From positions 3,247 through 67,246 of the forward strand of contig QHVE01000019.1 of assembly GCA_003223455.1 (NCBI GenBank): a stretch of 64,000 nt of DNA. Direction: 5' to 3'. The position numbers and the translations under genes are program-made. Source of the stretch: Gemmatimonadota bacterium. Its GTDB lineage: Bacteria > Gemmatimonadota > Gemmatimonadetes > Gemmatimonadales > Gemmatimonadaceae. Shown here one piece after another: positions 1-64,000 of this stretch (within the stretch, counting starts at the first letter, position 1; every line of letters begins with the position of its first letter). Under the pieces are notes generated by a model. The model did no database searches. It was not told the origin of the DNA and worked only from the letters and a program-made list of their open reading frames with translations.

Positions 1-559
1 GAAATCTCTCGATCCCCACGGCCACGTTTCCGACGCGCGCGTACGGCATCATCGGGCCTCGGCTCATGAAGTAGGCTTCGTCGCCGATGCCGGCGATCGC
101 CCGGTCCCCAGCCTTGTTGACGTTGGGATTCACGAATGCCCCGTCAGTGACGGCGAGCTGGAAATCGCTGCGGTAGGTGGTGTCGCCGTTCTGCACGATG
201 GCGAGGAAGCGGTACTGGCAGAGCTTCGCCCTTCCCTGCTGCTCAGGGCTCGACGTGACCTCCCAGGTACCCTTGTGGTTCCTGAACGCGGCGAGCTGGT
301 CCGGCGGGTACGACGCCTCCAGCTGGCCGATGATCTCCTCCTTGGTGAGGAGCGCACAGGGATCGATCTTCGCGACGGCGGCGGAGCTGCCGGACTGGTC
401 GTCGTCGGTCGCAGCGTTCGCGGACGCTTGCTGCACGCCGGCGTACTGCGACACGTCCGCGCTGGCGGCGCCGCCGGATCCGGCGTCGCCCTTCGCGCCG
501 CACGCGGCGGCGAGCGCGAGGACGACCGCGGCGGCGGATGGGGCGAGCTTGCTGAGCAT
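1..559 (-). CDS. Secreted lipoprotein with DPCxLLTxEE signature (3' end outside window)
   Basis: The first 186 codons are visible. The N-terminus MLSKLAPSAAAVVLALAAAC is a lipoprotein signal with lipobox LAAAC, so the mature protein should be lipid-anchored. A low-complexity Gly/Ser/Ala linker follows, then the signature PCALLTKEEI. This is shared with the second domains of the proteins at 670-1806 and 16076-17182 and resembles the DUF3558-like lipoprotein pattern. Later residues (CQYRF, GDEAYF) match the C-terminal style of these families. The ATG at 559 is preceded by GAGGAG at a 6-nt gap. A conserved tripartite promoter element lies directly upstream (591-652). Function unknown; a structural or ligand-binding envelope role is only an inference. 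Confidence 0.8.
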   Translation of the reverse strand, partial: MLSKLAPSAAAVVLALAAACGAKGDAGSGGAASADVSQYAGVQQASANAATDDDQSGSSAAVAKIDPCALLTKEEIIGQLEASYPPDQLAAFRNHKGTWEVTSSPEQQGRAKLCQYRFLAIVQNGDTTYRSDFQLAVTDGAFVNPNVNKAGDRAIAGIGDEAYFMSRGPMMPYARVGNVAVGIERF

Positions 560-590
560 GTTGGGCTCCTCGGGTAAGCGTGACGCCGGG

Positions 591-652
591 AGCCTACGTG
601 TCAGGTGTTACTCCGATGACGCGCGGCAGCGTTACCGCGCGGTAACGCTGCC
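591..652 (-). promoter_or_regulatory. Tripartite GTTACC-type promoter/operator, copy a
   Basis: Positions 625-652 form a perfect 28-bp palindrome whose core is GCGTTACC-N4-GGTAACGC. A third half-site (GTTACT, 607-612) lies exactly 24 bp gene-proximal of the palindrome arm. Ten bases further on, the minus strand reads TAGGCT (591-596), a plausible -10 box, placing a start near 584, just ahead of the ribosome binding site of the gene at 559. The same spacing occurs at 1881-1939 and 18350-18407. The binding protein is unknown. Confidence 0.7.
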
Positions 653-669
653 ACGCCGTGAGTGGCGGC

Positions 670-1806
670 TCAGGGACGCGCCTGCGCCAGCCGCTCGACC
701 ATGATCTTTCCCAGTCGCAGCGCACCCGCCTTGTCCGTCGACGACGTCTCGTACTCGATCTCGACGGCGCGATCGCCCTTTCTTAGCACCAGCCGCCCGT
801 CGACCGAGATCGCCGTCTCGTCCCACGGCCCCTCTATTGTGTCGGCCGACTGTGCTTCACTGTCGCTCACGACGCGGCTCATCAGGCCGCCTACACCGCG
901 CGTCGCGGCGAGGTCGAACTTCCCGTCGCTCCAGTACGGCCTCACGATCAGCGCATGATGGCGCGCCGTGAAGTAGGCGCAGCTCCTCCCATTCGACAGA
1001 GCCAGCGGTCCATCGCTCGCCGAGCGGTACGGAGCGACGACGAGCTTGCCCAGCACGGACTCGGCTTCCTCGCCCGTGAGCAGGGTGCACGGATCCGCCT
1101 CCGTCTGCTGGTAGACGTTGTCCCGCGATGGGAAGGGCAGGTCGGGAATGCGATCGCGAACGCGCGCGGTGAGCTCGCGCAGCTTTTCGCTCGGCACCCG
1201 CAGCTCGCTCGTCTCGGGGATTGCCGTCACGTCGATGCTTCCAAGCCGGCCACCGTTGAACCGCACCGCGTCCCAGCCGCTCGACTGTGTGCCCCCACTC
1301 GCCGGCTGCGTCGGGCTCTGCTGCGCGGGCCGAGTCGAGTCCGGTCGAGCGTCCTCCAGCCACGACGCCATCTTCCCCATCGCGAGCCTCTCCGCGCGCT
1401 CGCCGGTCTTCACGCCGAGGTCCACCTGCAGCACGAACGCATACGGCTTCTGGTCATTCGGGAGCGTCGATCCGATCCGCTTCTGGAATTCGGCGATCTT
1501 CGCGCGCTTCGCCGCCAGCTCCGCCGGAACCTGCAGCGTGTACATGCATCCCCCCATCTCCGGGCGGGGCGGCTCGGCGAGCGGGCCGACGAGCGCCTCC
1601 ACTTCCGCGGCGGGGATCCACCCGCACTCGTCCGACGGACGCGTCCCGAGCGGCACCTGGCTCGCCGCCCCCCCGCCCCGATCCGACACGGCGGTCCCCT
1701 GAACTTTCACTTCGCGTGTCGCCTGCTCGTTGCTGCCTTCTCCCTTCGCGCACGCGAACAGGGCGGGGAAAAGGCACGCGATCATTGCAACGTGAAACGC
1801 TCTCAT
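670..1806 (-). CDS. Two-domain lipoprotein of the CGWIP/DPCTLL family
   Basis: A 378-aa protein. The start at 1806 is chosen over an ATG five codons upstream because GGAGG lies 6 nt before it and because the signal MRAFHVAMIACLFPALFAC then has the normal length for a lipobox (LFAC). Two halves are visible. The first begins with CGWIPAAEVEALVGPL and has a second Cys in CMYTL. The second (about residue 235 on) begins DPCTLLTGEEAESVLGKL with CAYF and ends in an ETSSTDKAGALRLGK tail. It is a clear paralogue of 16076-17182, similar through most of its length. It is monocistronic here, behind promoter element 1881-1939 and an eroded OmpA tail. Function unknown; probably an inner-leaflet outer-membrane or periplasm-facing lipoprotein. 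Confidence 0.85.
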   Translation of the reverse strand: MRAFHVAMIACLFPALFACAKGEGSNEQATREVKVQGTAVSDRGGGAASQVPLGTRPSDECGWIPAAEVEALVGPLAEPPRPEMGGCMYTLQVPAELAAKRAKIAEFQKRIGSTLPNDQKPYAFVLQVDLGVKTGERAERLAMGKMASWLEDARPDSTRPAQQSPTQPASGGTQSSGWDAVRFNGGRLGSIDVTAIPETSELRVPSEKLRELTARVRDRIPDLPFPSRDNVYQQTEADPCTLLTGEEAESVLGKLVVAPYRSASDGPLALSNGRSCAYFTARHHALIVRPYWSDGKFDLAATRGVGGLMSRVVSDSEAQSADTIEGPWDETAISVDGRLVLRKGDRAVEIEYETSSTDKAGALRLGKIMVERLAQARP

Positions 1807-1874
1807 CTCGATCCTCCGCATGGTCGCAGCAGCTCCGCGCGGGTTGCGCGCGCCCCTTCGACGGTGGTGTCGAT
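1803..1874 (-). pseudogene. Eroded C-terminal tail of an OmpA-family gene
   Basis: Read on the minus strand in one frame, these 24 codons give DTTVEG-AR-TRAELLRPCGGSR and a stop. The intact OmpA-like gene at 17179-18273 ends STIEGRARNRRVELLRPCGGSR. The stop overlaps the ATG of the downstream lipoprotein as ATGA in both places. There is no OmpA reading frame further upstream; the promoter element follows at once. This is therefore a fossil of an OmpA-lipoprotein gene pair whose OmpA part was deleted, leaving promoter, tail and lipoprotein. Confidence 0.75.
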
Positions 1875-1880
1875 TTGCGG

Positions 1881-1939
1881 AGGCTAGCGAGAGAGCGTTA
1901 CCGGTCTGCGTCGGGGGCGCGTTACCGCGGGGTAACGCG
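1881..1939 (-). promoter_or_regulatory. Tripartite GTTACC-type promoter/operator, copy b
   Basis: The palindrome 1918-1939 has 9-bp arms (CGCGTTACC / GGTAACGCG) around a 4-nt spacer. The third half-site GCGTTACC at 1895-1902 is 24 bp from the left arm. The minus strand reads TAGCCT at 1881-1886, in the position of a -10 box, 10 nt from the half-site. The promoter would drive the lipoprotein at 1806 through the OmpA fossil. Confidence 0.7.
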
Positions 1940-1991
1940 TCCTACGGAAGGTCCAGCAAGCACGCAACGAAGCCGGCCGAGCCACGCGCGA

Positions 1992-3401
1992 TCAGCGCTT
2001 GGTCCAGATGATGATCAGTCCGCACCCCGACGAACCGTAAAACTCTGGCGGTGCCCCGACCATGTGGCCCTCCGAGTACGCCGCGATCGCTCCGACCTCG
2101 GCCGGGTTGACGTCGTTGATCGGCTGATTGTGGGCGCCGTTGATGACGACGTCGGCCCTGCATGGGCGGAGTGATCCGGTGCGTGAGCTGACGACGACGG
2201 CCTCGTAGCCGTTGCCGAGGACGCGGAACCCGGGGATCTGCCACAGGAGGTCGCTCGTCATCGCGACGTGTTGCAGCTCCAGCTCTTCGGGGCCGATGAA
2301 GTAGCCACCCATCGACTTCTCCCGAATCTGGTTGAACTGGACGTAGCGCGACCGCTTCGCCACCACCCGGATGGAATCCAGGTTCACGATGCGCTGCAAG
2401 CGCACGTCGCTCGTCACCGTCGTGCCGCTCCGCAGCTCGACGGAGCTCTCGGTCGCTCCGTAGCCGATGTGCCGCACGTCGAGCACCTGAGTGCCGGCCG
2501 GCAGTCCGCGAAGTGAGTAGCGACCCGACGCGTCGGTGTACCCGACGGCGGTGGTGCCGCGCACGCGCACCTCGGCCGACGCCAGCGGCGTGTCGCCGGT
2601 TCCCCGCACGACACCGGCGAGCAGCGCCGTGCCCGACAGCGGCAGCTCATCGCTCGGCGCAGCCGCCGTTCCGGAGTCTGCATCCGCGCGCGAGCCGGAC
2701 ATCGAGAACGAGAGATGGCGGATCGCGACGCCCAGCGTGTCGTCGACGATCGTGCGAAGCACCGCGCCGGTACGACCCTCGTACTGGAGCTGCATCGACA
2801 GGAAGGTGCCGGTCGGCACGCCGCACACGCGATACCAGCCGCCGTCGTCCGTGCTGACGGACGCCGTGCGCTGGCGACTGTCCGGGCGGAGCGTCGTGCG
2901 GTCGACCTCCATCTCCCACCACGCGAGCGCGATCGCGGCGCCGGGAAGCGGACTCTCGGTCTCGGCATCCACCACGTGGCCGAAGATCGCGCCGGTCCCC
3001 GGGGGAAGGGTGGCCCCCGAGCATACCGCCGCACGGAGCTTCCCGGCAGGTGGCACCGCCAGAGTCATCGTCGCGGTGCTTCCGGTTGCGACGTCCGCCG
3101 CGCGCGGCGGGAGCACGATCTCGAGCGAGTCGAGCAGCGGGCTCTCGAAGCCCACCATGTACCGTCCCGAGGGGAGCGCGTCGAAGTGGTATCGACCCGC
3201 CGAGTCGCTGACGGCGGCGCGTGGCACGTCGGTCGGCGATCCCGCGCTGACGGCGAGCACCTTCACGCCAGCGAGCGGGCGACTGTGAACGCTGTCCACC
3301 ACGATGCCCTCGAGTCGGCCAGTGCCGTCGCCCTGGGCGATGGCCTGGTGTGCGAAGCACGGCACCAGCGCGAGAGCGGCGAAGAACCTGATCGGGGTCA
3401 T
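1992..3401 (-). CDS. Carboxypeptidase-regulatory-like protein with C-terminal TonB plug and no barrel
   Basis: A 469-aa secreted protein. A signal peptide (MTPIRFFAALALVPCFAHQA, cleavage near AIAQG) is followed by about three Ig-like CarboxypepD_reg units, for example GRLEGIVVDSVHSRPLAGVK and an internal DASGRYSLRGLPAG. The C-terminal 120 residues resemble a TonB-dependent receptor plug (LELQHVAMTSDLLWQIPGF, then ADVVINGAHNQPINDV), but the protein stops at CGLIIIWTKR with no beta-barrel. GAGAGG lies 6 nt before the ATG. It is a distant paralogue of 11921-13375, which has the same plan and ending. Likely periplasmic or surface; substrate unknown. Confidence 0.8.
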   Translation of the reverse strand: MTPIRFFAALALVPCFAHQAIAQGDGTGRLEGIVVDSVHSRPLAGVKVLAVSAGSPTDVPRAAVSDSAGRYHFDALPSGRYMVGFESPLLDSLEIVLPPRAADVATGSTATMTLAVPPAGKLRAAVCSGATLPPGTGAIFGHVVDAETESPLPGAAIALAWWEMEVDRTTLRPDSRQRTASVSTDDGGWYRVCGVPTGTFLSMQLQYEGRTGAVLRTIVDDTLGVAIRHLSFSMSGSRADADSGTAAAPSDELPLSGTALLAGVVRGTGDTPLASAEVRVRGTTAVGYTDASGRYSLRGLPAGTQVLDVRHIGYGATESSVELRSGTTVTSDVRLQRIVNLDSIRVVAKRSRYVQFNQIREKSMGGYFIGPEELELQHVAMTSDLLWQIPGFRVLGNGYEAVVVSSRTGSLRPCRADVVINGAHNQPINDVNPAEVGAIAAYSEGHMVGAPPEFYGSSGCGLIIIWTKR

Positions 3402-3456
3402 CCTGAACCTCTCGGAACGGAGCGATCAGCCAGATGCAGCGCGGTCACGGGTGCAT

Positions 3457-3484
3457 ACAATACTGTCAACAGGAAGCCTCGCAA
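3457..3484 (-). promoter_or_regulatory. Putative sigma-70-like promoter of the plug-domain gene
   Basis: On the minus strand TTGCGA (3479-3484) and TATTGT (3457-3462) are separated by 16 bp, about 56 nt upstream of the ATG at 3401. The same -35 hexamer occurs in the ilv promoter at 33584-33589. Weak prediction. Confidence 0.3.
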
Positions 3485-3639
3485 GAGCGCGGCCGGCTCC
3501 GTCTCGGGCCACGCTGCAGGATCCAGGGCGTACGCCGCACGCTGGATGCGGTTCGCTGCAGCGCGGCACGATCGTGCAATCCGCGTCGCTCCGGGGGACG
3601 TAAGGTCGGGCGAGGAATCACCTCCCGCCCCACACCACC

Positions 3640-4941
3640 ATGCGCGTACTCCCCCACGCCTCGGCTTTCCTGTTCGGCGCCGTCGTCGCCGTTGCACCGT
3701 CTCATCCGATACCGCCGCCGATCGTCAGCCCGACGATCGCCGCCCTGCGAGACGCCGCGAGCAAGAGCGCGCCCGACGCCGAGGCCCAGTTCTGGGCCCG
3801 TGTCCAGCGCGACGGTACGCCCCTCGTCGAGCCGATTCCCGGCGACACCGCCAACGTGCTCTTCACCTTCGTGTGGCACGGCGACTCGGCGACGAAGCAC
3901 GTCGCGCTCGTCAACACCGCCATCGCCAGCATCGAGCCGGCGCAGGCGCTGCTCACGCGCATCGCCGGCACCGACGTGTGGTATCGCAGCTATGTCGGAC
4001 GTGCCGACTCGCGCTTCTCGTACGAGCTCTCGCCCAACGACAACCTCGTCTCGTTCGACCAGGTGAGCGACTGGGGCGAGCGCAGCGCGACCTTCCACAA
4101 GGATCCGTTCAACAGGCGCGTCCACGCGTCGGGATTCGGACGCGAGCAGTCCGTCGCCGAAGGCCCGCGCGCGCGGCGCGACGAGTGGAGCGACGTGCGC
4201 CCCGACGTGGCCAAGGGGCGCGTCGAGCAAACGACGATCGCGAGCAAGCTGCTCGGCAACACGCGCGACGTGTGGATCTACACGCCGGCCGGCTACGACA
4301 CCCTCGCACGCAAGGGAGGACTGCCGCTGCTCCTCACCTTCGACGGTGGCGAGTACGTGTCGAGCATCCCCGTGCCGACGATGCTCGACAACCTCGTTGC
4401 GACGAAGCGTATCGCGCCGATGGTCGCCGTCTTCGTCGCCAGCCCCGACGAGCAGCGCAACACGGAGCTGAATCAGAACGAGCACTTCGCCGAGTTCCTC
4501 GCCACGGAGCTCGTGCCCTGGGTGCGGGCGAAGTACGCGATCGCGTCGTCGCCGGCGCGCAACGTCGTCGCCGGCTCGAGCATGGGTGGCCTCGCGGCGG
4601 CGTTCGTCGCCAACCGGCATCCCGAGATCTTCGGCAACGTGCTGTCGCAGTCAGGCGCGTACATGTTCGCCGCGCCGGGCGAGCAGACAGCGGAGCGGAT
4701 GAAGCGCGACATCGAGGCGGCGCCGAAGCGCGACATCGCGTACTACCTGGAGGCGGGGATCTACGAGCAGGGACGACTGGACCAGGGCGGGGTCGATCTC
4801 CTGACGTCGAACCGCCATCTGCGCGACGTACTGCGGGCGAAGGGCTATCGCGTGACGTACGCGGAGTATGCCGGGGGGCACGACGATCTCAGTTGGCGGA
4901 GCGGCTTTCCGAACGGATTGATCTCGCTCGTCGGCCGGTAG
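3640..4941 (+). CDS. Secreted enterochelin-esterase-like alpha/beta hydrolase
   Basis: A 433-aa protein with an N-terminal signal. Residues 20-190 are an N-terminal module like that of Fes-type esterases (VLFTFVWHGDSATKHVALVN...DVWYRSYV). The catalytic alpha/beta-hydrolase domain follows (WIYTPAGYDTLARKGGLPLL, LTFDGGEYVS). The nucleophile elbow is AGSSMGGLAA and the probable catalytic His lies in AGGHDDLSW near the C-terminus. Family members cleave esters such as the trilactone of ferric siderophores, but the N-terminal signal and lack of siderophore genes nearby leave the substrate open. It stands alone, transcribed away from the plug protein at 1992-3401. Confidence 0.85.
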   Translation: MRVLPHASAFLFGAVVAVAPSHPIPPPIVSPTIAALRDAASKSAPDAEAQFWARVQRDGTPLVEPIPGDTANVLFTFVWHGDSATKHVALVNTAIASIEPAQALLTRIAGTDVWYRSYVGRADSRFSYELSPNDNLVSFDQVSDWGERSATFHKDPFNRRVHASGFGREQSVAEGPRARRDEWSDVRPDVAKGRVEQTTIASKLLGNTRDVWIYTPAGYDTLARKGGLPLLLTFDGGEYVSSIPVPTMLDNLVATKRIAPMVAVFVASPDEQRNTELNQNEHFAEFLATELVPWVRAKYAIASSPARNVVAGSSMGGLAAAFVANRHPEIFGNVLSQSGAYMFAAPGEQTAERMKRDIEAAPKRDIAYYLEAGIYEQGRLDQGGVDLLTSNRHLRDVLRAKGYRVTYAEYAGGHDDLSWRSGFPNGLISLVGR

Positions 4942-4995
4942 TCGCCGCGATCAGCGCCTCCCTGGAGCGTAGCCTGTCATGTGTGCGATGCCGTA

Positions 4996-7131
4996 TTACG
5001 TGGTCGACGCCCCCAAACCGTTCCGCGCCATCGGAAGCGATCGCACACGAATGCCAGTGGCATCGTAGATGGCCGCGCCGACGGCGGGCGCGATCGCGAT
5101 GATCGGCGTCTCGCCCGCGCCCATCGACGGCTGATCCTTCCTGTTGATCAGGATCACTGCAATCTCCGGAACGTCCAGGAACCGCGGCACGCGGTACTGC
5201 GCCAGCCGCGCGTTGCGTACCACGCCGTTCTCGAAGTCCACCGCCTCGAACAGCGCGCCCCCGATTCCCTGGACGATGCCGCCCGAGATCTGGCTGCGCA
5301 GTCCCGCCGGATTCACCACCGCGCCGCAGTCGAATGCGGCGACGACGCGCACGATCTTCACCGCGCCCGACGCACGATCCGCCGCCACCTCGGCGCACGC
5401 CGCGATGTAGCCGCCCTTCTCGAACCCGCACGCGATCCCGACGCCGTTGCCGCGCTCGGGCTTCTTCCCCCAACCGAACTTCTCCGCCGCCGCCTCGAGT
5501 ACGGCGCGCAGCCGCGCGTCCTCGATGTTCTTCACCCGGAACGCCAGCGGATCCATCGACACCAGCCGAGCCAGCTCGTCGACGTGCATCTCACGCGCGA
5601 AGTTGTTCGCCGTGGCGGCGAGCCCGCGGTACGAGCCCTGGCGCAGCGGCGAGTCGCTCGGGTGGAAGGCGACGCGCTGGTTGGCGATCGCGTACGACGG
5701 CCGGATCGCCGCCGGCCCTGAGTTGTAGTTGTCGAACGTCCACGCCGTGATCGCGCCGTCCTCGCTCACCGCTGCGCCGACGTCGATCACTCCCGCAGGG
5801 CGGAAATACGCCCAACGGAACTCCTCCTCGCGCGACCACACGAGCTTCACCGGCTTGCCCGCGCCCCTGGCCAGCCGAGCGGCTTCCACGGCGACCTCGC
5901 CGGTGTGCTTGCCGCCGTAGCCCGAGCCGGTGTCGGGGACGATCACGCGCACGCGCTCAGGCACGAGACCGAGCGCGCGAACGAGCTCGTCGCGCACGGC
6001 GAACGGACGCTGCGTCCCCGTCCACACGGTGAGCCTGTCGCCCTCGGCACCGCGCGTCCACTGCGCGAGCGCGGCGCGCGGCTCGAGCGGCACGTGCGCG
6101 ATGTACGCCACGGTGTACGTGCGCGCGAGCTTGTGGTCGGCCGACGCCAGCGCGGCGTCGACGTTCCCGTGCACGAACGGCTGCGCGCCGCCGCCGCCCT
6201 CGCCGCCGGCCTGTCGCCCCGATGCGCGCGAGCTCGAGCGCTTCAGATGCTCGTGCACGCTGGTCGACGACGGCTGCGGCTCGCTCGGCGGCGTCCACGT
6301 CGGACGGATCGCCTCGAGCGCACGCTTCGCTTCGGCGCTACTCGGCGCAGCGACGCCGACGAACGTGCCGTCGTGCACGACGACGGCCGACTTCACCGCG
6401 CTCGCGGCGCTCGTGTCCACATTCGCGAGCGTCGCGCCCATCTGCGGCGCGCGGAGCACGCGGCCGTACAGCATTCCCGGCAGCCGCATGTCCGACGTGT
6501 ACTGATGCTTTCCAGTAACGATGTCACGCGCGCCGACCTTCGGCAGCGACGAGCCGGCGATCGTCCACGCCGTCGCCGGCTTCGGTGCGACGTCGGCGGT
6601 GATCGTCTCCGTCAGCCTGCGCCCCGCCGTCAGCTCGCCGAAGCCGAGCGCGCGCTTCGTCTGGGTGTCGACGATGCGGCCGTTCTCGGCGACGAGACGT
6701 GAGCGCTCGACCTTCCACCGCTCGGCCGCCAGTCCGATCAGCAGCTCGCGCGCCGACGCGCCCACGCGCCGGAGCTGCAGTCCCATCTGCGGCGTGGAGC
6801 GGCTGCCGAACGTGCCCATGTCGAACGGCGTGAGCTCCGTGTCGCCCATCACGAGCCGGATCGACTCCACCGGCGCGCGCAGCTCCTCGGCCACGTGCTG
6901 GGTGAGCGACGTGCGGATCCCCTGCCCGAACTCGACCTTCCCGGTGTACACCGTGACCGCGCCGCGCTCGTCGATGTGCAGCCACGCGCTGATGCGATCC
7001 GTGTCGTCCGCCTCGCCCGCGTGCAGCGAAGGTTCGGCGCCGAGCGTCGCCAGCGCCGGAACGCGCGACGCGACGAGCACGACGACCAATCCGCCGCCCA
7101 CTTCCTTGAGGAAATCGCGCCGCGTCGTCAT
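4996..7131 (-). CDS. Molybdopterin-binding large subunit, isoquinoline 1-oxidoreductase/aldehyde dehydrogenase type
   Basis: A 711-aa protein starting MTTRRDFLKEVGGGLVVVLV, a twin-arginine signal (RRDF), so it is probably exported folded with its cofactor. Molybdenum hydroxylase motifs include GSGYGGKHTGEVAVEAARLA and the C-terminal MGAGETPIIAIAPAVGAAIY, whose Glu matches the conserved catalytic position. The length fits IorB-like subunits. The ATG at 7131 overlaps the stop of the iron-sulfur subunit as ATGA, so the two form a translationally coupled pair. No cytochrome subunit is adjacent, so the electron acceptor is unknown. The family oxidises aldehydes or N-heterocycles; the substrate cannot be read from sequence. 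Confidence 0.9.
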   Translation of the reverse strand: MTTRRDFLKEVGGGLVVVLVASRVPALATLGAEPSLHAGEADDTDRISAWLHIDERGAVTVYTGKVEFGQGIRTSLTQHVAEELRAPVESIRLVMGDTELTPFDMGTFGSRSTPQMGLQLRRVGASARELLIGLAAERWKVERSRLVAENGRIVDTQTKRALGFGELTAGRRLTETITADVAPKPATAWTIAGSSLPKVGARDIVTGKHQYTSDMRLPGMLYGRVLRAPQMGATLANVDTSAASAVKSAVVVHDGTFVGVAAPSSAEAKRALEAIRPTWTPPSEPQPSSTSVHEHLKRSSSRASGRQAGGEGGGGAQPFVHGNVDAALASADHKLARTYTVAYIAHVPLEPRAALAQWTRGAEGDRLTVWTGTQRPFAVRDELVRALGLVPERVRVIVPDTGSGYGGKHTGEVAVEAARLARGAGKPVKLVWSREEEFRWAYFRPAGVIDVGAAVSEDGAITAWTFDNYNSGPAAIRPSYAIANQRVAFHPSDSPLRQGSYRGLAATANNFAREMHVDELARLVSMDPLAFRVKNIEDARLRAVLEAAAEKFGWGKKPERGNGVGIACGFEKGGYIAACAEVAADRASGAVKIVRVVAAFDCGAVVNPAGLRSQISGGIVQGIGGALFEAVDFENGVVRNARLAQYRVPRFLDVPEIAVILINRKDQPSMGAGETPIIAIAPAVGAAIYDATGIRVRSLPMARNGLGASTT

Positions 7132-7595
7132 GGCTTCTTCCCCTCCGACGCCACGCGCTCGATCGCGGCGACGATCTGCGGATACGCCCCGCAGCGGCAG
7201 ACGTTGCCGTTCATCCCACGCACGATCTGGTCGGTGGTCGGCGACGGCGTCGACTTCAGGAGCGACACGCCCGCCATGATCATCCCCGCGGTGCAGTAGC
7301 CGCACTGCATGGCGCCCTCGTCCACGAACGCCTGCTGCAGCGGATGGAGACGTCCCTCGCGCTCGAGGCCTTCGATCGTCGTGACCGGTGCCGCGGCCGC
7401 CTTCGCCACCGGCGTCTGGCAGGAGCGCACCGCACGTGCGCCGAGCAGCACCGTGCACGCGCCGCACTCACCCTCGCCGCAGCCGTACTTGCTCCCGGTG
7501 AGCTCCAGCTCCTCGCGGAGCACGCTCAGCAGAGTGCGGTCCGGATCGACGTCGACGCGCTGGCGTCGACCGTTGACGTCGAGCTCGATCAGCAT
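7128..7595 (-). CDS. 2Fe-2S small subunit of the molybdenum hydroxylase
   Basis: A 155-aa protein with two [2Fe-2S] domains. The plant-ferredoxin type is GCGEGECGACTVLLG with a further Cys in RSC; the C-terminal four-helix type is CGYCTAGMIMAG followed by NVCRCGAYPQI. The start at 7595 (MLIELDVNGRR) has GAGGAG 6 nt upstream; an in-frame ATG eight codons earlier is the alternative. It transfers electrons from the molybdenum centre of the coupled large subunit. It has no own signal, so it would be exported as a complex with the Tat-tagged large subunit. Confidence 0.92.
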   Translation of the reverse strand: MLIELDVNGRRQRVDVDPDRTLLSVLREELELTGSKYGCGEGECGACTVLLGARAVRSCQTPVAKAAAAPVTTIEGLEREGRLHPLQQAFVDEGAMQCGYCTAGMIMAGVSLLKSTPSPTTDQIVRGMNGNVCRCGAYPQIVAAIERVASEGKKP

Positions 7596-7695
7596 GGGAG
7601 TCTCCTCGTCCGCTTTCATACCATACGTCGAGTGGCGGCGCGCTGCCAAGGGACCGATTTGCGCCGACCGCCGCTTTCGGTCAAGTTGCCGCGCC

Positions 7696-9405
7696 GTGAC
7701 CCAGCCACCCTCATCGACGCCCTCGCCCGCGCCACCTGCCGAGCAAGACCGGCTGCCGATGGTCGGCTGGTTCGACCCCGGCCAGCTGGTGCGCACGGCG
7801 GTCGACGTCGTCATCTCCGCGATCTTCGCCCGGAACTCCGACCGGCGGGTGCTCGATGCGCTGAGCCATCCCGCTCCCGTGCCGTGCGACTTGTCGAGCA
7901 GCCACGACGAGCTGTGGCTCGACTACGTGGCGGACACCGGCGACGGCTGGAACTCGACGTACGCCGTCGCCCATGCGCTCGCCCAGCCGACGCTCGACGT
8001 CACCGTCGACGGCGAGCGTCGAGAGACGAGGCGCGGCGACGTGCTCGTCTTCGGCGGCGACGCCGTGTATCCGGTGGCGAGTCGCGACGGATATCAGCGT
8101 CGCCTCGTCGGACCGTACCGCACGGCGCTTCCGGCATCGCCGCCGTCGCACCCGACCGTCTTCGCCGTCGCGGGGAATCACGACTGGTACGACAGCCTCG
8201 TCGCCTTCACTCGTCTCTTCTGCACGGGGGGCAAGAGAACGTTCGCCGGCTGGCGCACGCACCAGACGCGCAGCTACTTCGCCATCAAGCTCCCGCACGA
8301 ATGGTGGCTGATCGGCACCGACGTCCAGCTCGAGTCGGACATCGACGATCCGCAGCTCGAGTACTTCCGCGGCATCGCCGCGACGATGGGAGACGACGAC
8401 CGGATCATCCTCTGCACCGCCGAGCCGAACTGGATCACCGAGCAGCGCTACCGGCGGTTCGACCGCGAGATGACCGATCGGAACCTTCCGTTCCTGGAGC
8501 AGAAGGTGTTCGGCAATCGCGTCGCCGTGTTCATCGCCGGCGACCTGCACCACTATCGCCGTCACGCCGACGCCGCGGGTCGCCAGAAGATCACTGCCGG
8601 AGGTGGCGGCGCCTTCCTCTATCCGACGCACGTCGATCTCGACGAGGTGCGCGAGCTCGAGGGCGGATACACGTACCGGACGAGCTATCCCCCTCCAGAA
8701 CGATCGAAGGCGCTCTCGCGTGGGCTGCTGCGCTTCGCGCGATTCAATCCGTCGTTCGGCTGGGTGACCGCGCTGTTCTACCTGCTGTTCGCGATGGCGA
8801 TCAAGGTGGACATCGGTCATCTCGGCGCGCGCGACGTCGTGCAGGTGCTGCACCTCGTACTCGCCGGGATCCTCAACAGCCAGATCGCGCTCCTCTGGGG
8901 AATGCTCCTGCTGTTCGGATTCTACTTCTTCACCGATACCCACGACGAGAGCTTCAAGCGCTGGGGCGGCCTCACCCATGCACTGGCGCACCTCACGACT
9001 GCGTTCCTGCTCGGCTGGTTCGGCTCCTACTTCTCGGAGAGCTGGCTCGGGCTCGAGGTGAACAGCATCTCCCAGATCCTCGTGACGGGGATCGTGATCG
9101 TGCTCGGCGGCTTCCTGATCGGGCCGACGATCATGGGCCTCTACCTCTTCTGCTCGATGCACTGGTTCGGGCGCCACGCCGACGAATTCTCGGCGCTCAA
9201 GTGCGAGGACTGGAAGAGCTGGGTGCGGATGCACGTCTCGGCCACCGGCGAGCTGCGCATCTACGCGCTCGGAATCGACGCCGTGCCGCGCGAGTGGGCG
9301 GAGGCGACGCCCACGGACTTCCAGCCATCGCTTCTCGTGCCGGACGATCGGAGCGCGACTGCTCCGAAGCTGGTCGACTACGTTGAGGTGACACGCGCAC
9401 GTTGA
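7696..9405 (+). CDS. Membrane-anchored calcineurin-like metallophosphoesterase
   Basis: About 569 aa from a GTG at 7696 (an ATG at 7759 is the alternative). The metal-binding motifs are in the expected order: GDAVYP, VAGNHDWYDS and IAGDLHHYRRH, with GGGGAF following. The C-terminal 200 residues contain several hydrophobic helices (VTALFYLLFAMAIKV, IALLWGMLLLFGFYFF, ILVTGIVIVLGGFLIG) and a short cytoplasmic or periplasmic tail. It is probably a phosphodiesterase or phosphatase held at the inner membrane. No cognate partner is adjacent; it is transcribed divergently from the molybdenum hydroxylase pair. Confidence 0.8.
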   Translation: MTQPPSSTPSPAPPAEQDRLPMVGWFDPGQLVRTAVDVVISAIFARNSDRRVLDALSHPAPVPCDLSSSHDELWLDYVADTGDGWNSTYAVAHALAQPTLDVTVDGERRETRRGDVLVFGGDAVYPVASRDGYQRRLVGPYRTALPASPPSHPTVFAVAGNHDWYDSLVAFTRLFCTGGKRTFAGWRTHQTRSYFAIKLPHEWWLIGTDVQLESDIDDPQLEYFRGIAATMGDDDRIILCTAEPNWITEQRYRRFDREMTDRNLPFLEQKVFGNRVAVFIAGDLHHYRRHADAAGRQKITAGGGGAFLYPTHVDLDEVRELEGGYTYRTSYPPPERSKALSRGLLRFARFNPSFGWVTALFYLLFAMAIKVDIGHLGARDVVQVLHLVLAGILNSQIALLWGMLLLFGFYFFTDTHDESFKRWGGLTHALAHLTTAFLLGWFGSYFSESWLGLEVNSISQILVTGIVIVLGGFLIGPTIMGLYLFCSMHWFGRHADEFSALKCEDWKSWVRMHVSATGELRIYALGIDAVPREWAEATPTDFQPSLLVPDDRSATAPKLVDYVEVTRAR

Positions 9406-9498
9406 AGCGGCGAGCGGTGGAACGCGCGTCCGTCCATGCACGTAGGGCACTTCGAGTTGGCGCGACCGCGCCTTCATCTAATCCACACGACGGCGACC

Positions 9499-11274
9499 AT
9501 GAGACGCTCGTATTCGACGTTCCTCCTGTGTCTGCTCTACGTTGCGCCGCTGGCGCAGCTCGGCGCACAGGCCACGCGCCTCGACAGCCTCGACGTCTTC
9601 GTCAAGGCACAGATGGCCGAGCGCAACGTCCGCGGCCTGTCGCTCGCGATCATCAAGGATGGAAAGGTCGCCGTCGCGCGCGCCTACGGTGTCGTCGACG
9701 ACGTCTCGAAGGCGCCGGTGACGACGACGACGCTCTTCCAGGCGGGATCGATCAGCAAGCCCGTCGCCGCCCTCGGCGCGCTGCATCTCGTCGAGAAGGG
9801 CACGCTCTCGCTCGATGCCGAGGTGAACGCGAAGCTCACGAGCTGGAAGGTCCCGGAGAATCGGTTCACGACCACGGAGAAGATCACTCTTCGCCGATTG
9901 CTCTCGCACACCGCGGGGCTCACCGTGCATGGCTTCCCGGGCTACGACGTCTCGGGGCCGATCCCCACGCTGGTGCAGGTGCTCGACGGCGCGCCCCCGA
10001 CCAACACCCCGCCGATCAGGGCGGACACCACCCCGGGCGCGCTCTGGCGCTACTCGGGCGGTGGCTTCACGGTGGCGCAGCAGCTGATGATCGACGTCAC
10101 GGGCCAGCCCTTCCCACGCTACATGCAGACCGCCGTGCTCGGGCCGATCGGAATGACGAGCAGCTCGTACGAGCAGCCGCTGCCGAGCACGCGCGCGTCT
10201 CTCACCGCCACGGGCTATTACGCCGACGGCACGCCGGTGCGAGGACGGTGGCACGTGTATCCGGAGATGGCCGCGGCAGGTCTGTGGACCACGCCGACCG
10301 ACCTCGCGAAGTTCGCGATCGAGATCCAGGAGACGCTCGCGGGACGCGGGCACGGCGTCGTGTCCCAGGCCACCGCACGCCAGTACGTCACGGAGCAGAA
10401 GAACCACTACGCGCTCGGCGTCGGTGTGCAGGGGAGCGGACCGACGATGCGCTTCGGCCACAATGGCCGCGACGAGGGCTTCGACGCGCTGATGACTGCC
10501 GGCGCCGAGAGCGGCGACGGCGTGGTGGTGATGATCAACGCGAACGACAACTCCCCCATGGCCGACCGCATCCGCGACCGCGTCGCGCGTCTGTGGGGAT
10601 TCGCCGGCGTGCAAGCGAGACCCGCACCTGCCGCCACCGTCGCGGCGAGGATCGAGCCGAAGCGCCTCGCCGCGTACGCGGGGTATTACGAAGCGCAGGA
10701 GAACGACATGGTCTCGCTGGCGGCGAATCCGGATGGCTCCGGGTTGCAGATCCTCGTCGACGGACGACCGGCCGAGAATCTCCTGACGATGGACAGTGCA
10801 CGCTTCGGCTCGAGCGAGCGTCCGTTCCGCGTCGCGTTCGCGATGGATTCGAGCGGCACGATCACCGGCGTCACCTGGGCGGCCGGCGAGCCGGGCGAGC
10901 GCAGGGTGCCGCGTGTTTCTCCACTGCCCGGCGCACTACAGCCGCGGCCGGACCCCGATCAGGCGCTCGGCGCGCGGATCGTGACGGCGCTCGCCGCTCT
11001 GCGGGCTGGGGGCGCAGCGCTCGCCGGCGCGGCCGACGTGACCCCGGGCGCCAAGAATGATTTCGGCCGAGGGGGTAGCTCGGCGTTGGACGACATGGTG
11101 AGCGCGACGTACATCGGCGAGGAGAACGTGGCAGGGCGGGGCATTCGCCGTCACGGAGGCGAGGTGGCGCGCGTGCGGCTCTATCGCCTGCGGACGCAGA
11201 ATGGCGAGCGGTACCTGATGGTGCATCTCACGTCGGAGGGCGTCGTGACGGATTACGACGTGGTGGCGAGATAG
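9499..11274 (+). CDS. Secreted beta-lactamase-fold serine hydrolase (class C/AmpC-like)
   Basis: A 591-aa protein. The ATG at 9499 gives a clean signal peptide (MRRSYSTFLLCLLYVAPLAQ, cleavage near LGAQA); an upstream in-frame ATG would bury it. The serine-hydrolase motifs are SISKP (SxxK) and YSGGGF at the Tyr motif, with HNGRDEGF replacing the Lys-Thr-Gly box, as in esterase or peptidase members of the family. The C-terminal 200 residues are a separate accessory domain with an EAQENDMVSLAANPDGSGLQ stretch. Probably acts on peptides or esters in the periplasm. Same family as 22203-23948 but not closely similar. Confidence 0.85.
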   Translation: MRRSYSTFLLCLLYVAPLAQLGAQATRLDSLDVFVKAQMAERNVRGLSLAIIKDGKVAVARAYGVVDDVSKAPVTTTTLFQAGSISKPVAALGALHLVEKGTLSLDAEVNAKLTSWKVPENRFTTTEKITLRRLLSHTAGLTVHGFPGYDVSGPIPTLVQVLDGAPPTNTPPIRADTTPGALWRYSGGGFTVAQQLMIDVTGQPFPRYMQTAVLGPIGMTSSSYEQPLPSTRASLTATGYYADGTPVRGRWHVYPEMAAAGLWTTPTDLAKFAIEIQETLAGRGHGVVSQATARQYVTEQKNHYALGVGVQGSGPTMRFGHNGRDEGFDALMTAGAESGDGVVVMINANDNSPMADRIRDRVARLWGFAGVQARPAPAATVAARIEPKRLAAYAGYYEAQENDMVSLAANPDGSGLQILVDGRPAENLLTMDSARFGSSERPFRVAFAMDSSGTITGVTWAAGEPGERRVPRVSPLPGALQPRPDPDQALGARIVTALAALRAGGAALAGAADVTPGAKNDFGRGGSSALDDMVSATYIGEENVAGRGIRRHGGEVARVRLYRLRTQNGERYLMVHLTSEGVVTDYDVVAR

Positions 11275-11305
11275 CCGATCGGCTGCGCGAACCCCTGCAC
11301 GACGA

Positions 11306-11884
11306 TCAACACAGAAGGTCCGCCGTCCCGCCGCGCGAGCTCACCCAGCGCCAGCCAGCGGGCGCTCGCGCGAGCAGATGCCTCGCGAAGACGAGGACGT
11401 GCGTGTCGGGTGTCATCTCGCAGGTCTGCCAGTTCCAGTATTCCATCACGTACGCCGTGTCGCCGACGAACTCGAGCCCGAGCGAGAGCTCGACGGGAAT
11501 CGGAGACGATCCCAGCCTCGAGAGCGCCTCGAGCTGGGCGAGCGCGCGTGTCGAGTCCATGGCCCATCCGTATTTGTGGAACCAGTGGTGGGCACGCAGC
11601 CGAGCCACGCTCGGCTCGGCCCAGGCGCCATGCGGTGTCCTGCCGACGCGCACGAGCAGGCGCGACAGACTTGGGTATTCAGGCTCGAGCCTGGGGTCGG
11701 CCGCCACGCGAGCGGCACTCGCCGAGTCGTCGGCGATCAACATCTCCACCGTCGTGCCGAACGCGCCGGCGCTGTCGGCCACCGAATGTTGCGGCGCAAC
11801 CGGCTGCGGCCGCGGCTCCGGGTGCATCGCGCACGAGGACGTGAGGCCGAGCCATACGATCCACAGTGCATTCGCGCGTCTCAC
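11306..11884 (-). CDS. Putative lipoprotein of unknown function
   Basis: A 192-aa protein starting at GTG (11884), supported by GGGAGGG 6 nt upstream. MRRANALWIVWLGLTSSCAM is a short lipoprotein signal with SSC as likely lipidation site. The body has conserved-looking Trp-rich segments (AHHWFHKYGWAMDSTRAL, YVMEYWNWQTCEM), but I recognise no family. It is convergent with the hydrolase at 9499-11274. Confidence 0.6.
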   Translation of the reverse strand: MRRANALWIVWLGLTSSCAMHPEPRPQPVAPQHSVADSAGAFGTTVEMLIADDSASAARVAADPRLEPEYPSLSRLLVRVGRTPHGAWAEPSVARLRAHHWFHKYGWAMDSTRALAQLEALSRLGSSPIPVELSLGLEFVGDTAYVMEYWNWQTCEMTPDTHVLVFARHLLARAPAGWRWVSSRGGTADLLC

Positions 11885-11920
11885 GCCAACCCTCCCAATT
11901 GGACGACGAGTCTGGTCCGA

Positions 11921-13375
11921 CTACTTCGTCCACACGATGATCGCTCCACAGTTCGTCGTCGAGCTCCCGGTATATCGCGCGGGCACTGCATCACCCTCCC
12001 GATATACCTCGATTCCATAGATGCTCCTCGGCGGGATCAGATCCAGCTCTTCTAGGCTGGCCTGGGATCCGTCGATGAACACCGCGGGAACTCCGCCGCA
12101 TGACGAAAAATTGGGCGCCGGCGGCCCGGTCATCACCGCCCGGCCTCCCTGGCTGGTACTCCTCGTCACTTCCTGGATCCCCAGCAGCGTCGAGGTACCG
12201 CGCGAGGACTTCGTGGCCAACATCCGGTCCCCGCCCGAGGTCACGTGCGTGAACATGCCAGGCAGCATGACCAGCGCATCCGAGACGCGGAAGAACGGCC
12301 GCTTCGACATGTCCTCGGCGGTGAGATATCTGCCGCCGCCGTGCCCATAGCGATCGTCGAACTCGCGATGAAATGGCGAGCCATCGCCGCGCCGGGCGGT
12401 GATGCGCACGGCTTCGAGCATCGTCACGCGCTGGAGCGCCGCACGCACCTCGTACGATGCGGGTGCGTCCAGCAGGAGTGTCACATGCTCCGGGTAGTAG
12501 CCGGGCGCGGAGATCTCGAGCTGCTGCGATCCGGCCGGGACATCAGGGACCGCGAACCTGCCCCGCGCATCGGCGGACACGACGACATTCGACGTGAGCG
12601 AGCGTACGCGCGCGCCTGAAATCTGTGCTCCTTCCGCATTGACGACGGCTCCTGCCACGATTCCCCTGTCGGCGACCGTCGCAGGAATGCCGAGCACCAG
12701 CGGAAGAACGCCGGCGCGCGACACCTGCATCTCGAGAATTCCCGTATTCGAGGCGCCCGACTGCGCTTGAATCCTGAACCCGAGGCCGATCGGGACGCCG
12801 CAGTAGCGGAACGCGCCTCCTGCGTCGGTCGTCGCCGACGTCGTCGTCGTGTGTCCCGTCGCCTTCCCCGTAGTCGTGTCGACTCTCCACTCCGACCATT
12901 GCAGGACGACCGTGGCGCCGGCGATGGGACGTGCGCCAGGCACTTCCGAGACGACGCCGATCACGGCGCCGTGCGCATCGCCGCCCACACCCGACGGACA
13001 GACGCTACGCAGACGGCCGGCGACCGAGGCGGTCGCGAGCTGCACCTCGGAGCTCGCATTGTCCGTCATCTGGACCGTCGCCGTCGGCGAGGGGATCGTC
13101 AGACTGTCCAGCGTCGGATGCTCGACCGAGAGCACGTAGGTGCCGGGGGACGGCGCCTTCAGCTCGAAGCGTCCGGCGCCGTCGGTCTCGGTCGTCGTCA
13201 TCGTGCCCGGCACACCGGCCTCCATGCGCGTCGCCACGACCGTGGCGTGAACGAGCACGTGCTGGGTGACGCTGTCGAAGACGGTTCCTCTGACCATCGT
13301 CTGCGCCGACAACTCCGATGGCATCGCCGGCGGCAGCATGAGGAAAGCACCGAGCGCCCAGACGGTGAGCGACAT
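11921..13375 (-). CDS. Carboxypeptidase-regulatory-like protein with C-terminal TonB plug and no barrel
   Basis: About 484 aa when started at 13375, where MSLTVWALGAFLMLPPAMPS forms a signal ending near LSAQT. An ATG at 13450 would add 25 residues; neither has a strong ribosome site. The order is three Ig-like CarboxypepD_reg units (VRGTVFDSVTQHVLVHATVV, GAVIGVVSEVPGARPIAGAT, IVAGAVVNAEGAQISGARVR), then a plug-like segment (YLTAEDMSKRPFFRVSDAL) ending CGAIIVWTK. It has the same architecture and end as 1992-3401. The missing barrel suggests these proteins act as periplasmic or surface binding modules rather than transporters. Confidence 0.78.
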   Translation of the reverse strand: MSLTVWALGAFLMLPPAMPSELSAQTMVRGTVFDSVTQHVLVHATVVATRMEAGVPGTMTTTETDGAGRFELKAPSPGTYVLSVEHPTLDSLTIPSPTATVQMTDNASSEVQLATASVAGRLRSVCPSGVGGDAHGAVIGVVSEVPGARPIAGATVVLQWSEWRVDTTTGKATGHTTTTSATTDAGGAFRYCGVPIGLGFRIQAQSGASNTGILEMQVSRAGVLPLVLGIPATVADRGIVAGAVVNAEGAQISGARVRSLTSNVVVSADARGRFAVPDVPAGSQQLEISAPGYYPEHVTLLLDAPASYEVRAALQRVTMLEAVRITARRGDGSPFHREFDDRYGHGGGRYLTAEDMSKRPFFRVSDALVMLPGMFTHVTSGGDRMLATKSSRGTSTLLGIQEVTRSTSQGGRAVMTGPPAPNFSSCGGVPAVFIDGSQASLEELDLIPPRSIYGIEVYREGDAVPARYTGSSTTNCGAIIVWTK

Positions 13376-13573
13376 GCGAGTGGGTCTCTGCAATCGGCCC
13401 TGACGGTTGGAGGCCGGGACAATGTGCTGCCTGAACGATCGGGCGTCCATTGCTGCACCCATCGGCGCAGTACGACCAAGTACGGCTGGTCCGCCCGAAC
13501 CCCGAGGATGCAGCATTAGGTGAAATTGGCCGCCCTCCACGCACGAACACACCTACCTCATTTCGGAGGCAAC

Positions 13574-13753
13574 ATGGCAACCAACCCGCCCAAGCGACAT
13601 CGCATCGGAGCCGTCCGGGAGCGGTCGCAGGTCAAGAATCCGGTGAACGGCCACTGGACCAAGCGAGACGCCCAGACCGGCCGGTTCATCGATCAGAAAG
13701 CCGACGGCAAGCCATTCGCGGGCGTGAGAAAGGAAGCCGAGCCGCCCAAATAG
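13574..13753 (+). CDS. Small conserved basic protein
   Basis: A 59-aa protein. The ATG at 13574 is preceded by GGAGG at a 4-nt gap. The sequence contains RSQVKNPVNGHWTKRDAQTG and ends FAGVRKEAEPPK. This looks like a small, widespread uncharacterised family in proteobacteria (pattern RSQ-NP-TG-W-KRD-TGRF-D-K-DG-PFKGV-KE), recalled from memory, not searched. It is strongly basic and soluble. The gene is 40 nt upstream of the SDR gene and may share its transcript. Confidence 0.75.
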   Translation: MATNPPKRHRIGAVRERSQVKNPVNGHWTKRDAQTGRFIDQKADGKPFAGVRKEAEPPK

Positions 13754-13792
13754 CCGGAAAACGAGCCCGGCGGGTCGCGCTATCTTTCCGGG

Positions 13793-15361
13793 ATGTCCAT
13801 CCCACGATACACACCCATCGAGGAGCACGACCTCGACACCCTGCGCGACGAGATCCGGTCGGCGACCGAGCTCCTGGAGCGCATCGTCGCCGACCGCGGT
13901 CTGCTCGCCTCCATTCCGAAGGAGGAGCGCGACCGCCTGCGCGACGCCGTCGCTCTCGTCTACCATCCCGACGCCAGGGCGCGCCGGACGATGGTCAAGG
14001 CGACCATCCGTCAGCGCAAGGCGGCCGCCGTCCGCAAAGAGGAAGAGGTGCTCGAGGAGCGGGGCATTCGCTCGCTGCGCCGGCAGTCGGTGTTCAATAC
14101 GCCGAACATCTTCCCGCCCGAACGGTTCGAGCAGGCCGACGTCGACGATCCCGACTTCCGCGAGACGGTGGAAGAGCGGCACTGCTACGTCTGCAAGGAG
14201 CAGTACTCGACGCTTCATCACTTCTACGACCAGCTCTGCCCGGCCTGCGGCGACTTCAACTTCGCGAAGCGTACGGAGCTCGCCGACCTGACCGGCCGCA
14301 CCGCGCTTCTCACCGGCGGCCGCGTGAAGATCGGCTACCAGGCCGGCCTCAAGCTCCTCCGCGCCGGCGCGCGTCTGATCGTCACGACGCGCTTCCCGCG
14401 CGACTCGGCCGCACGCTACTCGCGCGAGCCCGACTTCGAGCAGTGGGCCCACCGCCTCGAGATCTTCGGGCTCGATCTGCGGCACACGCCGAGCGTCGAC
14501 GCGTTCTGCCACGAGCTCCTCGCGTCGCACGACCGGCTCGACTTCATCGTCAACAACGCCTGTCAGACCGTGCGGCGTCCGCCCGCGTTCTACGAGCACA
14601 TGATGGAAGGCGAGCGCGCGAGCGTGCACTCGCTCCCCGAGCCCGCGCGCCGACTGCTCGGCCGCTACGAGGGGCTCCGCGGCGAGAGCTTCGTCGGCGG
14701 CACGAACGCCGGCGCGCTCACCGCCGGCACGCCGTCAGCCAGCTCGGAGACGATGGGCCTCGTGCATGCCGCAGCGCTGTCGCAGGTGGCGCTGCTCGCC
14801 GAGGACGACGTCGAGCCGCATCTCTTCCCGCAGGGACACCTCGATCAGGATCTGCAGCAGGTCGATCTGCGCGAGCGCAACTCCTGGCGCATGCTGCTGT
14901 CCGATGTGCCGACCGTCGAGCTGCTCGAGGTGCAGCTCGTCAACGCGATCGCGCCCTTCCTCCTCAACGCGCGGCTCAAGCCCCTCATGCTGCGCACCCC
15001 CGAGCGCGACAAGCACATCGTCAACGTCTCGGCGATGGAGGGACAGTTCTACCGCAACCAGAAGACGACGCGCCATCCGCACACCAACATGGCCAAGGCC
15101 GCGCTCAACATGTTGACGCGCACCTCGGCCACCGAGTGCTTCCACCAGGGTATTCACATGAACAGCGTGGACACCGGGTGGGTGACCGACGAGGATCCGG
15201 CGGAGCTCGCGGCGCGGAAGACGAAGGAGCACCGATTCCACCCCCCGCTGGACATCGTGGACGGGGCGGCGCGGATCGTGGATCCCATCATGAGCGGGAT
15301 CAACACGGGAGAGCACGTGTGGGGGAAGTTCTTGAAGGACTACAGGGAGACCGACTGGTAG
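13793..15361 (+). CDS. SDR-family oxidoreductase with N-terminal zinc ribbon
   Basis: A 522-aa protein, about twice the usual SDR length. Residues 1-125 are helical and charged. Residues 131-152 form a probable zinc ribbon (C131, C134, C149, C152). From about 168 comes a Rossmann fold with TGRTALLTGGRVKIGYQ (variant TGxxxGxG) and the NNACQT motif. The usual catalytic YxxxK is HTNMAK here, so Thr431 stands in the Tyr position ahead of Lys435, while VSAMEGQFY supplies a Ser and a Tyr nearby. An insertion of about 100 residues separates the NNA motif from the active-site region. Substrate unknown; catalysis may differ from classical SDRs. Confidence 0.8.
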   Translation: MSIPRYTPIEEHDLDTLRDEIRSATELLERIVADRGLLASIPKEERDRLRDAVALVYHPDARARRTMVKATIRQRKAAAVRKEEEVLEERGIRSLRRQSVFNTPNIFPPERFEQADVDDPDFRETVEERHCYVCKEQYSTLHHFYDQLCPACGDFNFAKRTELADLTGRTALLTGGRVKIGYQAGLKLLRAGARLIVTTRFPRDSAARYSREPDFEQWAHRLEIFGLDLRHTPSVDAFCHELLASHDRLDFIVNNACQTVRRPPAFYEHMMEGERASVHSLPEPARRLLGRYEGLRGESFVGGTNAGALTAGTPSASSETMGLVHAAALSQVALLAEDDVEPHLFPQGHLDQDLQQVDLRERNSWRMLLSDVPTVELLEVQLVNAIAPFLLNARLKPLMLRTPERDKHIVNVSAMEGQFYRNQKTTRHPHTNMAKAALNMLTRTSATECFHQGIHMNSVDTGWVTDEDPAELAARKTKEHRFHPPLDIVDGAARIVDPIMSGINTGEHVWGKFLKDYRETDW

Positions 15362-15514
15362 GAGCGCCGTCGGAGCGGGGGCTTCCGTCACGCCGAGTGG
15401 CCACATCGGGACGCATGAGGTCATTCAGCACCGAGACCGCACGGGAAGTGACTAGCGCAGCATCCGTCGTTGAGCGCGTCGACATCGCCACACACCAGAC
15501 CGGGAGAGGCACAT

Positions 15515-16042
15515 ATGACGAAGCTCACGAGGAACGCTCTTCTGCTCGCGTCGATCGGCCTCGCGGCCGGCACGTCGGTCGCGCTCGCGCAGGGGACCGG
15601 CAAAGTGCTCGACGCCTGTACCTTGCTCAGTGGGCCGGAAGTCCGAACCGTCTCCAAGCGGTCCGATCTCGCCACCGGGACGCCGCGAACGCACCAGATC
15701 TCCACGGCGAGCTACTCGAGCTGCATCCTCGCCGGTACGATCGACATCGGCATCACCCTGAACACGAACACGAATGACTACTACGCCAGGATGCGCGACA
15801 CCTACCTGAAGGCGCCACCCAGCTCCGGCTTCCGAGTCGAGAAGCAAGGCGGGCTCGGCGACGACGCGTACGTGCTGTTCGCGCCGCCCGGCACACACGT
15901 CAGGCTCGAGATGCTCGTCGGAGCGCGGCGGGTCAGCCTGAACGTCGCGAAGACCACCGACACGCAGCAGGCGGTGCCGGAAGCGGAAGCGAAACGCATC
16001 GCGCTCGCTGTCGCGTCGGCGCTGGTGCCAAAGCTGCGCTGA
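15515..16042 (+). CDS. Secreted protein with DACTLLSGPEV signature
   Basis: A 175-aa protein. The ATG at 15515 has AGAGG 6 nt upstream. A signal peptide (MTKLTRNALLLASIGLAAGT, cleavage near ALAQG) is followed by DACTLLSGPEVRTV and, later, GDDAYVLFAPPGTHVRLEML. These match the spacing of the CxLL...Cys...GD(D/E)AY pattern in the protein at 1-559, so it is probably a soluble member of the same loose family. It faces the related lipoprotein 16076-17182 tail to tail, 33 nt apart, but lacks the GTTACC promoter element. Function unknown. Confidence 0.75.
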   Translation: MTKLTRNALLLASIGLAAGTSVALAQGTGKVLDACTLLSGPEVRTVSKRSDLATGTPRTHQISTASYSSCILAGTIDIGITLNTNTNDYYARMRDTYLKAPPSSGFRVEKQGGLGDDAYVLFAPPGTHVRLEMLVGARRVSLNVAKTTDTQQAVPEAEAKRIALAVASALVPKLR

Positions 16043-16075
16043 CGGCCCGCGAGCACGACGGAGACGGGTTCCACA

Positions 16076-17182
16076 TCAGTCCCCGCTCGCCAGCCGCACG
16101 ATCGCGATCTTGCCGAGCCGCAGCGCTCCCGCCTTGTCCGTCGAGGAGGTCTCGAACTCGAGCTCGATCGCGCGATCGTCCTTCCGCAGCAGGAGCCGTC
16201 CGTCGCGCGAGATCGCGGTCTCGTCCCACGTGCCCTCGATCGTGTCGGCCGCCGCCGCCTCGCTGTCGCTCACCATGGCGTCCATCACGCCGCCGATCAC
16301 GCGCGTGAGATCCAGCTCCCGCTTTCCGCCACTGCGGTGAGGCGTGATGACGAACACGTGGTGCTTCGCCGAGTGATAGGCGCAGCTCTCCCCGTTCGGA
16401 TGCGCCAGTGGGCCGCCATCCCCCGAGCGGTACGGCGCGACGACGAGCTTCCCCAGCACGGCTTCGGCTTCCTCCCGTGTGAGGAGCGTGCACGGATCGG
16501 GACTCGCCTGCGGATGAAAATCGGCCGGCATGGCGAACGGGAGATCGGGAATGCGGTCGCGAACGCGCGCCGAGAGCTCGCGAAGCGTGTCTCGCGGCAC
16601 GCGGACGTCGGCCGTCAGCCCGACCGCGGTCACGGAGATCGTGCCGAGCCGCCCGCCGTTCAATCGCACCGCATCCCATCCGGTCGACGCCGATTGACCG
16701 GCCTTCACGCTCTCGGCCAGCTTCCCGCCCATGAGCCGCAGCGTCCGCTCGCCCGTTGCGACCCCCACGCCGACCTCCAGCAGCACCCCATACGGCGTAT
16801 CCAGCCACGGGCGCTCCGGCGTGATGCCGAACTTCCGGTTGTTCTCCGCCAGCCGCTCACGCATGGCGGCGACGTCGGGCGAGATCGGTAGCGTGTACAG
16901 GCACCCTTTTCCGGTCGGACGCGGCGGCGCGGCGAACGGACCGATCATCGCCTCGACCTCCGGCGCGGGAATCCAGCCGCAGGCGTCCGACGGCGGCGTC
17001 GCCATCGGCACCTGGCTCGGCGCGTCCGTCTTCCCACTCGGTGCTCCCGCCTGCCGCGTCGTCGCGCTGGATGCGCTGGTCGACGTCCGGGCGCCCTCCA
17101 CTGGCGCCTGATCGCTCTCTGCCTTCGCGCAGGCGACGACGGCGGTGAGACACGAGATCGCTGCAATCTGAGACGTTCTCAT
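16076..17182 (-). CDS. Two-domain lipoprotein of the CGWIP/DPCTLL family
   Basis: A 368-aa protein. The ATG at 17182 has GGAGG 6 nt upstream and overlaps the stop of the OmpA-like gene as ATGA. The signal MRTSQIAAISCLTAVVACAK has lipobox VVAC. The first half starts CGWIPAPEVEAMIGPF, the second DPCTLLTREEAEAVLGKL, with ETSSTDKAGALRLGK near the C-terminus. It is a close paralogue of 670-1806 in both halves and in the translation-start region. Coupling to an OmpA peptidoglycan-binding protein suggests the two act together at the outer membrane-peptidoglycan interface (inference). Confidence 0.85.
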   Translation of the reverse strand: MRTSQIAAISCLTAVVACAKAESDQAPVEGARTSTSASSATTRQAGAPSGKTDAPSQVPMATPPSDACGWIPAPEVEAMIGPFAAPPRPTGKGCLYTLPISPDVAAMRERLAENNRKFGITPERPWLDTPYGVLLEVGVGVATGERTLRLMGGKLAESVKAGQSASTGWDAVRLNGGRLGTISVTAVGLTADVRVPRDTLRELSARVRDRIPDLPFAMPADFHPQASPDPCTLLTREEAEAVLGKLVVAPYRSGDGGPLAHPNGESCAYHSAKHHVFVITPHRSGGKRELDLTRVIGGVMDAMVSDSEAAAADTIEGTWDETAISRDGRLLLRKDDRAIELEFETSSTDKAGALRLGKIAIVRLASGD

Positions 17183-18273
17183 CGAGATCCTCCACATGGG
17201 CGCAGCAGCTCGACGCGCCGGTTGCGCGCGCGTCCCTCGATGGTCGAGTTGCTCTCGCGCGGTCTGGTCTGTCCGTACCCGACGGCCCGCAGCCGCGCCG
17301 GCGCGATGCGCTGGCTGGTCAACCGCGCTCGCACGGCGGCGGCGCGCCGCTCCGACAGCGCGGCGTTCGCGGCGCTCGTGCCGATGCTGTCGGTGTGCCC
17401 CTCGATCGTCACCGTCCAGTCGGGGTGGCGCTCGAGCATCCGCGCCAGCGCGATGAGCGTCTCGTCCGACGCGGGGTTCAGGACCGCGCTGGCCGACTCG
17501 AAGTAGATGCCTGGAACCTCGACGCGGCACGACCGCGCGAGCGTCCCTTCGAGCGACCGGGCACCGTCGGCGACGGCGGTGCCGAGGTCCGCTCGTACCG
17601 TCTGGAACACACGGCGCGAGTCCTCGAGCTTGAGGATCAGCGGATGGTCGCGCTGCGCGAGCACCCAGAGGTGCGGTGCCCAGCTCTCGCCGCGCGCGGT
17701 GAACTTTCCCTCGAGGTGCAGGGCGGGCACGGCGACGCGCTTTCCGTCGAGCAGCAAGGGGAAGGGCACGGTGCCGCTTCCCACCCGCGTCAGGGTCCCG
17801 CGCCATCGCACGAGGGCCGGGCCCCCAGCGAGCCCGAGCGCCGCGAGCTGGGGGACGGTCGATTCGGCGAAGCCGAGGAGCGAGAACGGCGCCGATCCCG
17901 CCGAGCCGATCTGATCGAACACGGCCCGCGAGATGGTGAATGCGGTGTAGCCAGGATGCTCGGGCGGCTGGCCGCGGTCGTAGACCTGGTGCCACCGCGG
18001 CGCGGTGTCGAGATCGGCCTGGCGCACGAGCCGCTCGTACCTGCCTCGGGTGGTGTCGCCCCTCGCAGACACCTCGAGAAAGGTCCACACGTAGCGGACG
18101 CCGGTGGGCGACGCATCGGCGAGGCTGACCACCGACTCGCGATCGGCGCCCTCGTCGCGCAGCGTCTGCACGAGCGTGAGCCCTCGGGCGAGCGGCACGC
18201 TGGGGGCGGAGCCCTGCGCCGATGCCATGCCGCCCGTCAGGCACAGCGCTGCGGCGATCAAGCGGATGCGCAT
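17179..18273 (-). CDS. OmpA-family protein with C-terminal peptidoglycan-binding domain
   Basis: A 364-aa protein starting MRIRLIAAALCLTGGMASAQ (signal). The first 230 residues are unrecognised, with VRYVWTFLEVSARGDTTRGR. Residues from about 250 form an OmpA/MotB domain: IYFESASAVLNPASDETLIA, then VTIEGHTDSIGTSAANAALS and ARLRAVGYGQTRP, with RARNRRVELL at the end. TDS and the NRRVE Arg are the usual diaminopimelate-binding residues. It is the first gene of a two-gene operon behind element 18350-18407; the second gene starts inside its stop codon. Confidence 0.9.
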   Translation of the reverse strand: MRIRLIAAALCLTGGMASAQGSAPSVPLARGLTLVQTLRDEGADRESVVSLADASPTGVRYVWTFLEVSARGDTTRGRYERLVRQADLDTAPRWHQVYDRGQPPEHPGYTAFTISRAVFDQIGSAGSAPFSLLGFAESTVPQLAALGLAGGPALVRWRGTLTRVGSGTVPFPLLLDGKRVAVPALHLEGKFTARGESWAPHLWVLAQRDHPLILKLEDSRRVFQTVRADLGTAVADGARSLEGTLARSCRVEVPGIYFESASAVLNPASDETLIALARMLERHPDWTVTIEGHTDSIGTSAANAALSERRAAAVRARLTSQRIAPARLRAVGYGQTRPRESNSTIEGRARNRRVELLRPCGGSR

Positions 18274-18349
18274 GAGGCCAATGTCTCCGTCGTCGGGTTG
18301 AGATGAACCCGGAGGCAAACACTCCCCCCAGGTCGTCGTGACGTGTGGG

Positions 18350-18407
18350 AGTATTGGATGGTGCCGTTACGCCGCTGCGACGGAGGAGCGTTACCTGACG
18401 GTAACGC
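18350..18407 (-). promoter_or_regulatory. Tripartite GTTACC-type promoter/operator, copy c
   Basis: The palindrome 18388-18407 is GCGTTACC-TGAC-GGTAACGC. A third half-site (CCGTTACG, 18364-18371) lies exactly 24 bp from the left arm. The minus strand reads AATACT at 18350-18355, 10 nt from it, in the -10 position. It would drive ompA and the lipoprotein with a leader of about 70 nt. It also lies 139 bp ahead of the divergent kinase gene, so control of that gene is possible. Confidence 0.7.
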
Positions 18408-18545
18408 CCGCAGTCGGGCTGCCGACGGCTATCTCACCGCTCCGGGACGTCGCATATTGCCCGATGCGAAACCGGAGAGCGCGGTGATGGCATCGCACCA
18501 TGCACGCGGCGGAGCCTTGGGCTCGCGAGACGGAGGTCCGGGCCG

Positions 18546-21452
18546 GTGACCGGCTCGCTCACCGCGGCGGAGCTGCAGCCGTCGCTCGCCGGCCGATATG
18601 CGATCGAACGCGAGCTCGGCCATGGCGGCATGGCGAGCGTCTTCCTCGCGCGCGATCTGAAGCACGAGCGCGACGTCGCGATCAAGGTGCTCGATCCCCA
18701 TCTCGCACGCTCGATCGCCAGCGAGCGATTCCTCCGCGAGATCGGCATCGCCGCCCGCCTCAATCACCCGCACGTGCTGCCGCTCCTCGATTCCGGCGTC
18801 GCCGGCGACGAGGAGCTGCCCTTCTACGTGATGCCGCTCGTGACCGGCGAATCGCTTCGCGACCGACTGCGCCGCGACGGCCGGCTGCCGCTCGAGGAGT
18901 CGCTGCGTCTCGCATCGGAGGTCACCGACGCGCTCGCCTATGCGCACGAGCACCAGGTCGTCCATCGCGACGTGAAGCCCGACAACGTCATGCTCTCGGG
19001 TGGGCACGCGGTCGTGATGGACTTCGGCATCGCAAAGGCCGTCGGCGAGGCGCGCGAGGACGCGACGCTGACGGGCGAAGGCATCTCGCTGGGGACGCCG
19101 ACGTACATGGCGCCGGAGCAAGCCGCGGGCGAACGCACCGTGGATCACCGCGCCGACGTCTACGCGGTCGGCGCGCTGCTGTTCGAGATGCTCAGCGGCT
19201 CACCCCCGTTCGACGGCTCGTGGCAGCAGATCGTGATGGAGAAGATGGCGAAGGACGCGCCGTCGCTCGCGTCGCGATGGCCCGCCGCGCCGGCGCCGGT
19301 CGCGCGACTCGTCGCCCGATGCCTCGCCCGCGACCCGGCCGATCGTCCGGAGACGGCCGCATCGCTGCTGCGCGAGCTGCGCATCCTCGCCGCGCCGCCG
19401 GCACCCGCGCGGTCGCGCGGGCGCCTCGTCGCCGCAGGCGTCGTTGCGCTCGCCGCGATCGCCATCGCCACGGGACTCTACCTGCGCGAGCGACGGATTG
19501 CGTGGGTGCACGCCACGGCGATCCCGACGATCGAGCGACTGATGGAGGCCGACCGTCTCGACTCGGCGTTCGCACTCGCGAGCGAAGCGGAGCGGCGCGC
19601 ACCCGGCGACTCGATACTCGCCACGCTGTGGCCGCGCTTCTCGCAGACGCAGCGGTTCCTCAGTGAGCCGGCTGGCGCCGAAGTCACCCGTGCGGCGCTG
19701 GACGATCCGACGCACTGGATCCCGGTCGGGACCACGCCGACCGGCGACGTACGCATCCCGCGCAACGCCTGGTACTATCGCTACATCAAACCTGGCTATC
19801 GCGACGTGACGGTGATGGGCGCTCGGCTCGGCGGCAGCTACGTTCCCATCCCGAGCCCCATCGCGCTGCGGAAGTCGAGCGATCCGGACACCGACATGGT
19901 GCTCCTGCGGGGGAAGGGGCTCGTCGGCACGCTGTACGGGCTGCGGCCGACCGAGACGTTCGACCTCCCGGATTTCCTGATGGATGCACGCGAGGTGACG
20001 AACCGCCAGTACAAGACATTCGTCGATGCGGGCGGCTACGCCAATCGCGCCCTGTGGGATTCGACGATCGTTCGTGACGGGAGGCCCATCGCGTGGGACG
20101 CCGGGAAGCAGTTGTTCGTCGATCGATCCGGTCAGCCCGGCCCCTCGACGTGGGAAGGTGGCGCGCCTCCCTCGGATGCCGACGATCTGCCCGTGGGCGG
20201 CGTGAGCTGGTACGAGGCCCGCGCGTACGCGCGGTTCGTGCACAAGGAGCTGCCGACGGTGCTGGAGTGGAACGCCGCCGCGATCCCGGAGGCGGCGCGC
20301 TGGGTGGTGCCGCACGGCCGATACGACGCGACCGGTCCGGTGCGCGGAGGCGACAAGCGTACCGTGAGTCCCCGCGGCGTGTACGACATGGCGGGCAACG
20401 TGCGCGAGTGGACGGTGAACGCGCGCGAGCCGGGAAGCCGCTACATCCTCGGCGGCGGCTGGAGCGATCCGCAGTACCTGTTCTCGGAGCTCTACGACCA
20501 GCGGGAGCTCGACCGGTCGCCAATCAATGGGGTACGACTTGTCCGACGCACGGGAACGACGCCCGACCTCGCGCGCGCAATCGCACCAATTCCCGGCCTC
20601 ACGCGCGACTACGCGAAGGCACGTCCGGTGGACGACGCGACGTTCCGCGCATTCCTCGCGCTCTACGACTACGACCACACGCCGCTCGACGCGAAAGTCG
20701 TCGCGCGCGACTCGAGCAATGCCGACTGGGTGCGCGAGGAGGTCGAGTTCGACGTCCCCGGCGACAGCCTCCGGATGCAGGCGCTTCTCTTCCTGCCTCG
20801 GCGCGTCGCGCCACCCTTCCAGACCGTCGTGCTCTATCCGGCGTCGGATGCGCTGTTCATGTTCGATCACCGCGCGCCGTCGATGTCGTACGCGGACTAC
20901 ATCGTGCGCAGCGGTCGCGCCCTGGTGTACCCCATCTACGAGCACACCTACGGCCGCGGACCGAGTCTCGGCGGCGACGACGTGCCCGACGGCAGCATCG
21001 CGCATCGCGACCGGATGATCCGATGGGCGCGTGAGATGCGCCGCTCGATCGACTACGCCTCGACGCGCCCCGACATCGACACGACGCGCTTCGCCTACGC
21101 GGGCACGAGCTGGGGCGGGCGACTCGCCGGCGTCCTGCTCGCCGTCGAGCCACGCTTCCGCGTCGCCGTGCTCAACGTCCCGGGCCTCGCGATGCAGCCA
21201 CTGCGCCCCGAAGAAGATCCCGTCAACTTCCTGCCGCGCGTCCACATCCCCGTGCTCATGCTGAGCGGGAAGTACGACAGCGGATTCCCGCTGGAGCTGT
21301 CGCAGAAGCCGTTCTTCCGCCTCCTCGGCACGCCACCGGCGATGAAGCGGCACGTGCTCGACGAGGGCGGGCATTTCCTGCCGAGGCCGATGATGGTGCG
21401 CGAAGCACTGGGCTGGCTCGATCGGTATCTCGGACCGGTGCAGCGTCGATGA
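18546..21452 (+). CDS. Ser/Thr protein kinase fused to SUMF1-like and alpha/beta-hydrolase domains
   Basis: A 968-aa protein from GTG (18546) with GGAGG upstream. Residues 15-275 are a complete Hanks kinase: GHGGMASV loop, K47 in VAIK, HRDVKPDN with D142, DFG at 159 and GTPTYMAPEQ. A transmembrane helix lies at about 294-313. About 455-665 is a formylglycine-generating-enzyme/SUMF1 fold (FLMDAREVTNRQYKTFVDAG, VGGVSWYEARAYARF, YDMAGNVREWTV, GGGWSD), but the two catalytic Cys of true FGEs are missing. The C-terminus is an alpha/beta hydrolase (GTSWGG elbow, GKYDSGFP, DEGGHFLP). Likely an extracytoplasmic sensor/hydrolase wired to a cytoplasmic kinase. Substrates unknown. Confidence 0.88.
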   Translation: MTGSLTAAELQPSLAGRYAIERELGHGGMASVFLARDLKHERDVAIKVLDPHLARSIASERFLREIGIAARLNHPHVLPLLDSGVAGDEELPFYVMPLVTGESLRDRLRRDGRLPLEESLRLASEVTDALAYAHEHQVVHRDVKPDNVMLSGGHAVVMDFGIAKAVGEAREDATLTGEGISLGTPTYMAPEQAAGERTVDHRADVYAVGALLFEMLSGSPPFDGSWQQIVMEKMAKDAPSLASRWPAAPAPVARLVARCLARDPADRPETAASLLRELRILAAPPAPARSRGRLVAAGVVALAAIAIATGLYLRERRIAWVHATAIPTIERLMEADRLDSAFALASEAERRAPGDSILATLWPRFSQTQRFLSEPAGAEVTRAALDDPTHWIPVGTTPTGDVRIPRNAWYYRYIKPGYRDVTVMGARLGGSYVPIPSPIALRKSSDPDTDMVLLRGKGLVGTLYGLRPTETFDLPDFLMDAREVTNRQYKTFVDAGGYANRALWDSTIVRDGRPIAWDAGKQLFVDRSGQPGPSTWEGGAPPSDADDLPVGGVSWYEARAYARFVHKELPTVLEWNAAAIPEAARWVVPHGRYDATGPVRGGDKRTVSPRGVYDMAGNVREWTVNAREPGSRYILGGGWSDPQYLFSELYDQRELDRSPINGVRLVRRTGTTPDLARAIAPIPGLTRDYAKARPVDDATFRAFLALYDYDHTPLDAKVVARDSSNADWVREEVEFDVPGDSLRMQALLFLPRRVAPPFQTVVLYPASDALFMFDHRAPSMSYADYIVRSGRALVYPIYEHTYGRGPSLGGDDVPDGSIAHRDRMIRWAREMRRSIDYASTRPDIDTTRFAYAGTSWGGRLAGVLLAVEPRFRVAVLNVPGLAMQPLRPEEDPVNFLPRVHIPVLMLSGKYDSGFPLELSQKPFFRLLGTPPAMKRHVLDEGGHFLPRPMMVREALGWLDRYLGPVQRR

Positions 21453-21504
21453 ACGCCCTGCCGCCGCCGATGGCTCTCCGATTCCACGCCAGGATGTGGG
21501 GCGC

Positions 21505-21981
21505 TCAGCGCTCCGTCGACATGCGCTCCATCCGCTCCTCGAGTCGTCGCATCGCTTCGCCGAGCGCCTGCACCTCGCGGTAGGTCCGGACGTTGACCTC
21601 GTAGTCGAGCTCCGTGCGGATCTCGCCTCGCACCTGCTGCCGGTTCTGGCTGATCAGCACGAAGCCGGTGAGCAGGATCGCCTCGCCGGCGAGGAGGATG
21701 CCCAGCAGCCCGTAGGGGTAGAGATCGAACGGATGGATGCCGCGCACCGAGCCCGCGTTGATGATCCACCACACCGCGAACCAGAGCAGGTGGACGGCGA
21801 AGAACGAGCTGTGGCCCACCCACCCGACCACTCGCTCCGCGACGCGCTCGTGCCATCGCGCGCGGAGGTCGATCTCCTCGGCGGCGTACCGGAACGGGCC
21901 GAGCGCCTTGCGGCACTTGTCGTTGGCGCAGAACACCGCGTCGGGCTCGTTCGTGCCGCCGCATGCCGGGCACGTCGTCAT
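21505..21981 (-). CDS. Zinc-ribbon DUF1003 membrane protein
   Basis: A 158-aa protein. An N-terminal zinc ribbon (CPACGG, CANDKC) precedes a DUF1003 domain with two hydrophobic helices (SSFFAVHLLWFAVWWII and YGLLGILLAGEAILLTGFVL) and the ISQNRQ motif. The C-terminal helix is charged and probably coiled. Its ATG overlaps the stop of a 48-aa ORF (21978-22124) as ATGA. It is convergent with the kinase gene. DUF1003 function is unknown. Confidence 0.85.
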   Translation of the reverse strand: MTTCPACGGTNEPDAVFCANDKCRKALGPFRYAAEEIDLRARWHERVAERVVGWVGHSSFFAVHLLWFAVWWIINAGSVRGIHPFDLYPYGLLGILLAGEAILLTGFVLISQNRQQVRGEIRTELDYEVNVRTYREVQALGEAMRRLEERMERMSTER

Positions 21982-22124
21982 GCGACCACCGCCGTCTGCG
22001 GCGCGTCGTAGGTGCCGATCGCTCCGTCGCCGTCCTCGTGATCGAAGCGCGCGCGTGGATGGGACGCAACGCGTGGTCGGAGCCAGACGACTGCGAGCAC
22101 GAGCGAGGTGAGTCGGTGAAGCAT
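21978..22124 (-). CDS. Possible 48-aa small protein coupled to the DUF1003 gene
   Basis: The ATG at 22124 has GGAG 6 nt upstream. The ORF begins MLHRLTSLVLAVVWL and ends TAVVA, with its stop TGA overlapping the ATG of the DUF1003 gene (ATGA). The hydrophobic N-terminus could be a short signal or membrane segment. There is no homology that I recognise. Ribosome site and coupling support translation, possibly as a leader that couples ribosomes into the next gene. Confidence 0.4.
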   Translation of the reverse strand: MLHRLTSLVLAVVWLRPRVASHPRARFDHEDGDGAIGTYDAPQTAVVA

Positions 22125-22202
22125 GGCTGGCTCCCCGTGGTGAGTGTCGGACACGATACCATCTCGCAGCGGAACTATCGATGGTGCGCCCGCGAACTGC
22201 GT

Positions 22203-23948
22203 CTATCGCACCGGCGCCGTGCGCACGAAGGCGACGCCGCGGGCCCGCGGATGGCTGATCTCGAACCCCGCGACACCCCCACCCTCGCGGACGAACTGGA
22301 TCGTGTACTGTCCGCTCACGAAGCCGTCGGGGAACACCGCGCGTGCGACCAGCCCCGGTGTCTCGCCGGTGCGCAGCGTGAGCGTCGAGTCTCCGGCCGT
22401 GACGCGATACGTCGCGTCGAGCTCGGCGCTCGTATAGGTGCCGGCGTAGTCCGCGAGCTCGGCGCGGCCCAGCGCCGGCGCGATCGGCGCGCGCCAGACG
22501 AACCGGTCCGCGCGCCGGTTGGGAATCGACCAGCGCACCACGTAGCCCGGGTGCGGCGTCGTAGAATCGAACGCGAGCTCTATTGGCGAATCGATCAGGC
22601 GCGCCCGCCGCGGGCCGAGCGCCTCGACGCGCACGCCGGTGAAGCGATCCGTATAGAGCACACCGTTGCGCACCGTCAGCTCGGCTACCTGCCGCGTCGT
22701 CGGCTCGAAGTAGACGCCGGCCCAGCCGAGCGCCTTGCTCGCGTCGGACGGTGCCGTCGCCCGCTGCGGAGCGGGCGACTGCGCCGGCGCCACGGGACCG
22801 AGTGCGAGCCTCGCCACATCGCGGCCGAACGCCACCGAATTGGGCTCCGTCGAGTTGCAGAGCACCGCGACCGTGAGCTTCGGCTCCAGCCATCGTCCCA
22901 GATACGCGCGGAATCCCGGATCGCGCCCCTCGTGCTCGGCCACGTGGAGCCCGCGATCGGACACGAGCGACAGCCCCATTCCGTACCGCGTCGAGTCGCC
23001 CGTCGTGAGTGCGGTCGGTGTGAGCATCTGTCGCACGATCGCCGAATCACCGACCGTCGGCCGCTCGAGATTCTCGGCAAGGAGAAGGAGGTCGCCGACC
23101 GTCGTCTCCATGTTCGTCGGCCCGACGACGTCATAGTTCGGGTTGTCGATCCGCCACTGATCGCCGCGCTTCGTGTAGCCGACGGCGCGGCCAGGGACGA
23201 GCGTGGTGACGTCATCGCGGATTCGCGAGTGCGTCATGCCGAGCGGGGCAAGGATGCGCGACGCGACGAAGGCGGCGAAGCGCTGGCCCGATGCACGCTC
23301 GACGATCTTCGCGGCGAGCAGGTAGTTCGTGTTGCTGTACCCGTACTCGGCGCCCGGCTCGAAGTTCAGCGCCTTTTGATGGTTGATGACGGCGGTCGCG
23401 TCGGCGTCGGTGATGCGCTCCTCCTCGAAGCGACCGCGCGCGATGATCAACAGCTCGAAGAAGTCGCGCAGCCCACTCGAGTGCGAGAGCAGGTGGCGGA
23501 TCGTGATCGGCTTGCCGCCGGTCTCGCGATAGTGGGGAAGGTCGGGGAGCCAGCGGCGGACGTCGTCGTCGAGGGAAAGCTTGAAGTCACGTGCCAGCAG
23601 CAACACCGCGAGCGCGGTCACCTGCTTGGAGAGCGAGGCGGAGTGGACGACGGTGGCCGGCGTCATGGTCGCGGCCGACTCGAGGTCGGCCATGCCGTAG
23701 GCGCGCTCGAGGACTGTATTTCCGTGATGGCTCACGCCGACCGCGCAGCCGGGGCGGTCGGTGCCTCGCCACGGCGTGAACACGCTGTCGAGGCGTGCCG
23801 CCAGGGTGGCGGCATCCAGTGAGAGTGGCGCACCGTCGCTCGCCGCTGTCGACGTTGTCTGCGCGTGCAACGCTCGCGTGGCGGGCAGGAGCGCCAGCGA
23901 GAGCGCGAGGGCAGGCAAGACCGAGGGGAGTCGCAACTTGATGGCCAT
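22203..23948 (-). CDS. Secreted beta-lactamase-fold serine hydrolase
   Basis: A 581-aa protein. The only good ATG (23948) starts a signal peptide (MAIKLRLPSVLPALALSLAL, cleavage near LHAQT). The motifs are SLSKQ (SxxK), YSNTNY (YxN) and HEGRDPGF in place of KTG, with HLLSHSSGLRD and LGMTHSRI, typical of the class C/esterase/D-aminopeptidase group. After about 360 residues of catalytic domain come two lipocalin-like or DUF3471-like repeats (ALGWAGVYFEPTTRQVAELT, ELADYAGTYTSAELDATYRV). Monocistronic. Substrate unknown. Confidence 0.87.
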   Translation of the reverse strand: MAIKLRLPSVLPALALSLALLPATRALHAQTTSTAASDGAPLSLDAATLAARLDSVFTPWRGTDRPGCAVGVSHHGNTVLERAYGMADLESAATMTPATVVHSASLSKQVTALAVLLLARDFKLSLDDDVRRWLPDLPHYRETGGKPITIRHLLSHSSGLRDFFELLIIARGRFEEERITDADATAVINHQKALNFEPGAEYGYSNTNYLLAAKIVERASGQRFAAFVASRILAPLGMTHSRIRDDVTTLVPGRAVGYTKRGDQWRIDNPNYDVVGPTNMETTVGDLLLLAENLERPTVGDSAIVRQMLTPTALTTGDSTRYGMGLSLVSDRGLHVAEHEGRDPGFRAYLGRWLEPKLTVAVLCNSTEPNSVAFGRDVARLALGPVAPAQSPAPQRATAPSDASKALGWAGVYFEPTTRQVAELTVRNGVLYTDRFTGVRVEALGPRRARLIDSPIELAFDSTTPHPGYVVRWSIPNRRADRFVWRAPIAPALGRAELADYAGTYTSAELDATYRVTAGDSTLTLRTGETPGLVARAVFPDGFVSGQYTIQFVREGGGVAGFEISHPRARGVAFVRTAPVR

Positions 23949-23995
23949 GCCGAGTGAGACAGCCCGACCGCTGAGTTGGTTCGACGCCCTGACGG

Positions 23996-24595
23996 TCAGC
24001 GTGGAGCAGGGCCGCTCTTCGCGGGACGTGGCCTTCGAACGACGGTATCGACTCTCGTCACCAGGACGGTATCGACTCGCATCACGGTCACCGTGTCGAC
24101 CTTCGTCAGTCTCACCGTGTCGACCCGAGCCTGAGCCGGTGCCGCAGCACGAGTCGGCTCTGCGCCAGGCAGGTGCTCGATCGCCGCTCGAGGCAAAGGA
24201 CGATTCGCCGGGACGGGCGAAGGGCCATCCACGGTGAGAGTGAACCTTCCCGGACGGCGCAGCTCGTACGCGGTCACGACGATCAGCCACTCTCCCGTTC
24301 GCGGCGCGATCTGCAGCCGCGCATTCCCGTCTCCCCCGGACTCGTCGTCGGACTGGGCACTCCCCTCAGGAGAGACGACGATCAGAAACGCGTCGAAGTC
24401 CGTCGAGGAGAGCTGCACGCTCCTCAGCGGATGGTCCGGGCGAGAGTCGATCGCGTACGTCTGGACGTAGTGATTTCGCACCAGCGAGCTCGCGAGTGCG
24501 GGTACACTCCCGGCTACGGTGACTTCCTGTGCCAGCGCATGCTCCGAACCGATCAGCAGCGACGACAGGACGACGAGTGAACGCGCGATTCGCAT
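23996..24595 (-). CDS. Secreted protein with pre-peptidase-like beta domain and RVDTV repeat tail
   Basis: A 199-aa protein. The signal MRIARSLVVLSSLLIGSEHA ends near LAQEV. The central part (FDAFLIVVSPEG, then GEWLIVVTAYELRRPGRFTL) resembles bacterial pre-peptidase C-terminal beta-sandwiches. The C-terminal 50 residues are a tandem repeat of a unit like RVDTVxLTK (RVDTVRLTK, VDTVTVM, RVDTVLVT, RVDTVV) encoded at about 24020-24125. It ends in a basic proline-rich tail. No partner recognised. Confidence 0.6.
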   Translation of the reverse strand: MRIARSLVVLSSLLIGSEHALAQEVTVAGSVPALASSLVRNHYVQTYAIDSRPDHPLRSVQLSSTDFDAFLIVVSPEGSAQSDDESGGDGNARLQIAPRTGEWLIVVTAYELRRPGRFTLTVDGPSPVPANRPLPRAAIEHLPGAEPTRAAAPAQARVDTVRLTKVDTVTVMRVDTVLVTRVDTVVRRPRPAKSGPAPR

Positions 24596-24616
24596 GATAT
24601 CCGTCTGCTTTGGTCG

Positions 24617-25162
24617 CTACACGACGTCGGAGAACAGCTCTGCCAGCTCGACGTGCACGGACAGGCTGTCGTCCGGCGCGCTCCAGATCAGCGCGTCGTG
24701 CACGACGCGACCAGTACCGCTCCGCACGCACACCTCGATGCTGCGATCTAGCACGTCCACGAGCCATACCTCGCGCACGCCGAGTGCGAGATAGGCGTCG
24801 CGCTTGAACTCGCGGTCGTACACGCGCGACGAGCGGCTCACGATCTCGACCGCCAGCCAGTGCTCGGAGATCTCGGCCCACGGCGTTCCGGGCGCGAACC
24901 GCGGCGGCACGACGAGCAGATCGGGCTCGAGCTGGGTCAGGGGCGGCAACGTCACCACGCCGGGACTGAACAGCACGAGCCGGCGCGCGAGAATGTGAAA
25001 GGCGAAGAGCGCCGCAAGCCGAGCGGCTACTCCCTGGTGCGCCGACCCAGGCGGCGGTGTCACCAGCAGCGTGCCCGCCAGCACCTCGTACCGATTGCCG
25101 TCGTCCGGCAGCAGGTCGAGATCGACGACCGTGTACCGTGGAACCGTGAGCGCCATTCCCAT
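24617..25162 (-). CDS. Uma2-family (DUF820) PD-(D/E)xK nuclease-like protein
   Basis: A 181-aa protein. The Uma2 hallmarks are LEPDLLVV, LAVEIVSRSSRVYDREFKRD and YLALGVREVWLVD, which give the E-x-P-D ... E-I-x-S ... K restriction-endonuclease-like core. Uma2 proteins are very common in cyanobacteria and some Gram-negative phyla. Nuclease activity is assumed from fold, and the biological role is unclear. It starts MGMALTV at 25162; MALTV two codons in is an alternative. Confidence 0.85.
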   Translation of the reverse strand: MGMALTVPRYTVVDLDLLPDDGNRYEVLAGTLLVTPPPGSAHQGVAARLAALFAFHILARRLVLFSPGVVTLPPLTQLEPDLLVVPPRFAPGTPWAEISEHWLAVEIVSRSSRVYDREFKRDAYLALGVREVWLVDVLDRSIEVCVRSGTGRVVHDALIWSAPDDSLSVHVELAELFSDVV

Positions 25163-25358
25163 AGTCTATGATCCCTCGCTCGGCGTTGTCCACTCGGCAT
25201 CGACGCAACGCCGCGCTCCGCGCCGGGCTCGACGTGACCGAAATTGCGCGCGGAGGCGCGGGCGTGGGATCGACTGGGAGTGCACCGTCGGACGCAGCGT
25301 CGAATCCCAAGCCAGCACGATGGGCGCGATCACTGACGCTCTCGTCCGGGACTGCCCG

Positions 25359-25631
25359 TCAGCCGAGGAACCGACGCGCCACCTGCTCGAGCCGGTCGTC
25401 TCCCGCTGCTTCGGCCTCGGCGCGCATCGCTTCGACGAACTGGCGCAGCCGCGGCTCGCCCCAGAGATATCCAGTGGCGCGCTCGGCGAGCTGTGTCTCG
25501 CTGACGCGCGCCGCCTCGAGCAGTGCACGCGCGGCGGCACGGTCGAAGTCCGGATCGTCTCGCGGCGGCAGCGCGTAGTCGCGGCGGGGCATCTCCCCTT
25601 CCGCGTCGTCTCTCAGAAAGGCCTGCGACAT
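25359..25631 (-). CDS. Small acidic hypothetical protein
   Basis: A 90-aa protein starting MSQAFLRDDAEGEMPRRDYA. This N-terminus resembles the extension found on some GreA/GreB-like small proteins, but no Gre fold is visible. The rest is helical and charged (RALLEAARVSETQLAERATG, FVEAMRAEAEAAGDDRLEQV). It lies between the Uma2 gene and a lipoprotein gene, all on the same strand. Function unknown. Confidence 0.5.
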   Translation of the reverse strand: MSQAFLRDDAEGEMPRRDYALPPRDDPDFDRAAARALLEAARVSETQLAERATGYLWGEPRLRQFVEAMRAEAEAAGDDRLEQVARRFLG

Positions 25632-25676
25632 GGCTTCAGTCTATCATCGAGCGAAGTCCGCGTCGACGATCTCGAC

Positions 25677-26672
25677 CTACTTCTCCAGCGAGTCGCGCTG
25701 CCGCATCGCCATCGCGAACACCTCGTCGAGGGAGCCTCGGACGACGAGCATCTTGGTATTCAACGTCGCCTCCCCGCTCGGGGACAGCGCCCCTTCGGGA
25801 TCCACGTGCTGACAGGTGAGCTCCGGGTTGCTCCACACGTTGCCCGTGGTCCTGGTGAAGCTCGCCACGACCCAGTGACGGTCCCGTGAAAGCGTAGCGA
25901 TGAATGGCGCATCGACTGCCCGCGACTTGTTGTAATACGTGATCCCGCCACGATCTTCGACCCGCTGCGGCGGTACGGGCCAGGTGAAGGAGGCGAGGTA
26001 CCGCGCCGGCAGCCAGCGATCGAGAGGCATCGTCAGACGGGCCGGCGTTTCCGACGCGAGCAGATCGAACCCATCCGCGTGATGGACGTACGTGCGCTCC
26101 AATCGCTCGTCGTGAAGCTCTCCGGTGAGCCGAGGATCGAGCACAGCCAGGATCAGGTCGTACGCCCGATCGGACTGGTTCCTCGGCTTGAAGCGAAAGC
26201 GAACCCCGTCTTCCTCGAGGGTTGCGCGCGCCAGCATGTGAACGCCGCCTGGAAAGTCTCTCTCGTACTCCAGCGATCGCTCGGACCGTCGCCATTGCGG
26301 CCGCTCGCCGGACTGCCCCGGTCGAAACAGGTAGAGCTGACGCGCGTCGGTGGCCCCATGCTCCCGCACTGTGACATGCTCTGGAAAGAGGACCTCGATG
26401 GAGCGATCCGAGGTCGGATGACCCGGCAGCACGATCCGCAGCGCGGGTTGCGTGTTCTCCTCGTCCACCATGAGCTGCATGCCGGCGCGGTTGCGGACGA
26501 CGAGGTCCTGATGTCCGTCGGCCTTCGCGTCTCCGTTGCCTTCGAGGGCGGCGTGTCGCTCGAGAGCTCTCGCGACTTCGTCGAGCGGCGGCTCGGAAGC
26601 GCACGCCGATAGCAGCACGGTTCCCCAGAGCAGCGCTGCCAGCGCCACCGGTCCCACGCGATCAGTCGACAT
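25677..26672 (-). CDS. Lipoprotein of unknown function
   Basis: A 331-aa protein. Of two adjacent ATGs, the one at 26672 is preferred because GGAGG then sits 5 nt upstream. The signal MSTDRVGPVALAALLWGTVL ends in lipobox LLSAC. The body is beta-rich with many charged and aromatic residues (RSLEYERDFPGGVHMLARAT, RFKPRNQSDRAYDLILAVLD). No family recognised. It lies between a terminator-like hairpin and a small hypothetical gene. Confidence 0.65.
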   Translation of the reverse strand: MSTDRVGPVALAALLWGTVLLSACASEPPLDEVARALERHAALEGNGDAKADGHQDLVVRNRAGMQLMVDEENTQPALRIVLPGHPTSDRSIEVLFPEHVTVREHGATDARQLYLFRPGQSGERPQWRRSERSLEYERDFPGGVHMLARATLEEDGVRFRFKPRNQSDRAYDLILAVLDPRLTGELHDERLERTYVHHADGFDLLASETPARLTMPLDRWLPARYLASFTWPVPPQRVEDRGGITYYNKSRAVDAPFIATLSRDRHWVVASFTRTTGNVWSNPELTCQHVDPEGALSPSGEATLNTKMLVVRGSLDEVFAMAMRQRDSLEK

Positions 26673-26803
26673 CATGTCCTCCGAAGTACTCTGCCGGTTC
26701 ACAAGCCCGCAGCCCTCAGGCGAAACCATACTTTCGCAGCATTGCCGTCCCCTCCGCATATGGAGCACGACGAAAGATGGCGACAGTCATCGCCTCGATG
26801 CGA

Positions 26804-26835
26804 AAGAGGCGAGCCGCAATGTTGGCTCGCCTCTT
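26804..26835 (-). terminator. Hairpin terminator downstream of ilvE
   Basis: A perfect 12-bp stem (AAGAGGCGAGCC / GGCTCGCCTCTT) with an 8-nt loop lies 27 nt past the ilvE stop. On the minus strand it is followed only by a short T run (TTT). It probably ends the ilvD-B-N-C-E transcript and could also work weakly from the other side. Confidence 0.65.
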
Positions 26836-26861
26836 CGGAGCGACGTTCGGTTCGAGAGGAC

Positions 26862-27845
26862 TCAGGCAATCGGCGTCAACCACCCATACCGATCCTCCCG
26901 CACCCCCTTCACTGAATCAAAGAACGCCTTCTGCAACACTTCAGTGATCGGCCCCCGCTTCCCCGCACCCACCTGAATCCGATCCACCGACCGCACCGGT
27001 GTCACCTCCGCCGCAGTCCCGGTGAAGAAGATCTCGTCCGCCATGTACAACATCTCTCTTGGGATCCGCTCCTGCCGCACTTCATACCCGTGCTCCTTCG
27101 CCAGCACGACCAACGTGTCGCGCGTGATCCCGGGCAGGATCGATGACGCAGCCGGCGGCGTCACGATGACGCCGTCGCGAATCACGAAGATGTTCTCGCC
27201 GGAACCTTCCGACACGGTGCCCTCGACGTCGAGCGCGATCCCCTCGTGGTACCCGAGCCGCTCCGCTTCCATCGCGATGAGCTGCCCGGAGAGATAGTTG
27301 CCGCCGGCCTTCGCACCCTGCGGGATGGTGTTCGGCCCCGGACGGTTCCACGACGAGATGCCGACGTCCACGCCCGACTCCAGCGCGCCTTCGCCGAGGT
27401 ACGAGCCCCACTGCATCGCCATGATGAGCGTGTCGATCGGAATCTTGCTCCCGTTCACGCCGAGCGGCCCCGCGCCGCGGAACGCCAGCGGGCGCAGATA
27501 CGCGTCCTTGAACCCATTCTCGCGCACCACGAGCTTGCACGCCTCGATCAGCTCCTCGAGGTCGAGCATCTGCATCCGGTACACGCGACCCGAGTCGATG
27601 AACCGGCGCATGTGCTCCTTCGCGCGGAAGAGACACGGGCCCTTCGGCGTGTTATAGGCGCGCATCCCCTCGAACACCGAAGACCCATAGTGCAGCGCGT
27701 GCGTCGACACGTGCACCGTCGCCGATGCCCACGGCACGAGCTTCCCGTTCATCCAGATCACGTCGGCGGTCTTCTTCTTCTCGGGCACCTTCTCCGCTGC
27801 CGCGGCGGACCACCCGTGGGCCGGATCCTTCGCCGGCGCGGTCAT
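26862..27845 (-). CDS. ilvE: Branched-chain amino acid aminotransferase
   Basis: A 327-aa class IV PLP aminotransferase that transfers the amino group between glutamate and the 2-keto acids of Val, Leu and Ile. Visible motifs are VFEGMRAY, the PLP-lysine region [40 protein letters not shown] and [12 protein letters not shown]. The ATG at 27845 overlaps the ilvC stop (ATGA). It is the last gene of the ilv operon, followed by a hairpin at 26804-26835. Confidence 0.95.
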
Positions 27846-28927
27846 CGGGCCGCTCCCGCCAGCGGCACTTCCTTCTCGCCCTTTTTCGCCGCCGCACCAG
27901 CCTGCGCGCCGCGCAGACCGGGGAGCACTTCCTTCGCGTCGAGGAACGGCATCATCCGCCGCATCTCGCGGCCGACGGTCTCGATCTGGAGATCGCTCTC
28001 CGCCGCGCGACGCTTCGAGAACCACGGACGCCCGTTTCTGTTCTCGGCGATCCAGTTCTTCGCGAACGTGCCGTCCTTCACCTCGTCGAGCAGCTTCTGC
28101 ATGGCCTTCTTGGTCTCCTCGGTCACGATCCGGTCGCCGGCGATGTAGTCGCCGTACTCCGCGGTGTCGCTGACGGAGTGACGCATGTAATTCATCCCGC
28201 CGCGGTACATCAGATCGACGATGAGCTTGAGCTCGTGCAGGCACTCGAAGTACGCGATCTCCGGCTGATAGCCGTTCTTCACCAAGGTCTCGAAGCCGGC
28301 TTTCACCAGCGCGCTCGCGCCGCCGCACAGCACGGCCTGCTCGCCGAACAGGTCGGTCTCGGTCTCCTCGGCGAACGTCGTCTGCAGCACGCCGGCGCGC
28401 GTGCACCCGATCCCCTTCGCGTACGCGAGCGCGTCGGCGAGCGCATGGCCCGACTTGTCCTGATGTACGGCGACGAGCCCCGGCACGCCGGCGCCCTCGG
28501 TGAACACCTCGCGCACGCGATGGCCCGGCGCCTTCGGCGCCACCATGATGACGTCGACGTCCTTGTCGCTCGGGTCGATCTCGCCGAAGCGGATGTTGAA
28601 CCCGTGCGCGAACAACAGTGTCTTGCCCTTGGACAGATAAGGAGCGATGGACTCGTCGTACACCTGCTTCTGCGTGTGGTCCGGCGTCAGGATGACGATG
28701 AAGTCGGCTTCCTTCGCCGCCTCCGCAGGCGTCAGCACGCGCAGCCCTTCCTTCTCGGCGACGGCGCGGCTCTTCGAGCCCTCGGGGAGACCGATGCGGA
28801 CGTCCACACCGGAGTCGCGCAGACTCAGTGCGTGCGCATGGCCCTGAGAGCCGTAGCCAATGATCGCGACGCGGCGGCCGGCGAGGCGTGAGAGGTCGGC
28901 GTCGGCGTCGTAGTAGAGCGTGGTCAT
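27842..28927 (-). CDS. ilvC: Ketol-acid reductoisomerase
   Basis: A 361-aa class I (short) enzyme that isomerises and reduces acetolactate or acetohydroxybutyrate with NADPH and Mg2+. The Rossmann motif is [17 protein letters not shown], followed by [13 protein letters not shown], where the two Ser usually bind the NADPH phosphate. The metal and substrate site includes [30 protein letters not shown] and SDTAEYGDY. It has a Lys/Ala-rich C-terminal tail beyond the usual end. ATGA overlaps occur at both ends, with ilvN and ilvE. Confidence 0.97.
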
Positions 28928-29547
28928 CGGGCAGACTCCTGAGGGGTGAGTGCTGAGCTGTTGAGAGAATGAGAGCCGGCGCTCTGTGGCTGCGCGCCGG
29001 CGTGATGATCGTCGGTGATCGAATCGGGATCCGACTCGCGGATCACGATCGGCCCGGTGCGGGCCAACTGCTTCAGGTCGAACTTGCGCACGGCCTCGAC
29101 GAAGGCGTCCACCTTCGACGGGCTCGAGGTGATCTCGAGCAACAGCCTCGAGTGCGCACGGTCGGTGATTCGCGCCCCGGTCTCGCTGGCTACTCGCTCG
29201 ACCTCGGCGACGTTGCCGTCCTCTTCCACCACCGCCAACGCAGTCTCGCGCACGAGCGCGTCGCCGCGCCCGATCTCGGCCACGCTCACGACGTCGACGA
29301 GACGCGTGAGCTGCTGGAGCACCTGGTGCACGTCCACGGCCTCGACGACGAGCACCATCCGGCTCGTCCCCGGCCGCTCGCTCGCGCCGACGACGAGGCT
29401 CGCCACGTTCCAGTCGCGCCGCCGGATCAGCCCGACGGCGCGGTACAGCGCGCCGGGCCGGTCGTGCAGCTGCACTACTATGGTATGCTTCCGCGGCGCG
29501 GGTCTGACGCGGACGATCGGCGCGGCCAGTGGGGTGGTCTCGGTCAT
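28924..29547 (-). CDS. ilvN: Acetolactate synthase small (regulatory) subunit
   Basis: A 207-aa protein with an N-terminal ACT domain ([32 protein letters not shown]) and the C-terminal ALS-small domain ([20 protein letters not shown]). It binds Val and confers feedback control on IlvB in characterised homologues. The last 30 residues are low-complexity (Ser, Asp, His) and may be an extension over intergenic-like sequence. ATGA overlaps link it with ilvB upstream and ilvC downstream. Confidence 0.93.
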
Positions 29548-31391
29548 CGCTTGCTCGCCCCCGCGCCGGCGGGCTCGTGGTGCTCCGCTCTCGTGGTCGG
29601 GTCGACGAGCATGTCGCCGATGCTCTGACCCTGCGGCACGATCGGGAACACGTTGGCCTCGCGCTCGACGCGGAAGTCGATCACGACGACGCCTGGCGTG
29701 TCCCACGCGTCGTCGATCGCGCGCTCGGCTTCCTCGTTCGTCTCGACGGTGATGCCGCGCACGCCGTACGCTTCGGCGAGCTTCGCGAAGTCCGGCCCGC
29801 TCAGCGGCGTGCCGCTGTAGCGCTTTCCCTCGAACAGCTGCTGCCACTGCCGCACCATGCCGAGGTAGCCGTTGTTCATGATCGCGATCTTGACGTTGGT
29901 CAGCCCTTCCTGCGCCATCGTCGCGATCTCCTGGTTCGTCATCTGGAATCCGCCGTCGCCGACGATCACCCAGATCGTCTCGTCCGGACACGCGACCGCG
30001 GCGCCGAGCGCTGCGGGCACCGCGAAGCCCATCGTGCCCGAGCCGCCGGAGGTCAGGTGCGAGCGCGGCCGGCGCCAGTCGAGCAACTGCGCCGCCCACA
30101 TCTGATGCTGGCCGACGTCGGTGACGATGCGGCAGGGCCCGCGCTGCTGGCGCGCCGCGTTGAGCAGCGCACACACGTCGTGCGGCTGGAGCGTCGGCGT
30201 GTCGGGACGACGGCGGTACGCCTGTCGCGGCTCGTACTTCGCGCGCAGCTCGTGCACCTCGTCGATCCACCGCTTCAGCGTCGCGTTCTTCGACTCGTCG
30301 CGCGGTTCCACGGCGGCATTCAATGCGCTCAGTGCGGCCTTGGCGTCGCCGACGATGCCGACCGTCACCTGAACGAGCTTTCCGATCTCGCTCGGGTCCA
30401 CGTCGACGTGGATGATCTTGGCGTGCGGCGCGAACGTCGCCGCCTTGCCGGTGACGCGATCGTCGAACCGGCTCCCGACATTCAACAGCACGTCGCACCG
30501 CTGGATGGCGCGATTGACGTGCACCCAGCCGTGCATCCCCGGCATGCCGAGCGACAGCGGATGCTCCTGCGGGAACGCGCCGAGCCCGTGCAGCGTCGTG
30601 ATCACGGGGATCCCCGTCTTCTCGGCGAACGCGATCAGCTCGGCGCTGGCGCCGGATTGGATGATCCCGTTGCCGACGAGGAGCAGTGGACGCTCGGCCT
30701 GCGCGAGCAGCTCGATCGCCGCGCGCACCGGCGCCGGATCGATCGCCGCGACGCGATGGTCGACGTAGCCCTCGAGGTCGAGCTCGACGTCCCAGTTCGG
30801 CACCACGCTCGCCTGCTGCGCGTCCTTCGTCACGTCGATCACGACGGGACCCGGCCGTCCGGTGGACGCGATGTAGAACGCCTCGGCGACGACGCGCGGG
30901 ATGTCCGACGCGTTGCGCACGAGGAAGCTGTGCTTCGTGATCGGGACGGTGATCCCGATGATGTCCGTCTCCTGGAACGCGTCGGTGCCGAGCAGCGCGC
31001 TCGGGACCTGCCCGGTGAGTGCGACGAGTGGGGTGCTGTCCATCCACGCGTCGGCGATCGGCGTGACGAGGTTCGTCGCGCCCGGTCCGCTCGTCGCGAC
31101 GCACACACCGACGCGCCCCGTCGCGCGCGCGTACCCCTCGGCCGCGTGACCCGCCCCCTGCTCGTGGCGGCAGAGCACGTGGTGGAGCTGGTCGGCGTAC
31201 TCGGGGAGAGCGTGGTAGAACGGCATGATCGCGCCGCCCGGGATGCCGAACAGGGTGTCCGCTCCCTGGCGGATGAGCGCTTCGCAGAGGATCTGGGCGC
31301 CGGTGCGCGCTTCGCTGGTGCGCGGGTGCGCTGGTGCGGGCTGCGCCGAGGCGTCCGCGGACGGCGCCTGCGGTGATTGAGAGGTCGTCAT
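29544..31391 (-). CDS. ilvB: Acetolactate synthase large (catalytic) subunit
   Basis: A 615-aa ThDP/FAD enzyme, the first common step of Val/Leu/Ile synthesis. The motifs are [15 protein letters not shown], the catalytic Glu in [29 protein letters not shown] and the ThDP motif [20 protein letters not shown] ending in [12 protein letters not shown]. The N-terminal 30 residues are Ala/Pro/Ser-rich. The start at 31391 (MTTSQSPQ) is 76 nt after ilvD. Its stop overlaps the ilvN start. Confidence 0.96.
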
Positions 31392-31466
31392 CGCCCGGTC
31401 TCCTGCGGTTGCGCACTCGCGCACCCGCGCATTGGCGCACCTGCGTCGGTTGCTTCCGTACTCATC

Positions 31467-33287
31467 TCATCCTCCTGTCGCCAGGACTGCTTCCTGTCGC
31501 GCGTCCTCGCGCGATGCGCCGTCCGGCGCCGTGTGCTTGCCGTTGCCGGCGTGCGATGCGGGGATCGACGTCGGCTTCTGGTAGCTCGCCACCGGAACTG
31601 CAGGCACCCCAAGGATGGCGCCCGTGTGCGCGCTCGTGACGAGCTGCGCGTAGCGGGCGAGCCAGCCCTTCGTGAACTTCGGCGCCGGTGCTTGCCAGTT
31701 GGCACGGCGAGCTTCCAGCTCGCCGGCCTCGACTTCGACGTCCAGCTTTCTCGCCGCGAGATCGATCGCGATGATGTCGCCCTCATGGAGCAGGCCGATC
31801 GGCCCGCCCTCCGCCGCTTCCGGCGAGACGTGGCCGATGCACAGTCCGCGCGTACCGCCGGAGAAGCGGCCGTCGGTGATCAGTGCGACGCTTTCGCCGA
31901 TCGGCATCCCCTTGAGCAGCGACGTGAGCGACAGCATCTCGCGCATCCCGGGTCCACCGCGCGGCCCCTCGTTGCGCACGATGACGACGTCGCCCGACTT
32001 GATGTCGCCGCGCATTGCCGCTTCCGTCGCCGATTCCTCGCTGTCGAACACGCGCGCCGGTCCACGGAATGTCATCTCGTGCTGCGACACTGCACCGACC
32101 TTGATCACTCCGCCGAGCGGGGCGAGAGAGCCGAACAGCACGCACAGCGCGCCGCGCTCCGAGTGCGGATTCTCGATCGGGCGGATGCAGTCGGGGTTCG
32201 TGTTCTCGACGCCCTTCAACTGCTCGCCGAGCGTCATTCCGCTCACCATCGGCGCATCCAGGTCGAGAATGCCCGGCTTCTTGGCCAATTCCGCCAGGAT
32301 CGCCGGGATCCCGCCAGCGGCGCCGACGTCCTGCATGTGCCACTGTCGGTTGCCGTCGTACGCCGGCGAGATCTTCGCCAGGTGTGGCGTGCGCTCGGCC
32401 ACTTCATTGAATCGGGCCAGCGGATAGTCCACCTCGGCCTCGTTGGCGAGGGCGAGCACGTGGAGCACCGTGTTGGTCGAGCCGCCCATCGCGACGTCGA
32501 GCGCGACGGCGTTGTCGATCGAGCGCGCGGTGACGATGTCGCGGAACGTCGTCCCCGCCTTCACCAGCTCGAGCAGTCGCCGAGCGGCGCGCTTCGCCAG
32601 CTCGTGGCGTTCGGGGGAGGTGGCGAGGATCGAGCCGTTCCCGGGGAGCGCGAGGCCGATCGCCTCGCACAGGCAGTTCATCGAGTTGGCGGTGAACATC
32701 CCGGAGCAGGAGCCACACGTCGGACACGACTGCTGCTCGAGCTCCAACAAGCGCTCGTCGGTGATCTGACCGGAGGCGCGCTGGCCCACGCCCTCGAACA
32801 CGGAGATCAGGTCGAGCGACTTGCCGGTGCGGGCGTCGCGTCCCGCCTCCATCGGCCCGCCGGAGACGAAGATGGTCGGCACGTTGGCGCGCGCGGCGCC
32901 CATGAGCATGCCGGGGACGATCTTGTCGCAGTTCGGGATGCAGATCAGCGCGTCGAAGCAGTGGGCGCGCACCATCGTCTCCACCGAGTCGGCAATGATC
33001 TCGCGCGACGGGAGGGAGAAGTGCATCCCCTCGTGCCCCATGACGATCCCGTCGTCGACGCCGATCGTGTTGAACTCGAACGGAATGCCGCCGGCTTCTC
33101 TGATCGCTTCCTTCACCACCTTTCCGAACGCCTGGAGGTGGACGTGGCCCGGGATGATGTCGACGTACGAGTTGCAGACGGCGACGAACGGCCGGTCCCA
33201 CTCGCCGTCCTTGACCTGGCCGGTGGCGCGGAGGAGGCTCCGGTGGGGCGCACGCTCGATGCCGCGTTTGATCGTGTCCGAACGCAT
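31467..33287 (-). CDS. ilvD: Dihydroxy-acid dehydratase
   Basis: A 606-aa iron-sulfur dehydratase making the 2-keto acids of Val and Ile. Conserved cysteine regions are [26 protein letters not shown] and [20 protein letters not shown], with [15 protein letters not shown] near the C-terminus. The start at 33287 ([20 protein letters not shown]) matches family length, but no purine-rich ribosome site precedes it; the upstream bases are pyrimidine-rich and lie just after the attenuator T-tract. It is the first structural gene of the operon, controlled by the leader peptide/attenuator at 33313-33507. Confidence 0.95.
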
Positions 33288-33312
33288 GACGTCAGAGGAG
33301 AGAGTGGAGACG

Positions 33313-33342
33313 AAAAAGGCCCGTCCTCGAGAGGGACGGGCC
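33313..33342 (-). terminator. ilv attenuator hairpin
   Basis: On the minus strand a 9-bp GC-rich stem (GGCCCGTCC / GGACGGGCC, 7-nt loop) is followed directly by TTTTT, 26 nt before the ilvD ATG. It lies 70 nt beyond the stop of the leader ORF. A terminator inside the 5' leader after a Val/Leu/Ile-rich peptide is the classic layout for transcription attenuation. Confidence 0.85.
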
Positions 33343-33411
33343 GCGCGGCTTGATCCAGAAGCTCGCGTCCCCTCCCCGTGGTATCGGGGCGAGAGGTCGC
33401 GGAGTGTGCTG

Positions 33412-33507
33412 CTACGCCGGCTGTCCCTCTCGCACGCCAATAAGCCCCGTAAGCGATACGAGGGCTACGACGATGAGACCGAGAAGGGCAACGGTGGTCT
33501 GGATCAC
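33412..33507 (-). CDS. ilvL: ilv operon leader peptide (attenuation)
   Basis: A 31-codon ORF from GTG at 33507 to TAG at 33412. The core reads [17 protein letters not shown], so 16 of 31 residues are Val, Leu or Ile. It lies about 45 nt downstream of the predicted transcription start and ahead of the attenuator hairpin at 33313-33342. Ribosome stalling on these codons when branched-chain aminoacyl-tRNA is scarce would favour an antiterminator and expression of ilvDBNCE. The ribosome site is weak. The assignment rests on position and composition. Confidence 0.75.
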
Positions 33508-33559
33508 GATTGCTGGCGGATGAGTCCGGGGGTCGATCGGGGGTCCGGACGGTCCATCT

Positions 33560-33589
33560 ACTATAGGGCTGGCCCAGGGCGCTTCGCAA
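33560..33589 (-). promoter_or_regulatory. Promoter of the ilv operon
   Basis: The minus strand reads TTGCGA (33584-33589), an 18-bp spacer and TATAGT (33560-33565), which puts the start near 33553, 45 nt before the leader-peptide GTG. Good match to a sigma-70-type promoter. Confidence 0.55.
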
Positions 33590-33719
33590 GTGCGCGTTGT
33601 GGCTTGGGTTGGGCTACCCTGCCCTCAAGGGGGTCAGAGCCCTTGATGCTCGCCCCTTTCGTTGGTGGCTCGAGTCGCGCCTATGTGACTCCCGCCGAGC
33701 CGGTCTGGTCCGAAGCAGC

Positions 33720-35015
33720 ATGACGCGAAGATTCCACCGGGCTCTGCTCTGCGTCGTGCTGCCATGCTCGGCCGCTGCGCAGCGAAGTGGAACCTCCCTC
33801 TTCCCCGCGGCCGACTCGGTGGAGGTGCTCGTCACCCGAATCGAGGTCCGGATACGCTTCGCCCCCGACACCGCGAGCAGCTGGGGATGGCCCGCGAGCA
33901 CGGATACCATCCAGCGATTGCGCTACGCGTGGAGCGCGACGATCGAAGGGACCGACGGACCGCGGTCGTTCGATCTCGCCGTCAAGGCGAAGGACACGCT
34001 CGCCTCGACGTTTCCATCGCTGTCCAGCCTCGTACGCGGGGGCACCACGGAGCTGTGTCAGCCGGGCATGATGGTGCGTTGCTTTCCCGCCACCGTTTCG
34101 GCTTCGGTCGAGGATCGCCGCGTCGTGCTTCGCTATCGCGACAGTGCGGAGATCGCGCGGATCTTCGGGCTTCGCCCGGCGTCGGCCATGATCATGACAT
34201 TCACGCCGCGGGGCTCGAGCACGCCGACGATTGATTCTGCGCCGGTGCGATATCTGGAGCCCGCTCTGTCTCCACTGGCTTCGGCGAGTCAGGTCGAGGC
34301 CGAGCAGGCGCGCCGCGCGTACGACGCTTCCGTCAACAGGATGTATCGCTACCTCTCCGGTGCGTCATGGGTCGAGGAAGGCGACTCGACACAGTTCGGC
34401 ATCGAGGAAACGCACTGTCTGGAAGACGTCTGCGCGCCTTATCACGCGCCGCGCGATCAGCCGCGAACGTGGGGAACGTGGTCGTCGAGCGATACCACGG
34501 TCGCCCGCCTGCACCGGACGACGGGGAAGATCACCGATTGGCGGTTGTCGTCGGACACCGCGCGCGTGATGACGCTCGTCGCCTTGAAGCCGGGGAGAAT
34601 CACGGTGCGCGCATCTGGCGTGCACGACGCGGCCGATCTGGAACCGAGCCGCATCCGGCTCGACAGCATCGTGACGGGGGAGGTCCTCGTGACGCCGCGG
34701 GTCGGCCGATTGGCGATCTCACCGCGACCGACGACGATGCGTACGGGTGAGCGTCGATCGTTCAGCGTGCGCGTGGTCGATCGCGCGGGACGGGCGATCG
34801 AAGGAACGCCAGTCGAGCTGAGGTGGGGCAGCGGGGCAACCGATGGAGAGTCGCCAAGGACGAGGACGCGCAGGAACTTCGCTCAGGAATCGCGGCCCGC
34901 GATCGCGCCGGTCGACTTGGGATTCGACAAGCCGGGCCGCTACGAGATCGTCGCCGTGCTCGGCACGCACGCCGACACCGTGAACGTCGACGTGGTGGAC
35001 GCGCCGAAGCGCTAG
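33720..35015 (+). CDS. Secreted protein with Ig-like (Big_2-type) region
   Basis: A 431-aa protein. The ATG at 33720 gives a signal (MTRRFHRALLCVVLPCSAAA, cleavage near AAAQR); the longer frame upstream has no plausible signal. The N-terminal 200 residues are an unrecognised beta-rich domain. Residues about 260-345 look like a bacterial Ig-like domain (SSDTTVARLHRTTGKITDWR, VALKPGRITVRASGVHD), followed by a second beta region (FSVRVVDRAGRAIEGTPVEL). Similar Ig-bearing secreted proteins are common in this type of genome; the ligand is unknown. Confidence 0.7.
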   Translation: MTRRFHRALLCVVLPCSAAAQRSGTSLFPAADSVEVLVTRIEVRIRFAPDTASSWGWPASTDTIQRLRYAWSATIEGTDGPRSFDLAVKAKDTLASTFPSLSSLVRGGTTELCQPGMMVRCFPATVSASVEDRRVVLRYRDSAEIARIFGLRPASAMIMTFTPRGSSTPTIDSAPVRYLEPALSPLASASQVEAEQARRAYDASVNRMYRYLSGASWVEEGDSTQFGIEETHCLEDVCAPYHAPRDQPRTWGTWSSSDTTVARLHRTTGKITDWRLSSDTARVMTLVALKPGRITVRASGVHDAADLEPSRIRLDSIVTGEVLVTPRVGRLAISPRPTTMRTGERRSFSVRVVDRAGRAIEGTPVELRWGSGATDGESPRTRTRRNFAQESRPAIAPVDLGFDKPGRYEIVAVLGTHADTVNVDVVDAPKR

Positions 35016-35022
35016 CTCGCGC

Positions 35023-35151
35023 TCACAGATCCGCGCAGCTCTTCACGATCGACCCGCAGCGCCTGCACAGGAGCTTGCAGTTCCTCCACCACAGTTCGGT
35101 GGAACCGCAGACGTCGCAGGTCTCCTGCTCCGGCTCGCTCGGCGCGCTCAT
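35023..35151 (-). CDS. 42-aa zinc-ribbon protein
   Basis: Starts MSAPSEPEQETCDVCGSTEL at 35151. It carries CDVC and CRRCG with extra Cys (NCKLLC, KSC), enough for one structural zinc site. A longer frame extending upstream is the shadow of the ppc gene. It is transcribed divergently from ppc with start codons about 145 bp apart. Its function is unknown; such miniature ribbons may be nucleic-acid or protein-binding. Confidence 0.65.
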   Translation of the reverse strand: MSAPSEPEQETCDVCGSTELWWRNCKLLCRRCGSIVKSCADL

Positions 35152-35295
35152 CGTATAATATTGAAGCGAGACCCCCACGCCGACTATCGCCCCCGGAGCC
35201 GTCCCCTGTCGCACCCGACGAACGAGACCGCCCAGCAGAGCCCGAGCTGGGCCGGCGCCACCCCCGCGCTCGGCTCCGTGGCGTTGCCAGGCCCG

Positions 35296-38053
35296 ATGGT
35301 CCGCCGCGAGGACGTCCCTCTCCACGACGACGTCCGCTGGCTCGCCGCCGCGCTCGGACGCGTCATCCGCCGACTCGAGGGCGAGCAGGCGTTCGAGACG
35401 ATCGAGACCCTGCGCCGTGCCTGCCGCGCGCGTCGCCACGGCGATCCGTCCGCGCCCTCGCTCGATCAGCTGCTCGCGCAGGTCGAGGCGCTACCGCTCG
35501 AGCTGAGCGCGATCACGGCGCGCGCGTTCACGTTGTTCTTCCTGCTCATCAACACCGCCGAGCAGGTGCACCGCGTGCGGCGCACGCGCGCGTATCGCAC
35601 GACGTCGGAGAACACCGAGCCGCAGCCGGCCTCCGCGCAGTGGGCGATGCGCAACCTCAAGCGCGACGGACACTCGGCACAGGAAGTCGAGCGCGCGATC
35701 CTCGGGCTCGACGTGCGCCCGGTGCTCACCGCGCACCCCACCGAGTCCACGCGCCGCACGCTGCTCGGCCTGCAGGCGCGCGTCGCCGACGCGCTGCTCG
35801 CGCGCGAGCAGACTCCCGCCGCCGAGCGTCACGGTATCGAGGAGCAGCTCGACGGCGAGGTGGAGCTGTTGTGGGTCACGTCGGAGATCCGGCAGGACCG
35901 CCCCTCCGTGCGCGACGAGGTAAGCACGGTGTTGTGGTACCTCGAGACGCGCTTGATCGACGCGGGTGCCAAGGCGCGCGAGGCACTCCTTCGCGCGTTC
36001 GAGGAGGAGTTCGCCTGCTCGTCCGAGGTGCTGCGCAGCGCGGTGCCGGTGCGCATCGGCAACTGGGTCGGCGGCGACCGCGACGGGAATCCCTTCGTCA
36101 CGCCCGACGTCACGATCGCCACTGCGCGTCGCGGCAGCTACTCGATCCTCGGCCGCTACGCCGCGGCGCTCAAGGATCTCGTCGAGCGGCTGTCGGTGTC
36201 GGCGCAGCTCGCGCCGGCGAGCGACGAGTTGCGCGAGTCGCTCGAGATCGACCGGCGCCTGCTCACCGACGTGTGGGAGGCGAACCGCCGTCGCAACGCC
36301 GACGAGCCGGTGCGGCTCAAGCTGTCGTTCATGCAGGGCCGCGTCGAAGCGACGCGCCGGCTGACCGCGGCGCGCGACGCGGGCAAGCTCGCCGACGAGC
36401 CCGCGGCGTACCGGCATTCCACGGAGCTCGAGCACGACCTCGCACTCGTGCGCGAGAATCTCGTGTCGGCCGGCGCGATGCACGCCACGCGTACGACGAT
36501 CGATCCGCTCCTCGCCACGCTGCGCGCCCACGGGCTGCACGGCTTCCTGATGGACGTGCGCGACCATGCCGACAACCACACCGCTGCCGTCGCCGACATC
36601 GCGAAGCAGCTCGGTCTCCCCGACTTCGACGGCGAAGCGCTGCGCCGCGAGCTGCTCGGCCGACGTCCGCTCGTCAGCGCACACGTCCCGCTCTCCGAGG
36701 CGACGACGCGCGTGCTCGACACCTTCCGCGCCGTCTGCACGATCCAGAAGGAGATGAGCGAGGAGGCGGCGAGCACGTACATCGTGTCGATGACGCAGAG
36801 CGGTGACGATCTCCTGCGCGTGCTGCTTCTCGGGCGCGAAGTCGGACTGCTCGATCTTGCCGCCGATCCTCCCGAGTCGAGCATCGACGTCGTGCCGCTG
36901 TTCGAGACGCTCGAAGATCTAGAGAACGCACCGAAGGTGATGCGCGCGCTGCTCGACGATCCGGTGTATCGTCGCCAGCTCGCCGCGCGCGGCAACAAGC
37001 AGGAAGTGATGATCGGCTACTCGGACTCGGGGAAGGACGCGGGCATCCTCGCCGCGTCGTGGGCGCTGTATCAGGGGCAGGAGGAGCTCGCGAAGCTGTT
37101 CGCCGAGGCCGGCGTTTCGCTCCGGCTGTTTCACGGCCGCGGCGGAAGCGTCGGACGCGGTGGTGGCTCGCCGGTGTATCGCGCGCTGGCCGCGCTGCCA
37201 CCGGGCACGGTGAACGGCCGCCTCAAGATCACCGAGCAGGGTGAGATCATCAGCCAGCAGTTCGGCCTCCTCCCCGTCGCGGAACGAACGCTCGAGGTGA
37301 CGCTCGCCGGCGCGCTGCTCCAGGAGTTCACCAAGTGGACCGAGTCGGTGAGCGCCGACGAGATGGAGTCGTACCGGCGCACGATGCGCGAGCTGAGCGA
37401 CGCGTCGCTCGGCGTCTATCGTGATCTCGTGCACGAGCATCAGGCGCTGTTCACGCTCTTCCGCACCGCGACGCCGATCGACGAGCTGGCCGAAGCGCGC
37501 TTCGGCTCGCGCCCCGCCTATCGACCCGGCTCGACGCCGGGGATCGGTGGCATCCGCGCCATCCCGTGGGGCTTCGGCTGGACGCAGATCCGGCTCATGC
37601 TCACCGGCTGGCTCGGCGCGGGCACCGCACTGGCGCAGGCGACGAGCACCCCCGAGGGGCTCGACCGGCTGAGACGAATGGTGAAGCAGTGGCCGTTCTT
37701 CGACGACCTGCTCGGCAAGATCGAGATGGTGTGCGCCAAGACCGATCTCGAGATCGCGCGTGCTTATGTGCGACCTCGAGCTGCTCGGCCGGCTCGAAGA
37801 CGAGTTCCACAAGACGACGGACGCCGTGCTGCGCATCCGGAACACGGAGCACCTCCTGCGCGACACGCCGGTGCTCCAGTCGGCGATCGGTCTGCGCAAT
37901 CCGTACGTGGATCCGCTATCCCTGTTGCAGATCGCGCTGCTGAAGAAGAAGCGGTCGCTCCCCGAGGGGGAGAGCGCCGAGCGCGAGAAAGTCGAGTCGG
38001 TGCTGGCGACGACGTTGAGCGGGATCGCGCAGGGCTTGAGGAACACCGGTTGA
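35296..38053 (+). pseudogene. ppc: Phosphoenolpyruvate carboxylase, frameshifted near the 3' end
   Basis: PEPC fixes bicarbonate onto PEP to make oxaloacetate. All catalytic motifs are in one frame: AHPTESTRRTL, GNWVGGDRDGNPFVTPDV, GYSDSGKDAG and FHGRGGSVGRGGG. At about 37770 the frame breaks: coding continues one frame over (DLELLGRLEDEFHKTTDAVL) to the expected LRNTG end at 38053. A missing CG in a GTGCGCGAC context (now GTGCGAC) explains it. Without repair the product loses its conserved last 95 residues, including the C-terminal NTG that PEPC needs. The start at 35296 (MVRREDVPLHDD) gives normal length (about 919 aa). TATAAT at 35154-35159 is a likely -10 box. A sequence error is as likely as a true mutation. 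Confidence 0.9.
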
Positions 38054-38081
38054 CCGTTCACCGACTCACCTCAGACAGCAG

Positions 38082-39143
38082 ATGACCGAGTCATCCAACC
38101 TCCGCGTCGGCGTCGTCGGCTACGGCCTCGGTGGCTCGACCTTTCACGCGCCGCTCGTCTCGGCGACGCCGGGTCTCGAGCTCGCCGCCATCGCGACGAG
38201 CAACGCCGAGCGCGTCGCGAAGGCGCGGGCGCGCTATCCGAACACTCGGCTGTTCGACACGATCGAGCAGATGCTCGACGCGACACCGCTCGATCTCGTC
38301 GTCGTCTCCACGCCGCACGCGACGCACGCTCCATACGCACGAGCCGCGCTGGCGAAGGGCGCGCACGTCGTCGTCGACAAGCCCTTCGCGACGAGCTCCG
38401 CCGAGGCGCGCGATCTCGCCTCCGCCGCGAAGGCCGCGGGCAGGCTCGCCATCCCGTTCCAGAACCGACGCTGGGACAACGAGGTGCTCACGCTGCAGAA
38501 GCTCATGCGCGACGGCACGCTCGGCGACATCCACCGCTTCGAGTCGCGCTACGAGCGCTGGCGCCCGATCCCGAAGGCGCGCTGGAAGGAAGCGGGCGCC
38601 GAGGAGCGCGGTGAGGGTGTACTTGGCGACCTGACCGTGCACCTCGTCGATCAGGCGCTGCTGCTGTTCGGGCCCGCGCGGCGGGTGTACGCCGAGTTCG
38701 AGCGCCGGCATCCCGACATCGTCGTCGTCGACGACGTGTTCATCGCCATCACGCACAAGGGCGGCGTCACCTCGCACCTCTTCACGAGCCCGAACGTCGG
38801 CATCCTCGGCCCGCGTCTCACGGTGCTCGGCAGCAAGGGCGCGTACGTGAAGCACGGCATCGACCCGCAGGAGGAAGCACTGCTCGCCGGCGGCACGCCG
38901 GGCACTCCGGGATGGGGTGAGGAGCCGGAGTCCGCCTGGGGCAAGGTCGGCGCGGGAGACGACGCGCATGCGCTGCGCAGCGAGCCTGGCAACTACCTCG
39001 CGTTCTACAGCGCCGTCGCCGCCGCGATCCGCAACGGCACCGAGCCGCCAGTGACGACGGAGCAGGGGATTGCGTTGATGGAGTTGCTTGACGCAGCTCG
39101 GCTTTCCGCCCGTGACGGGAGAGTCGTGGAGATGGGGACGTGA
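38082..39143 (+). CDS. Gfo/Idh/MocA-family NAD(P)-dependent oxidoreductase
   Basis: A 353-aa protein. The N-terminal Rossmann domain is LRVGVVGYGLGGSTFHAPLV; DKPFATSSAEARDL carries the conserved EKP-like Lys (DKP here), and PFQNRRWDNEV and VLGDLTVHLVDQALLLFG belong to the C-terminal sheet domain. The family oxidises or reduces sugars and inositols. The FHAPLV and QNRRWD motifs recall inositol/scyllo-inosose dehydrogenases of the YdgJ/IolW group, but the substrate is not certain. It lies 28 nt after ppc and may be cotranscribed. Confidence 0.88.
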   Translation: MTESSNLRVGVVGYGLGGSTFHAPLVSATPGLELAAIATSNAERVAKARARYPNTRLFDTIEQMLDATPLDLVVVSTPHATHAPYARAALAKGAHVVVDKPFATSSAEARDLASAAKAAGRLAIPFQNRRWDNEVLTLQKLMRDGTLGDIHRFESRYERWRPIPKARWKEAGAEERGEGVLGDLTVHLVDQALLLFGPARRVYAEFERRHPDIVVVDDVFIAITHKGGVTSHLFTSPNVGILGPRLTVLGSKGAYVKHGIDPQEEALLAGGTPGTPGWGEEPESAWGKVGAGDDAHALRSEPGNYLAFYSAVAAAIRNGTEPPVTTEQGIALMELLDAARLSARDGRVVEMGT

Positions 39144-39172
39144 AGAGATGTTAAACCGTTAAACCCTCTCCC

Positions 39173-40618
39173 ATGCCCTCCCTCGACGCCGTCGCCCGCG
39201 AAGCTCTCCTCACCAACGGCTTCGTCGCCGAAGCGGGCGACGACGTCGTGCGCGAGCTGGCCGGTCTCCGCGACGCACCCACCAAGGGCGACGGAGTCAG
39301 AGACCTTCGCGCTCTCAAATGGTCTTCCATCGACAACGCCAGCTCGCGCGATCTCGATCAGATCGAGGTCGCCGAGGAGTTGAGCGACGGCGCGATCCTG
39401 CTGCGCGTCGGCATCGCCGACGTCGACGCGCTCGTGCCGAAGGGCTCGGCGATCGATGCGCACGCCTTCGCGAACTCGACGTCAGTGTACACCGGCGTGA
39501 GCGTCTACCCGATGCTGCCGGAGAAGCTTTCGACCGATCTGACCTCGGTGAACGAGGGAGAGGACAGGGTCGTCGTCGTGATCGAGGTCGAGCTGGCGGC
39601 CGACGGCACTGTCCGGCGACACGATGTCTATCGCGCGCTCGCCACCAACCGCGCGAAGCTCGCGTACGAGAGCGTCGGTGCGTGGCTCGAGGGACGCGGC
39701 CCCGAGCCGGAGAAGCTCGTCTCCGACGACGCGCTCGAGGCGCAGCTCTGGCTGCAGGACCGCGCCGCGAGTCTGCTCAAGCGCGTGCGGGTTCAGGCCG
39801 GCGCGCTCGAGTTCGACACCATCGAGGCGACGCCGGTGGCGAAGGACGGCAAGGTCGAGTCGCTCGCCGTGACGCGGAAGAATCGCGCGCGCGATCTGAT
39901 CGAGGACTTCATGATCGCCGCGAACGTCGCGATCGCGAAGATCCTCGCCGAGCGTGGACGATCGGCGATCCGGCGCGTCGTGCGCGTGCCGCGGCGGTGG
40001 GACCGCATCGTCGCCATCGCGCGCGACTACGGCTTCACCCTTCCCGAGCAGCCCAACGCGCCCGCGCTGTCGCAGTTCCTCGGTCAGCGTCGCGCCGCGG
40101 ATCCGACGCGCTTCCCCGATCTCTCGCTCAGCGTCGTGAAGCTGCTCGGTCCTGGCGAGTACGTGCTGGACAAACCGGGGCCGAGCGACGACCTGCCGCA
40201 CTTCGGACTCGCCGCGACCGACTACACCCACGCCACCGCGCCCAACCGCCGCTACGCCGACCTCGTGACGCAGCGTCTGGTGAAGGCGGCGATCGCCGGC
40301 GCGACGCCGCCGTACACCGACGACGAGCTCGCGGCGATCGCGCAGCACTGCACCGAGCGAGAGAACGCGGCGAACCGCGTCGAGCGCGTGACGCGCAAGG
40401 CCGCCGCCGCCGAGCTCCTCGCGCACCGGATCGGCTCGGTGTTCCGCGCCATCGTCACCGGCGTGAAGAAGGACGGCACCTACGTGCGGCTGCTCTCCCC
40501 ACCCGCGGAGGGACGCGTCGTGCGCGGCGAGCAGGGGATGGACGTCGGCGAGCAGGTACGCGTGCGGTTGCTGCGCACGGATGCGGAGCGGGGACACATC
40601 GACTTCGAGCGAGCGTGA
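39173..40618 (+). CDS. RNB-domain ribonuclease (RNase II/R family)
   Basis: A 481-aa protein. The RNB catalytic core is visible: SSIDNASSRDLDQIEVAEE with the metal-binding Asp residues, then HFGLAATDYTHATAPNRRYA, the counterpart of the RNase R segment with the essential Arg. A short C-terminal S1-like barrel (FRAIVTGVKKDGTYVRLLSP) ends the protein. The N-terminal cold-shock domains of RNase R/II are missing, so this is a short form like other bacterial single-RNB proteins. It should degrade RNA 3' to 5'. 30 nt after the oxidoreductase gene, same strand. Confidence 0.88.
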   Translation: MPSLDAVAREALLTNGFVAEAGDDVVRELAGLRDAPTKGDGVRDLRALKWSSIDNASSRDLDQIEVAEELSDGAILLRVGIADVDALVPKGSAIDAHAFANSTSVYTGVSVYPMLPEKLSTDLTSVNEGEDRVVVVIEVELAADGTVRRHDVYRALATNRAKLAYESVGAWLEGRGPEPEKLVSDDALEAQLWLQDRAASLLKRVRVQAGALEFDTIEATPVAKDGKVESLAVTRKNRARDLIEDFMIAANVAIAKILAERGRSAIRRVVRVPRRWDRIVAIARDYGFTLPEQPNAPALSQFLGQRRAADPTRFPDLSLSVVKLLGPGEYVLDKPGPSDDLPHFGLAATDYTHATAPNRRYADLVTQRLVKAAIAGATPPYTDDELAAIAQHCTERENAANRVERVTRKAAAAELLAHRIGSVFRAIVTGVKKDGTYVRLLSPPAEGRVVRGEQGMDVGEQVRVRLLRTDAERGHIDFERA

Positions 40619-40649
40619 CCGACTTGCGGCGCGCAGCGCGTGAGGCGCC

Positions 40650-41036
40650 TTACGCGCCCCGTATGAGCCCCAACGCCACCACCCCCGCGATCCCCAGCGA
40701 CACCACCCCCGCCACCACGAATTCCCGCGATCGCTCGACCGACACGCGCTCCATCGAGCGCATCGCTCGCGCGGGGAGCAGGAAGCAGCTCGCTGCCTTG
40801 AGGACATTGAGCAGCCCGAACACAGTGAGCACGAGCGGGATCCCGGACCAGACGTGGTGGAAGGAGAAGATCAGCGAGCCGGCCGTGAGGCTGAGAAAGC
40901 CGCTGGCGAATACGCCCGCGTAGCCCTTGCTGCGCAGCCAGATGAAGAGCTCGGCCCAGGCGCGGTGATGGACGATGTGGGACAGGCCGATGATCGTGAG
41001 CTGGATGACCGCGAGAATCTCGATCGCGCGTTCCAT
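40650..41036 (-). CDS. Small membrane protein with four hydrophobic helices
   Basis: A 128-aa protein. Hydrophobic helices are at about 5-22 (IEILAVIQLTIIGLSHIV), 40-60 (GVFASGFLSLTAGSLIF), 65-85 (GIPLVLTVFGLLNVLKAASC) and 108-125 (FVVAGVVSLGIAGVVALGLI). His residues cluster at SHIVHHR and SFHHVW. No family recognised. It is convergent with the RNB nuclease, and its 5' side is a short AT-rich stretch. Confidence 0.65.
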   Translation of the reverse strand: MERAIEILAVIQLTIIGLSHIVHHRAWAELFIWLRSKGYAGVFASGFLSLTAGSLIFSFHHVWSGIPLVLTVFGLLNVLKAASCFLLPARAMRSMERVSVERSREFVVAGVVSLGIAGVVALGLIRGA

Positions 41037-41047
41037 GAATTCATGGA

Positions 41048-41092
41048 TTTAGGTGATACTAATAAAATGTTACGCCCACCCTATTTAACCTC
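41048..41092. promoter_or_regulatory. AT-rich intergenic stretch, probable promoter/operator region
   Basis: In very GC-rich surroundings this segment holds GATACTAATAAAATGTTAC and a run reading CCCTATTTAACC. It lies 12 nt upstream of the membrane protein gene (41036, minus) and 156 nt upstream of the cupin gene (41248, plus). The base composition suggests a regulated promoter, but no box is clear. Confidence 0.35.
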
Positions 41093-41247
41093 GTAGCGAG
41101 GCGGACGCAACAGTCCGACTCTTGGCCTGCGTGATCCCTCGCGCCCCGAGACGGGAGATCCGAGCTTGCGACCACCAAGCTGCCAGGCAGATTCGATCCT
41201 CCCGCCGACGTCGACGGTCATCGATCAACCTTTCGCGGAAGGTGGAC

Positions 41248-41712
41248 ATGTCGTCTCGCACACTCACGCTGGCCGTTGCTGCACTCCTTGGCGTCATGGC
41301 CGGCACCAGCCAGGCGCAGAAAGCCAAGCTCACCTGGGGACCGGCACCACCGTTCCTTCCCTCCGGCGCCAAGTTCGCCCTCGTGAGCGGCGATCCGGGC
41401 AAGACCGGCCCGTTCGAGATCGAGCTGTCGATGCCGAACGGCTACACCATCCCGCCGCACTGGCATCCGACGGATGAGAACGTGGCCGTGAAGAGCGGCG
41501 AGTTCCGCTTCGGCATGGGGGACAAGATCGACACGAAGTCGATGAAGGCCCTCAAGCCGGGACAGAGCGGGAGCCTGCCGGCCAACGGGCACCACTACGC
41601 TCGCGCCCACGGACCGACGGTGGTCGCGGTCAGCGGCAACGGTCCGTTCGCGATCACGTACGTCAATCAGGCCGACGACCCGAGAACCAAGGCAAAGCCG
41701 AAAGCGAAGTGA
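41248..41712 (+). CDS. Secreted cupin-domain protein
   Basis: A 154-aa protein. The ATG at 41248 has AAGGTGG just upstream. The signal MSSRTLTLAVAALLGVMAGT ends near SQAQK. The cupin metal site is IPPHWHPTDENVAVKSGEFR (HxHx4E type), with HHYARAHGPTVVAVSG supplying the last His. Activity unknown. A truncated second copy follows immediately (41709-41966). Confidence 0.82.
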   Translation: MSSRTLTLAVAALLGVMAGTSQAQKAKLTWGPAPPFLPSGAKFALVSGDPGKTGPFEIELSMPNGYTIPPHWHPTDENVAVKSGEFRFGMGDKIDTKSMKALKPGQSGSLPANGHHYARAHGPTVVAVSGNGPFAITYVNQADDPRTKAKPKAK

Positions 41713-41966
41713 GACCAGTGCGTCCAGGAGCACGCGCGCGCGGGTACGATGCGCGTGCGTGCGGCCGCATCGGCCACGGCATGGGCGACACGGTCGACCT
41801 GAAGTCGGTGAAGTGGCTGCGTCCCGGCCAGAGCGTCACGCTGCCCGCGAACTCGCACCACTACGTGAGAACGAGAGGCCGCACGCTCGTGGAGGTCAGT
41901 GCGGTTGGGCCGTTTGTGGTGACGTATGTGAACGGGAAGGACGATCCGAGGGTGAAAGCGAAGTGA
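41709..41966 (+). pseudogene. Truncated tandem copy of the cupin gene
   Basis: From about 41775 the reading frame gives GHGMGDTVDLKSVKWLRPGQ and continues to VTYVNGKDDPRVKAK. This lines up with the C-terminal half of the preceding cupin (FGMGDKIDTKSMKALKPGQ ... ITYVNQADDPRTKAK). The signal peptide and the HWHPTDE metal motif are absent, and the first 20 codons are unrelated. The frame is open from a GTG overlapping the upstream stop, but the product could not be a working cupin. Confidence 0.75.
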
Positions 41967-41968
41967 GA

Positions 41969-42048
41969 GACGGTTTGACGGTTCAGTCGGACGGCCGGAC
42001 CTGGGCAGCTCCTGCGTCCCGGGGCCGGCCGTAAACCGTCAAACCGTC
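41969..42048. repeat. Intergenic inverted repeat, family member A
   Basis: Perfect 15-bp arms (GACGGTTTGACGGTT, 41969-41983; complement at 42034-42048) enclose a GC-rich core, GACGGCCGG ... GGCCGGCCG (41990-42031). The core matches the element at 63749-63809 at about 35 of 42 positions, including unpaired loop bases. It lies between the convergent cupin copy and zwf and could act as a two-way terminator. Confidence 0.7.
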
Positions 42049-42072
42049 AACCGTTCACGCGCGCGCAGCGCG

Positions 42073-43704
42073 CTATGGCTCCCGCCACCCCCCATTCTCC
42101 CGCTTGATCAACTCGTCCGCCTCGCATGGCCCCCAGCTTCCGGCCGCGTACGTCGGCATCGGGCTCGCCGGGTGCTTCTCCCAGTAGTCGAGCAGCGGAT
42201 CGATCAGGCGCCACGCGGCTTCCACCTCGTCGCTGCGCGTGAACAGCGTCATCTCTCCGATCATCACGTCGAGCAGCAGCGTCTCGTAGGCCGGCGCTGC
42301 CGTCTCGCCGAACGCTTCGGCGTAGGCGAAGTCCATGTCCACCGGCGCGACCTCCACCTCCTGGGTCAACGCGACCGCGGCGCCCGGCACCTTCACCTCG
42401 AAGTTCAGCGACACGCCTTCGTTCGGCTGCACGCGCATGACGAGCACGTTCGGCTCGAGGTTGTGGCCCGCACCAGGTCCGCCGAACATGAGATGTGGCG
42501 GCGCCTGGAAGTGCACGGCGATCTCGCTCACGCGCTTCGGCAACCGCTTGCCACTTCGCACGTAGAAGGGAACGCCTTTCCATCGCCAGTTGTCGACGTG
42601 GAAGCGCACCGCGGCGTACGTCGGCGTCTGCGAGTCCTTGCTCACGTCCGGCTCGTCGCGATATCCGCTCACGTCCTTGTCCTTGACCTTCCCAGCACCG
42701 TATTGCGCACGCACGGTGTTCGCCGGGATCGTCTCGGGCGTGAGCCATCGAATCGACCGCAGCACCTTCACCTTCTCGTCGCGCACCGCATCGGCCGTCA
42801 TCGCCGACGGTGGCTCCATCGCCGTCAGCGCGAGCAGCTGCAGCAGATGGTTCTGGAACATGTCGCGTACGACGCCGGCCTCCTCGTAGTACTTGCCGCG
42901 CGCTTCCACGCCCACCGTCTCCGCCGCGGTGATCTCGACGTGCGACACCCACCGCCGGTTCCATAGCGGCTCGAAGATGGAGTTGGCAAAGCGGAGGACG
43001 AGGACGTTCTGCACCGTCTCCTTCCCGAGAAAGTGATCGATGCGGTACACCTGGTGCTCGGCGAACAGCGACAGCACGAGCTGGTTGAGCGCGCGCGCCG
43101 TGGCGAGGCTGTGGCCGAACGGCTTCTCCACGACGACGCGCGCCCACGGACGGTGCTCGGGGTCCTCGATGCGCGGCACGAGCCCGCTCGACGACAGCAG
43201 TCGCACGATCGGCTCGAACACGCTCGGCGGCACGGCCAGATAGAAGAACCGGTTCCTCTCCGCCGGCACGCACTCGGACTCGATCTCGTCGAGCTTCCGC
43301 TTGATCCCCTCGTACGCCGCGGCGTCGGTCGCGTCGCCGCCGACGAAGAAGATCCGCTTCTCGAACGCCTTCCATACTTCGTCGTCGAGCCGCTTCACCT
43401 CGTCGGATTCGCCGAGCGCGGCGCGCATCCGCTCGCGGAACGACGCGTCGTCGAGCGACGACTCGCGCCCCACCGCGAGCACGGCGAACCCCGGGCCGAG
43501 CAGGTGCTCTTCGGCGAGCTGGTACAGGGCGGGGAAGAGTTTCCGCTTCGTGAGATCGCCCGTCGCGCCGAAGATCACCATCGTGCAGTGCTCGGCTTGC
43601 GCCATGTGCGGGAGCTTCTCCCCGTACATCGTGTGATGGCGCGGTGCCATCCGCATGCGCGCGCCGATGTGCTCCGGCACGGGGTTCGGCTGCGGCGCCG
43701 TCAT
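42073..43704 (-). CDS. zwf: Glucose-6-phosphate 1-dehydrogenase
   Basis: A 543-aa enzyme, first step of the oxidative pentose phosphate pathway (G6P to 6-phosphogluconolactone, NADP+). The coenzyme motif is FGATGDLTKRKLFPALYQ and the active site RIDHFLGKETVQNVLVLRFA, with WVSHVEITAAETVGVEARG. The N-terminus is about 40 residues longer than the E. coli enzyme (MTAPQPNPVPEHIGARMRMA). The ATG at 43704 overlaps the gnd stop as ATGA, so gnd and zwf form a coupled pair. Confidence 0.97.
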   Translation of the reverse strand: MTAPQPNPVPEHIGARMRMAPRHHTMYGEKLPHMAQAEHCTMVIFGATGDLTKRKLFPALYQLAEEHLLGPGFAVLAVGRESSLDDASFRERMRAALGESDEVKRLDDEVWKAFEKRIFFVGGDATDAAAYEGIKRKLDEIESECVPAERNRFFYLAVPPSVFEPIVRLLSSSGLVPRIEDPEHRPWARVVVEKPFGHSLATARALNQLVLSLFAEHQVYRIDHFLGKETVQNVLVLRFANSIFEPLWNRRWVSHVEITAAETVGVEARGKYYEEAGVVRDMFQNHLLQLLALTAMEPPSAMTADAVRDEKVKVLRSIRWLTPETIPANTVRAQYGAGKVKDKDVSGYRDEPDVSKDSQTPTYAAVRFHVDNWRWKGVPFYVRSGKRLPKRVSEIAVHFQAPPHLMFGGPGAGHNLEPNVLVMRVQPNEGVSLNFEVKVPGAAVALTQEVEVAPVDMDFAYAEAFGETAAPAYETLLLDVMIGEMTLFTRSDEVEAAWRLIDPLLDYWEKHPASPMPTYAAGSWGPCEADELIKRENGGWREP

Positions 43705-44603
43705 GAGCCCTTCACCGCGTGACCGCCGAACTCGTTGCGCAGCGCCGCGATCACCTTGGCGCCGAACGAGTCGTCCTGCCGCGAGCGGAGCCGCATCAGC
43801 AGCGACAGCGTGATCACCGGCGCGGGCACGTCTTCCTCGATCGCTTCGGCCACCGTCCACCGTCCTTCGCCGGAATCGGCGACGAAGCCCTTGAGCGCCG
43901 AGAGCTTCGCGTCCTTGTCGAACGCGCTCACGGCGAGCTCGTTGAGCCACGAGCGTACGACGCTCCCATGCTGCCACAGCTCGGCGATCTGGCGCAGGTC
44001 GAGCTCGGGATACCGCTTGGACGCCGACAGAATTTCATACCCTTCGGCGTATGCCTGGAGCAGCCCGTACTCGATGCCGTTGTGCACCATCTTCACGTAG
44101 TGCCCGGCGCCCGACGGCCCGACGTGCGCGTAGCCGCCCTCCTGCGCGAGCGCGGTGAAGATCGGCTCGCAGTGCGCCACGGCCTCGCGCTCGCCGCCGA
44201 CCATCAGGCAGTAGCCGTTCTCGAGCCCCCAGATCCCGCCGCTCGTCCCCGAATCGATGAAACGAATCCCCTGCGCCACCAGCCGCTCGGCGCGCGCGAT
44301 GGAATCCTTGTAGAAGGAGTTACCCCCATCGATCAGGATGTCGCCGTTGCCCAGCAGCGGGAGCAGCGTGTCGATCGTCGAGTCCACCGGCTTCCCCGCC
44401 GGCACCATGATCCAGATCACTCGCGGCGACGCCATCTGCCGCACCACGTCGGCCAGATCCTTCGCCGGCGTGGCGCCGATCCCTTGATACTTCGTGACGA
44501 CTGCCGGGTCACGATCGAACGCGACCGGCGAGTGCCCATGGCGGATCAGCCGCTCGACCATGTTCCCGCCCATCTTCCCGAGGCCGATCATCGCGAGTTG
44601 CAT
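43701..44603 (-). CDS. gnd: 6-phosphogluconate dehydrogenase (decarboxylating), short form
   Basis: A 300-aa enzyme that converts 6-phosphogluconate to ribulose 5-phosphate. The motifs are MIGLGKMGGNMVERL, DGGNSFYKDS, SGTSGGIWGLENGYCLMVGG and GPSGAGHYVKMVHNGIEYGL, with the catalytic Lys and Asn. The length is that of the short, GndA/YqeC-like group, about 300 instead of 470 residues. ATG at 44603 is chosen; a TTG three codons upstream is possible. Next to zwf, it gives two of the three oxidative pentose phosphate steps; the lactonase is not in the window. Confidence 0.95.
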   Translation of the reverse strand: MQLAMIGLGKMGGNMVERLIRHGHSPVAFDRDPAVVTKYQGIGATPAKDLADVVRQMASPRVIWIMVPAGKPVDSTIDTLLPLLGNGDILIDGGNSFYKDSIARAERLVAQGIRFIDSGTSGGIWGLENGYCLMVGGEREAVAHCEPIFTALAQEGGYAHVGPSGAGHYVKMVHNGIEYGLLQAYAEGYEILSASKRYPELDLRQIAELWQHGSVVRSWLNELAVSAFDKDAKLSALKGFVADSGEGRWTVAEAIEEDVPAPVITLSLLMRLRSRQDDSFGAKVIAALRNEFGGHAVKGS

Positions 44604-44663
44604 GTCGTTCAATCGCCGTTGGAGAGTTGTCGTGGCACTCGAGTCACGGGTGAAATCGGGTGA

Positions 44664-44722
44664 GGAGTGGGGAGTTCGGAGTGACTCCGAACGCCGCTCG
44701 GGACGCCGTCACTCCCCACTCC
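44664..44722. repeat. Nested inverted repeat between the cyclase gene and gnd
   Basis: Perfect 12-bp arms (GGAGTGGGGAGT at 44664-44675, complement at 44711-44722) enclose a second perfect 9-bp inverted repeat (GTTCGGAGT / ACTCCGAAC, 44674-44692). No T-tract follows, so it is not a standard terminator. It could be a dispersed palindromic element or an RNA-processing or stability site. Confidence 0.55.
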
Positions 44723-44761
44723 CCATCATGATCCACGAGCGCTTCGAACGTGCGCAGCATT

Positions 44762-45409
44762 TCAGTTCATCACCACCGCCCGCGCCGGTGCACCATCAAT
44801 GCCAGCGAGCAGCATCGGCAGGCAGTACAGCTCGTAGTCTCCCGGTGGCGGCTCGGCGAGGACGAGTCCCTCCACGATCACTACGCCGTTCGAGAGCAGG
44901 GTCTTGTGTGTTCGGTGGTGCGGCGAGTGGAACTGCTCGACCGAGAGGTAGTCCACACCGACCAGTCGTACGCCGATCGACACCAGGTACTCCGCCCCAT
45001 CCGGCGCGACGTGGGTGAAGTCGGGATGGAATTCGGTGTCTCCGCTCGCGAGCCAGGCGGAGTTGCGCGTTCTGATCAGCACTCGTGTCACGCCGCTGAG
45101 GTCGTGCTGGCGCAGCTCGGCCTCTCCCACGGCCATGACGTCGTCGCTGAACGCGATCAGCCGCGCCGGCCCGACGAGCACGTCGAGCGGGAGCTCGTCG
45201 ACCCCGGCGCCGCCGTCCATGAAGTGCAGCGGTGCGTCGACGTGGGTTCCGGTGTGCGAGCCGAAGCTGAGGCGCGATACGTTCGCCGTGTCGCCCTTCG
45301 CGATCGAGCTCGCCGGCGTGATCGAGATCGGCGGGTTGTTCGGGTACACCAATCCCCCGTCACGCAGCGGCACCGACACGTCCCAGATCCTGCGCTCCGT
45401 CCTCGTCAT
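44762..45409 (-). CDS. Cyclase family protein (kynurenine formamidase-like metal hydrolase)
   Basis: A 215-aa protein. The family motif HTGTHVDAPLHF gives metal ligands of the HxGTHxDxPxHF type, with VDYLSVEQFH and GVVIVEGLVL near the C-terminus. Relatives include KynB and other amide/ester hydrolases. The ATG at 45409 overlaps the stop of the acyl-CoA dehydrogenase (ATGA), so it may serve the same catabolic route rather than tryptophan breakdown. No other kynurenine genes are near. Confidence 0.85.
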   Translation of the reverse strand: MTRTERRIWDVSVPLRDGGLVYPNNPPISITPASSIAKGDTANVSRLSFGSHTGTHVDAPLHFMDGGAGVDELPLDVLVGPARLIAFSDDVMAVGEAELRQHDLSGVTRVLIRTRNSAWLASGDTEFHPDFTHVAPDGAEYLVSIGVRLVGVDYLSVEQFHSPHHRTHKTLLSNGVVIVEGLVLAEPPPGDYELYCLPMLLAGIDGAPARAVVMN

Positions 45410-47220
45410 GCGTTCGCCTCCGATCCGACGGCAGGGGGCTCGATCACGACGCCGTCGTCGTCGCGCAGCAAGGTGTCCTCCACGCCGTACCCATTGGCGG
45501 CACGCACGTGCTTCGCGATGGCGCGCCGCACGTCGTCCTGCGGCGACTGGATCGCGATGCGCGCGGTGCGGAACCGCCGTCCCGCTTCGACGACGAACAG
45601 GTCGCACAGCGCCAGCTCCCGCTCGCACTCCGCCTCTCCCTTCTCGTCGAGCAGCTGCTGCGTGCGCGCGAGCACGCACGCCGTCGCGAACAGCTCGATC
45701 GCCATGTCGGCCAGCCGCTCGAGCTCCTGCTGCGCGTCGACGACCTCCTTCCGGTACGCGCGGATCACGCGCTCGGCGCGATCCTTCAGCTCGGCGACAT
45801 GCTTCTCGAAGAACGTCTGGTGCGATCTGAGTCGATCGTGCAGCCCGACCTCGAGGTCGGGCTTGTCGCCGAGCCGCGTGCGAATACGGAACGCCGCGGT
45901 CCGCGAGAGCAGGCCGAGGTTCTTCATCGGCTGGCGCAGCGCGGCGCCGAGGTGCTCGAGCTCCTCCGCCGGATCCTGGATACCGTTGAGCGCGATGAAC
46001 AGCCGCAGGATCTCGTTCGTGCCCTCGAAGATCCGGTTGATGCGCGAGTCGCGCAGCAGCCGCTCGTAGGGCCACGGCTTCACGAACCCGCGGCCGCCCG
46101 CGAGCTGCACCATCTCGTCCGCGGCGCGCCACAGCATCTCGCTCGCGAACACCTTGCAGCATGCCGCCTCGAGCGCGTACTCGCCTCCCGGCGACTCGGC
46201 CATCCGCGTGAGCACGCCGAGCATCGCGTCCGATGCGTAGACGTCCGTCGCCGTGTGCGCGATCTTGCGCTGCGTGATCTCGAAGTCGGCGATCGGGCGG
46301 CCGAACTGCACGCGCTCCTCGGTGAACTCGGTCATCTGCTGCAGAATCCTCTTCGTCCCCGTCGTGCACCCGGCGGCGAGCGACATCCGTCCCGCGTTCA
46401 ACGCGTTCACGGCGATCGTGAATCCCTTGCCGAGCGTGCCGAGGAGATGGTCGGCCGGCACGCGGAGCCCCTCGTACGCGAGCTCGGCCTGCGTCGACCC
46501 GCGGATCCCCATCTTCCGCACCGTGCCGACGACGCGAAATCCCGGCATGTCGGGGCGGATGATGAAGGCGGTGGGGCGAAGCACGGTGTTCCCGTCCCGC
46601 ACGACCTCCGTCTGCGCGAAGGTCGTGATCACGCCGGCGCGGTGGCCGTTGCCGATCCAGTGCTTGCGGCCGTCGAGGATCCACTCGCCGCCGTCGTCGC
46701 TCAGCCGCGCGCGCGTCACGATGTGCTGCGCGTCGGATCCCGTCTCGGGCTCGGTGAGCGCGTACGCGGCCAGCGTCTCGCCACGCGCGAGCATCGGGAG
46801 GTACCGCTCCTTCTGCGCCGTCGTGCCGTAGAGCACGATCGCCTTCGCTCCGAGTCCCGCGTGCACGGCGACGAGCACGCCGAGCGACGGATCGAGGCTC
46901 GAGACCGCGCCGAACACGTGCGAGTACGCCGCGGGTGAGAGGCCGAGCCCGCCATATTCGCGCGGGATGGAGATCCCGAGGAACCCCTCGGTGGCGAGCG
47001 CCTCGATCACCTCGTCGGGGATCGTCTCCTCTTCGTCGAATCGCGCCGGGTCGATCAGCCCCCGGCTCATCCGGTCGAGCGCAGCGAGCAGCCGGCGCAC
47101 GGTGCGCGTCTCGTCTGGGTCGCGCTCGTCGAGCGACTCGGGAAAGGGAAACAGCAACTCGTCGTGGATCGCTCCGGCGAAGATGCCACGAACGAACGAG
47201 AGGGCGTCTTCGTCGCTCAT
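45406..47220 (-). CDS. Acyl-CoA dehydrogenase, very-long-chain type
   Basis: A 604-aa flavoprotein for the first step of fatty acid beta-oxidation. FAD and substrate motifs are AYALTEPETGSDAQHIVTRA, WILDGRKHWIGNGHRAGVIT, the central ALNAGRMSLAAGCTTGTKRI region and LLRDSRINRIFEGTNEILRL, whose Glu is the probable catalytic base. The extra C-terminal domain (about 180 residues) matches the VLCAD/ACAD9 length class. The start at 47220 (MSDEDALSF) is preferred over a long in-frame upstream extension. Coupled to the cyclase gene downstream. Confidence 0.9.
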   Translation of the reverse strand: MSDEDALSFVRGIFAGAIHDELLFPFPESLDERDPDETRTVRRLLAALDRMSRGLIDPARFDEEETIPDEVIEALATEGFLGISIPREYGGLGLSPAAYSHVFGAVSSLDPSLGVLVAVHAGLGAKAIVLYGTTAQKERYLPMLARGETLAAYALTEPETGSDAQHIVTRARLSDDGGEWILDGRKHWIGNGHRAGVITTFAQTEVVRDGNTVLRPTAFIIRPDMPGFRVVGTVRKMGIRGSTQAELAYEGLRVPADHLLGTLGKGFTIAVNALNAGRMSLAAGCTTGTKRILQQMTEFTEERVQFGRPIADFEITQRKIAHTATDVYASDAMLGVLTRMAESPGGEYALEAACCKVFASEMLWRAADEMVQLAGGRGFVKPWPYERLLRDSRINRIFEGTNEILRLFIALNGIQDPAEELEHLGAALRQPMKNLGLLSRTAAFRIRTRLGDKPDLEVGLHDRLRSHQTFFEKHVAELKDRAERVIRAYRKEVVDAQQELERLADMAIELFATACVLARTQQLLDEKGEAECERELALCDLFVVEAGRRFRTARIAIQSPQDDVRRAIAKHVRAANGYGVEDTLLRDDDGVVIEPPAVGSEANA

Positions 47221-47413
47221 GGTCGGAAGCTTAGGTCCGGGGGTGTACCCGCACCAGCGCCGCGCTCGAGCGTCGCTTCGGGTAAGATTCATCTGCGGAT
47301 TCATCCAGCGATGAGCTCGCTCGCAGCGGGATCGGCTCTCCCGTGCGTAGCTTGCTGAACGAGCCTTTGGCCTGATCGGGCGAAACGGCGCGCTTCTCGC
47401 GCAGATCGGAGTC

Positions 47414-48259
47414 ATGCGAATTCATGCGTACCGTGCCGCCGTCATGGCAGCGGCACTTCCGCTCGCATTCCTCGCCGCGTGTCATCGGCGGAGGGAGCCC
47501 GCGCCGGCGGCCCCGGCGCCTGTATCGGAGCAGCCGGCCCCTGCAGAGGCGCCGCGCTATCGCATCGGTCAGGACGTGATTCAGGCGATGCACGACCGCT
47601 ACGCCGACCAGTGGTACTCGACGCTCACCTTCAAGCAGAAGACCTCGCGGCTCCTGCCGAGCGGCAAGTGGAGCGTGCAGACCTGGTGGGAGGCGATGAA
47701 GCTGCCCGGGCGCCTGCGGATCGACTTCGATCCCGTGAGCGCGGGCAACGGCGTCCTCTATGCGCGCGACAGCCAGTTCGTCGTGCAGAACGGGCGCGCG
47801 CTGCGCGGCGATCCCGGGATCAACCCATTGCTGCTGCTCGGCTTCGACGTCTACGCGGCGTCGGTCGCGCACACGACGACGCGCCTCCGCCGCGAAGGAT
47901 TCGACCTCTCGCGCGTGCACGAGACGACGTTCCAGGGCCGGCCGATGATCGTCGTCGGCGCGCGGAAGGGAGACTTCAACCGCAAGCAGTTCTGGATCGA
48001 CGCCGAGCGGATGGTGTTCGCGCGCATGCTGGAGCCGACGCCGCGCGACACGTCGAAGATGCAGGACATCCGCTTCGTGGGCTACGAGCGTCGCGGCGGC
48101 GGATGGGTCGCCCCTCGCGTCGAGATCTGGACCGAGGGGAAGCTCGTGTTCTTCGAGGACTACGACGACATCCGCGTCGACGTCCCCCTCGACGATGCCC
48201 TGTTCGTGCCGTCGCGCTGGAAGACCGCGCGGCACTGGACCACGGGGGCGACGCGCTGA
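47414..48259 (+). CDS. LolA/LppX-like outer-membrane lipoprotein
   Basis: A 281-aa protein. The signal MRIHAYRAAVMAAALPLAFL ends in lipobox LAAC. A Pro/Ala linker is followed by a beta domain with WYSTLTFKQKTSRLLPSGKW, GRLRIDFDPVSAGNGVLYAR and KQFWIDAERMVFARMLEP. The half-barrel pattern recalls LolA/LppX lipid-carrier folds. A role in lipid or lipoprotein handling is an inference. Divergent from the acyl-CoA dehydrogenase gene (193 bp between starts). Confidence 0.7.
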   Translation: MRIHAYRAAVMAAALPLAFLAACHRRREPAPAAPAPVSEQPAPAEAPRYRIGQDVIQAMHDRYADQWYSTLTFKQKTSRLLPSGKWSVQTWWEAMKLPGRLRIDFDPVSAGNGVLYARDSQFVVQNGRALRGDPGINPLLLLGFDVYAASVAHTTTRLRREGFDLSRVHETTFQGRPMIVVGARKGDFNRKQFWIDAERMVFARMLEPTPRDTSKMQDIRFVGYERRGGGWVAPRVEIWTEGKLVFFEDYDDIRVDVPLDDALFVPSRWKTARHWTTGATR

Positions 48260-48293
48260 CGTCGCGCGCCGCCCCAGGGTCCGGCGTCATCCT

Positions 48294-48575
48294 TTAGGGC
48301 GTCTTCGCCTTCGTCGTATCGGTCCCGGAGCTCGTCGCGCCGCTGGTGCTCGAGGCCCCATTGGGGTTGGGCGCCGTCGCAGCAGGCGGCGTTGCCGAAC
48401 TGGTCGGCGGCGGGTTGGTGCTGTCGACCCTCGCCGCGCCGCGACTACCGCTACTGCCGCTGCTGCTACTGCCGCTCGGCGACGGCGAACCGGTCTGTGA
48501 CGTCGGCGTGCACGCAACGAGCGCGACGAAGACGAAGGAGGCCGCCACTAGGCGACGCGGATGTGGACGGTACAT
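48294..48575 (-). CDS. Short low-complexity lipoprotein
   Basis: A 93-aa protein starting MYRPHPRRLVAASFVFVALV with lipobox LVAC. The rest is almost entirely Ser, Gly, Pro, Thr and Ala (for example GSPSPSGSSSSGSSGS), with a Lys-rich end TTKAKTP. Probably a disordered surface or periplasmic tether. The frame has a good lipobox, which supports a real gene, but composition makes coding status uncertain. Tail to tail with 47414-48259. Confidence 0.5.
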   Translation of the reverse strand: MYRPHPRRLVAASFVFVALVACTPTSQTGSPSPSGSSSSGSSGSRGAARVDSTNPPPTSSATPPAATAPNPNGASSTSGATSSGTDTTKAKTP

Positions 48576-48720
48576 AAGCCGGCTCCTGCGCAACGGTGAG
48601 TGTAGAGCGCCACGTCGACGTGGCCATGGCTGTGGGTCGCGCAAAACGTGTGCTCCCTGCGCGCTCCCTGCGCCGCTCGTCGAGCGTCTGACCGCCGGGC
48701 CCGGTGCGCCCGGCGTATAC

Positions 48721-48789
48721 TTGACAAAAGCAACTATCTGCATGATCCTGGCAACGACCAACGCGCCTGCCCCGTCGCCGGCCAGAACA
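48721..48789 (+). promoter_or_regulatory. Promoter region of the MarR-GNAT gene
   Basis: A perfect -35 hexamer TTGACA at 48721-48726 is followed by an AT-richer stretch (AAAGCAACTATCTGCATGAT). The -10 box is weak (CATGAT or GATCCT, 15-17 bp away). A MarR protein may bind here to regulate itself, but no palindrome is clear. Confidence 0.4.
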
Positions 48790-49754
48790 TGTCCTCCCAC
48801 GCGAAAGCCACGTCGCCCCTGGCGGCCCGCATCGCCGCCATCCGGCGATTCAATCGGTTCTACACGCGCCTTGTCGGCGCGCTCGACGAAGGCGGGTACC
48901 TCCACAGCCCGTTCTCGCTCACCGAGGGCCGCGTGCTGTTCGAGCTGGCGCACCGCGACGCGCCCACCGCTTCGATGCTCGCCGCCGAGCTCGGGCTCGA
49001 TGCAGGATACCTCAGCCGATTGCTGCAGCGGCTGCACCGCCGCCGGCTCGTCACGCGTACGCGCTCGCCACACGATGGACGCCAGAGCCATCTCTCGCTC
49101 ACCGCCGCCGGTCGCGCGGCGTTCCGCAAGCTCGATGGCGACGCCGACGCGCTCGTCGAGCAGCTGCTCGCCACGCTCGACGACACCGCGCAGCGGCGGC
49201 TCATCGAGTCGATCCGAACCGTCAGCGCTCTGCTTGGCGATCCGGCACCCGACGGTCCGCGCGCTGCGCCGCCCTACCTCCTGCGTCCGCCCGGTCCAGC
49301 GGACTACGGCTGGATCATCCAGAGCCACGGCGACATCTATGCGCGCGAGTTCGGGTGGGGACCGCGCTTCCTCTCCCTCGTCGCCCGCGTCATCGCCGAC
49401 TACGTCGACGACTTCGATCCCGCGCTCGAGCGCTGCTGGATCGCCGAGCGGGATGGACAGAACGTCGGCTCCGTCTTCGTCGCGAAGGATACCACTCGGC
49501 CCGGCGTCGCCAAGCTGCGCATGCTGCTCGTGCTGCCCTCGGCGCGCGGGCTCGGCATCGGCAAGCGTCTCGTCGACGAATGCACGCGCTTTGCGCGCGA
49601 GGCGGGCTATCACACGCTCTCGCTCTGGACGAACAGCGTGCTCACGACGGCGCGGCAGATCTACGCCGACGCGGGCTACGTCCTCGTGCGCACCGAGGTG
49701 CACGATACGTTCGGCAAGCCGCTCACGGCGGAGACGTGGGAGCTGACGCTGTAG
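48789..49754 (+). CDS. MarR-type winged-helix protein fused to a GNAT acetyltransferase
   Basis: A 321-aa protein. Residues about 20-150 form a MarR domain ([60 protein letters not shown]). Residues about 170-321 form a GNAT domain ([19 protein letters not shown], the acetyl-CoA loop [39 protein letters not shown]). MarR-GNAT fusions are a known class; ligand and targets are unknown. Its last 32 bp overlap the 3' end of the convergent gene 49723-51789. Confidence 0.9.
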
Positions 49755-51789
49755 GCGCGCCGACGATCGCGTCGAGCTGCTCGCCGAGCACCGCGACCTC
49801 GCTCGTCGGCGCGTCGCACGCGTAGGCGCGGCACACGTAGGCCATCGGGACGTCGGCCCCGCGCCCCTCGAGCAGCGCGATCCCCTCGCCCTCCACGCCC
49901 CCCGCGAGCACGAGCGAGGGCAGGTACCGCTCCGCCGCCGTCGCGGCGAGCGCCGCGAACCGCTCGTCGGACGGATCGCCCGTGATCGCGACCTCGATCG
50001 CGCCGCGCACGGCGAGGTCCGCCGCGCCAAGCGCGTGGCCGAACGCGTTCGGGTACCGCGCCATCGGCTCGGCCACCGTCTCGAGCAGATAGCGCGCGCG
50101 CTCGGAGTACAGCCCGAGGGCGAACAAATCGCCGAGCTTGAGCAGCAGCTCGATCGCCAGCGATGTCCCGCTCGGCGTGGCGTTGTCCGTCACGTCGCGC
50201 GGCCGCGTGACGAGCGGCTCGGCGTCGGCCGCGGTGTCGAACAGCGCGTGCGCGTCCTCGTCCCAGAACCGCGCGAGGATCTCGTCGGCGAGCCGGCGCG
50301 AACGCTCGAGCCACATCCGGTCGAACGTCAGCTCGTATACGCCCAGCGCGCCCAGCGCGACCGCCGCGTAGTCCTCGAGGAATCCGTCGATCTTCGCGAC
50401 GCCTTGCTTGTAGCTGCGCAGCACGCGGTCGTCGCGCACCAGCTCGCGGAAGAGGAACTCGCCGTTGCGCACCGCCAGCGCGCGCAGCTCCGCGTCCCCG
50501 AACGCACGCGCCGCTTCGGCCACGGCGCGGAGCATGAGGCCGTTCCAGCTCGCGAGGATCTTGTCGTCGAGGCCGGGACGTACGCGTCGCTCGCGCGCGT
50601 CGTACAGGATGTGACGCGCGCGCTCGACCGCGGTGCGCAGCTCCGGCACCGTCACCCCCTGCGCGCCCGCCACCGCCTCCGGGTCGTGCGGCACGAACAG
50701 GATGTTCCGCCCCTCGAAGTTCCCTTCCGCCGTCACCCCCCAGTACGCGCGCAGCAGCGACGCGTCCTCGCCGAGCAGCGAGTCGAGCTCGCTCGAGTCC
50801 CATACGTAGTAGCGGCCCTCGTGGCCCTCGCTGTCCGCGTCGAGCGACGAGTAGAACCCGCCTTCGGGCGACGTCATCTCCCGTGTGAGCCAGCCGAGCG
50901 TCTCCTCCGTGACGCGCCGGACCTCATCGTCGCCCGTCGCCTGCCAGAGCGCGGCACCGAGCCGCACGAGCAGCGCATTGTCGTACAGCATCTTCTCGAA
51001 GTGCGGCACGAGCCAGTACGCATCCACGCTGTAGCGCGCGAAGCCGCCGCCGACCTGATCGTAGATCCCTCCGCGCGCCATGCGCCCGAAGGTGTGCGTC
51101 ACGATGTGCAGTGTCTCGGACTGACCGGTGCGCGCCCACTGCCGCAGCGCGAAGTCGAGCGTCATCGTCGGCGGGAACTTGGGCGCGCCGCCGAAGCCGC
51201 CGAACCGCGGCTCGAATTGCGTGCGCAGCGTCGCCACCGCGCGCGCGAGCAGGTCCTCGTCGAGCGTGCCCGACACGCGTGTGCGCTCCGTGCTCGCCGC
51301 GTACAGCTCGCGCATCGACGCCGCGGTCCGCGCGATGTTCTCCTTGCGGTTGTGCCAGGCGTCGGCCACGCCGGCGAGGACGCGGCGGAAGCTCGGCATC
51401 CCCTGCCGGTCGTCGGGAGGGAAGTACGTGCCAGCGTAGAACGGCTCGCCCTCGGGGGTGAGGAACACCGTCATCGGCCAGCCGCCGTGTCCCGTCATCG
51501 CCTGCGTCGCCTGCATGTAGATCGCGTCCAGGTCCGGACGCTCCTCGCGGTCGACCTTGATGCAGACGAACTGCTCGTTCATCTGCGTGGCGGTCGCTTC
51601 GTCCTCGAACGACTCACGCTCCATCACGTGGCACCAGTGACACGCCGCGTAGCCGATGCTGAGCAGGATCGGCTTCCGCTCGGCGCGTGCGCGCGCCAGC
51701 GCCTCGGGTCCCCACGGCCACCAGTCCACCGGGTTGTGCGCGTGCTGGAGCAGGTAGGGGCTGGTCTCGCTGGCGAGATGGTTGGCCAT
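49723..51789 (-). CDS. Thioredoxin-domain protein of the DUF255/YyaL (SSP411) family
   Basis: A 688-aa protein. The N-terminal thioredoxin-like domain is intact: [18 protein letters not shown], then [20 protein letters not shown] with its CHWC motif, and [20 protein letters not shown]. The remainder is an alpha/alpha-barrel like N-acyl-glucosamine epimerases ([34 protein letters not shown]). Widespread in bacteria and animals; the biochemical role is not established. Convergent overlap of 32 bp with the MarR-GNAT gene. Confidence 0.92.
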
Positions 51790-51896
51790 GGGGAATCGTG
51801 AGAGAAGCGTCGCGGGTGTGCGGTGACGCAGCCGAGCGGCTAAGTTGCGGCGCGGCAGTCCCGAGCCGCGAACTTCATTCCACGAAGACTAGCCCG

Positions 51897-53213
51897 GTGT
51901 CCCGCGACGACGCTCCTCGCGCTGAAACGCGCTCCGCTCGCCTGCTCGCCTGGATGCGCAGGCTTCCCTGGCTCGCGCTCACCATCCTCGCGCTGCTCGC
52001 CTTCAGCGCCGCCTGGGCGATCGACCCCATCCGTGACGCGGCGACCGGCGGCGTCATGGCCGATGCCACGCTCGAGCGCTCCGCGGGCTACGTCCTCCTT
52101 GCGCCCATCTCTGCCATCCTCGACACCGTCACCCTGCTGAGCGTGCGACAGCACCTGGCGTTGATCGCGACGCTCGTTCTCGGCTGGACAGCATGGTGGT
52201 GGTGGAGCCGTCGCGAGCGCGATCTCGCCGTGACGCCAGGCCGCCGCGGCGTGCGCATCGCCTCCCGCGTCGGCATCGCGCTCGCGATGCTCGTCGGACT
52301 GTACGCCGTCGCCGTGATGGTCCCGCGGCCGATGGCGGCGCTGCGCACCGTATCGCCCGAGGTGCTCTCCGTCGACTTCCACGCGCACACGAAGTACTCG
52401 CCCGACGGCCGCTGGAACTGGGAGCCCGAGGACGTACGCCGCTGGCACCACAAGGCCGGCTTCGACGTCGCGTACATCGCCGACCATCGGACCTTCGACG
52501 GCGCGCGCGAGGGCTGGGCGAACAACCCGTCGCAGGCCGGCACGGAGACGCTTCTGCTTCCGGCGATCGAGGCCGTGTGGCAGGGCGAGCACGTGAACAT
52601 CCTCGACGCCGACCGCATGTACAACGGCATCCTCGACGCGTCGTTGCGCGACGTGGACACGGAGGCGCTCAGGCTCGCGAGCCTCGTGCCGGGCAACGAG
52701 CCGGTGCTGATCGAGACGATCCCGGGCAACCTGTCGAAGGTCGCGGCGGCGAAGGGTCGTGGCACGGCGGGCGTGCGCGCCATCGAGCTGATCGACGGCG
52801 CTCCGCGCGGGCTGGCGCAGAGTCGACTCGAGCGCGCACGCATCCTCGACATCGCCGACAGCGCGAACATCGCGCTCGTCGCCGGCAGTGACCATCACGG
52901 ATGGGGACACGCCGCGTCGGGGTGGACCCTGCTCCTCCTGCCGGGTTGGCGCGCCGCGCCACCGGAGGAGGTGTCGCGCGCGATCGCCGCGACGCTGCGC
53001 AGTGGTGGACGCGGCTCCACGAAAGTCGTCGAGCGGTACGTCGCCGACACCGACGACGCGGTGCTGCTGCCGCTCACGGTGCCGCTCGTCGCGTGGGGGA
53101 TGTTCCGCACGCTGAGCCTCGACGAGCGCGTCGTGTGGCTCGCGTGGATCGCCGCGCTCGTCCTGCTGTCGCGCGTGCACGGGATGCGCCGGCGTCGTCC
53201 GGGTGAGCCCTAG
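51897..53213 (+). CDS. PHP-domain phosphoesterase with membrane segments
   Basis: About 438 aa from GTG (51897); ATG at 51954 is the alternative. The N-terminal part has about three hydrophobic helices (LPWLALTILALLAFSAAWAI, HLALIATLVLGWTAWWW, IALAMLVGLYAVAVMV). The middle is a PHP domain: SVDFHAHTKYSPDGRW, FDVAYIADHRTFDGA and LVAGSDHHGWG, which hold the expected His/Asp metal ligands. A last helix pair sits at the C-terminus. It is probably an extracytoplasmic phosphoesterase. The next gene starts inside its end, so the two are coupled. Confidence 0.8.
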   Translation: MSRDDAPRAETRSARLLAWMRRLPWLALTILALLAFSAAWAIDPIRDAATGGVMADATLERSAGYVLLAPISAILDTVTLLSVRQHLALIATLVLGWTAWWWWSRRERDLAVTPGRRGVRIASRVGIALAMLVGLYAVAVMVPRPMAALRTVSPEVLSVDFHAHTKYSPDGRWNWEPEDVRRWHHKAGFDVAYIADHRTFDGAREGWANNPSQAGTETLLLPAIEAVWQGEHVNILDADRMYNGILDASLRDVDTEALRLASLVPGNEPVLIETIPGNLSKVAAAKGRGTAGVRAIELIDGAPRGLAQSRLERARILDIADSANIALVAGSDHHGWGHAASGWTLLLLPGWRAAPPEEVSRAIAATLRSGGRGSTKVVERYVADTDDAVLLPLTVPLVAWGMFRTLSLDERVVWLAWIAALVLLSRVHGMRRRRPGEP

Positions 53214-54747
53214 CGCGCCCGTGACCACCGACGACGACGCGAGGCGGTGGCGCGTCGCCGTCGGTGTCACGCTGGCGGCGTGGCTGGTGCGGCTGCTGTT
53301 CGCGGCGCGGCTGCCACTCTTTCCCGACGAGACGTACTACTGGGAGTGGTCGCGCCGTCTCGCGGGAGGCTACTTCGATCATCCGCCGATGATCGCGCTG
53401 CTCATCCGCGCCGGTACGTCCATCGCGAGCGCGTTCGGCGGCGAGCCCACGCCGTTCGCGATCCGGTTCTTCCCCGTGTTCGCCGGCGCGGTGGCCGCGC
53501 TCGCTGCGGCGGCCACCGCGCGCCGGATCGCCGGAGCACGGGCCGCTTCGTTCGCGGCGCTTGGCTTCGCCGTGATGCCGCTCGCCGCTGCGGGGCTCGT
53601 GCTCGCTACACCGGATGCGCCGCTGCTGTGCTTCGAGGCGCTTGCCGTCTACGCCGTCGTCCGCGCGCTCCAGTCCGCGCCGCGTTCGACCTCGTCGCTC
53701 GGTTGGTGGTCGGCCGCCGGCGTCTGCGTTGGTCTCGCCTTCGGGTCGAAGTACACGTCGATCCTGCTGCCGGTCTCGGTCGTGGCGGCGGTGCTCTTGC
53801 GGCCCTCGCTTCGCGCGCGGCTGCGCGAGCCCGGTCCGTACGTCGCCTGCGCACTCGCGACGATCGTCTTCCTCCCCGTGCTGCGCTGGAACGCAGCGCA
53901 CGACTGGATCTCGTTCCGCTTCCAGCTCCAGCACGGCCTCGGCCGGCCGAAGGGCTCGGCACTGCTGCGCGAGCTCGATCTCATAGGCGGGCAGCTCGGG
54001 CTCGTGACGCCAGTTCTATTTGCTCTGGCGGCGACCGCTGTTTGGCGCGGGCTCCGCCGTCCGCGCGACGACGTGCACTTCGCGCTCGCCGTCGTCGCCA
54101 CGGGGAGCTGGGTGTTCTTCGTCTACAGCGCGATCCACCGGCGCGTCGAGGCGAACTGGCCGGCACCGTCGTACGTCTCGGGCATGGCGCTGCTCGCGTC
54201 GATGCTGGCGACGTCGACGTCGGCGTCGCTCGTCCGCTGGTGGCGCGGCGGTCTCGCCTTCGCGGCGCTGCTCGTCGGCGTGCTCTACCTGCACGCCGCG
54301 GTGCCCGTGCTCCCCCTGCCGGCGCGGCGCGATCCGCTGGCCCGCGCCGCGGGATGGGACGGTCTCGCCAATTCCGTGACCGCCATGCGCCAACCCATCG
54401 GCACGACGGCGTGGGTGGGCGCCGAGCGGTATCAGGACGCGAGCGAGCTCGCGTACCACCTCGCGGGCCGGCCGACGGTGATCTGCGTCTGTCTCAGCGG
54501 CCGACACAACCAGTACGAGCTGTGGCCCGGGTTCGCCTCGCGCGCCCGCGTCGGCGACGCGCTCGTCCTCGCGCTCGACGAGCGCGCGGGCGTGCACGAG
54601 GACGTCGCGCGGCTCGCGCCGCACTTCGCCCGCGTCAGTCGTGCCGCGCTCGCTCCGCTGCTTCGCGGGAGCGACACGGTGTCCATCCGCCGGATGTGGG
54701 TGCTCGAGGGCTATCGCGGCGGCTGGCCGGCACGCGTCGCACCCTGA
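53203..54747 (+). CDS. GT39-family membrane glycosyltransferase (ArnT/PMT type)
   Basis: A 514-aa protein from GTG at 53203, overlapping the upstream gene by 11 bp (a GTG at 53221 is the alternative). About 10 hydrophobic helices. The first periplasmic loop has LPLFPDETYYWEWSRRLAGG and FDHPPMIALLI, with the DE motif typical of lipid-phosphate-sugar-dependent transferases. The end is a soluble periplasmic domain. It is likely to glycosylate lipid or protein at the envelope. Coupling with the PHP membrane protein suggests one pathway. Confidence 0.88.
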   Translation: MSPSAPVTTDDDARRWRVAVGVTLAAWLVRLLFAARLPLFPDETYYWEWSRRLAGGYFDHPPMIALLIRAGTSIASAFGGEPTPFAIRFFPVFAGAVAALAAAATARRIAGARAASFAALGFAVMPLAAAGLVLATPDAPLLCFEALAVYAVVRALQSAPRSTSSLGWWSAAGVCVGLAFGSKYTSILLPVSVVAAVLLRPSLRARLREPGPYVACALATIVFLPVLRWNAAHDWISFRFQLQHGLGRPKGSALLRELDLIGGQLGLVTPVLFALAATAVWRGLRRPRDDVHFALAVVATGSWVFFVYSAIHRRVEANWPAPSYVSGMALLASMLATSTSASLVRWWRGGLAFAALLVGVLYLHAAVPVLPLPARRDPLARAAGWDGLANSVTAMRQPIGTTAWVGAERYQDASELAYHLAGRPTVICVCLSGRHNQYELWPGFASRARVGDALVLALDERAGVHEDVARLAPHFARVSRAALAPLLRGSDTVSIRRMWVLEGYRGGWPARVAP

Positions 54748-55244
54748 TCGCGCTCCGCCGGCGGAGACGCGAACGCGGCGCGGACCGCGCCGAGCAGTTC
54801 GATCAGCTGCGCGCGCTCGTCGTCGTCGAGGTTGGCTCCCGCGCGCTCGTTCGCCGCGTCCACCGGACCTTCCAGCGACGCGATGAGGCTCTCTCCCTTC
54901 GGCGTGATGTGGCACATCACCTGACGCCGGTCGGGTGTCGAGCGCTCGCGCACGACGTGTCCCACGCTCTCCAGCTTGTCGAGCAGGCGCGTGATGCCGG
55001 CCGCCTCTTCGACCATCCGGTCGCGGATCGCCAGCGTCGGCAGGCCGGCCGCGCCCGCGCCACGGAGGATGCGCAGCACGTTGTACTGCTGGATGGTGAT
55101 GCCGTGAGCTTCCACGACGTGCGCGAGGTTGCGCTGCATCACGGCCGCGGTGCGGAGGATGCTGACGACGACCTCCTCGGCCGACGATCGGAAGGGCCTG
55201 GTCTGCTTGATCTCGTCCTGCAGTGCGATGCTGCGTCGGGGCAT
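54711..55244 (-). CDS. MarR-family transcriptional regulator
   Basis: A 177-aa protein. The winged-helix core is QQYNVLRILRGAGAAGLPTL, then MVEEAAGITRLLDKLESVGH, with the wing ERSTPDRRQVMCHITPKGES. N- and C-terminal helices would form the dimer interface. It overlaps the 3' end of the convergent GT39 gene by 37 bp and is divergent from the M20 peptidase, so either that gene or itself may be the target. The shared 177-bp region is unusually AT-rich around 55290-55320. Confidence 0.9.
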   Translation of the reverse strand: MPRRSIALQDEIKQTRPFRSSAEEVVVSILRTAAVMQRNLAHVVEAHGITIQQYNVLRILRGAGAAGLPTLAIRDRMVEEAAGITRLLDKLESVGHVVRERSTPDRRQVMCHITPKGESLIASLEGPVDAANERAGANLDDDERAQLIELLGAVRAAFASPPAERDQGATRAGQPPR

Positions 55245-55421
55245 GACGAATCGCTCGAGCGTTGCCGGGTGGGGGAAGCGATCGTGCAAAACACTTGACG
55301 CGGCAATTCTAATACATGCCCGCTCTCGTTGGGCAATCTCGTGGCGGCCGCGTTGGGCGCCACGGCGGCCGCCGGATAAATTCCGCCTCCCTGGCACGTT
55401 CATCCCTTTCGCCCGCCGACG

Positions 55422-56801
55422 ATGACCGTCGTTCCGTCCGACCTCGATGCGTACCTGACTGCAAACGACGAGCGCATCCGCCGCGAGCTGTTCGACCTGC
55501 TCACGATCCCCAGCGTCAGCGCGCGGTCGGAGCACGACGCCGACACCCGCCGTGCGGCGGAGTGGATCGCCGGCTCGCTTCGGTCGGCGGGGCTCGCCGC
55601 GACGGTGCACGAGACGGCGGGACATCCGGTCGTGGTCGGTGAATATCGCGGCGCACCGCGCGGCGCGCCGACGGTGCTCGTGTACGGGCACTACGATGTG
55701 CAGCCCGCGGAACCGCTCGACCTCTGGACCTCGCCACCGTTCGCGCCCACAGTGCGTGACGGGCGCATCTACGCGCGCGGCTCGGTGGACGACAAAGGCC
55801 AGCTCTTCCTCCACGTGAAGGCGCTCGAGGCACATCTCGCCGTTCGCGGAACGCTACCCGTCAACGTGATCGTGCTCGCCGAAGGCGAGGAGGAAGTCGG
55901 CAGCCCGCACCTCGCTCCCTTCATCGAAGCGCAGCAGGACCTCCTGCGATGCGATGCGGTCGTGATCTCCGACTCGGCGATGTTCGCGCCCGGTCTGCCC
56001 AGCGTGCTGTCGTCGCTGCGCGGGCTCGCCTACTTCCAGCTCGACGTGCAGGGACCGGCGCAGGATCTTCACTCCGGCAGCTACGGCGGCGCGGTGGTGA
56101 ATCCGGCGATGGCGCTCGCGCGGATCCTCGCAACCATGCACGATGCCGACGGCCGCGTCGCGGTCCCGGGCTTCTACGATGCCGTGCGCGACTGGCCGGC
56201 GCCGGTGCGCGAGCAGATGCGCGGTCTGCCCTTCCAGGAGGAAACGTTCCGCGAGGAGACGGGCGCGTCCGCGCTCGGCGGCGAACAGGGATACACCGTG
56301 CTCGAGCGGCTGTGGACGCGACCGACCTGTGAGGTGAATGGTCTCCTCAGCGGCTACACTGGAGAGGGAGCGAAGACGGTGCTGCCGGCCAGGGCGATGG
56401 CCAAGGTGAGCTGTCGTCTCGTGCCCGACCAGGATCCCCGGGCGATCGAGCGGCTCATGCAGGAGCACGTGGAACGTGTCGCCCCGCCGGGAGTGCGTGC
56501 GACGGTGACGGCGCTCCACGGCGGCCGCCCCTGGCGCGCCGAGCTCGATGGCCCGCTGTTCGACGCCGCCCGCCGCGCTCTCGCCGCCGCCTTCGGTCGC
56601 GAGCCGGTGATCACCGGCGAGGGCGGCTCGATCCCGGTCGTCGGCGACTTCGAGCGCGTCCTCGGCGCCCCCGTGCTCCTGATGGGTTTCGGCCTCCCCG
56701 GCGAAAACGCCCACGCCCCCGACGAGTGGATGAGCGTGGAGAACTTCACGAAGGGAATGAGGGCGGTCGCGGTTCTGCTCGAGGAGATGGGGCAGGGATG
56801 A
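55422..56801 (+). CDS. M20-family metallopeptidase (dipeptidase type)
   Basis: A 459-aa protein. The zinc-site motifs are VYGHYDVQPAEPLDLW (HxD), GSVDDKGQ and VLAEGEEEVGS (catalytic and metal Glu), with DLHSGSYGGAVVNPAMAL for the lid domain His. It matches the carnosinase/CNDP-like dipeptidase branch and has no signal peptide, so it is likely cytosolic. It is divergent from the MarR gene. Confidence 0.92.
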   Translation: MTVVPSDLDAYLTANDERIRRELFDLLTIPSVSARSEHDADTRRAAEWIAGSLRSAGLAATVHETAGHPVVVGEYRGAPRGAPTVLVYGHYDVQPAEPLDLWTSPPFAPTVRDGRIYARGSVDDKGQLFLHVKALEAHLAVRGTLPVNVIVLAEGEEEVGSPHLAPFIEAQQDLLRCDAVVISDSAMFAPGLPSVLSSLRGLAYFQLDVQGPAQDLHSGSYGGAVVNPAMALARILATMHDADGRVAVPGFYDAVRDWPAPVREQMRGLPFQEETFREETGASALGGEQGYTVLERLWTRPTCEVNGLLSGYTGEGAKTVLPARAMAKVSCRLVPDQDPRAIERLMQEHVERVAPPGVRATVTALHGGRPWRAELDGPLFDAARRALAAAFGREPVITGEGGSIPVVGDFERVLGAPVLLMGFGLPGENAHAPDEWMSVENFTKGMRAVAVLLEEMGQG

Positions 56802-56848
56802 ACTGCAACGGCGAGTACCCCGTACTGGAGTAAGGAGTACCCAGAACG

Positions 56849-59800
56849 TTAAAACCTCCACTCACGAATCAGGAACGCCCCGAACTGCGTCGTCGACCCC
56901 GCCGTCTGCCCGTCGAGTGACGGCGGATCGAGGATGTACCGGGGCGTCAGGCTCGTCTCGAACCGGTACCCCTTGTTCGTGCGGTGTTGGACCGTGACGC
57001 CGGGCGTCGCACACGCGCTGTTGCTCCCACTCCCGCCGGCGCAGGCGAAGATGCCCGGTGTCGTCACGATCGACACGAACGTGCTCGGGCTCACGTAGCG
57101 ACCCATCTCGATCTCGGTGCCGCGCAGGAACTGCTGGATTCCGCTCTGGACCTGCACGATGGGAAGGGTGCCCGGTGTGACGTTGAAGACGTCCAGGCCG
57201 AGCTGCTGCGTCGCCTGACCCTCCAGCTCGTCCATCGCGACGCCGATCGCCACGCCGGCCAGCCGCGAGCCCGCCGCGTTGAGCACGTTCGAGCCGCGCA
57301 GCCCTCCGCCCACCGTCGAGGTGCTCCCGAGCTGAAGCAGCGATCCCGAGCTCTCGCCGAACGCGAGGTAGCTCAGCAGGTCGCTCTGCGAGAGCGGCGG
57401 CTGCGCGTCGCTCTCGAGCGAGACGCGCGGCTTCTTCACCGTGCCCCCGACGAGCACCCGGATGTTCGTCACGTTCGACGCCTGCTTCACCTGATACTCG
57501 GCCGTCACCTGCACCGTCGGGTTGAGATCGGGCGATCCGATGAACAGCAACGAGCCGCGCGTGATCTGGAAGCGCTTGCTCAGGAAGGTGTACTCGCCGC
57601 GGTCGGCGTTCACCGCGCCAACGAGCGTAAGTGCGTCGCCCCGCACCGCGACCTGGATGGGGCCGTCGGTGTAGACCTCGATGTTCGCGTCCTTTGAGCG
57701 TACCCACGTGCCCCGGTCCACCGCGAGCTGCACGTTGACCTGGAGCCCCTTGAACAGCGCACGCTGAACAGTTGCGGGTCCCCGGCGCCGATGAGCGTCT
57801 TCCCGCTTGACTCCGGGATGTTGAGGACGCCATGCACCACCGTGACGCGCCCCCCGATGTTCGCGTGCGCGACCGGACCGGTGATGCGCAGATCGGCATT
57901 CGCGTGCACCTCGCCGCGCTCGTTGTTCAGCAGCTCCGCGTCCTGCGCGTGGAACGTCAGGTTGAACGCCGGCTCGCGCCAATCGCCCACGGCGATCGTG
58001 CCGGCGAGCCGCACCGGACCGTTGGCGGTGCCCGCGATCGAGTCGATGTACACCGTGTCGCCCGTCATCCGCATGGAGCCGTTCAGATCGTTGAGCGTGG
58101 TGCCCGTCGCCGCGAGCCGGAGCCGCGCCCGGTTCAGCGCCAGCGAGCCGCGGATGATCGGCTTCTTCAGCGTTCCGGCGATGATGACGTTCGTGCTCGC
58201 CGTGCCCCCCGCTTCGCTCACCGTCGTGGTGAAGTTCGGGATCAGAGCGAGGGGCAGGCTGTCGGACACGACCTTCACGTCGAGTGGCTCGTCGAGCACG
58301 CGAGGGCCCTTCACCCCGCTGAGCGCGAGGTTGATCGGCAGCATGCCGTTCACCACGGCGAGTCGGAGGCCGGTGGAATCGACCGCCGTCGCGTTCGTCG
58401 TCAATCGCTGGTTCGCGTAGGCGAAGGTGCCGTGCACGTCCGGCAACCTCGCTTCGTTGTACGTGCCGCGCGTGAAGTCCAGTCGCCCCCGCATGCCGGG
58501 ATCGGTCGCCGCGCCCTCCACGTGCGCGTCGAGGTTGACTCGCCCCGTCACCGGCAGGTCGCTCTGCAACAGGTCGGCGACGTTCTCTACGGCGAAGTCG
58601 CGCACCTGCAGGTCGAAGTCGGCGCGGCCCTCCGTCGGCAGCAGTCCGTTGGCGTAGATGCGACGGCGCGGTCCGCTCGTGAGCTCGAGATCCACCACCT
58701 CGATGCCGCGACCGCCCCACCGCACCTTCGACGAGTGCGTCGTGCGCCAGCTCGTCGTGTCGAACCGCAGCGTCATGTCGGAGAGGCGAAGCTCGTTGCG
58801 CTGCTTGTCGAGCGTGAAGTCGCCACTGAGCGCGTAGTCGCGCTCGTCGCTCTGCCTCACCCGTACGCCCACGCTCCCGTTTGGCTTGCGGTACGACAGA
58901 TCGGCGGCGAGGCTGTCGAAGGCGAACCCCAGCGCGCTGATCGTGTCGCCCCTCGCCGTCACGGTCACCTTCGACTGCGGAGTGCGAGCGTCCGTCCAGC
59001 CGTACGTCACGGCGACGTGGCGCGCCGCGTTGCCGCGCACCACGAGCCCCGTCGCGTTCGCCGAGCCCTGCATGTTGAACCGCGCGAGCGAGCCCGTGAC
59101 TGTGCCGGCAGCGCGCAGCGAGCCCGCCAGCACGTTGCGCGGGATGGCGCGCGGAGTGTCGACCTGCAGTCGGAGCGGAGGCTCGCCGCGCACCGCGCGC
59201 GCCACCTCGGTCTGCCTCGCCACGCGCGCCGAGTCGGCGCGTGCGCGCTGGACCGCCTCGGCCAGGATGCGCGGGCGCGGCGGTACGGCGCCGGTATCGG
59301 GGCCAGCGGCGGCGGGCAGGAAGGGCGCGAACTTCGCCAGCGAGTCCACCACGACCGAGTAGGTGATCGCGCCCGTGTGCGCCGCGTCGAGCCCGAATTG
59401 CCCAGCCACGTTTACGACCGCGCCCGATCCGCGCAGCTCGGCGCGCGCGACCGTCGCCAACCCGTTCGCCAGCCGCGCCTGCACGGCGATCGAGTCCACT
59501 GCCACCGTGTCGAGCCGCGAGGGACCGAATGCGAAGTCGAGGTCGCTCGTCATCGTGGGCGGCTTGAAGCCGCGTCCACGCGCCGTTCCGCCACCCGTGA
59601 GGTCGCTGCTCGGGCCGTTCACCATCACGCGGCTGAGATCGAGCCGCGTCGCGTCGGCGACGACGTCGTAGCCGAGCTCCTTCGACTTGAAGTCCACGGT
59701 GCCGCGCAAGGCGAACGTCGCGTTGCCGGGAAGCGCGAGCTTCGTGTCGATCCGGAGCGCATCGAGCGGCCCGCTCGCGCGGAATGGTCCCGTCGCGTAG

Positions 59801-61401
59801 CCGGTGAGCGGAAGCGCCGGCGCGAACTTCGTCAGCTCGGCCAGCGCGACCGGTCGCGCGATCACGTCCACATCCATCGTCTGCCGGCCCGTCGTGTGCA
59901 CGGCGACGCGCCCTACCGCACGCGAGCGGTTCGGTCCGTCCTGATGCACGACCTCGAGTGGCGAGATGACGAGCTGTCGGTCGCCCGAGCCGTTGAGCGT
60001 CGCCGTCCCCGTCAGCGTCCCGCCGATCGGCAGGGTGGGGAAGAGCAGCTTGGCGATGTCGATCTGCAGCGGCGCCATCCGCACGCGCAGGTTGCGCGCG
60101 CTCACCACCACCGGTGTTCCCGACATGCCGAGCACGCCGTCGGCGACCACGCGGTTCGTGCCGCGGTCGTACGTCGCGAACGTGACGTCGGCGTCGAGGT
60201 CGAGTCGCTTCGGCGTGCCGTCGAACTTGGCGCGGCCGGCGAGGACGCCTTCGCGCGGCGGCTTGATCGTCGGCGCGATCTCCTTGATCAACTTCGTCGT
60301 CACGCCCGTGAACCGCAGGTTCGCGTCGTGGAAGACGATCGTGTCGCTCATCGTGATGCCGATGTCGCCCAGGATGTGCGCGCCTCCCGTGCGCAGGTCG
60401 CCGCTGCGCATCACGTAGTCCTGGGTCGCGCCGCGCCACTGGATCAGCATCGAGGCCGTTCCGCCGCCCTCCTCGGGCATGTGCGGATAGAGCCAGCGGA
60501 AGTCGTTGAACGCGGCAGGCTGACCGGTGGCGACGAGCCGCATGTCGCCGTTCTCGATCACGTAGACGCCGTCGCCGCGCATGTTCGACTTCGGCAGGTC
60601 GACGCGCGCGCCCTTCCACCAGGCGGAGTCGTCGTTGAATCGGAACCGGCCCTGCATCCCCGTGATCTCCGCCGCGGGCGGGCGGAAGGGCAGGGCCTCC
60701 ATCCGGAGCGAAGCGACGTCGAGCAGGCGGACCTTCGTGCTCGGGTCGGCGAGCTGTACGAGCGGGAAGTGTCCATTGAGCTTCCGCAGCTCGATGATCT
60801 TCACGAACCCGCCTGGCACCGCCGCGATCATCAACCGCGATTCGCCGGAGAGTGCCTCCTTCACCAGGCTGTCGCGCGCCCGCGCCGTGATCCCGGCGCG
60901 CGGCGACCACGGCGACCGCACGGTGAGATGTCCCTCGACGATGCGCGCGTTGTCGAACCGGATCCAGGAGCCGAAGCCGGGCACGGTGTCGCCCGGCGTC
61001 GGCTTCGACGTCGGCCAGAGCCGGCGATAGTTCCAGTCCTTCTCGCCCGGCAGCTTCTCGACGACGATGTCGGGCCGGTAGATCACGAGGTCGGTGATCT
61101 CGATGCGCTTGCGGAGGAAGCTCCCGATCGAATAGCGCCCCGTGAGCGAGTCCGCCTTGAGGAAGGGACGCCCCGCGCTGTCGGTGATCGAGATGTCCGT
61201 GATCGTCGCGCCGGTGAGCAGGTTGCCGCGCACCGTGCCGAGCTTGACGACGCCGTGCGTCGACTTGGCGAGCGCGTCGAGCGCGAACCGTCGCACGCGC
61301 TCGCGGCCGTACCCCGTGTTCGTCACCACCCACACCACGAGCAGTGCGAGCGCGACGATCGCCAGGAGGACGACGAGGAGACGCGCGACGCGCTGCAGCA
61401 T
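56849..61401 (-). pseudogene. tamB: TamB-like translocation and assembly module protein, frameshifted
   Basis: TamB is a long periplasmic bridge for outer-membrane assembly or lipid transport. The N-terminal helix (VARLLVVLLAIVALALLVVW) is followed by more than 1,000 residues of repetitive beta-structure. The C-terminal DUF490 region (GGTVKKPRVSLESDAQPPLS, then QSDLLSYLAFGESSG) lies in a different frame. The break is at about 57751-57780, between GAGDPQLF and QRALFKGLQVNV, where CTGTTCA occurs twice. The intact length would be about 1,517 aa. The ATG at 61401 overlaps the tamA stop (TGATG). The cause may be a sequence error or a deletion between the short repeats. Confidence 0.85.
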
Positions 61402-63662
61402 CAGTACGCCTGTCCGATCGACAGGTGAAGCGTGAGCCGGTTCAGCAGCCGACTGATGCCGCTGCCGTCACCATAGGGCGAGTAGCGCCTCGGCGTCTCG
61501 AGCGGGACGATCACCTGCCGGCCGTTCTTCGGCACCTCCGTCACGACGACGAGATCTTCCGCCTGCGACGGGTTGATCCCGAGATCGACCCGGATCGGCC
61601 CGACGGGAGAGTAGTACCGGATGCCGAACCCTGGCGTGATCGCGCCCGTGCCGGTGATGAGATCGCGGATCGAGCCCAGGCCACCGCCGATCGGGTCGAA
61701 GACGCGCTCGCCCACGGCGGCGCCGTCGATGAACACCGCGCCGCCGAGATTGCGCATGAACAGCGGGAAGCGCCACTCGACGCTCGCTTCCACCAGCGAC
61801 GTGCCGCCGAGCGGACGCGGCGTGAACTTGTCGTCGCCGACCGCGGGTGGATTCAGGCCGGTCGAGTCGCGCGCCGTGTTCGGATCGCAGAAGCGGATCG
61901 CGTCGGAGTACGCGTTGCACGGCCCGCCCGACGTCGTCCGCGCGTTGATGAGGTAGCCGTGCGGCAGCGTCAGGATGCGTGGGCCGAGCTGGTTCTCACC
62001 GAAGCCGCGCACCGACTGCGAGCCGCCGGCGTAGAACCGCTTGCGCGGATGCAGCACGATCTCGTCGTTGCCTCCGGTGAACGGCCGCACGAACCCGAGG
62101 CGCAGATGCGTGGCGAGCACGCTGCGCCGTCCGCCGAAGCGCGTGTACAGCGCGCCCTCGCCGAACAGCCGGTTGTACGCGTAGTCCGACACCGTCGCCT
62201 TCGATGCGTGCTCCAGCTCGACGCGCGCCGTGTAGCCGCGCGTCGGCGAGAGCGGGACGTCCGTGCGGTCGACGAGCGCCGTGGCGAGCACGGGCGAGAG
62301 CCGCTGGTGCTGCCGCAGGTTGCCGATCGTCGTCGTGTCGCACACGCCGAAGTTCACGCAGAAGTAGGCGTCGCCCGCCTGGACCCGCGTGACCTCGAAC
62401 TGGTAGTTGAGGCTGGCCGGTGCACGCGTGCCGACCGTGCGCGTGAACGTGACGTTGCCGCCGTAGCCGCGATCGATCGCCACGGCGGGCACCGAGCGCC
62501 GCTGCGCGAACCCGCCGAAGCCGAGCGAGTTCTTCGGCCGCTTGAGGAACGCCGGCTGCTGGAACTGCACGCTCGCGTGCCACGTCGGCTCGAGGAAATC
62601 GGTGGCGTTCCCCGTGATGGTGGAGTCGGTGCGCTGGATGTGGAAGATCCCCGCGCCGTTGAGCTGATGAGCGAAGAGGTTGCCCACCGTCACCGTGGCG
62701 TCGAGCCGCCGCGCGCCGCCCAGCAGATTGTAGTGCGTGAAGCGGCCCTCGGTCTGGACGTAGTCCACCGTGTTGAATCCACCGCTGAGCCGCATCTCGT
62801 GCAGCCGCGCCTCGCGGAGCCCGACATGCACCGTCTTGATGCTGTCGAACGTTTCGGGGATCTGGATCGTGGCCAGGCGAAACAGGTTCGATTCGTACAG
62901 GTTGCGCTGGCTCTCGAGCACGGTGCTGCGCCGGTACAGGTCGCCCTCGCGGAAGGTCAACGAGTTCCGCACCGTCGTCGGAGAGATCTTGTCCGTCCCG
63001 GTGATCACGACGTCGCCGACGCGCGTGAGGTGGTTCGGGACCACCGGATCGACGATGGACGACGTGTCGACGAGCGCGTCGGCGTATCCGCGATCCCACA
63101 GCTCGTTGGTGATGCCGACCCGCATCGAGTCGAGCTTCAGCAGGTCGAGCGGCTGGCCGCGCTTGAGGTACGAGAGCTGCCGCATGCGCCTGCGCGTGAG
63201 CAGCGCGGAGTCCGCCGAGACGATGACGTCGGTGACGAGCGTGGGTGCACCCTCGCGGATGTCGAACCGCACCGCGACCTGCTTCTCGTTGAGCTGCGTG
63301 ACCGTGGTGTCCACCTCGGTCTCGCGGAAGCCTCGCTTGTAGTAGAACACGCGGATCCGCAGCACGTCGCGCTGCAGTTCCTGGCGGTTCAGGTACTCCC
63401 GCTTCTCGAGCGCCCGCCACCGGCTGAACTTGCAGACGAGCGCGAACAGCACGCTCTCGCAGCTCGTCGCCGTGGTGTAGATGTTGGCGCGCAGCTCGTC
63501 CTGGTCGATCGCCTTGGAGACGCCGGCCAGCACGAGCTTCCGCACCTCGGGGGTCGGAGAGACGTCCCGGTGCGCTTGCTGTGCCGTGAGGGGAACCGAG
63601 CTAGCAAAAGCGCTCGCCACGAGGGCGAGCGCCGCGCGCCCAGATCGGCGGGAGAGTCGCAT
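61401..63662 (-). CDS. tamA: TamA/BamA-family outer-membrane assembly protein (Omp85)
   Basis: About 753 aa. The signal MRLSRRSGRAALALVASAFA ends near LTAQQ. POTRA-type domains follow (YYKRGFRETEVDTTVTQLN, GAPTLVTDVIVSADSALLTR, TRVGDVVITGTDKISPTTVR), then an Omp85 barrel with RFYAGGSQSVRGFGENQLGP and a C-terminal strand ending LTLHLSIGQAY. The RGF motif is diagnostic for the L6 loop. The barrel, with tamB directly behind, supports the TamA role over BamA. The start at 63662 is preferred; MAG at 63671 adds three residues. An inverted repeat lies between it and the upstream gene. Confidence 0.88.
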   Translation of the reverse strand: MRLSRRSGRAALALVASAFASSVPLTAQQAHRDVSPTPEVRKLVLAGVSKAIDQDELRANIYTTATSCESVLFALVCKFSRWRALEKREYLNRQELQRDVLRIRVFYYKRGFRETEVDTTVTQLNEKQVAVRFDIREGAPTLVTDVIVSADSALLTRRRMRQLSYLKRGQPLDLLKLDSMRVGITNELWDRGYADALVDTSSIVDPVVPNHLTRVGDVVITGTDKISPTTVRNSLTFREGDLYRRSTVLESQRNLYESNLFRLATIQIPETFDSIKTVHVGLREARLHEMRLSGGFNTVDYVQTEGRFTHYNLLGGARRLDATVTVGNLFAHQLNGAGIFHIQRTDSTITGNATDFLEPTWHASVQFQQPAFLKRPKNSLGFGGFAQRRSVPAVAIDRGYGGNVTFTRTVGTRAPASLNYQFEVTRVQAGDAYFCVNFGVCDTTTIGNLRQHQRLSPVLATALVDRTDVPLSPTRGYTARVELEHASKATVSDYAYNRLFGEGALYTRFGGRRSVLATHLRLGFVRPFTGGNDEIVLHPRKRFYAGGSQSVRGFGENQLGPRILTLPHGYLINARTTSGGPCNAYSDAIRFCDPNTARDSTGLNPPAVGDDKFTPRPLGGTSLVEASVEWRFPLFMRNLGGAVFIDGAAVGERVFDPIGGGLGSIRDLITGTGAITPGFGIRYYSPVGPIRVDLGINPSQAEDLVVVTEVPKNGRQVIVPLETPRRYSPYGDGSGISRLLNRLTLHLSIGQAY

Positions 63663-63748
63663 ACCGGCCATTGCCAGAGCAAAGGGCGGGCCCAGGAGGA
63701 GGCGCCGGAGGCGCCGGAGGCGCGGGGGCCCCGATCCGTCAGTTTCTC

Positions 63749-63809
63749 GGTTCGTCGGTAGACGGCCGGCCTCGGGAAGCTTCTGCCTCCCGAGGCCGGC
63801 CGACAAACC
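63749..63809. repeat. Intergenic inverted repeat, family member B
   Basis: Perfect 14-bp arms (CGGCCGGCCTCGGG, 63763-63776; complement at 63789-63802) surround a 12-nt loop, with a weaker outer pair (GGTTCGTCGG / CCGACAAACC). The core is related to the element at 41969-42048, loop bases included. It lies downstream of the gene at 63870 and upstream of tamA, all on the minus strand. Confidence 0.7.
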
Positions 63810-63869
63810 GCCTAACCGTCTAGCTGTCCAGCCGTTTCACGGTCGAAAGTCCGGGCCGACGTACCCCCC

Positions 63870-64000
63870 CTAAAGCCCCGACAGCAGCTGATCGTTGTTC
63901 GGCGTGTTCGCGATCCGCTTGATCAGCCACTCCATCGCCGCCTGCGGCGGCATCTGGCTCAGTCCCCGCCGGAGGGTGTACACGCTGTCCAGCTGGTCGG
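63870..64000 (-). CDS. rho: C-terminal end of transcription termination factor Rho (5' part outside window)
   Basis: Only the last 43 codons are visible, containing LDSVYTLRRGLSQMPPQAAM, then EWLIKRIANTPNNDQLLSGL and TAG at 63870. The LRR-x4-Q-x-P, AMEWLIKRI and TPNN patterns match Rho C-termini as I remember them. The short length makes the call tentative. Its stop is followed by the inverted repeat at 63749-63809. Confidence 0.6.
   Translation of the reverse strand, partial: DQLDSVYTLRRGLSQMPPQAAMEWLIKRIANTPNNDQLLSGL

Follow-up and report, generated by a model that had tools for sequence, protein, structure and literature searches.

The window, a stretch of 64,000 nucleotides on contig C81 of a draft Gemmatimonadota genome, carries three minus-strand promoters of the same construction, each standing before a gene for a predicted envelope protein. 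The gene that follows site 1 (1-559) encodes a small lipoprotein and runs past the start of the window into a run of Ns; this 266-base run (G000:C81:2981-3246), directly left of window position 1, truncates the gene, and its C-terminal part is missing. Site 2 precedes a gene (670-1821) for a 383-aa DUF3558-like lipoprotein with a weak Pfam match. Site 3 precedes a gene (17179-18318) for an OmpA-family protein (Pfam OmpA, 80.9 bits), whose true start codon may lie inside this open reading frame, and a second gene after it (16076-17170) encodes another lipoprotein of the DUF3558-like kind, which shares 53% identity with the product of the site 2 gene. The Pfam DUF3558 matches of these two lipoproteins fall below the curated cut-off. 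The first-pass annotation of this DNA had placed the targets in one lipoprotein/OmpA family. The products are of distinct kinds (small lipoprotein, DUF3558-like and OmpA), but they do belong together, since their homologs share a single gene cluster in a related genome, G134.

Several neighboring genes lie outside this set. At 15470-16042 on the plus strand, beside the site 3 operon and without an operator, lies a gene for a small exported protein that contains the DUF3558-like motif DACTLLSGPEV. A plus-strand gene at 18546-21452, divergent from the site 3 operon, combines a Ser/Thr kinase, an FGE-sulfatase and a hydrolase-like part, and a further Ser/Thr kinase gene lies downstream of the site 1 gene (G000:C81:1587-2327, minus strand). 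The closeness of kinases to the site 1 and site 3 genes is perhaps due to chance, because the genome contains approximately 68 kinase matches.

Read on the minus strand, each of the three operators consists of GCGTTACC-N4-GGTAACGC, a further GTAAC 24 bp on from the proximal half of the palindrome, a gap of 10 nt and a hexamer. At site 1 the distal inverted pair, GCGTTACC-GCGC-GGTAACGC, occupies 629-648 (inverted half 642-646, direct half 631-635), the proximal GTAAC lies at 607-611 and the hexamer TAGGCT at 591-596. The corresponding elements of site 2 are the distal pair at 1919-1938 (inverted half 1932-1936, direct half 1921-1925), the proximal GTAAC at 1897-1901 and TAGCCT at 1881-1886, and those of site 3 are the distal pair at 18388-18407 (inverted half 18401-18405, direct half 18390-18394), the proximal GTAAC at 18366-18370 and AATACT at 18350-18355. 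A TTGACA-like -35 hexamer 17 nt before the -10 is absent at all three window sites. The tripartite geometry proposed from the first reading of the sequence is thus real, at the positions given there and on the minus strand. The palindrome and the third half-site are both present, but that description was incomplete, as the third half-site is preceded, at a distance of exactly 11 bp, by a fourth and degenerate one: GCGTC (618-622) at site 1, GACGC (1908-1912) at site 2 and GTCGC (18377-18381) at site 3.

The layout is rare. A search of all 4,959,095 bases (4.96 Mb, 127 contigs) with a 21-base pattern returned exactly three matches without mismatch, all of them the window sites, against a chance expectation of approximately 1.5e-6 from base composition. 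Allowing up to three mismatches added only the opposite strand of site 2, and a reversed-pattern control searched over the whole genome with up to three mismatches gave no matches. The looser form GTAAC-N17..19-RTAAC-N10-.A...T again found the window's three sites alone. The many random genomic matches that would have spoken against the first reading did not turn up, and the sites behave as would be expected of a binding site, as first suggested. The exact palindrome alone has four copies in the genome, the three in the window and one on contig C51 (C51:28177).

In other genera, the genes for homologs of the site 2 product have upstream arrays of related half-sites, such as ATAAC-11-GTAACG-12-GTAGC-11-ATAAC. 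A search of 179 family genomes for the array gave seven matches at zero or one mismatch, all within one genus and most of them preceding DUF3558-like genes or operons containing one; a control pattern had no match in the genomes concerned. In 19 of 19 arrays, the last half-site is followed at a distance of exactly 10 nt by a hexamer of the form.A...T (A in second place, T in sixth), while the other offsets tested score only 0 to 2, which fixes the likely -10 element. By this offset test the hexamers TAGGCT, TAGCCT and AATACT of the window do stand in the place of -10 elements, as the first-pass annotation had proposed. DUF3558-like genes elsewhere have a BTAD/SARP gene within 6 kb in 10 of 39 cases, versus a roughly estimated expectation of 2%. 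In genus g37 (L077 3362-7337, L080 9205-11250 and L081 9945-12140), the array stands before operons in which a DUF3558-like lipoprotein gene is accompanied by one for a single-span membrane protein of 305 aa (MTERKRR...) and, in some cases, by one for a 630-aa exported protein; neither of these two proteins has a Pfam match.

The same arrays are found beside SARP genes across the Gemmatimonadota. Among the upstream regions of 110 SARP genes, 13 contain the array plus -10 on the divergent strand and none on the SARP strand, compared to a shuffle mean of 0.05. In a second set of 51 new SARP regions, drawn after the pattern had been fixed from named records that belong almost entirely to Gemmatimonadota, there were nine on the divergent strand, none on the SARP strand and none in shuffles. 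A count at the -10 offset in the 110 regions that was blind to the half-site revealed raised lags of 11, 22, 23 and 33 on the divergent strand only. Lag 26 was likewise raised on that strand (seven regions). An unbiased heptamer lag test gave peaks at lags 11 and 24, with individual matches mixed with chance GC-rich ones, and lends weak support. When an inverted GTTAC or GTCAC was required and the third half-site was loosened, a choice made after the orthologs of the C51 protein described below had been seen, 25 sites with a -10 were obtained, the window's three included; without the -10 criterion there were 26 tripartite matches, 25 of which have the hexamer at +10. Overall, the operator lies in divergent promoters at 22 SARP loci and never on the opposite strand, and the matches span many genera but are related sequences and hence not independent. 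One SARP with the same operator (GTCAC-N8-GTAAC-22-GTGAC) comes from a record labelled Chloroflexi bacterium CF_47 (L304); mis-binning or transfer is likely, because this SARP groups inside those of Gemmatimonadota.

Alignment of 24 operators, registered on the proximal half-site, showed that position -7 is a C in every one of them. This base, which the pattern had not required, is exactly 11 bp away from the C in the proximal half-site. The base after half-site 2 is also invariant (G in 24 of 24). Because of the invariant C, the operator is read as four half-sites: inverted, direct, degenerate direct and direct. The spacer between the inverted and direct distal halves is 6, 7, 8 or 9 among homologous operators, and the distance from half-site 2 to the last half-site ranges from 22 to 24 bp, with 24 in the window. 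The distal pair could also be viewed as a pure 11-bp direct repeat, which GTTAC-N6-GTAAC fits as well. This reading was rejected as a general rule, since spacers of 7 to 9 occur and operators with GTGAC often carry its inverse, GTCAC, as the first half-site.

SARP targets contain direct repeats whose spacing is 11 or 22 bp, and the repeat at the 3' end lies 8 bp from the -10 (PMC10936776). By their spacing, the last two half-sites form a classical 11-bp SARP pair: the proximal pair is exactly 11 bp apart, and GTAACNN followed by 8 bp and.A...T is found in 25 of 26 matches. The 24-bp lag in the window deviates from 22. In contrast to known SARP sites, which are direct repeats, the distal half-site is inverted: it reads GTTAC, or GTCAC in operators with GTGAC at the other half-sites, and for this reason the operator is classed as a variant of the SARP operator. 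In a SARP review the terms "inverted" and "palindrom" are absent, such that an inverted distal half-site is undescribed there.

The first-pass annotation had named no regulator. A candidate can now be proposed, namely the BTAD/SARP gene beside the only exact palindrome of the genome outside the window. The palindrome at C51:28177 is flanked by a lipoprotein gene and, in divergent orientation, a gene (G000:C51:28295, plus strand) for a 940-aa SARP-TPR protein. This protein has a BTAD domain by Pfam (61.6 bits; cut-off, 22.1) and TPR repeats. Pfam reports neither Trans_reg_C nor a nucleotide-binding domain, but the N-terminal part matches residues of the DNA-binding domain of AfsR in sequence (E 4e-4), with a weaker match to EmbR. 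In a fold search with a model of this part, which is of low confidence there, the top six matches were EmbR and AfsR chains. The proximal half-site at the C51 locus itself is weak (ACGAC, three of five bases). The residues LRQ-x-[LI]-[HY] of the recognition helix are common to SARPs associated with GTAAC; as a pointer to C51-type proteins the helix was dropped, because other SARPs share these residues.

The genome encodes approximately 14 BTAD proteins, and none of the BTAD matches listed lies on the window's contig. It is conceivable that the sites are SARP operators regulated by another of these proteins, for example the C6 paralog, which is 47% identical to the C51 protein. Several observations make this unlikely. 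Among the genome's own SARPs scanned, the GTTAC-N6-GTAAC pair occurs upstream of the C51 gene alone. The spacer of the distal pair follows the SARP tree, with 4 label changes compared to a mean of 10.1 for shuffled labels. All proteins with an N6 spacer form one clade (support 100/98), and the clade of the C51 SARP alone carries N6. The combination of N6 and a 24-bp lag is confined to the window's sites, C51 and the locus of the C51 ortholog in G134. There, a single 10-kb contig holds the ortholog (55% identical over 931 residues), a divergent lipoprotein gene bearing the operator, an OmpA gene (53% identical to that of site 3), a homolog of the site 1 product (34%) and a gene for a DUF3558-like protein (42% identity with the site 2 product), which ties the window genes to the ortholog of the C51 SARP. 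Because these homologs are clustered with the ortholog in G134, the window genes appear to belong to a cluster that this genome has divided between C51 and C81, a history that we infer, with the shared operator still joining the two parts.

Other SARPs of this genome adjoin repeats of different sequence, which also argues against them as regulators of the window sites. At four such loci (L107, L104, L106 and L108, on C86, C53, C32 and C57, respectively), 11-bp repeats stand near a.A...T hexamer. The repeats are GCTAAT/GCTAAC at C86, TAACC at C53, GGTGAGA at C32 and TTCACG at C57. The SARPs of the genome may thus share a single operator grammar while differing in half-site vocabulary.

OmpR/PhoB-type response regulators share the DNA-binding fold of SARPs and bind 11-bp direct repeats in place of a -35. 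Binding of the window sites by a regulator of this type, as at pho, GlnR or CpxR boxes, would fit the fold class, the repeat period and the geometry alone; the GTnAC half-sites resemble GlnR boxes, and the genome has six clear OmpR-type genes. Such binding is nonetheless quite improbable, given that no clear OmpR-type gene lies on C81 or C51, the operator adjoins SARP genes at 22 loci and its spacer tracks the SARP tree. A TetR-type repressor bound to the palindrome, with the third half-site and hexamer incidental, could appeal to G013, in which two GTTACC-N4-GGTAAC palindromes adjoin TetR-like and efflux genes. This reading was rejected as very improbable, since in homologous operators the palindrome spacer can be anything between 6 and 9 bases long, yet the proximal half-sites and the -10 hold exact register, the opposite of what selection by a palindrome-binding dimer would produce. 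Palindrome pairs of the GTTACC-N4-GGTAAC type occur at L007 1501-1551 (G013) and L014 1501-1542 (G005), and the G013 pair, between TetR-like and efflux-type genes, represents a different use of the same half-site. The loose resemblance to LytTR targets noted in the first reading found no support: LytTR proteins recognize direct repeats with a spacing of roughly 21-22 bp, but an invariant half-site at 11 bp is, to our knowledge, foreign to their targets, and none of the four LytTR genes of the genome lies on C81 or C51, making a LytTR regulator scarcely credible.

The C51 SARP can be compared with known systems. Like AfsR of Streptomyces coelicolor, a large SARP that binds the afs box (PMC10936776), it combines a winged helix, BTAD and TPR, and the window operators share with the afs box the 11-bp direct repeats over a missing -35, the divergence from the consensus -35 and, provided GTAACNN is counted as the repeat, the distance of 8 bp from the 3' repeat to the -10. 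Unlike the afs box, the window operators have the half-site GTAAC instead of the AfsR repeat and an extra upstream inverted half-site. The C51 protein, unlike AfsR, has no nucleotide-binding domain by Pfam, and its proposed targets, in this different phylum, belong to the envelope rather than to antibiotic production or afsS. The PimR operators of Streptomyces natalensis consist of three heptameric direct repeats with 4-bp spacers (PMC5930380). They likewise have more than two repeats at an 11-bp period and lie between divergent genes, but all of their repeats face one direction, there is no overlap with the -35, and the half-site and targets are different. EmbR of Mycobacterium tuberculosis, the top fold match of the modeled C51 N-terminal part, has an FHA domain where the C51 protein has its TPR region. 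EmbR has links with envelope genes and with a Ser/Thr kinase; we know of no EmbR operator with the layout seen in the window. Both AfsR and EmbR take kinase input (PMC10972967).

Operator anatomy, the -10 position, the association with SARP genes, the clade-specific spacer and cluster homology were all read from the sequence, and from them we infer binding, activation and the identity of the regulator. The three sites are very probably SARP-activated promoters, with the C51 SARP as the most likely regulator of a small envelope regulon. The small dedicated envelope regulon envisaged at the outset is thereby supported. By analogy with AfsR, SARP protomers would occupy both proximal 11-bp repeats next to one another, covering the place of the missing -35, and recruit RNA polymerase via sigma region 4. 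Further protomers would be held by the distal inverted pair. The C51 SARP would most likely act next to its own gene, where the divergent lipoprotein promoter lies, as well as in trans on the three promoters of the window, such that the lipoproteins and the OmpA protein would be switched on together.

SARP operators themselves are known; the new features here are the inverted distal half-site and the proposed targets in the envelope. Our search found no literature on SARPs (or BTAD) in Gemmatimonadota, which is weak evidence as most subscription papers were outside its reach. A broader, tentative possibility is that Gemmatimonadota use an expanded SARP family as local and trans switches of lipoprotein/OmpA modules, that the four-half-site operator with its clade-specific spacer in the distal pair seats an assembly larger than the AfsR dimer, and that kinases beside the targets may feed in signals, as AfsK does for AfsR.

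SARPs have mostly been studied as activators of actinomycete antibiotic clusters. Through the operator code described here, one particular SARP would be connected with envelope genes in a SARP-rich phylum. The inverted distal pair raises the question of SARP assembly beyond the dimer, and the code is precise enough to predict the regulons of other SARPs in these genomes.
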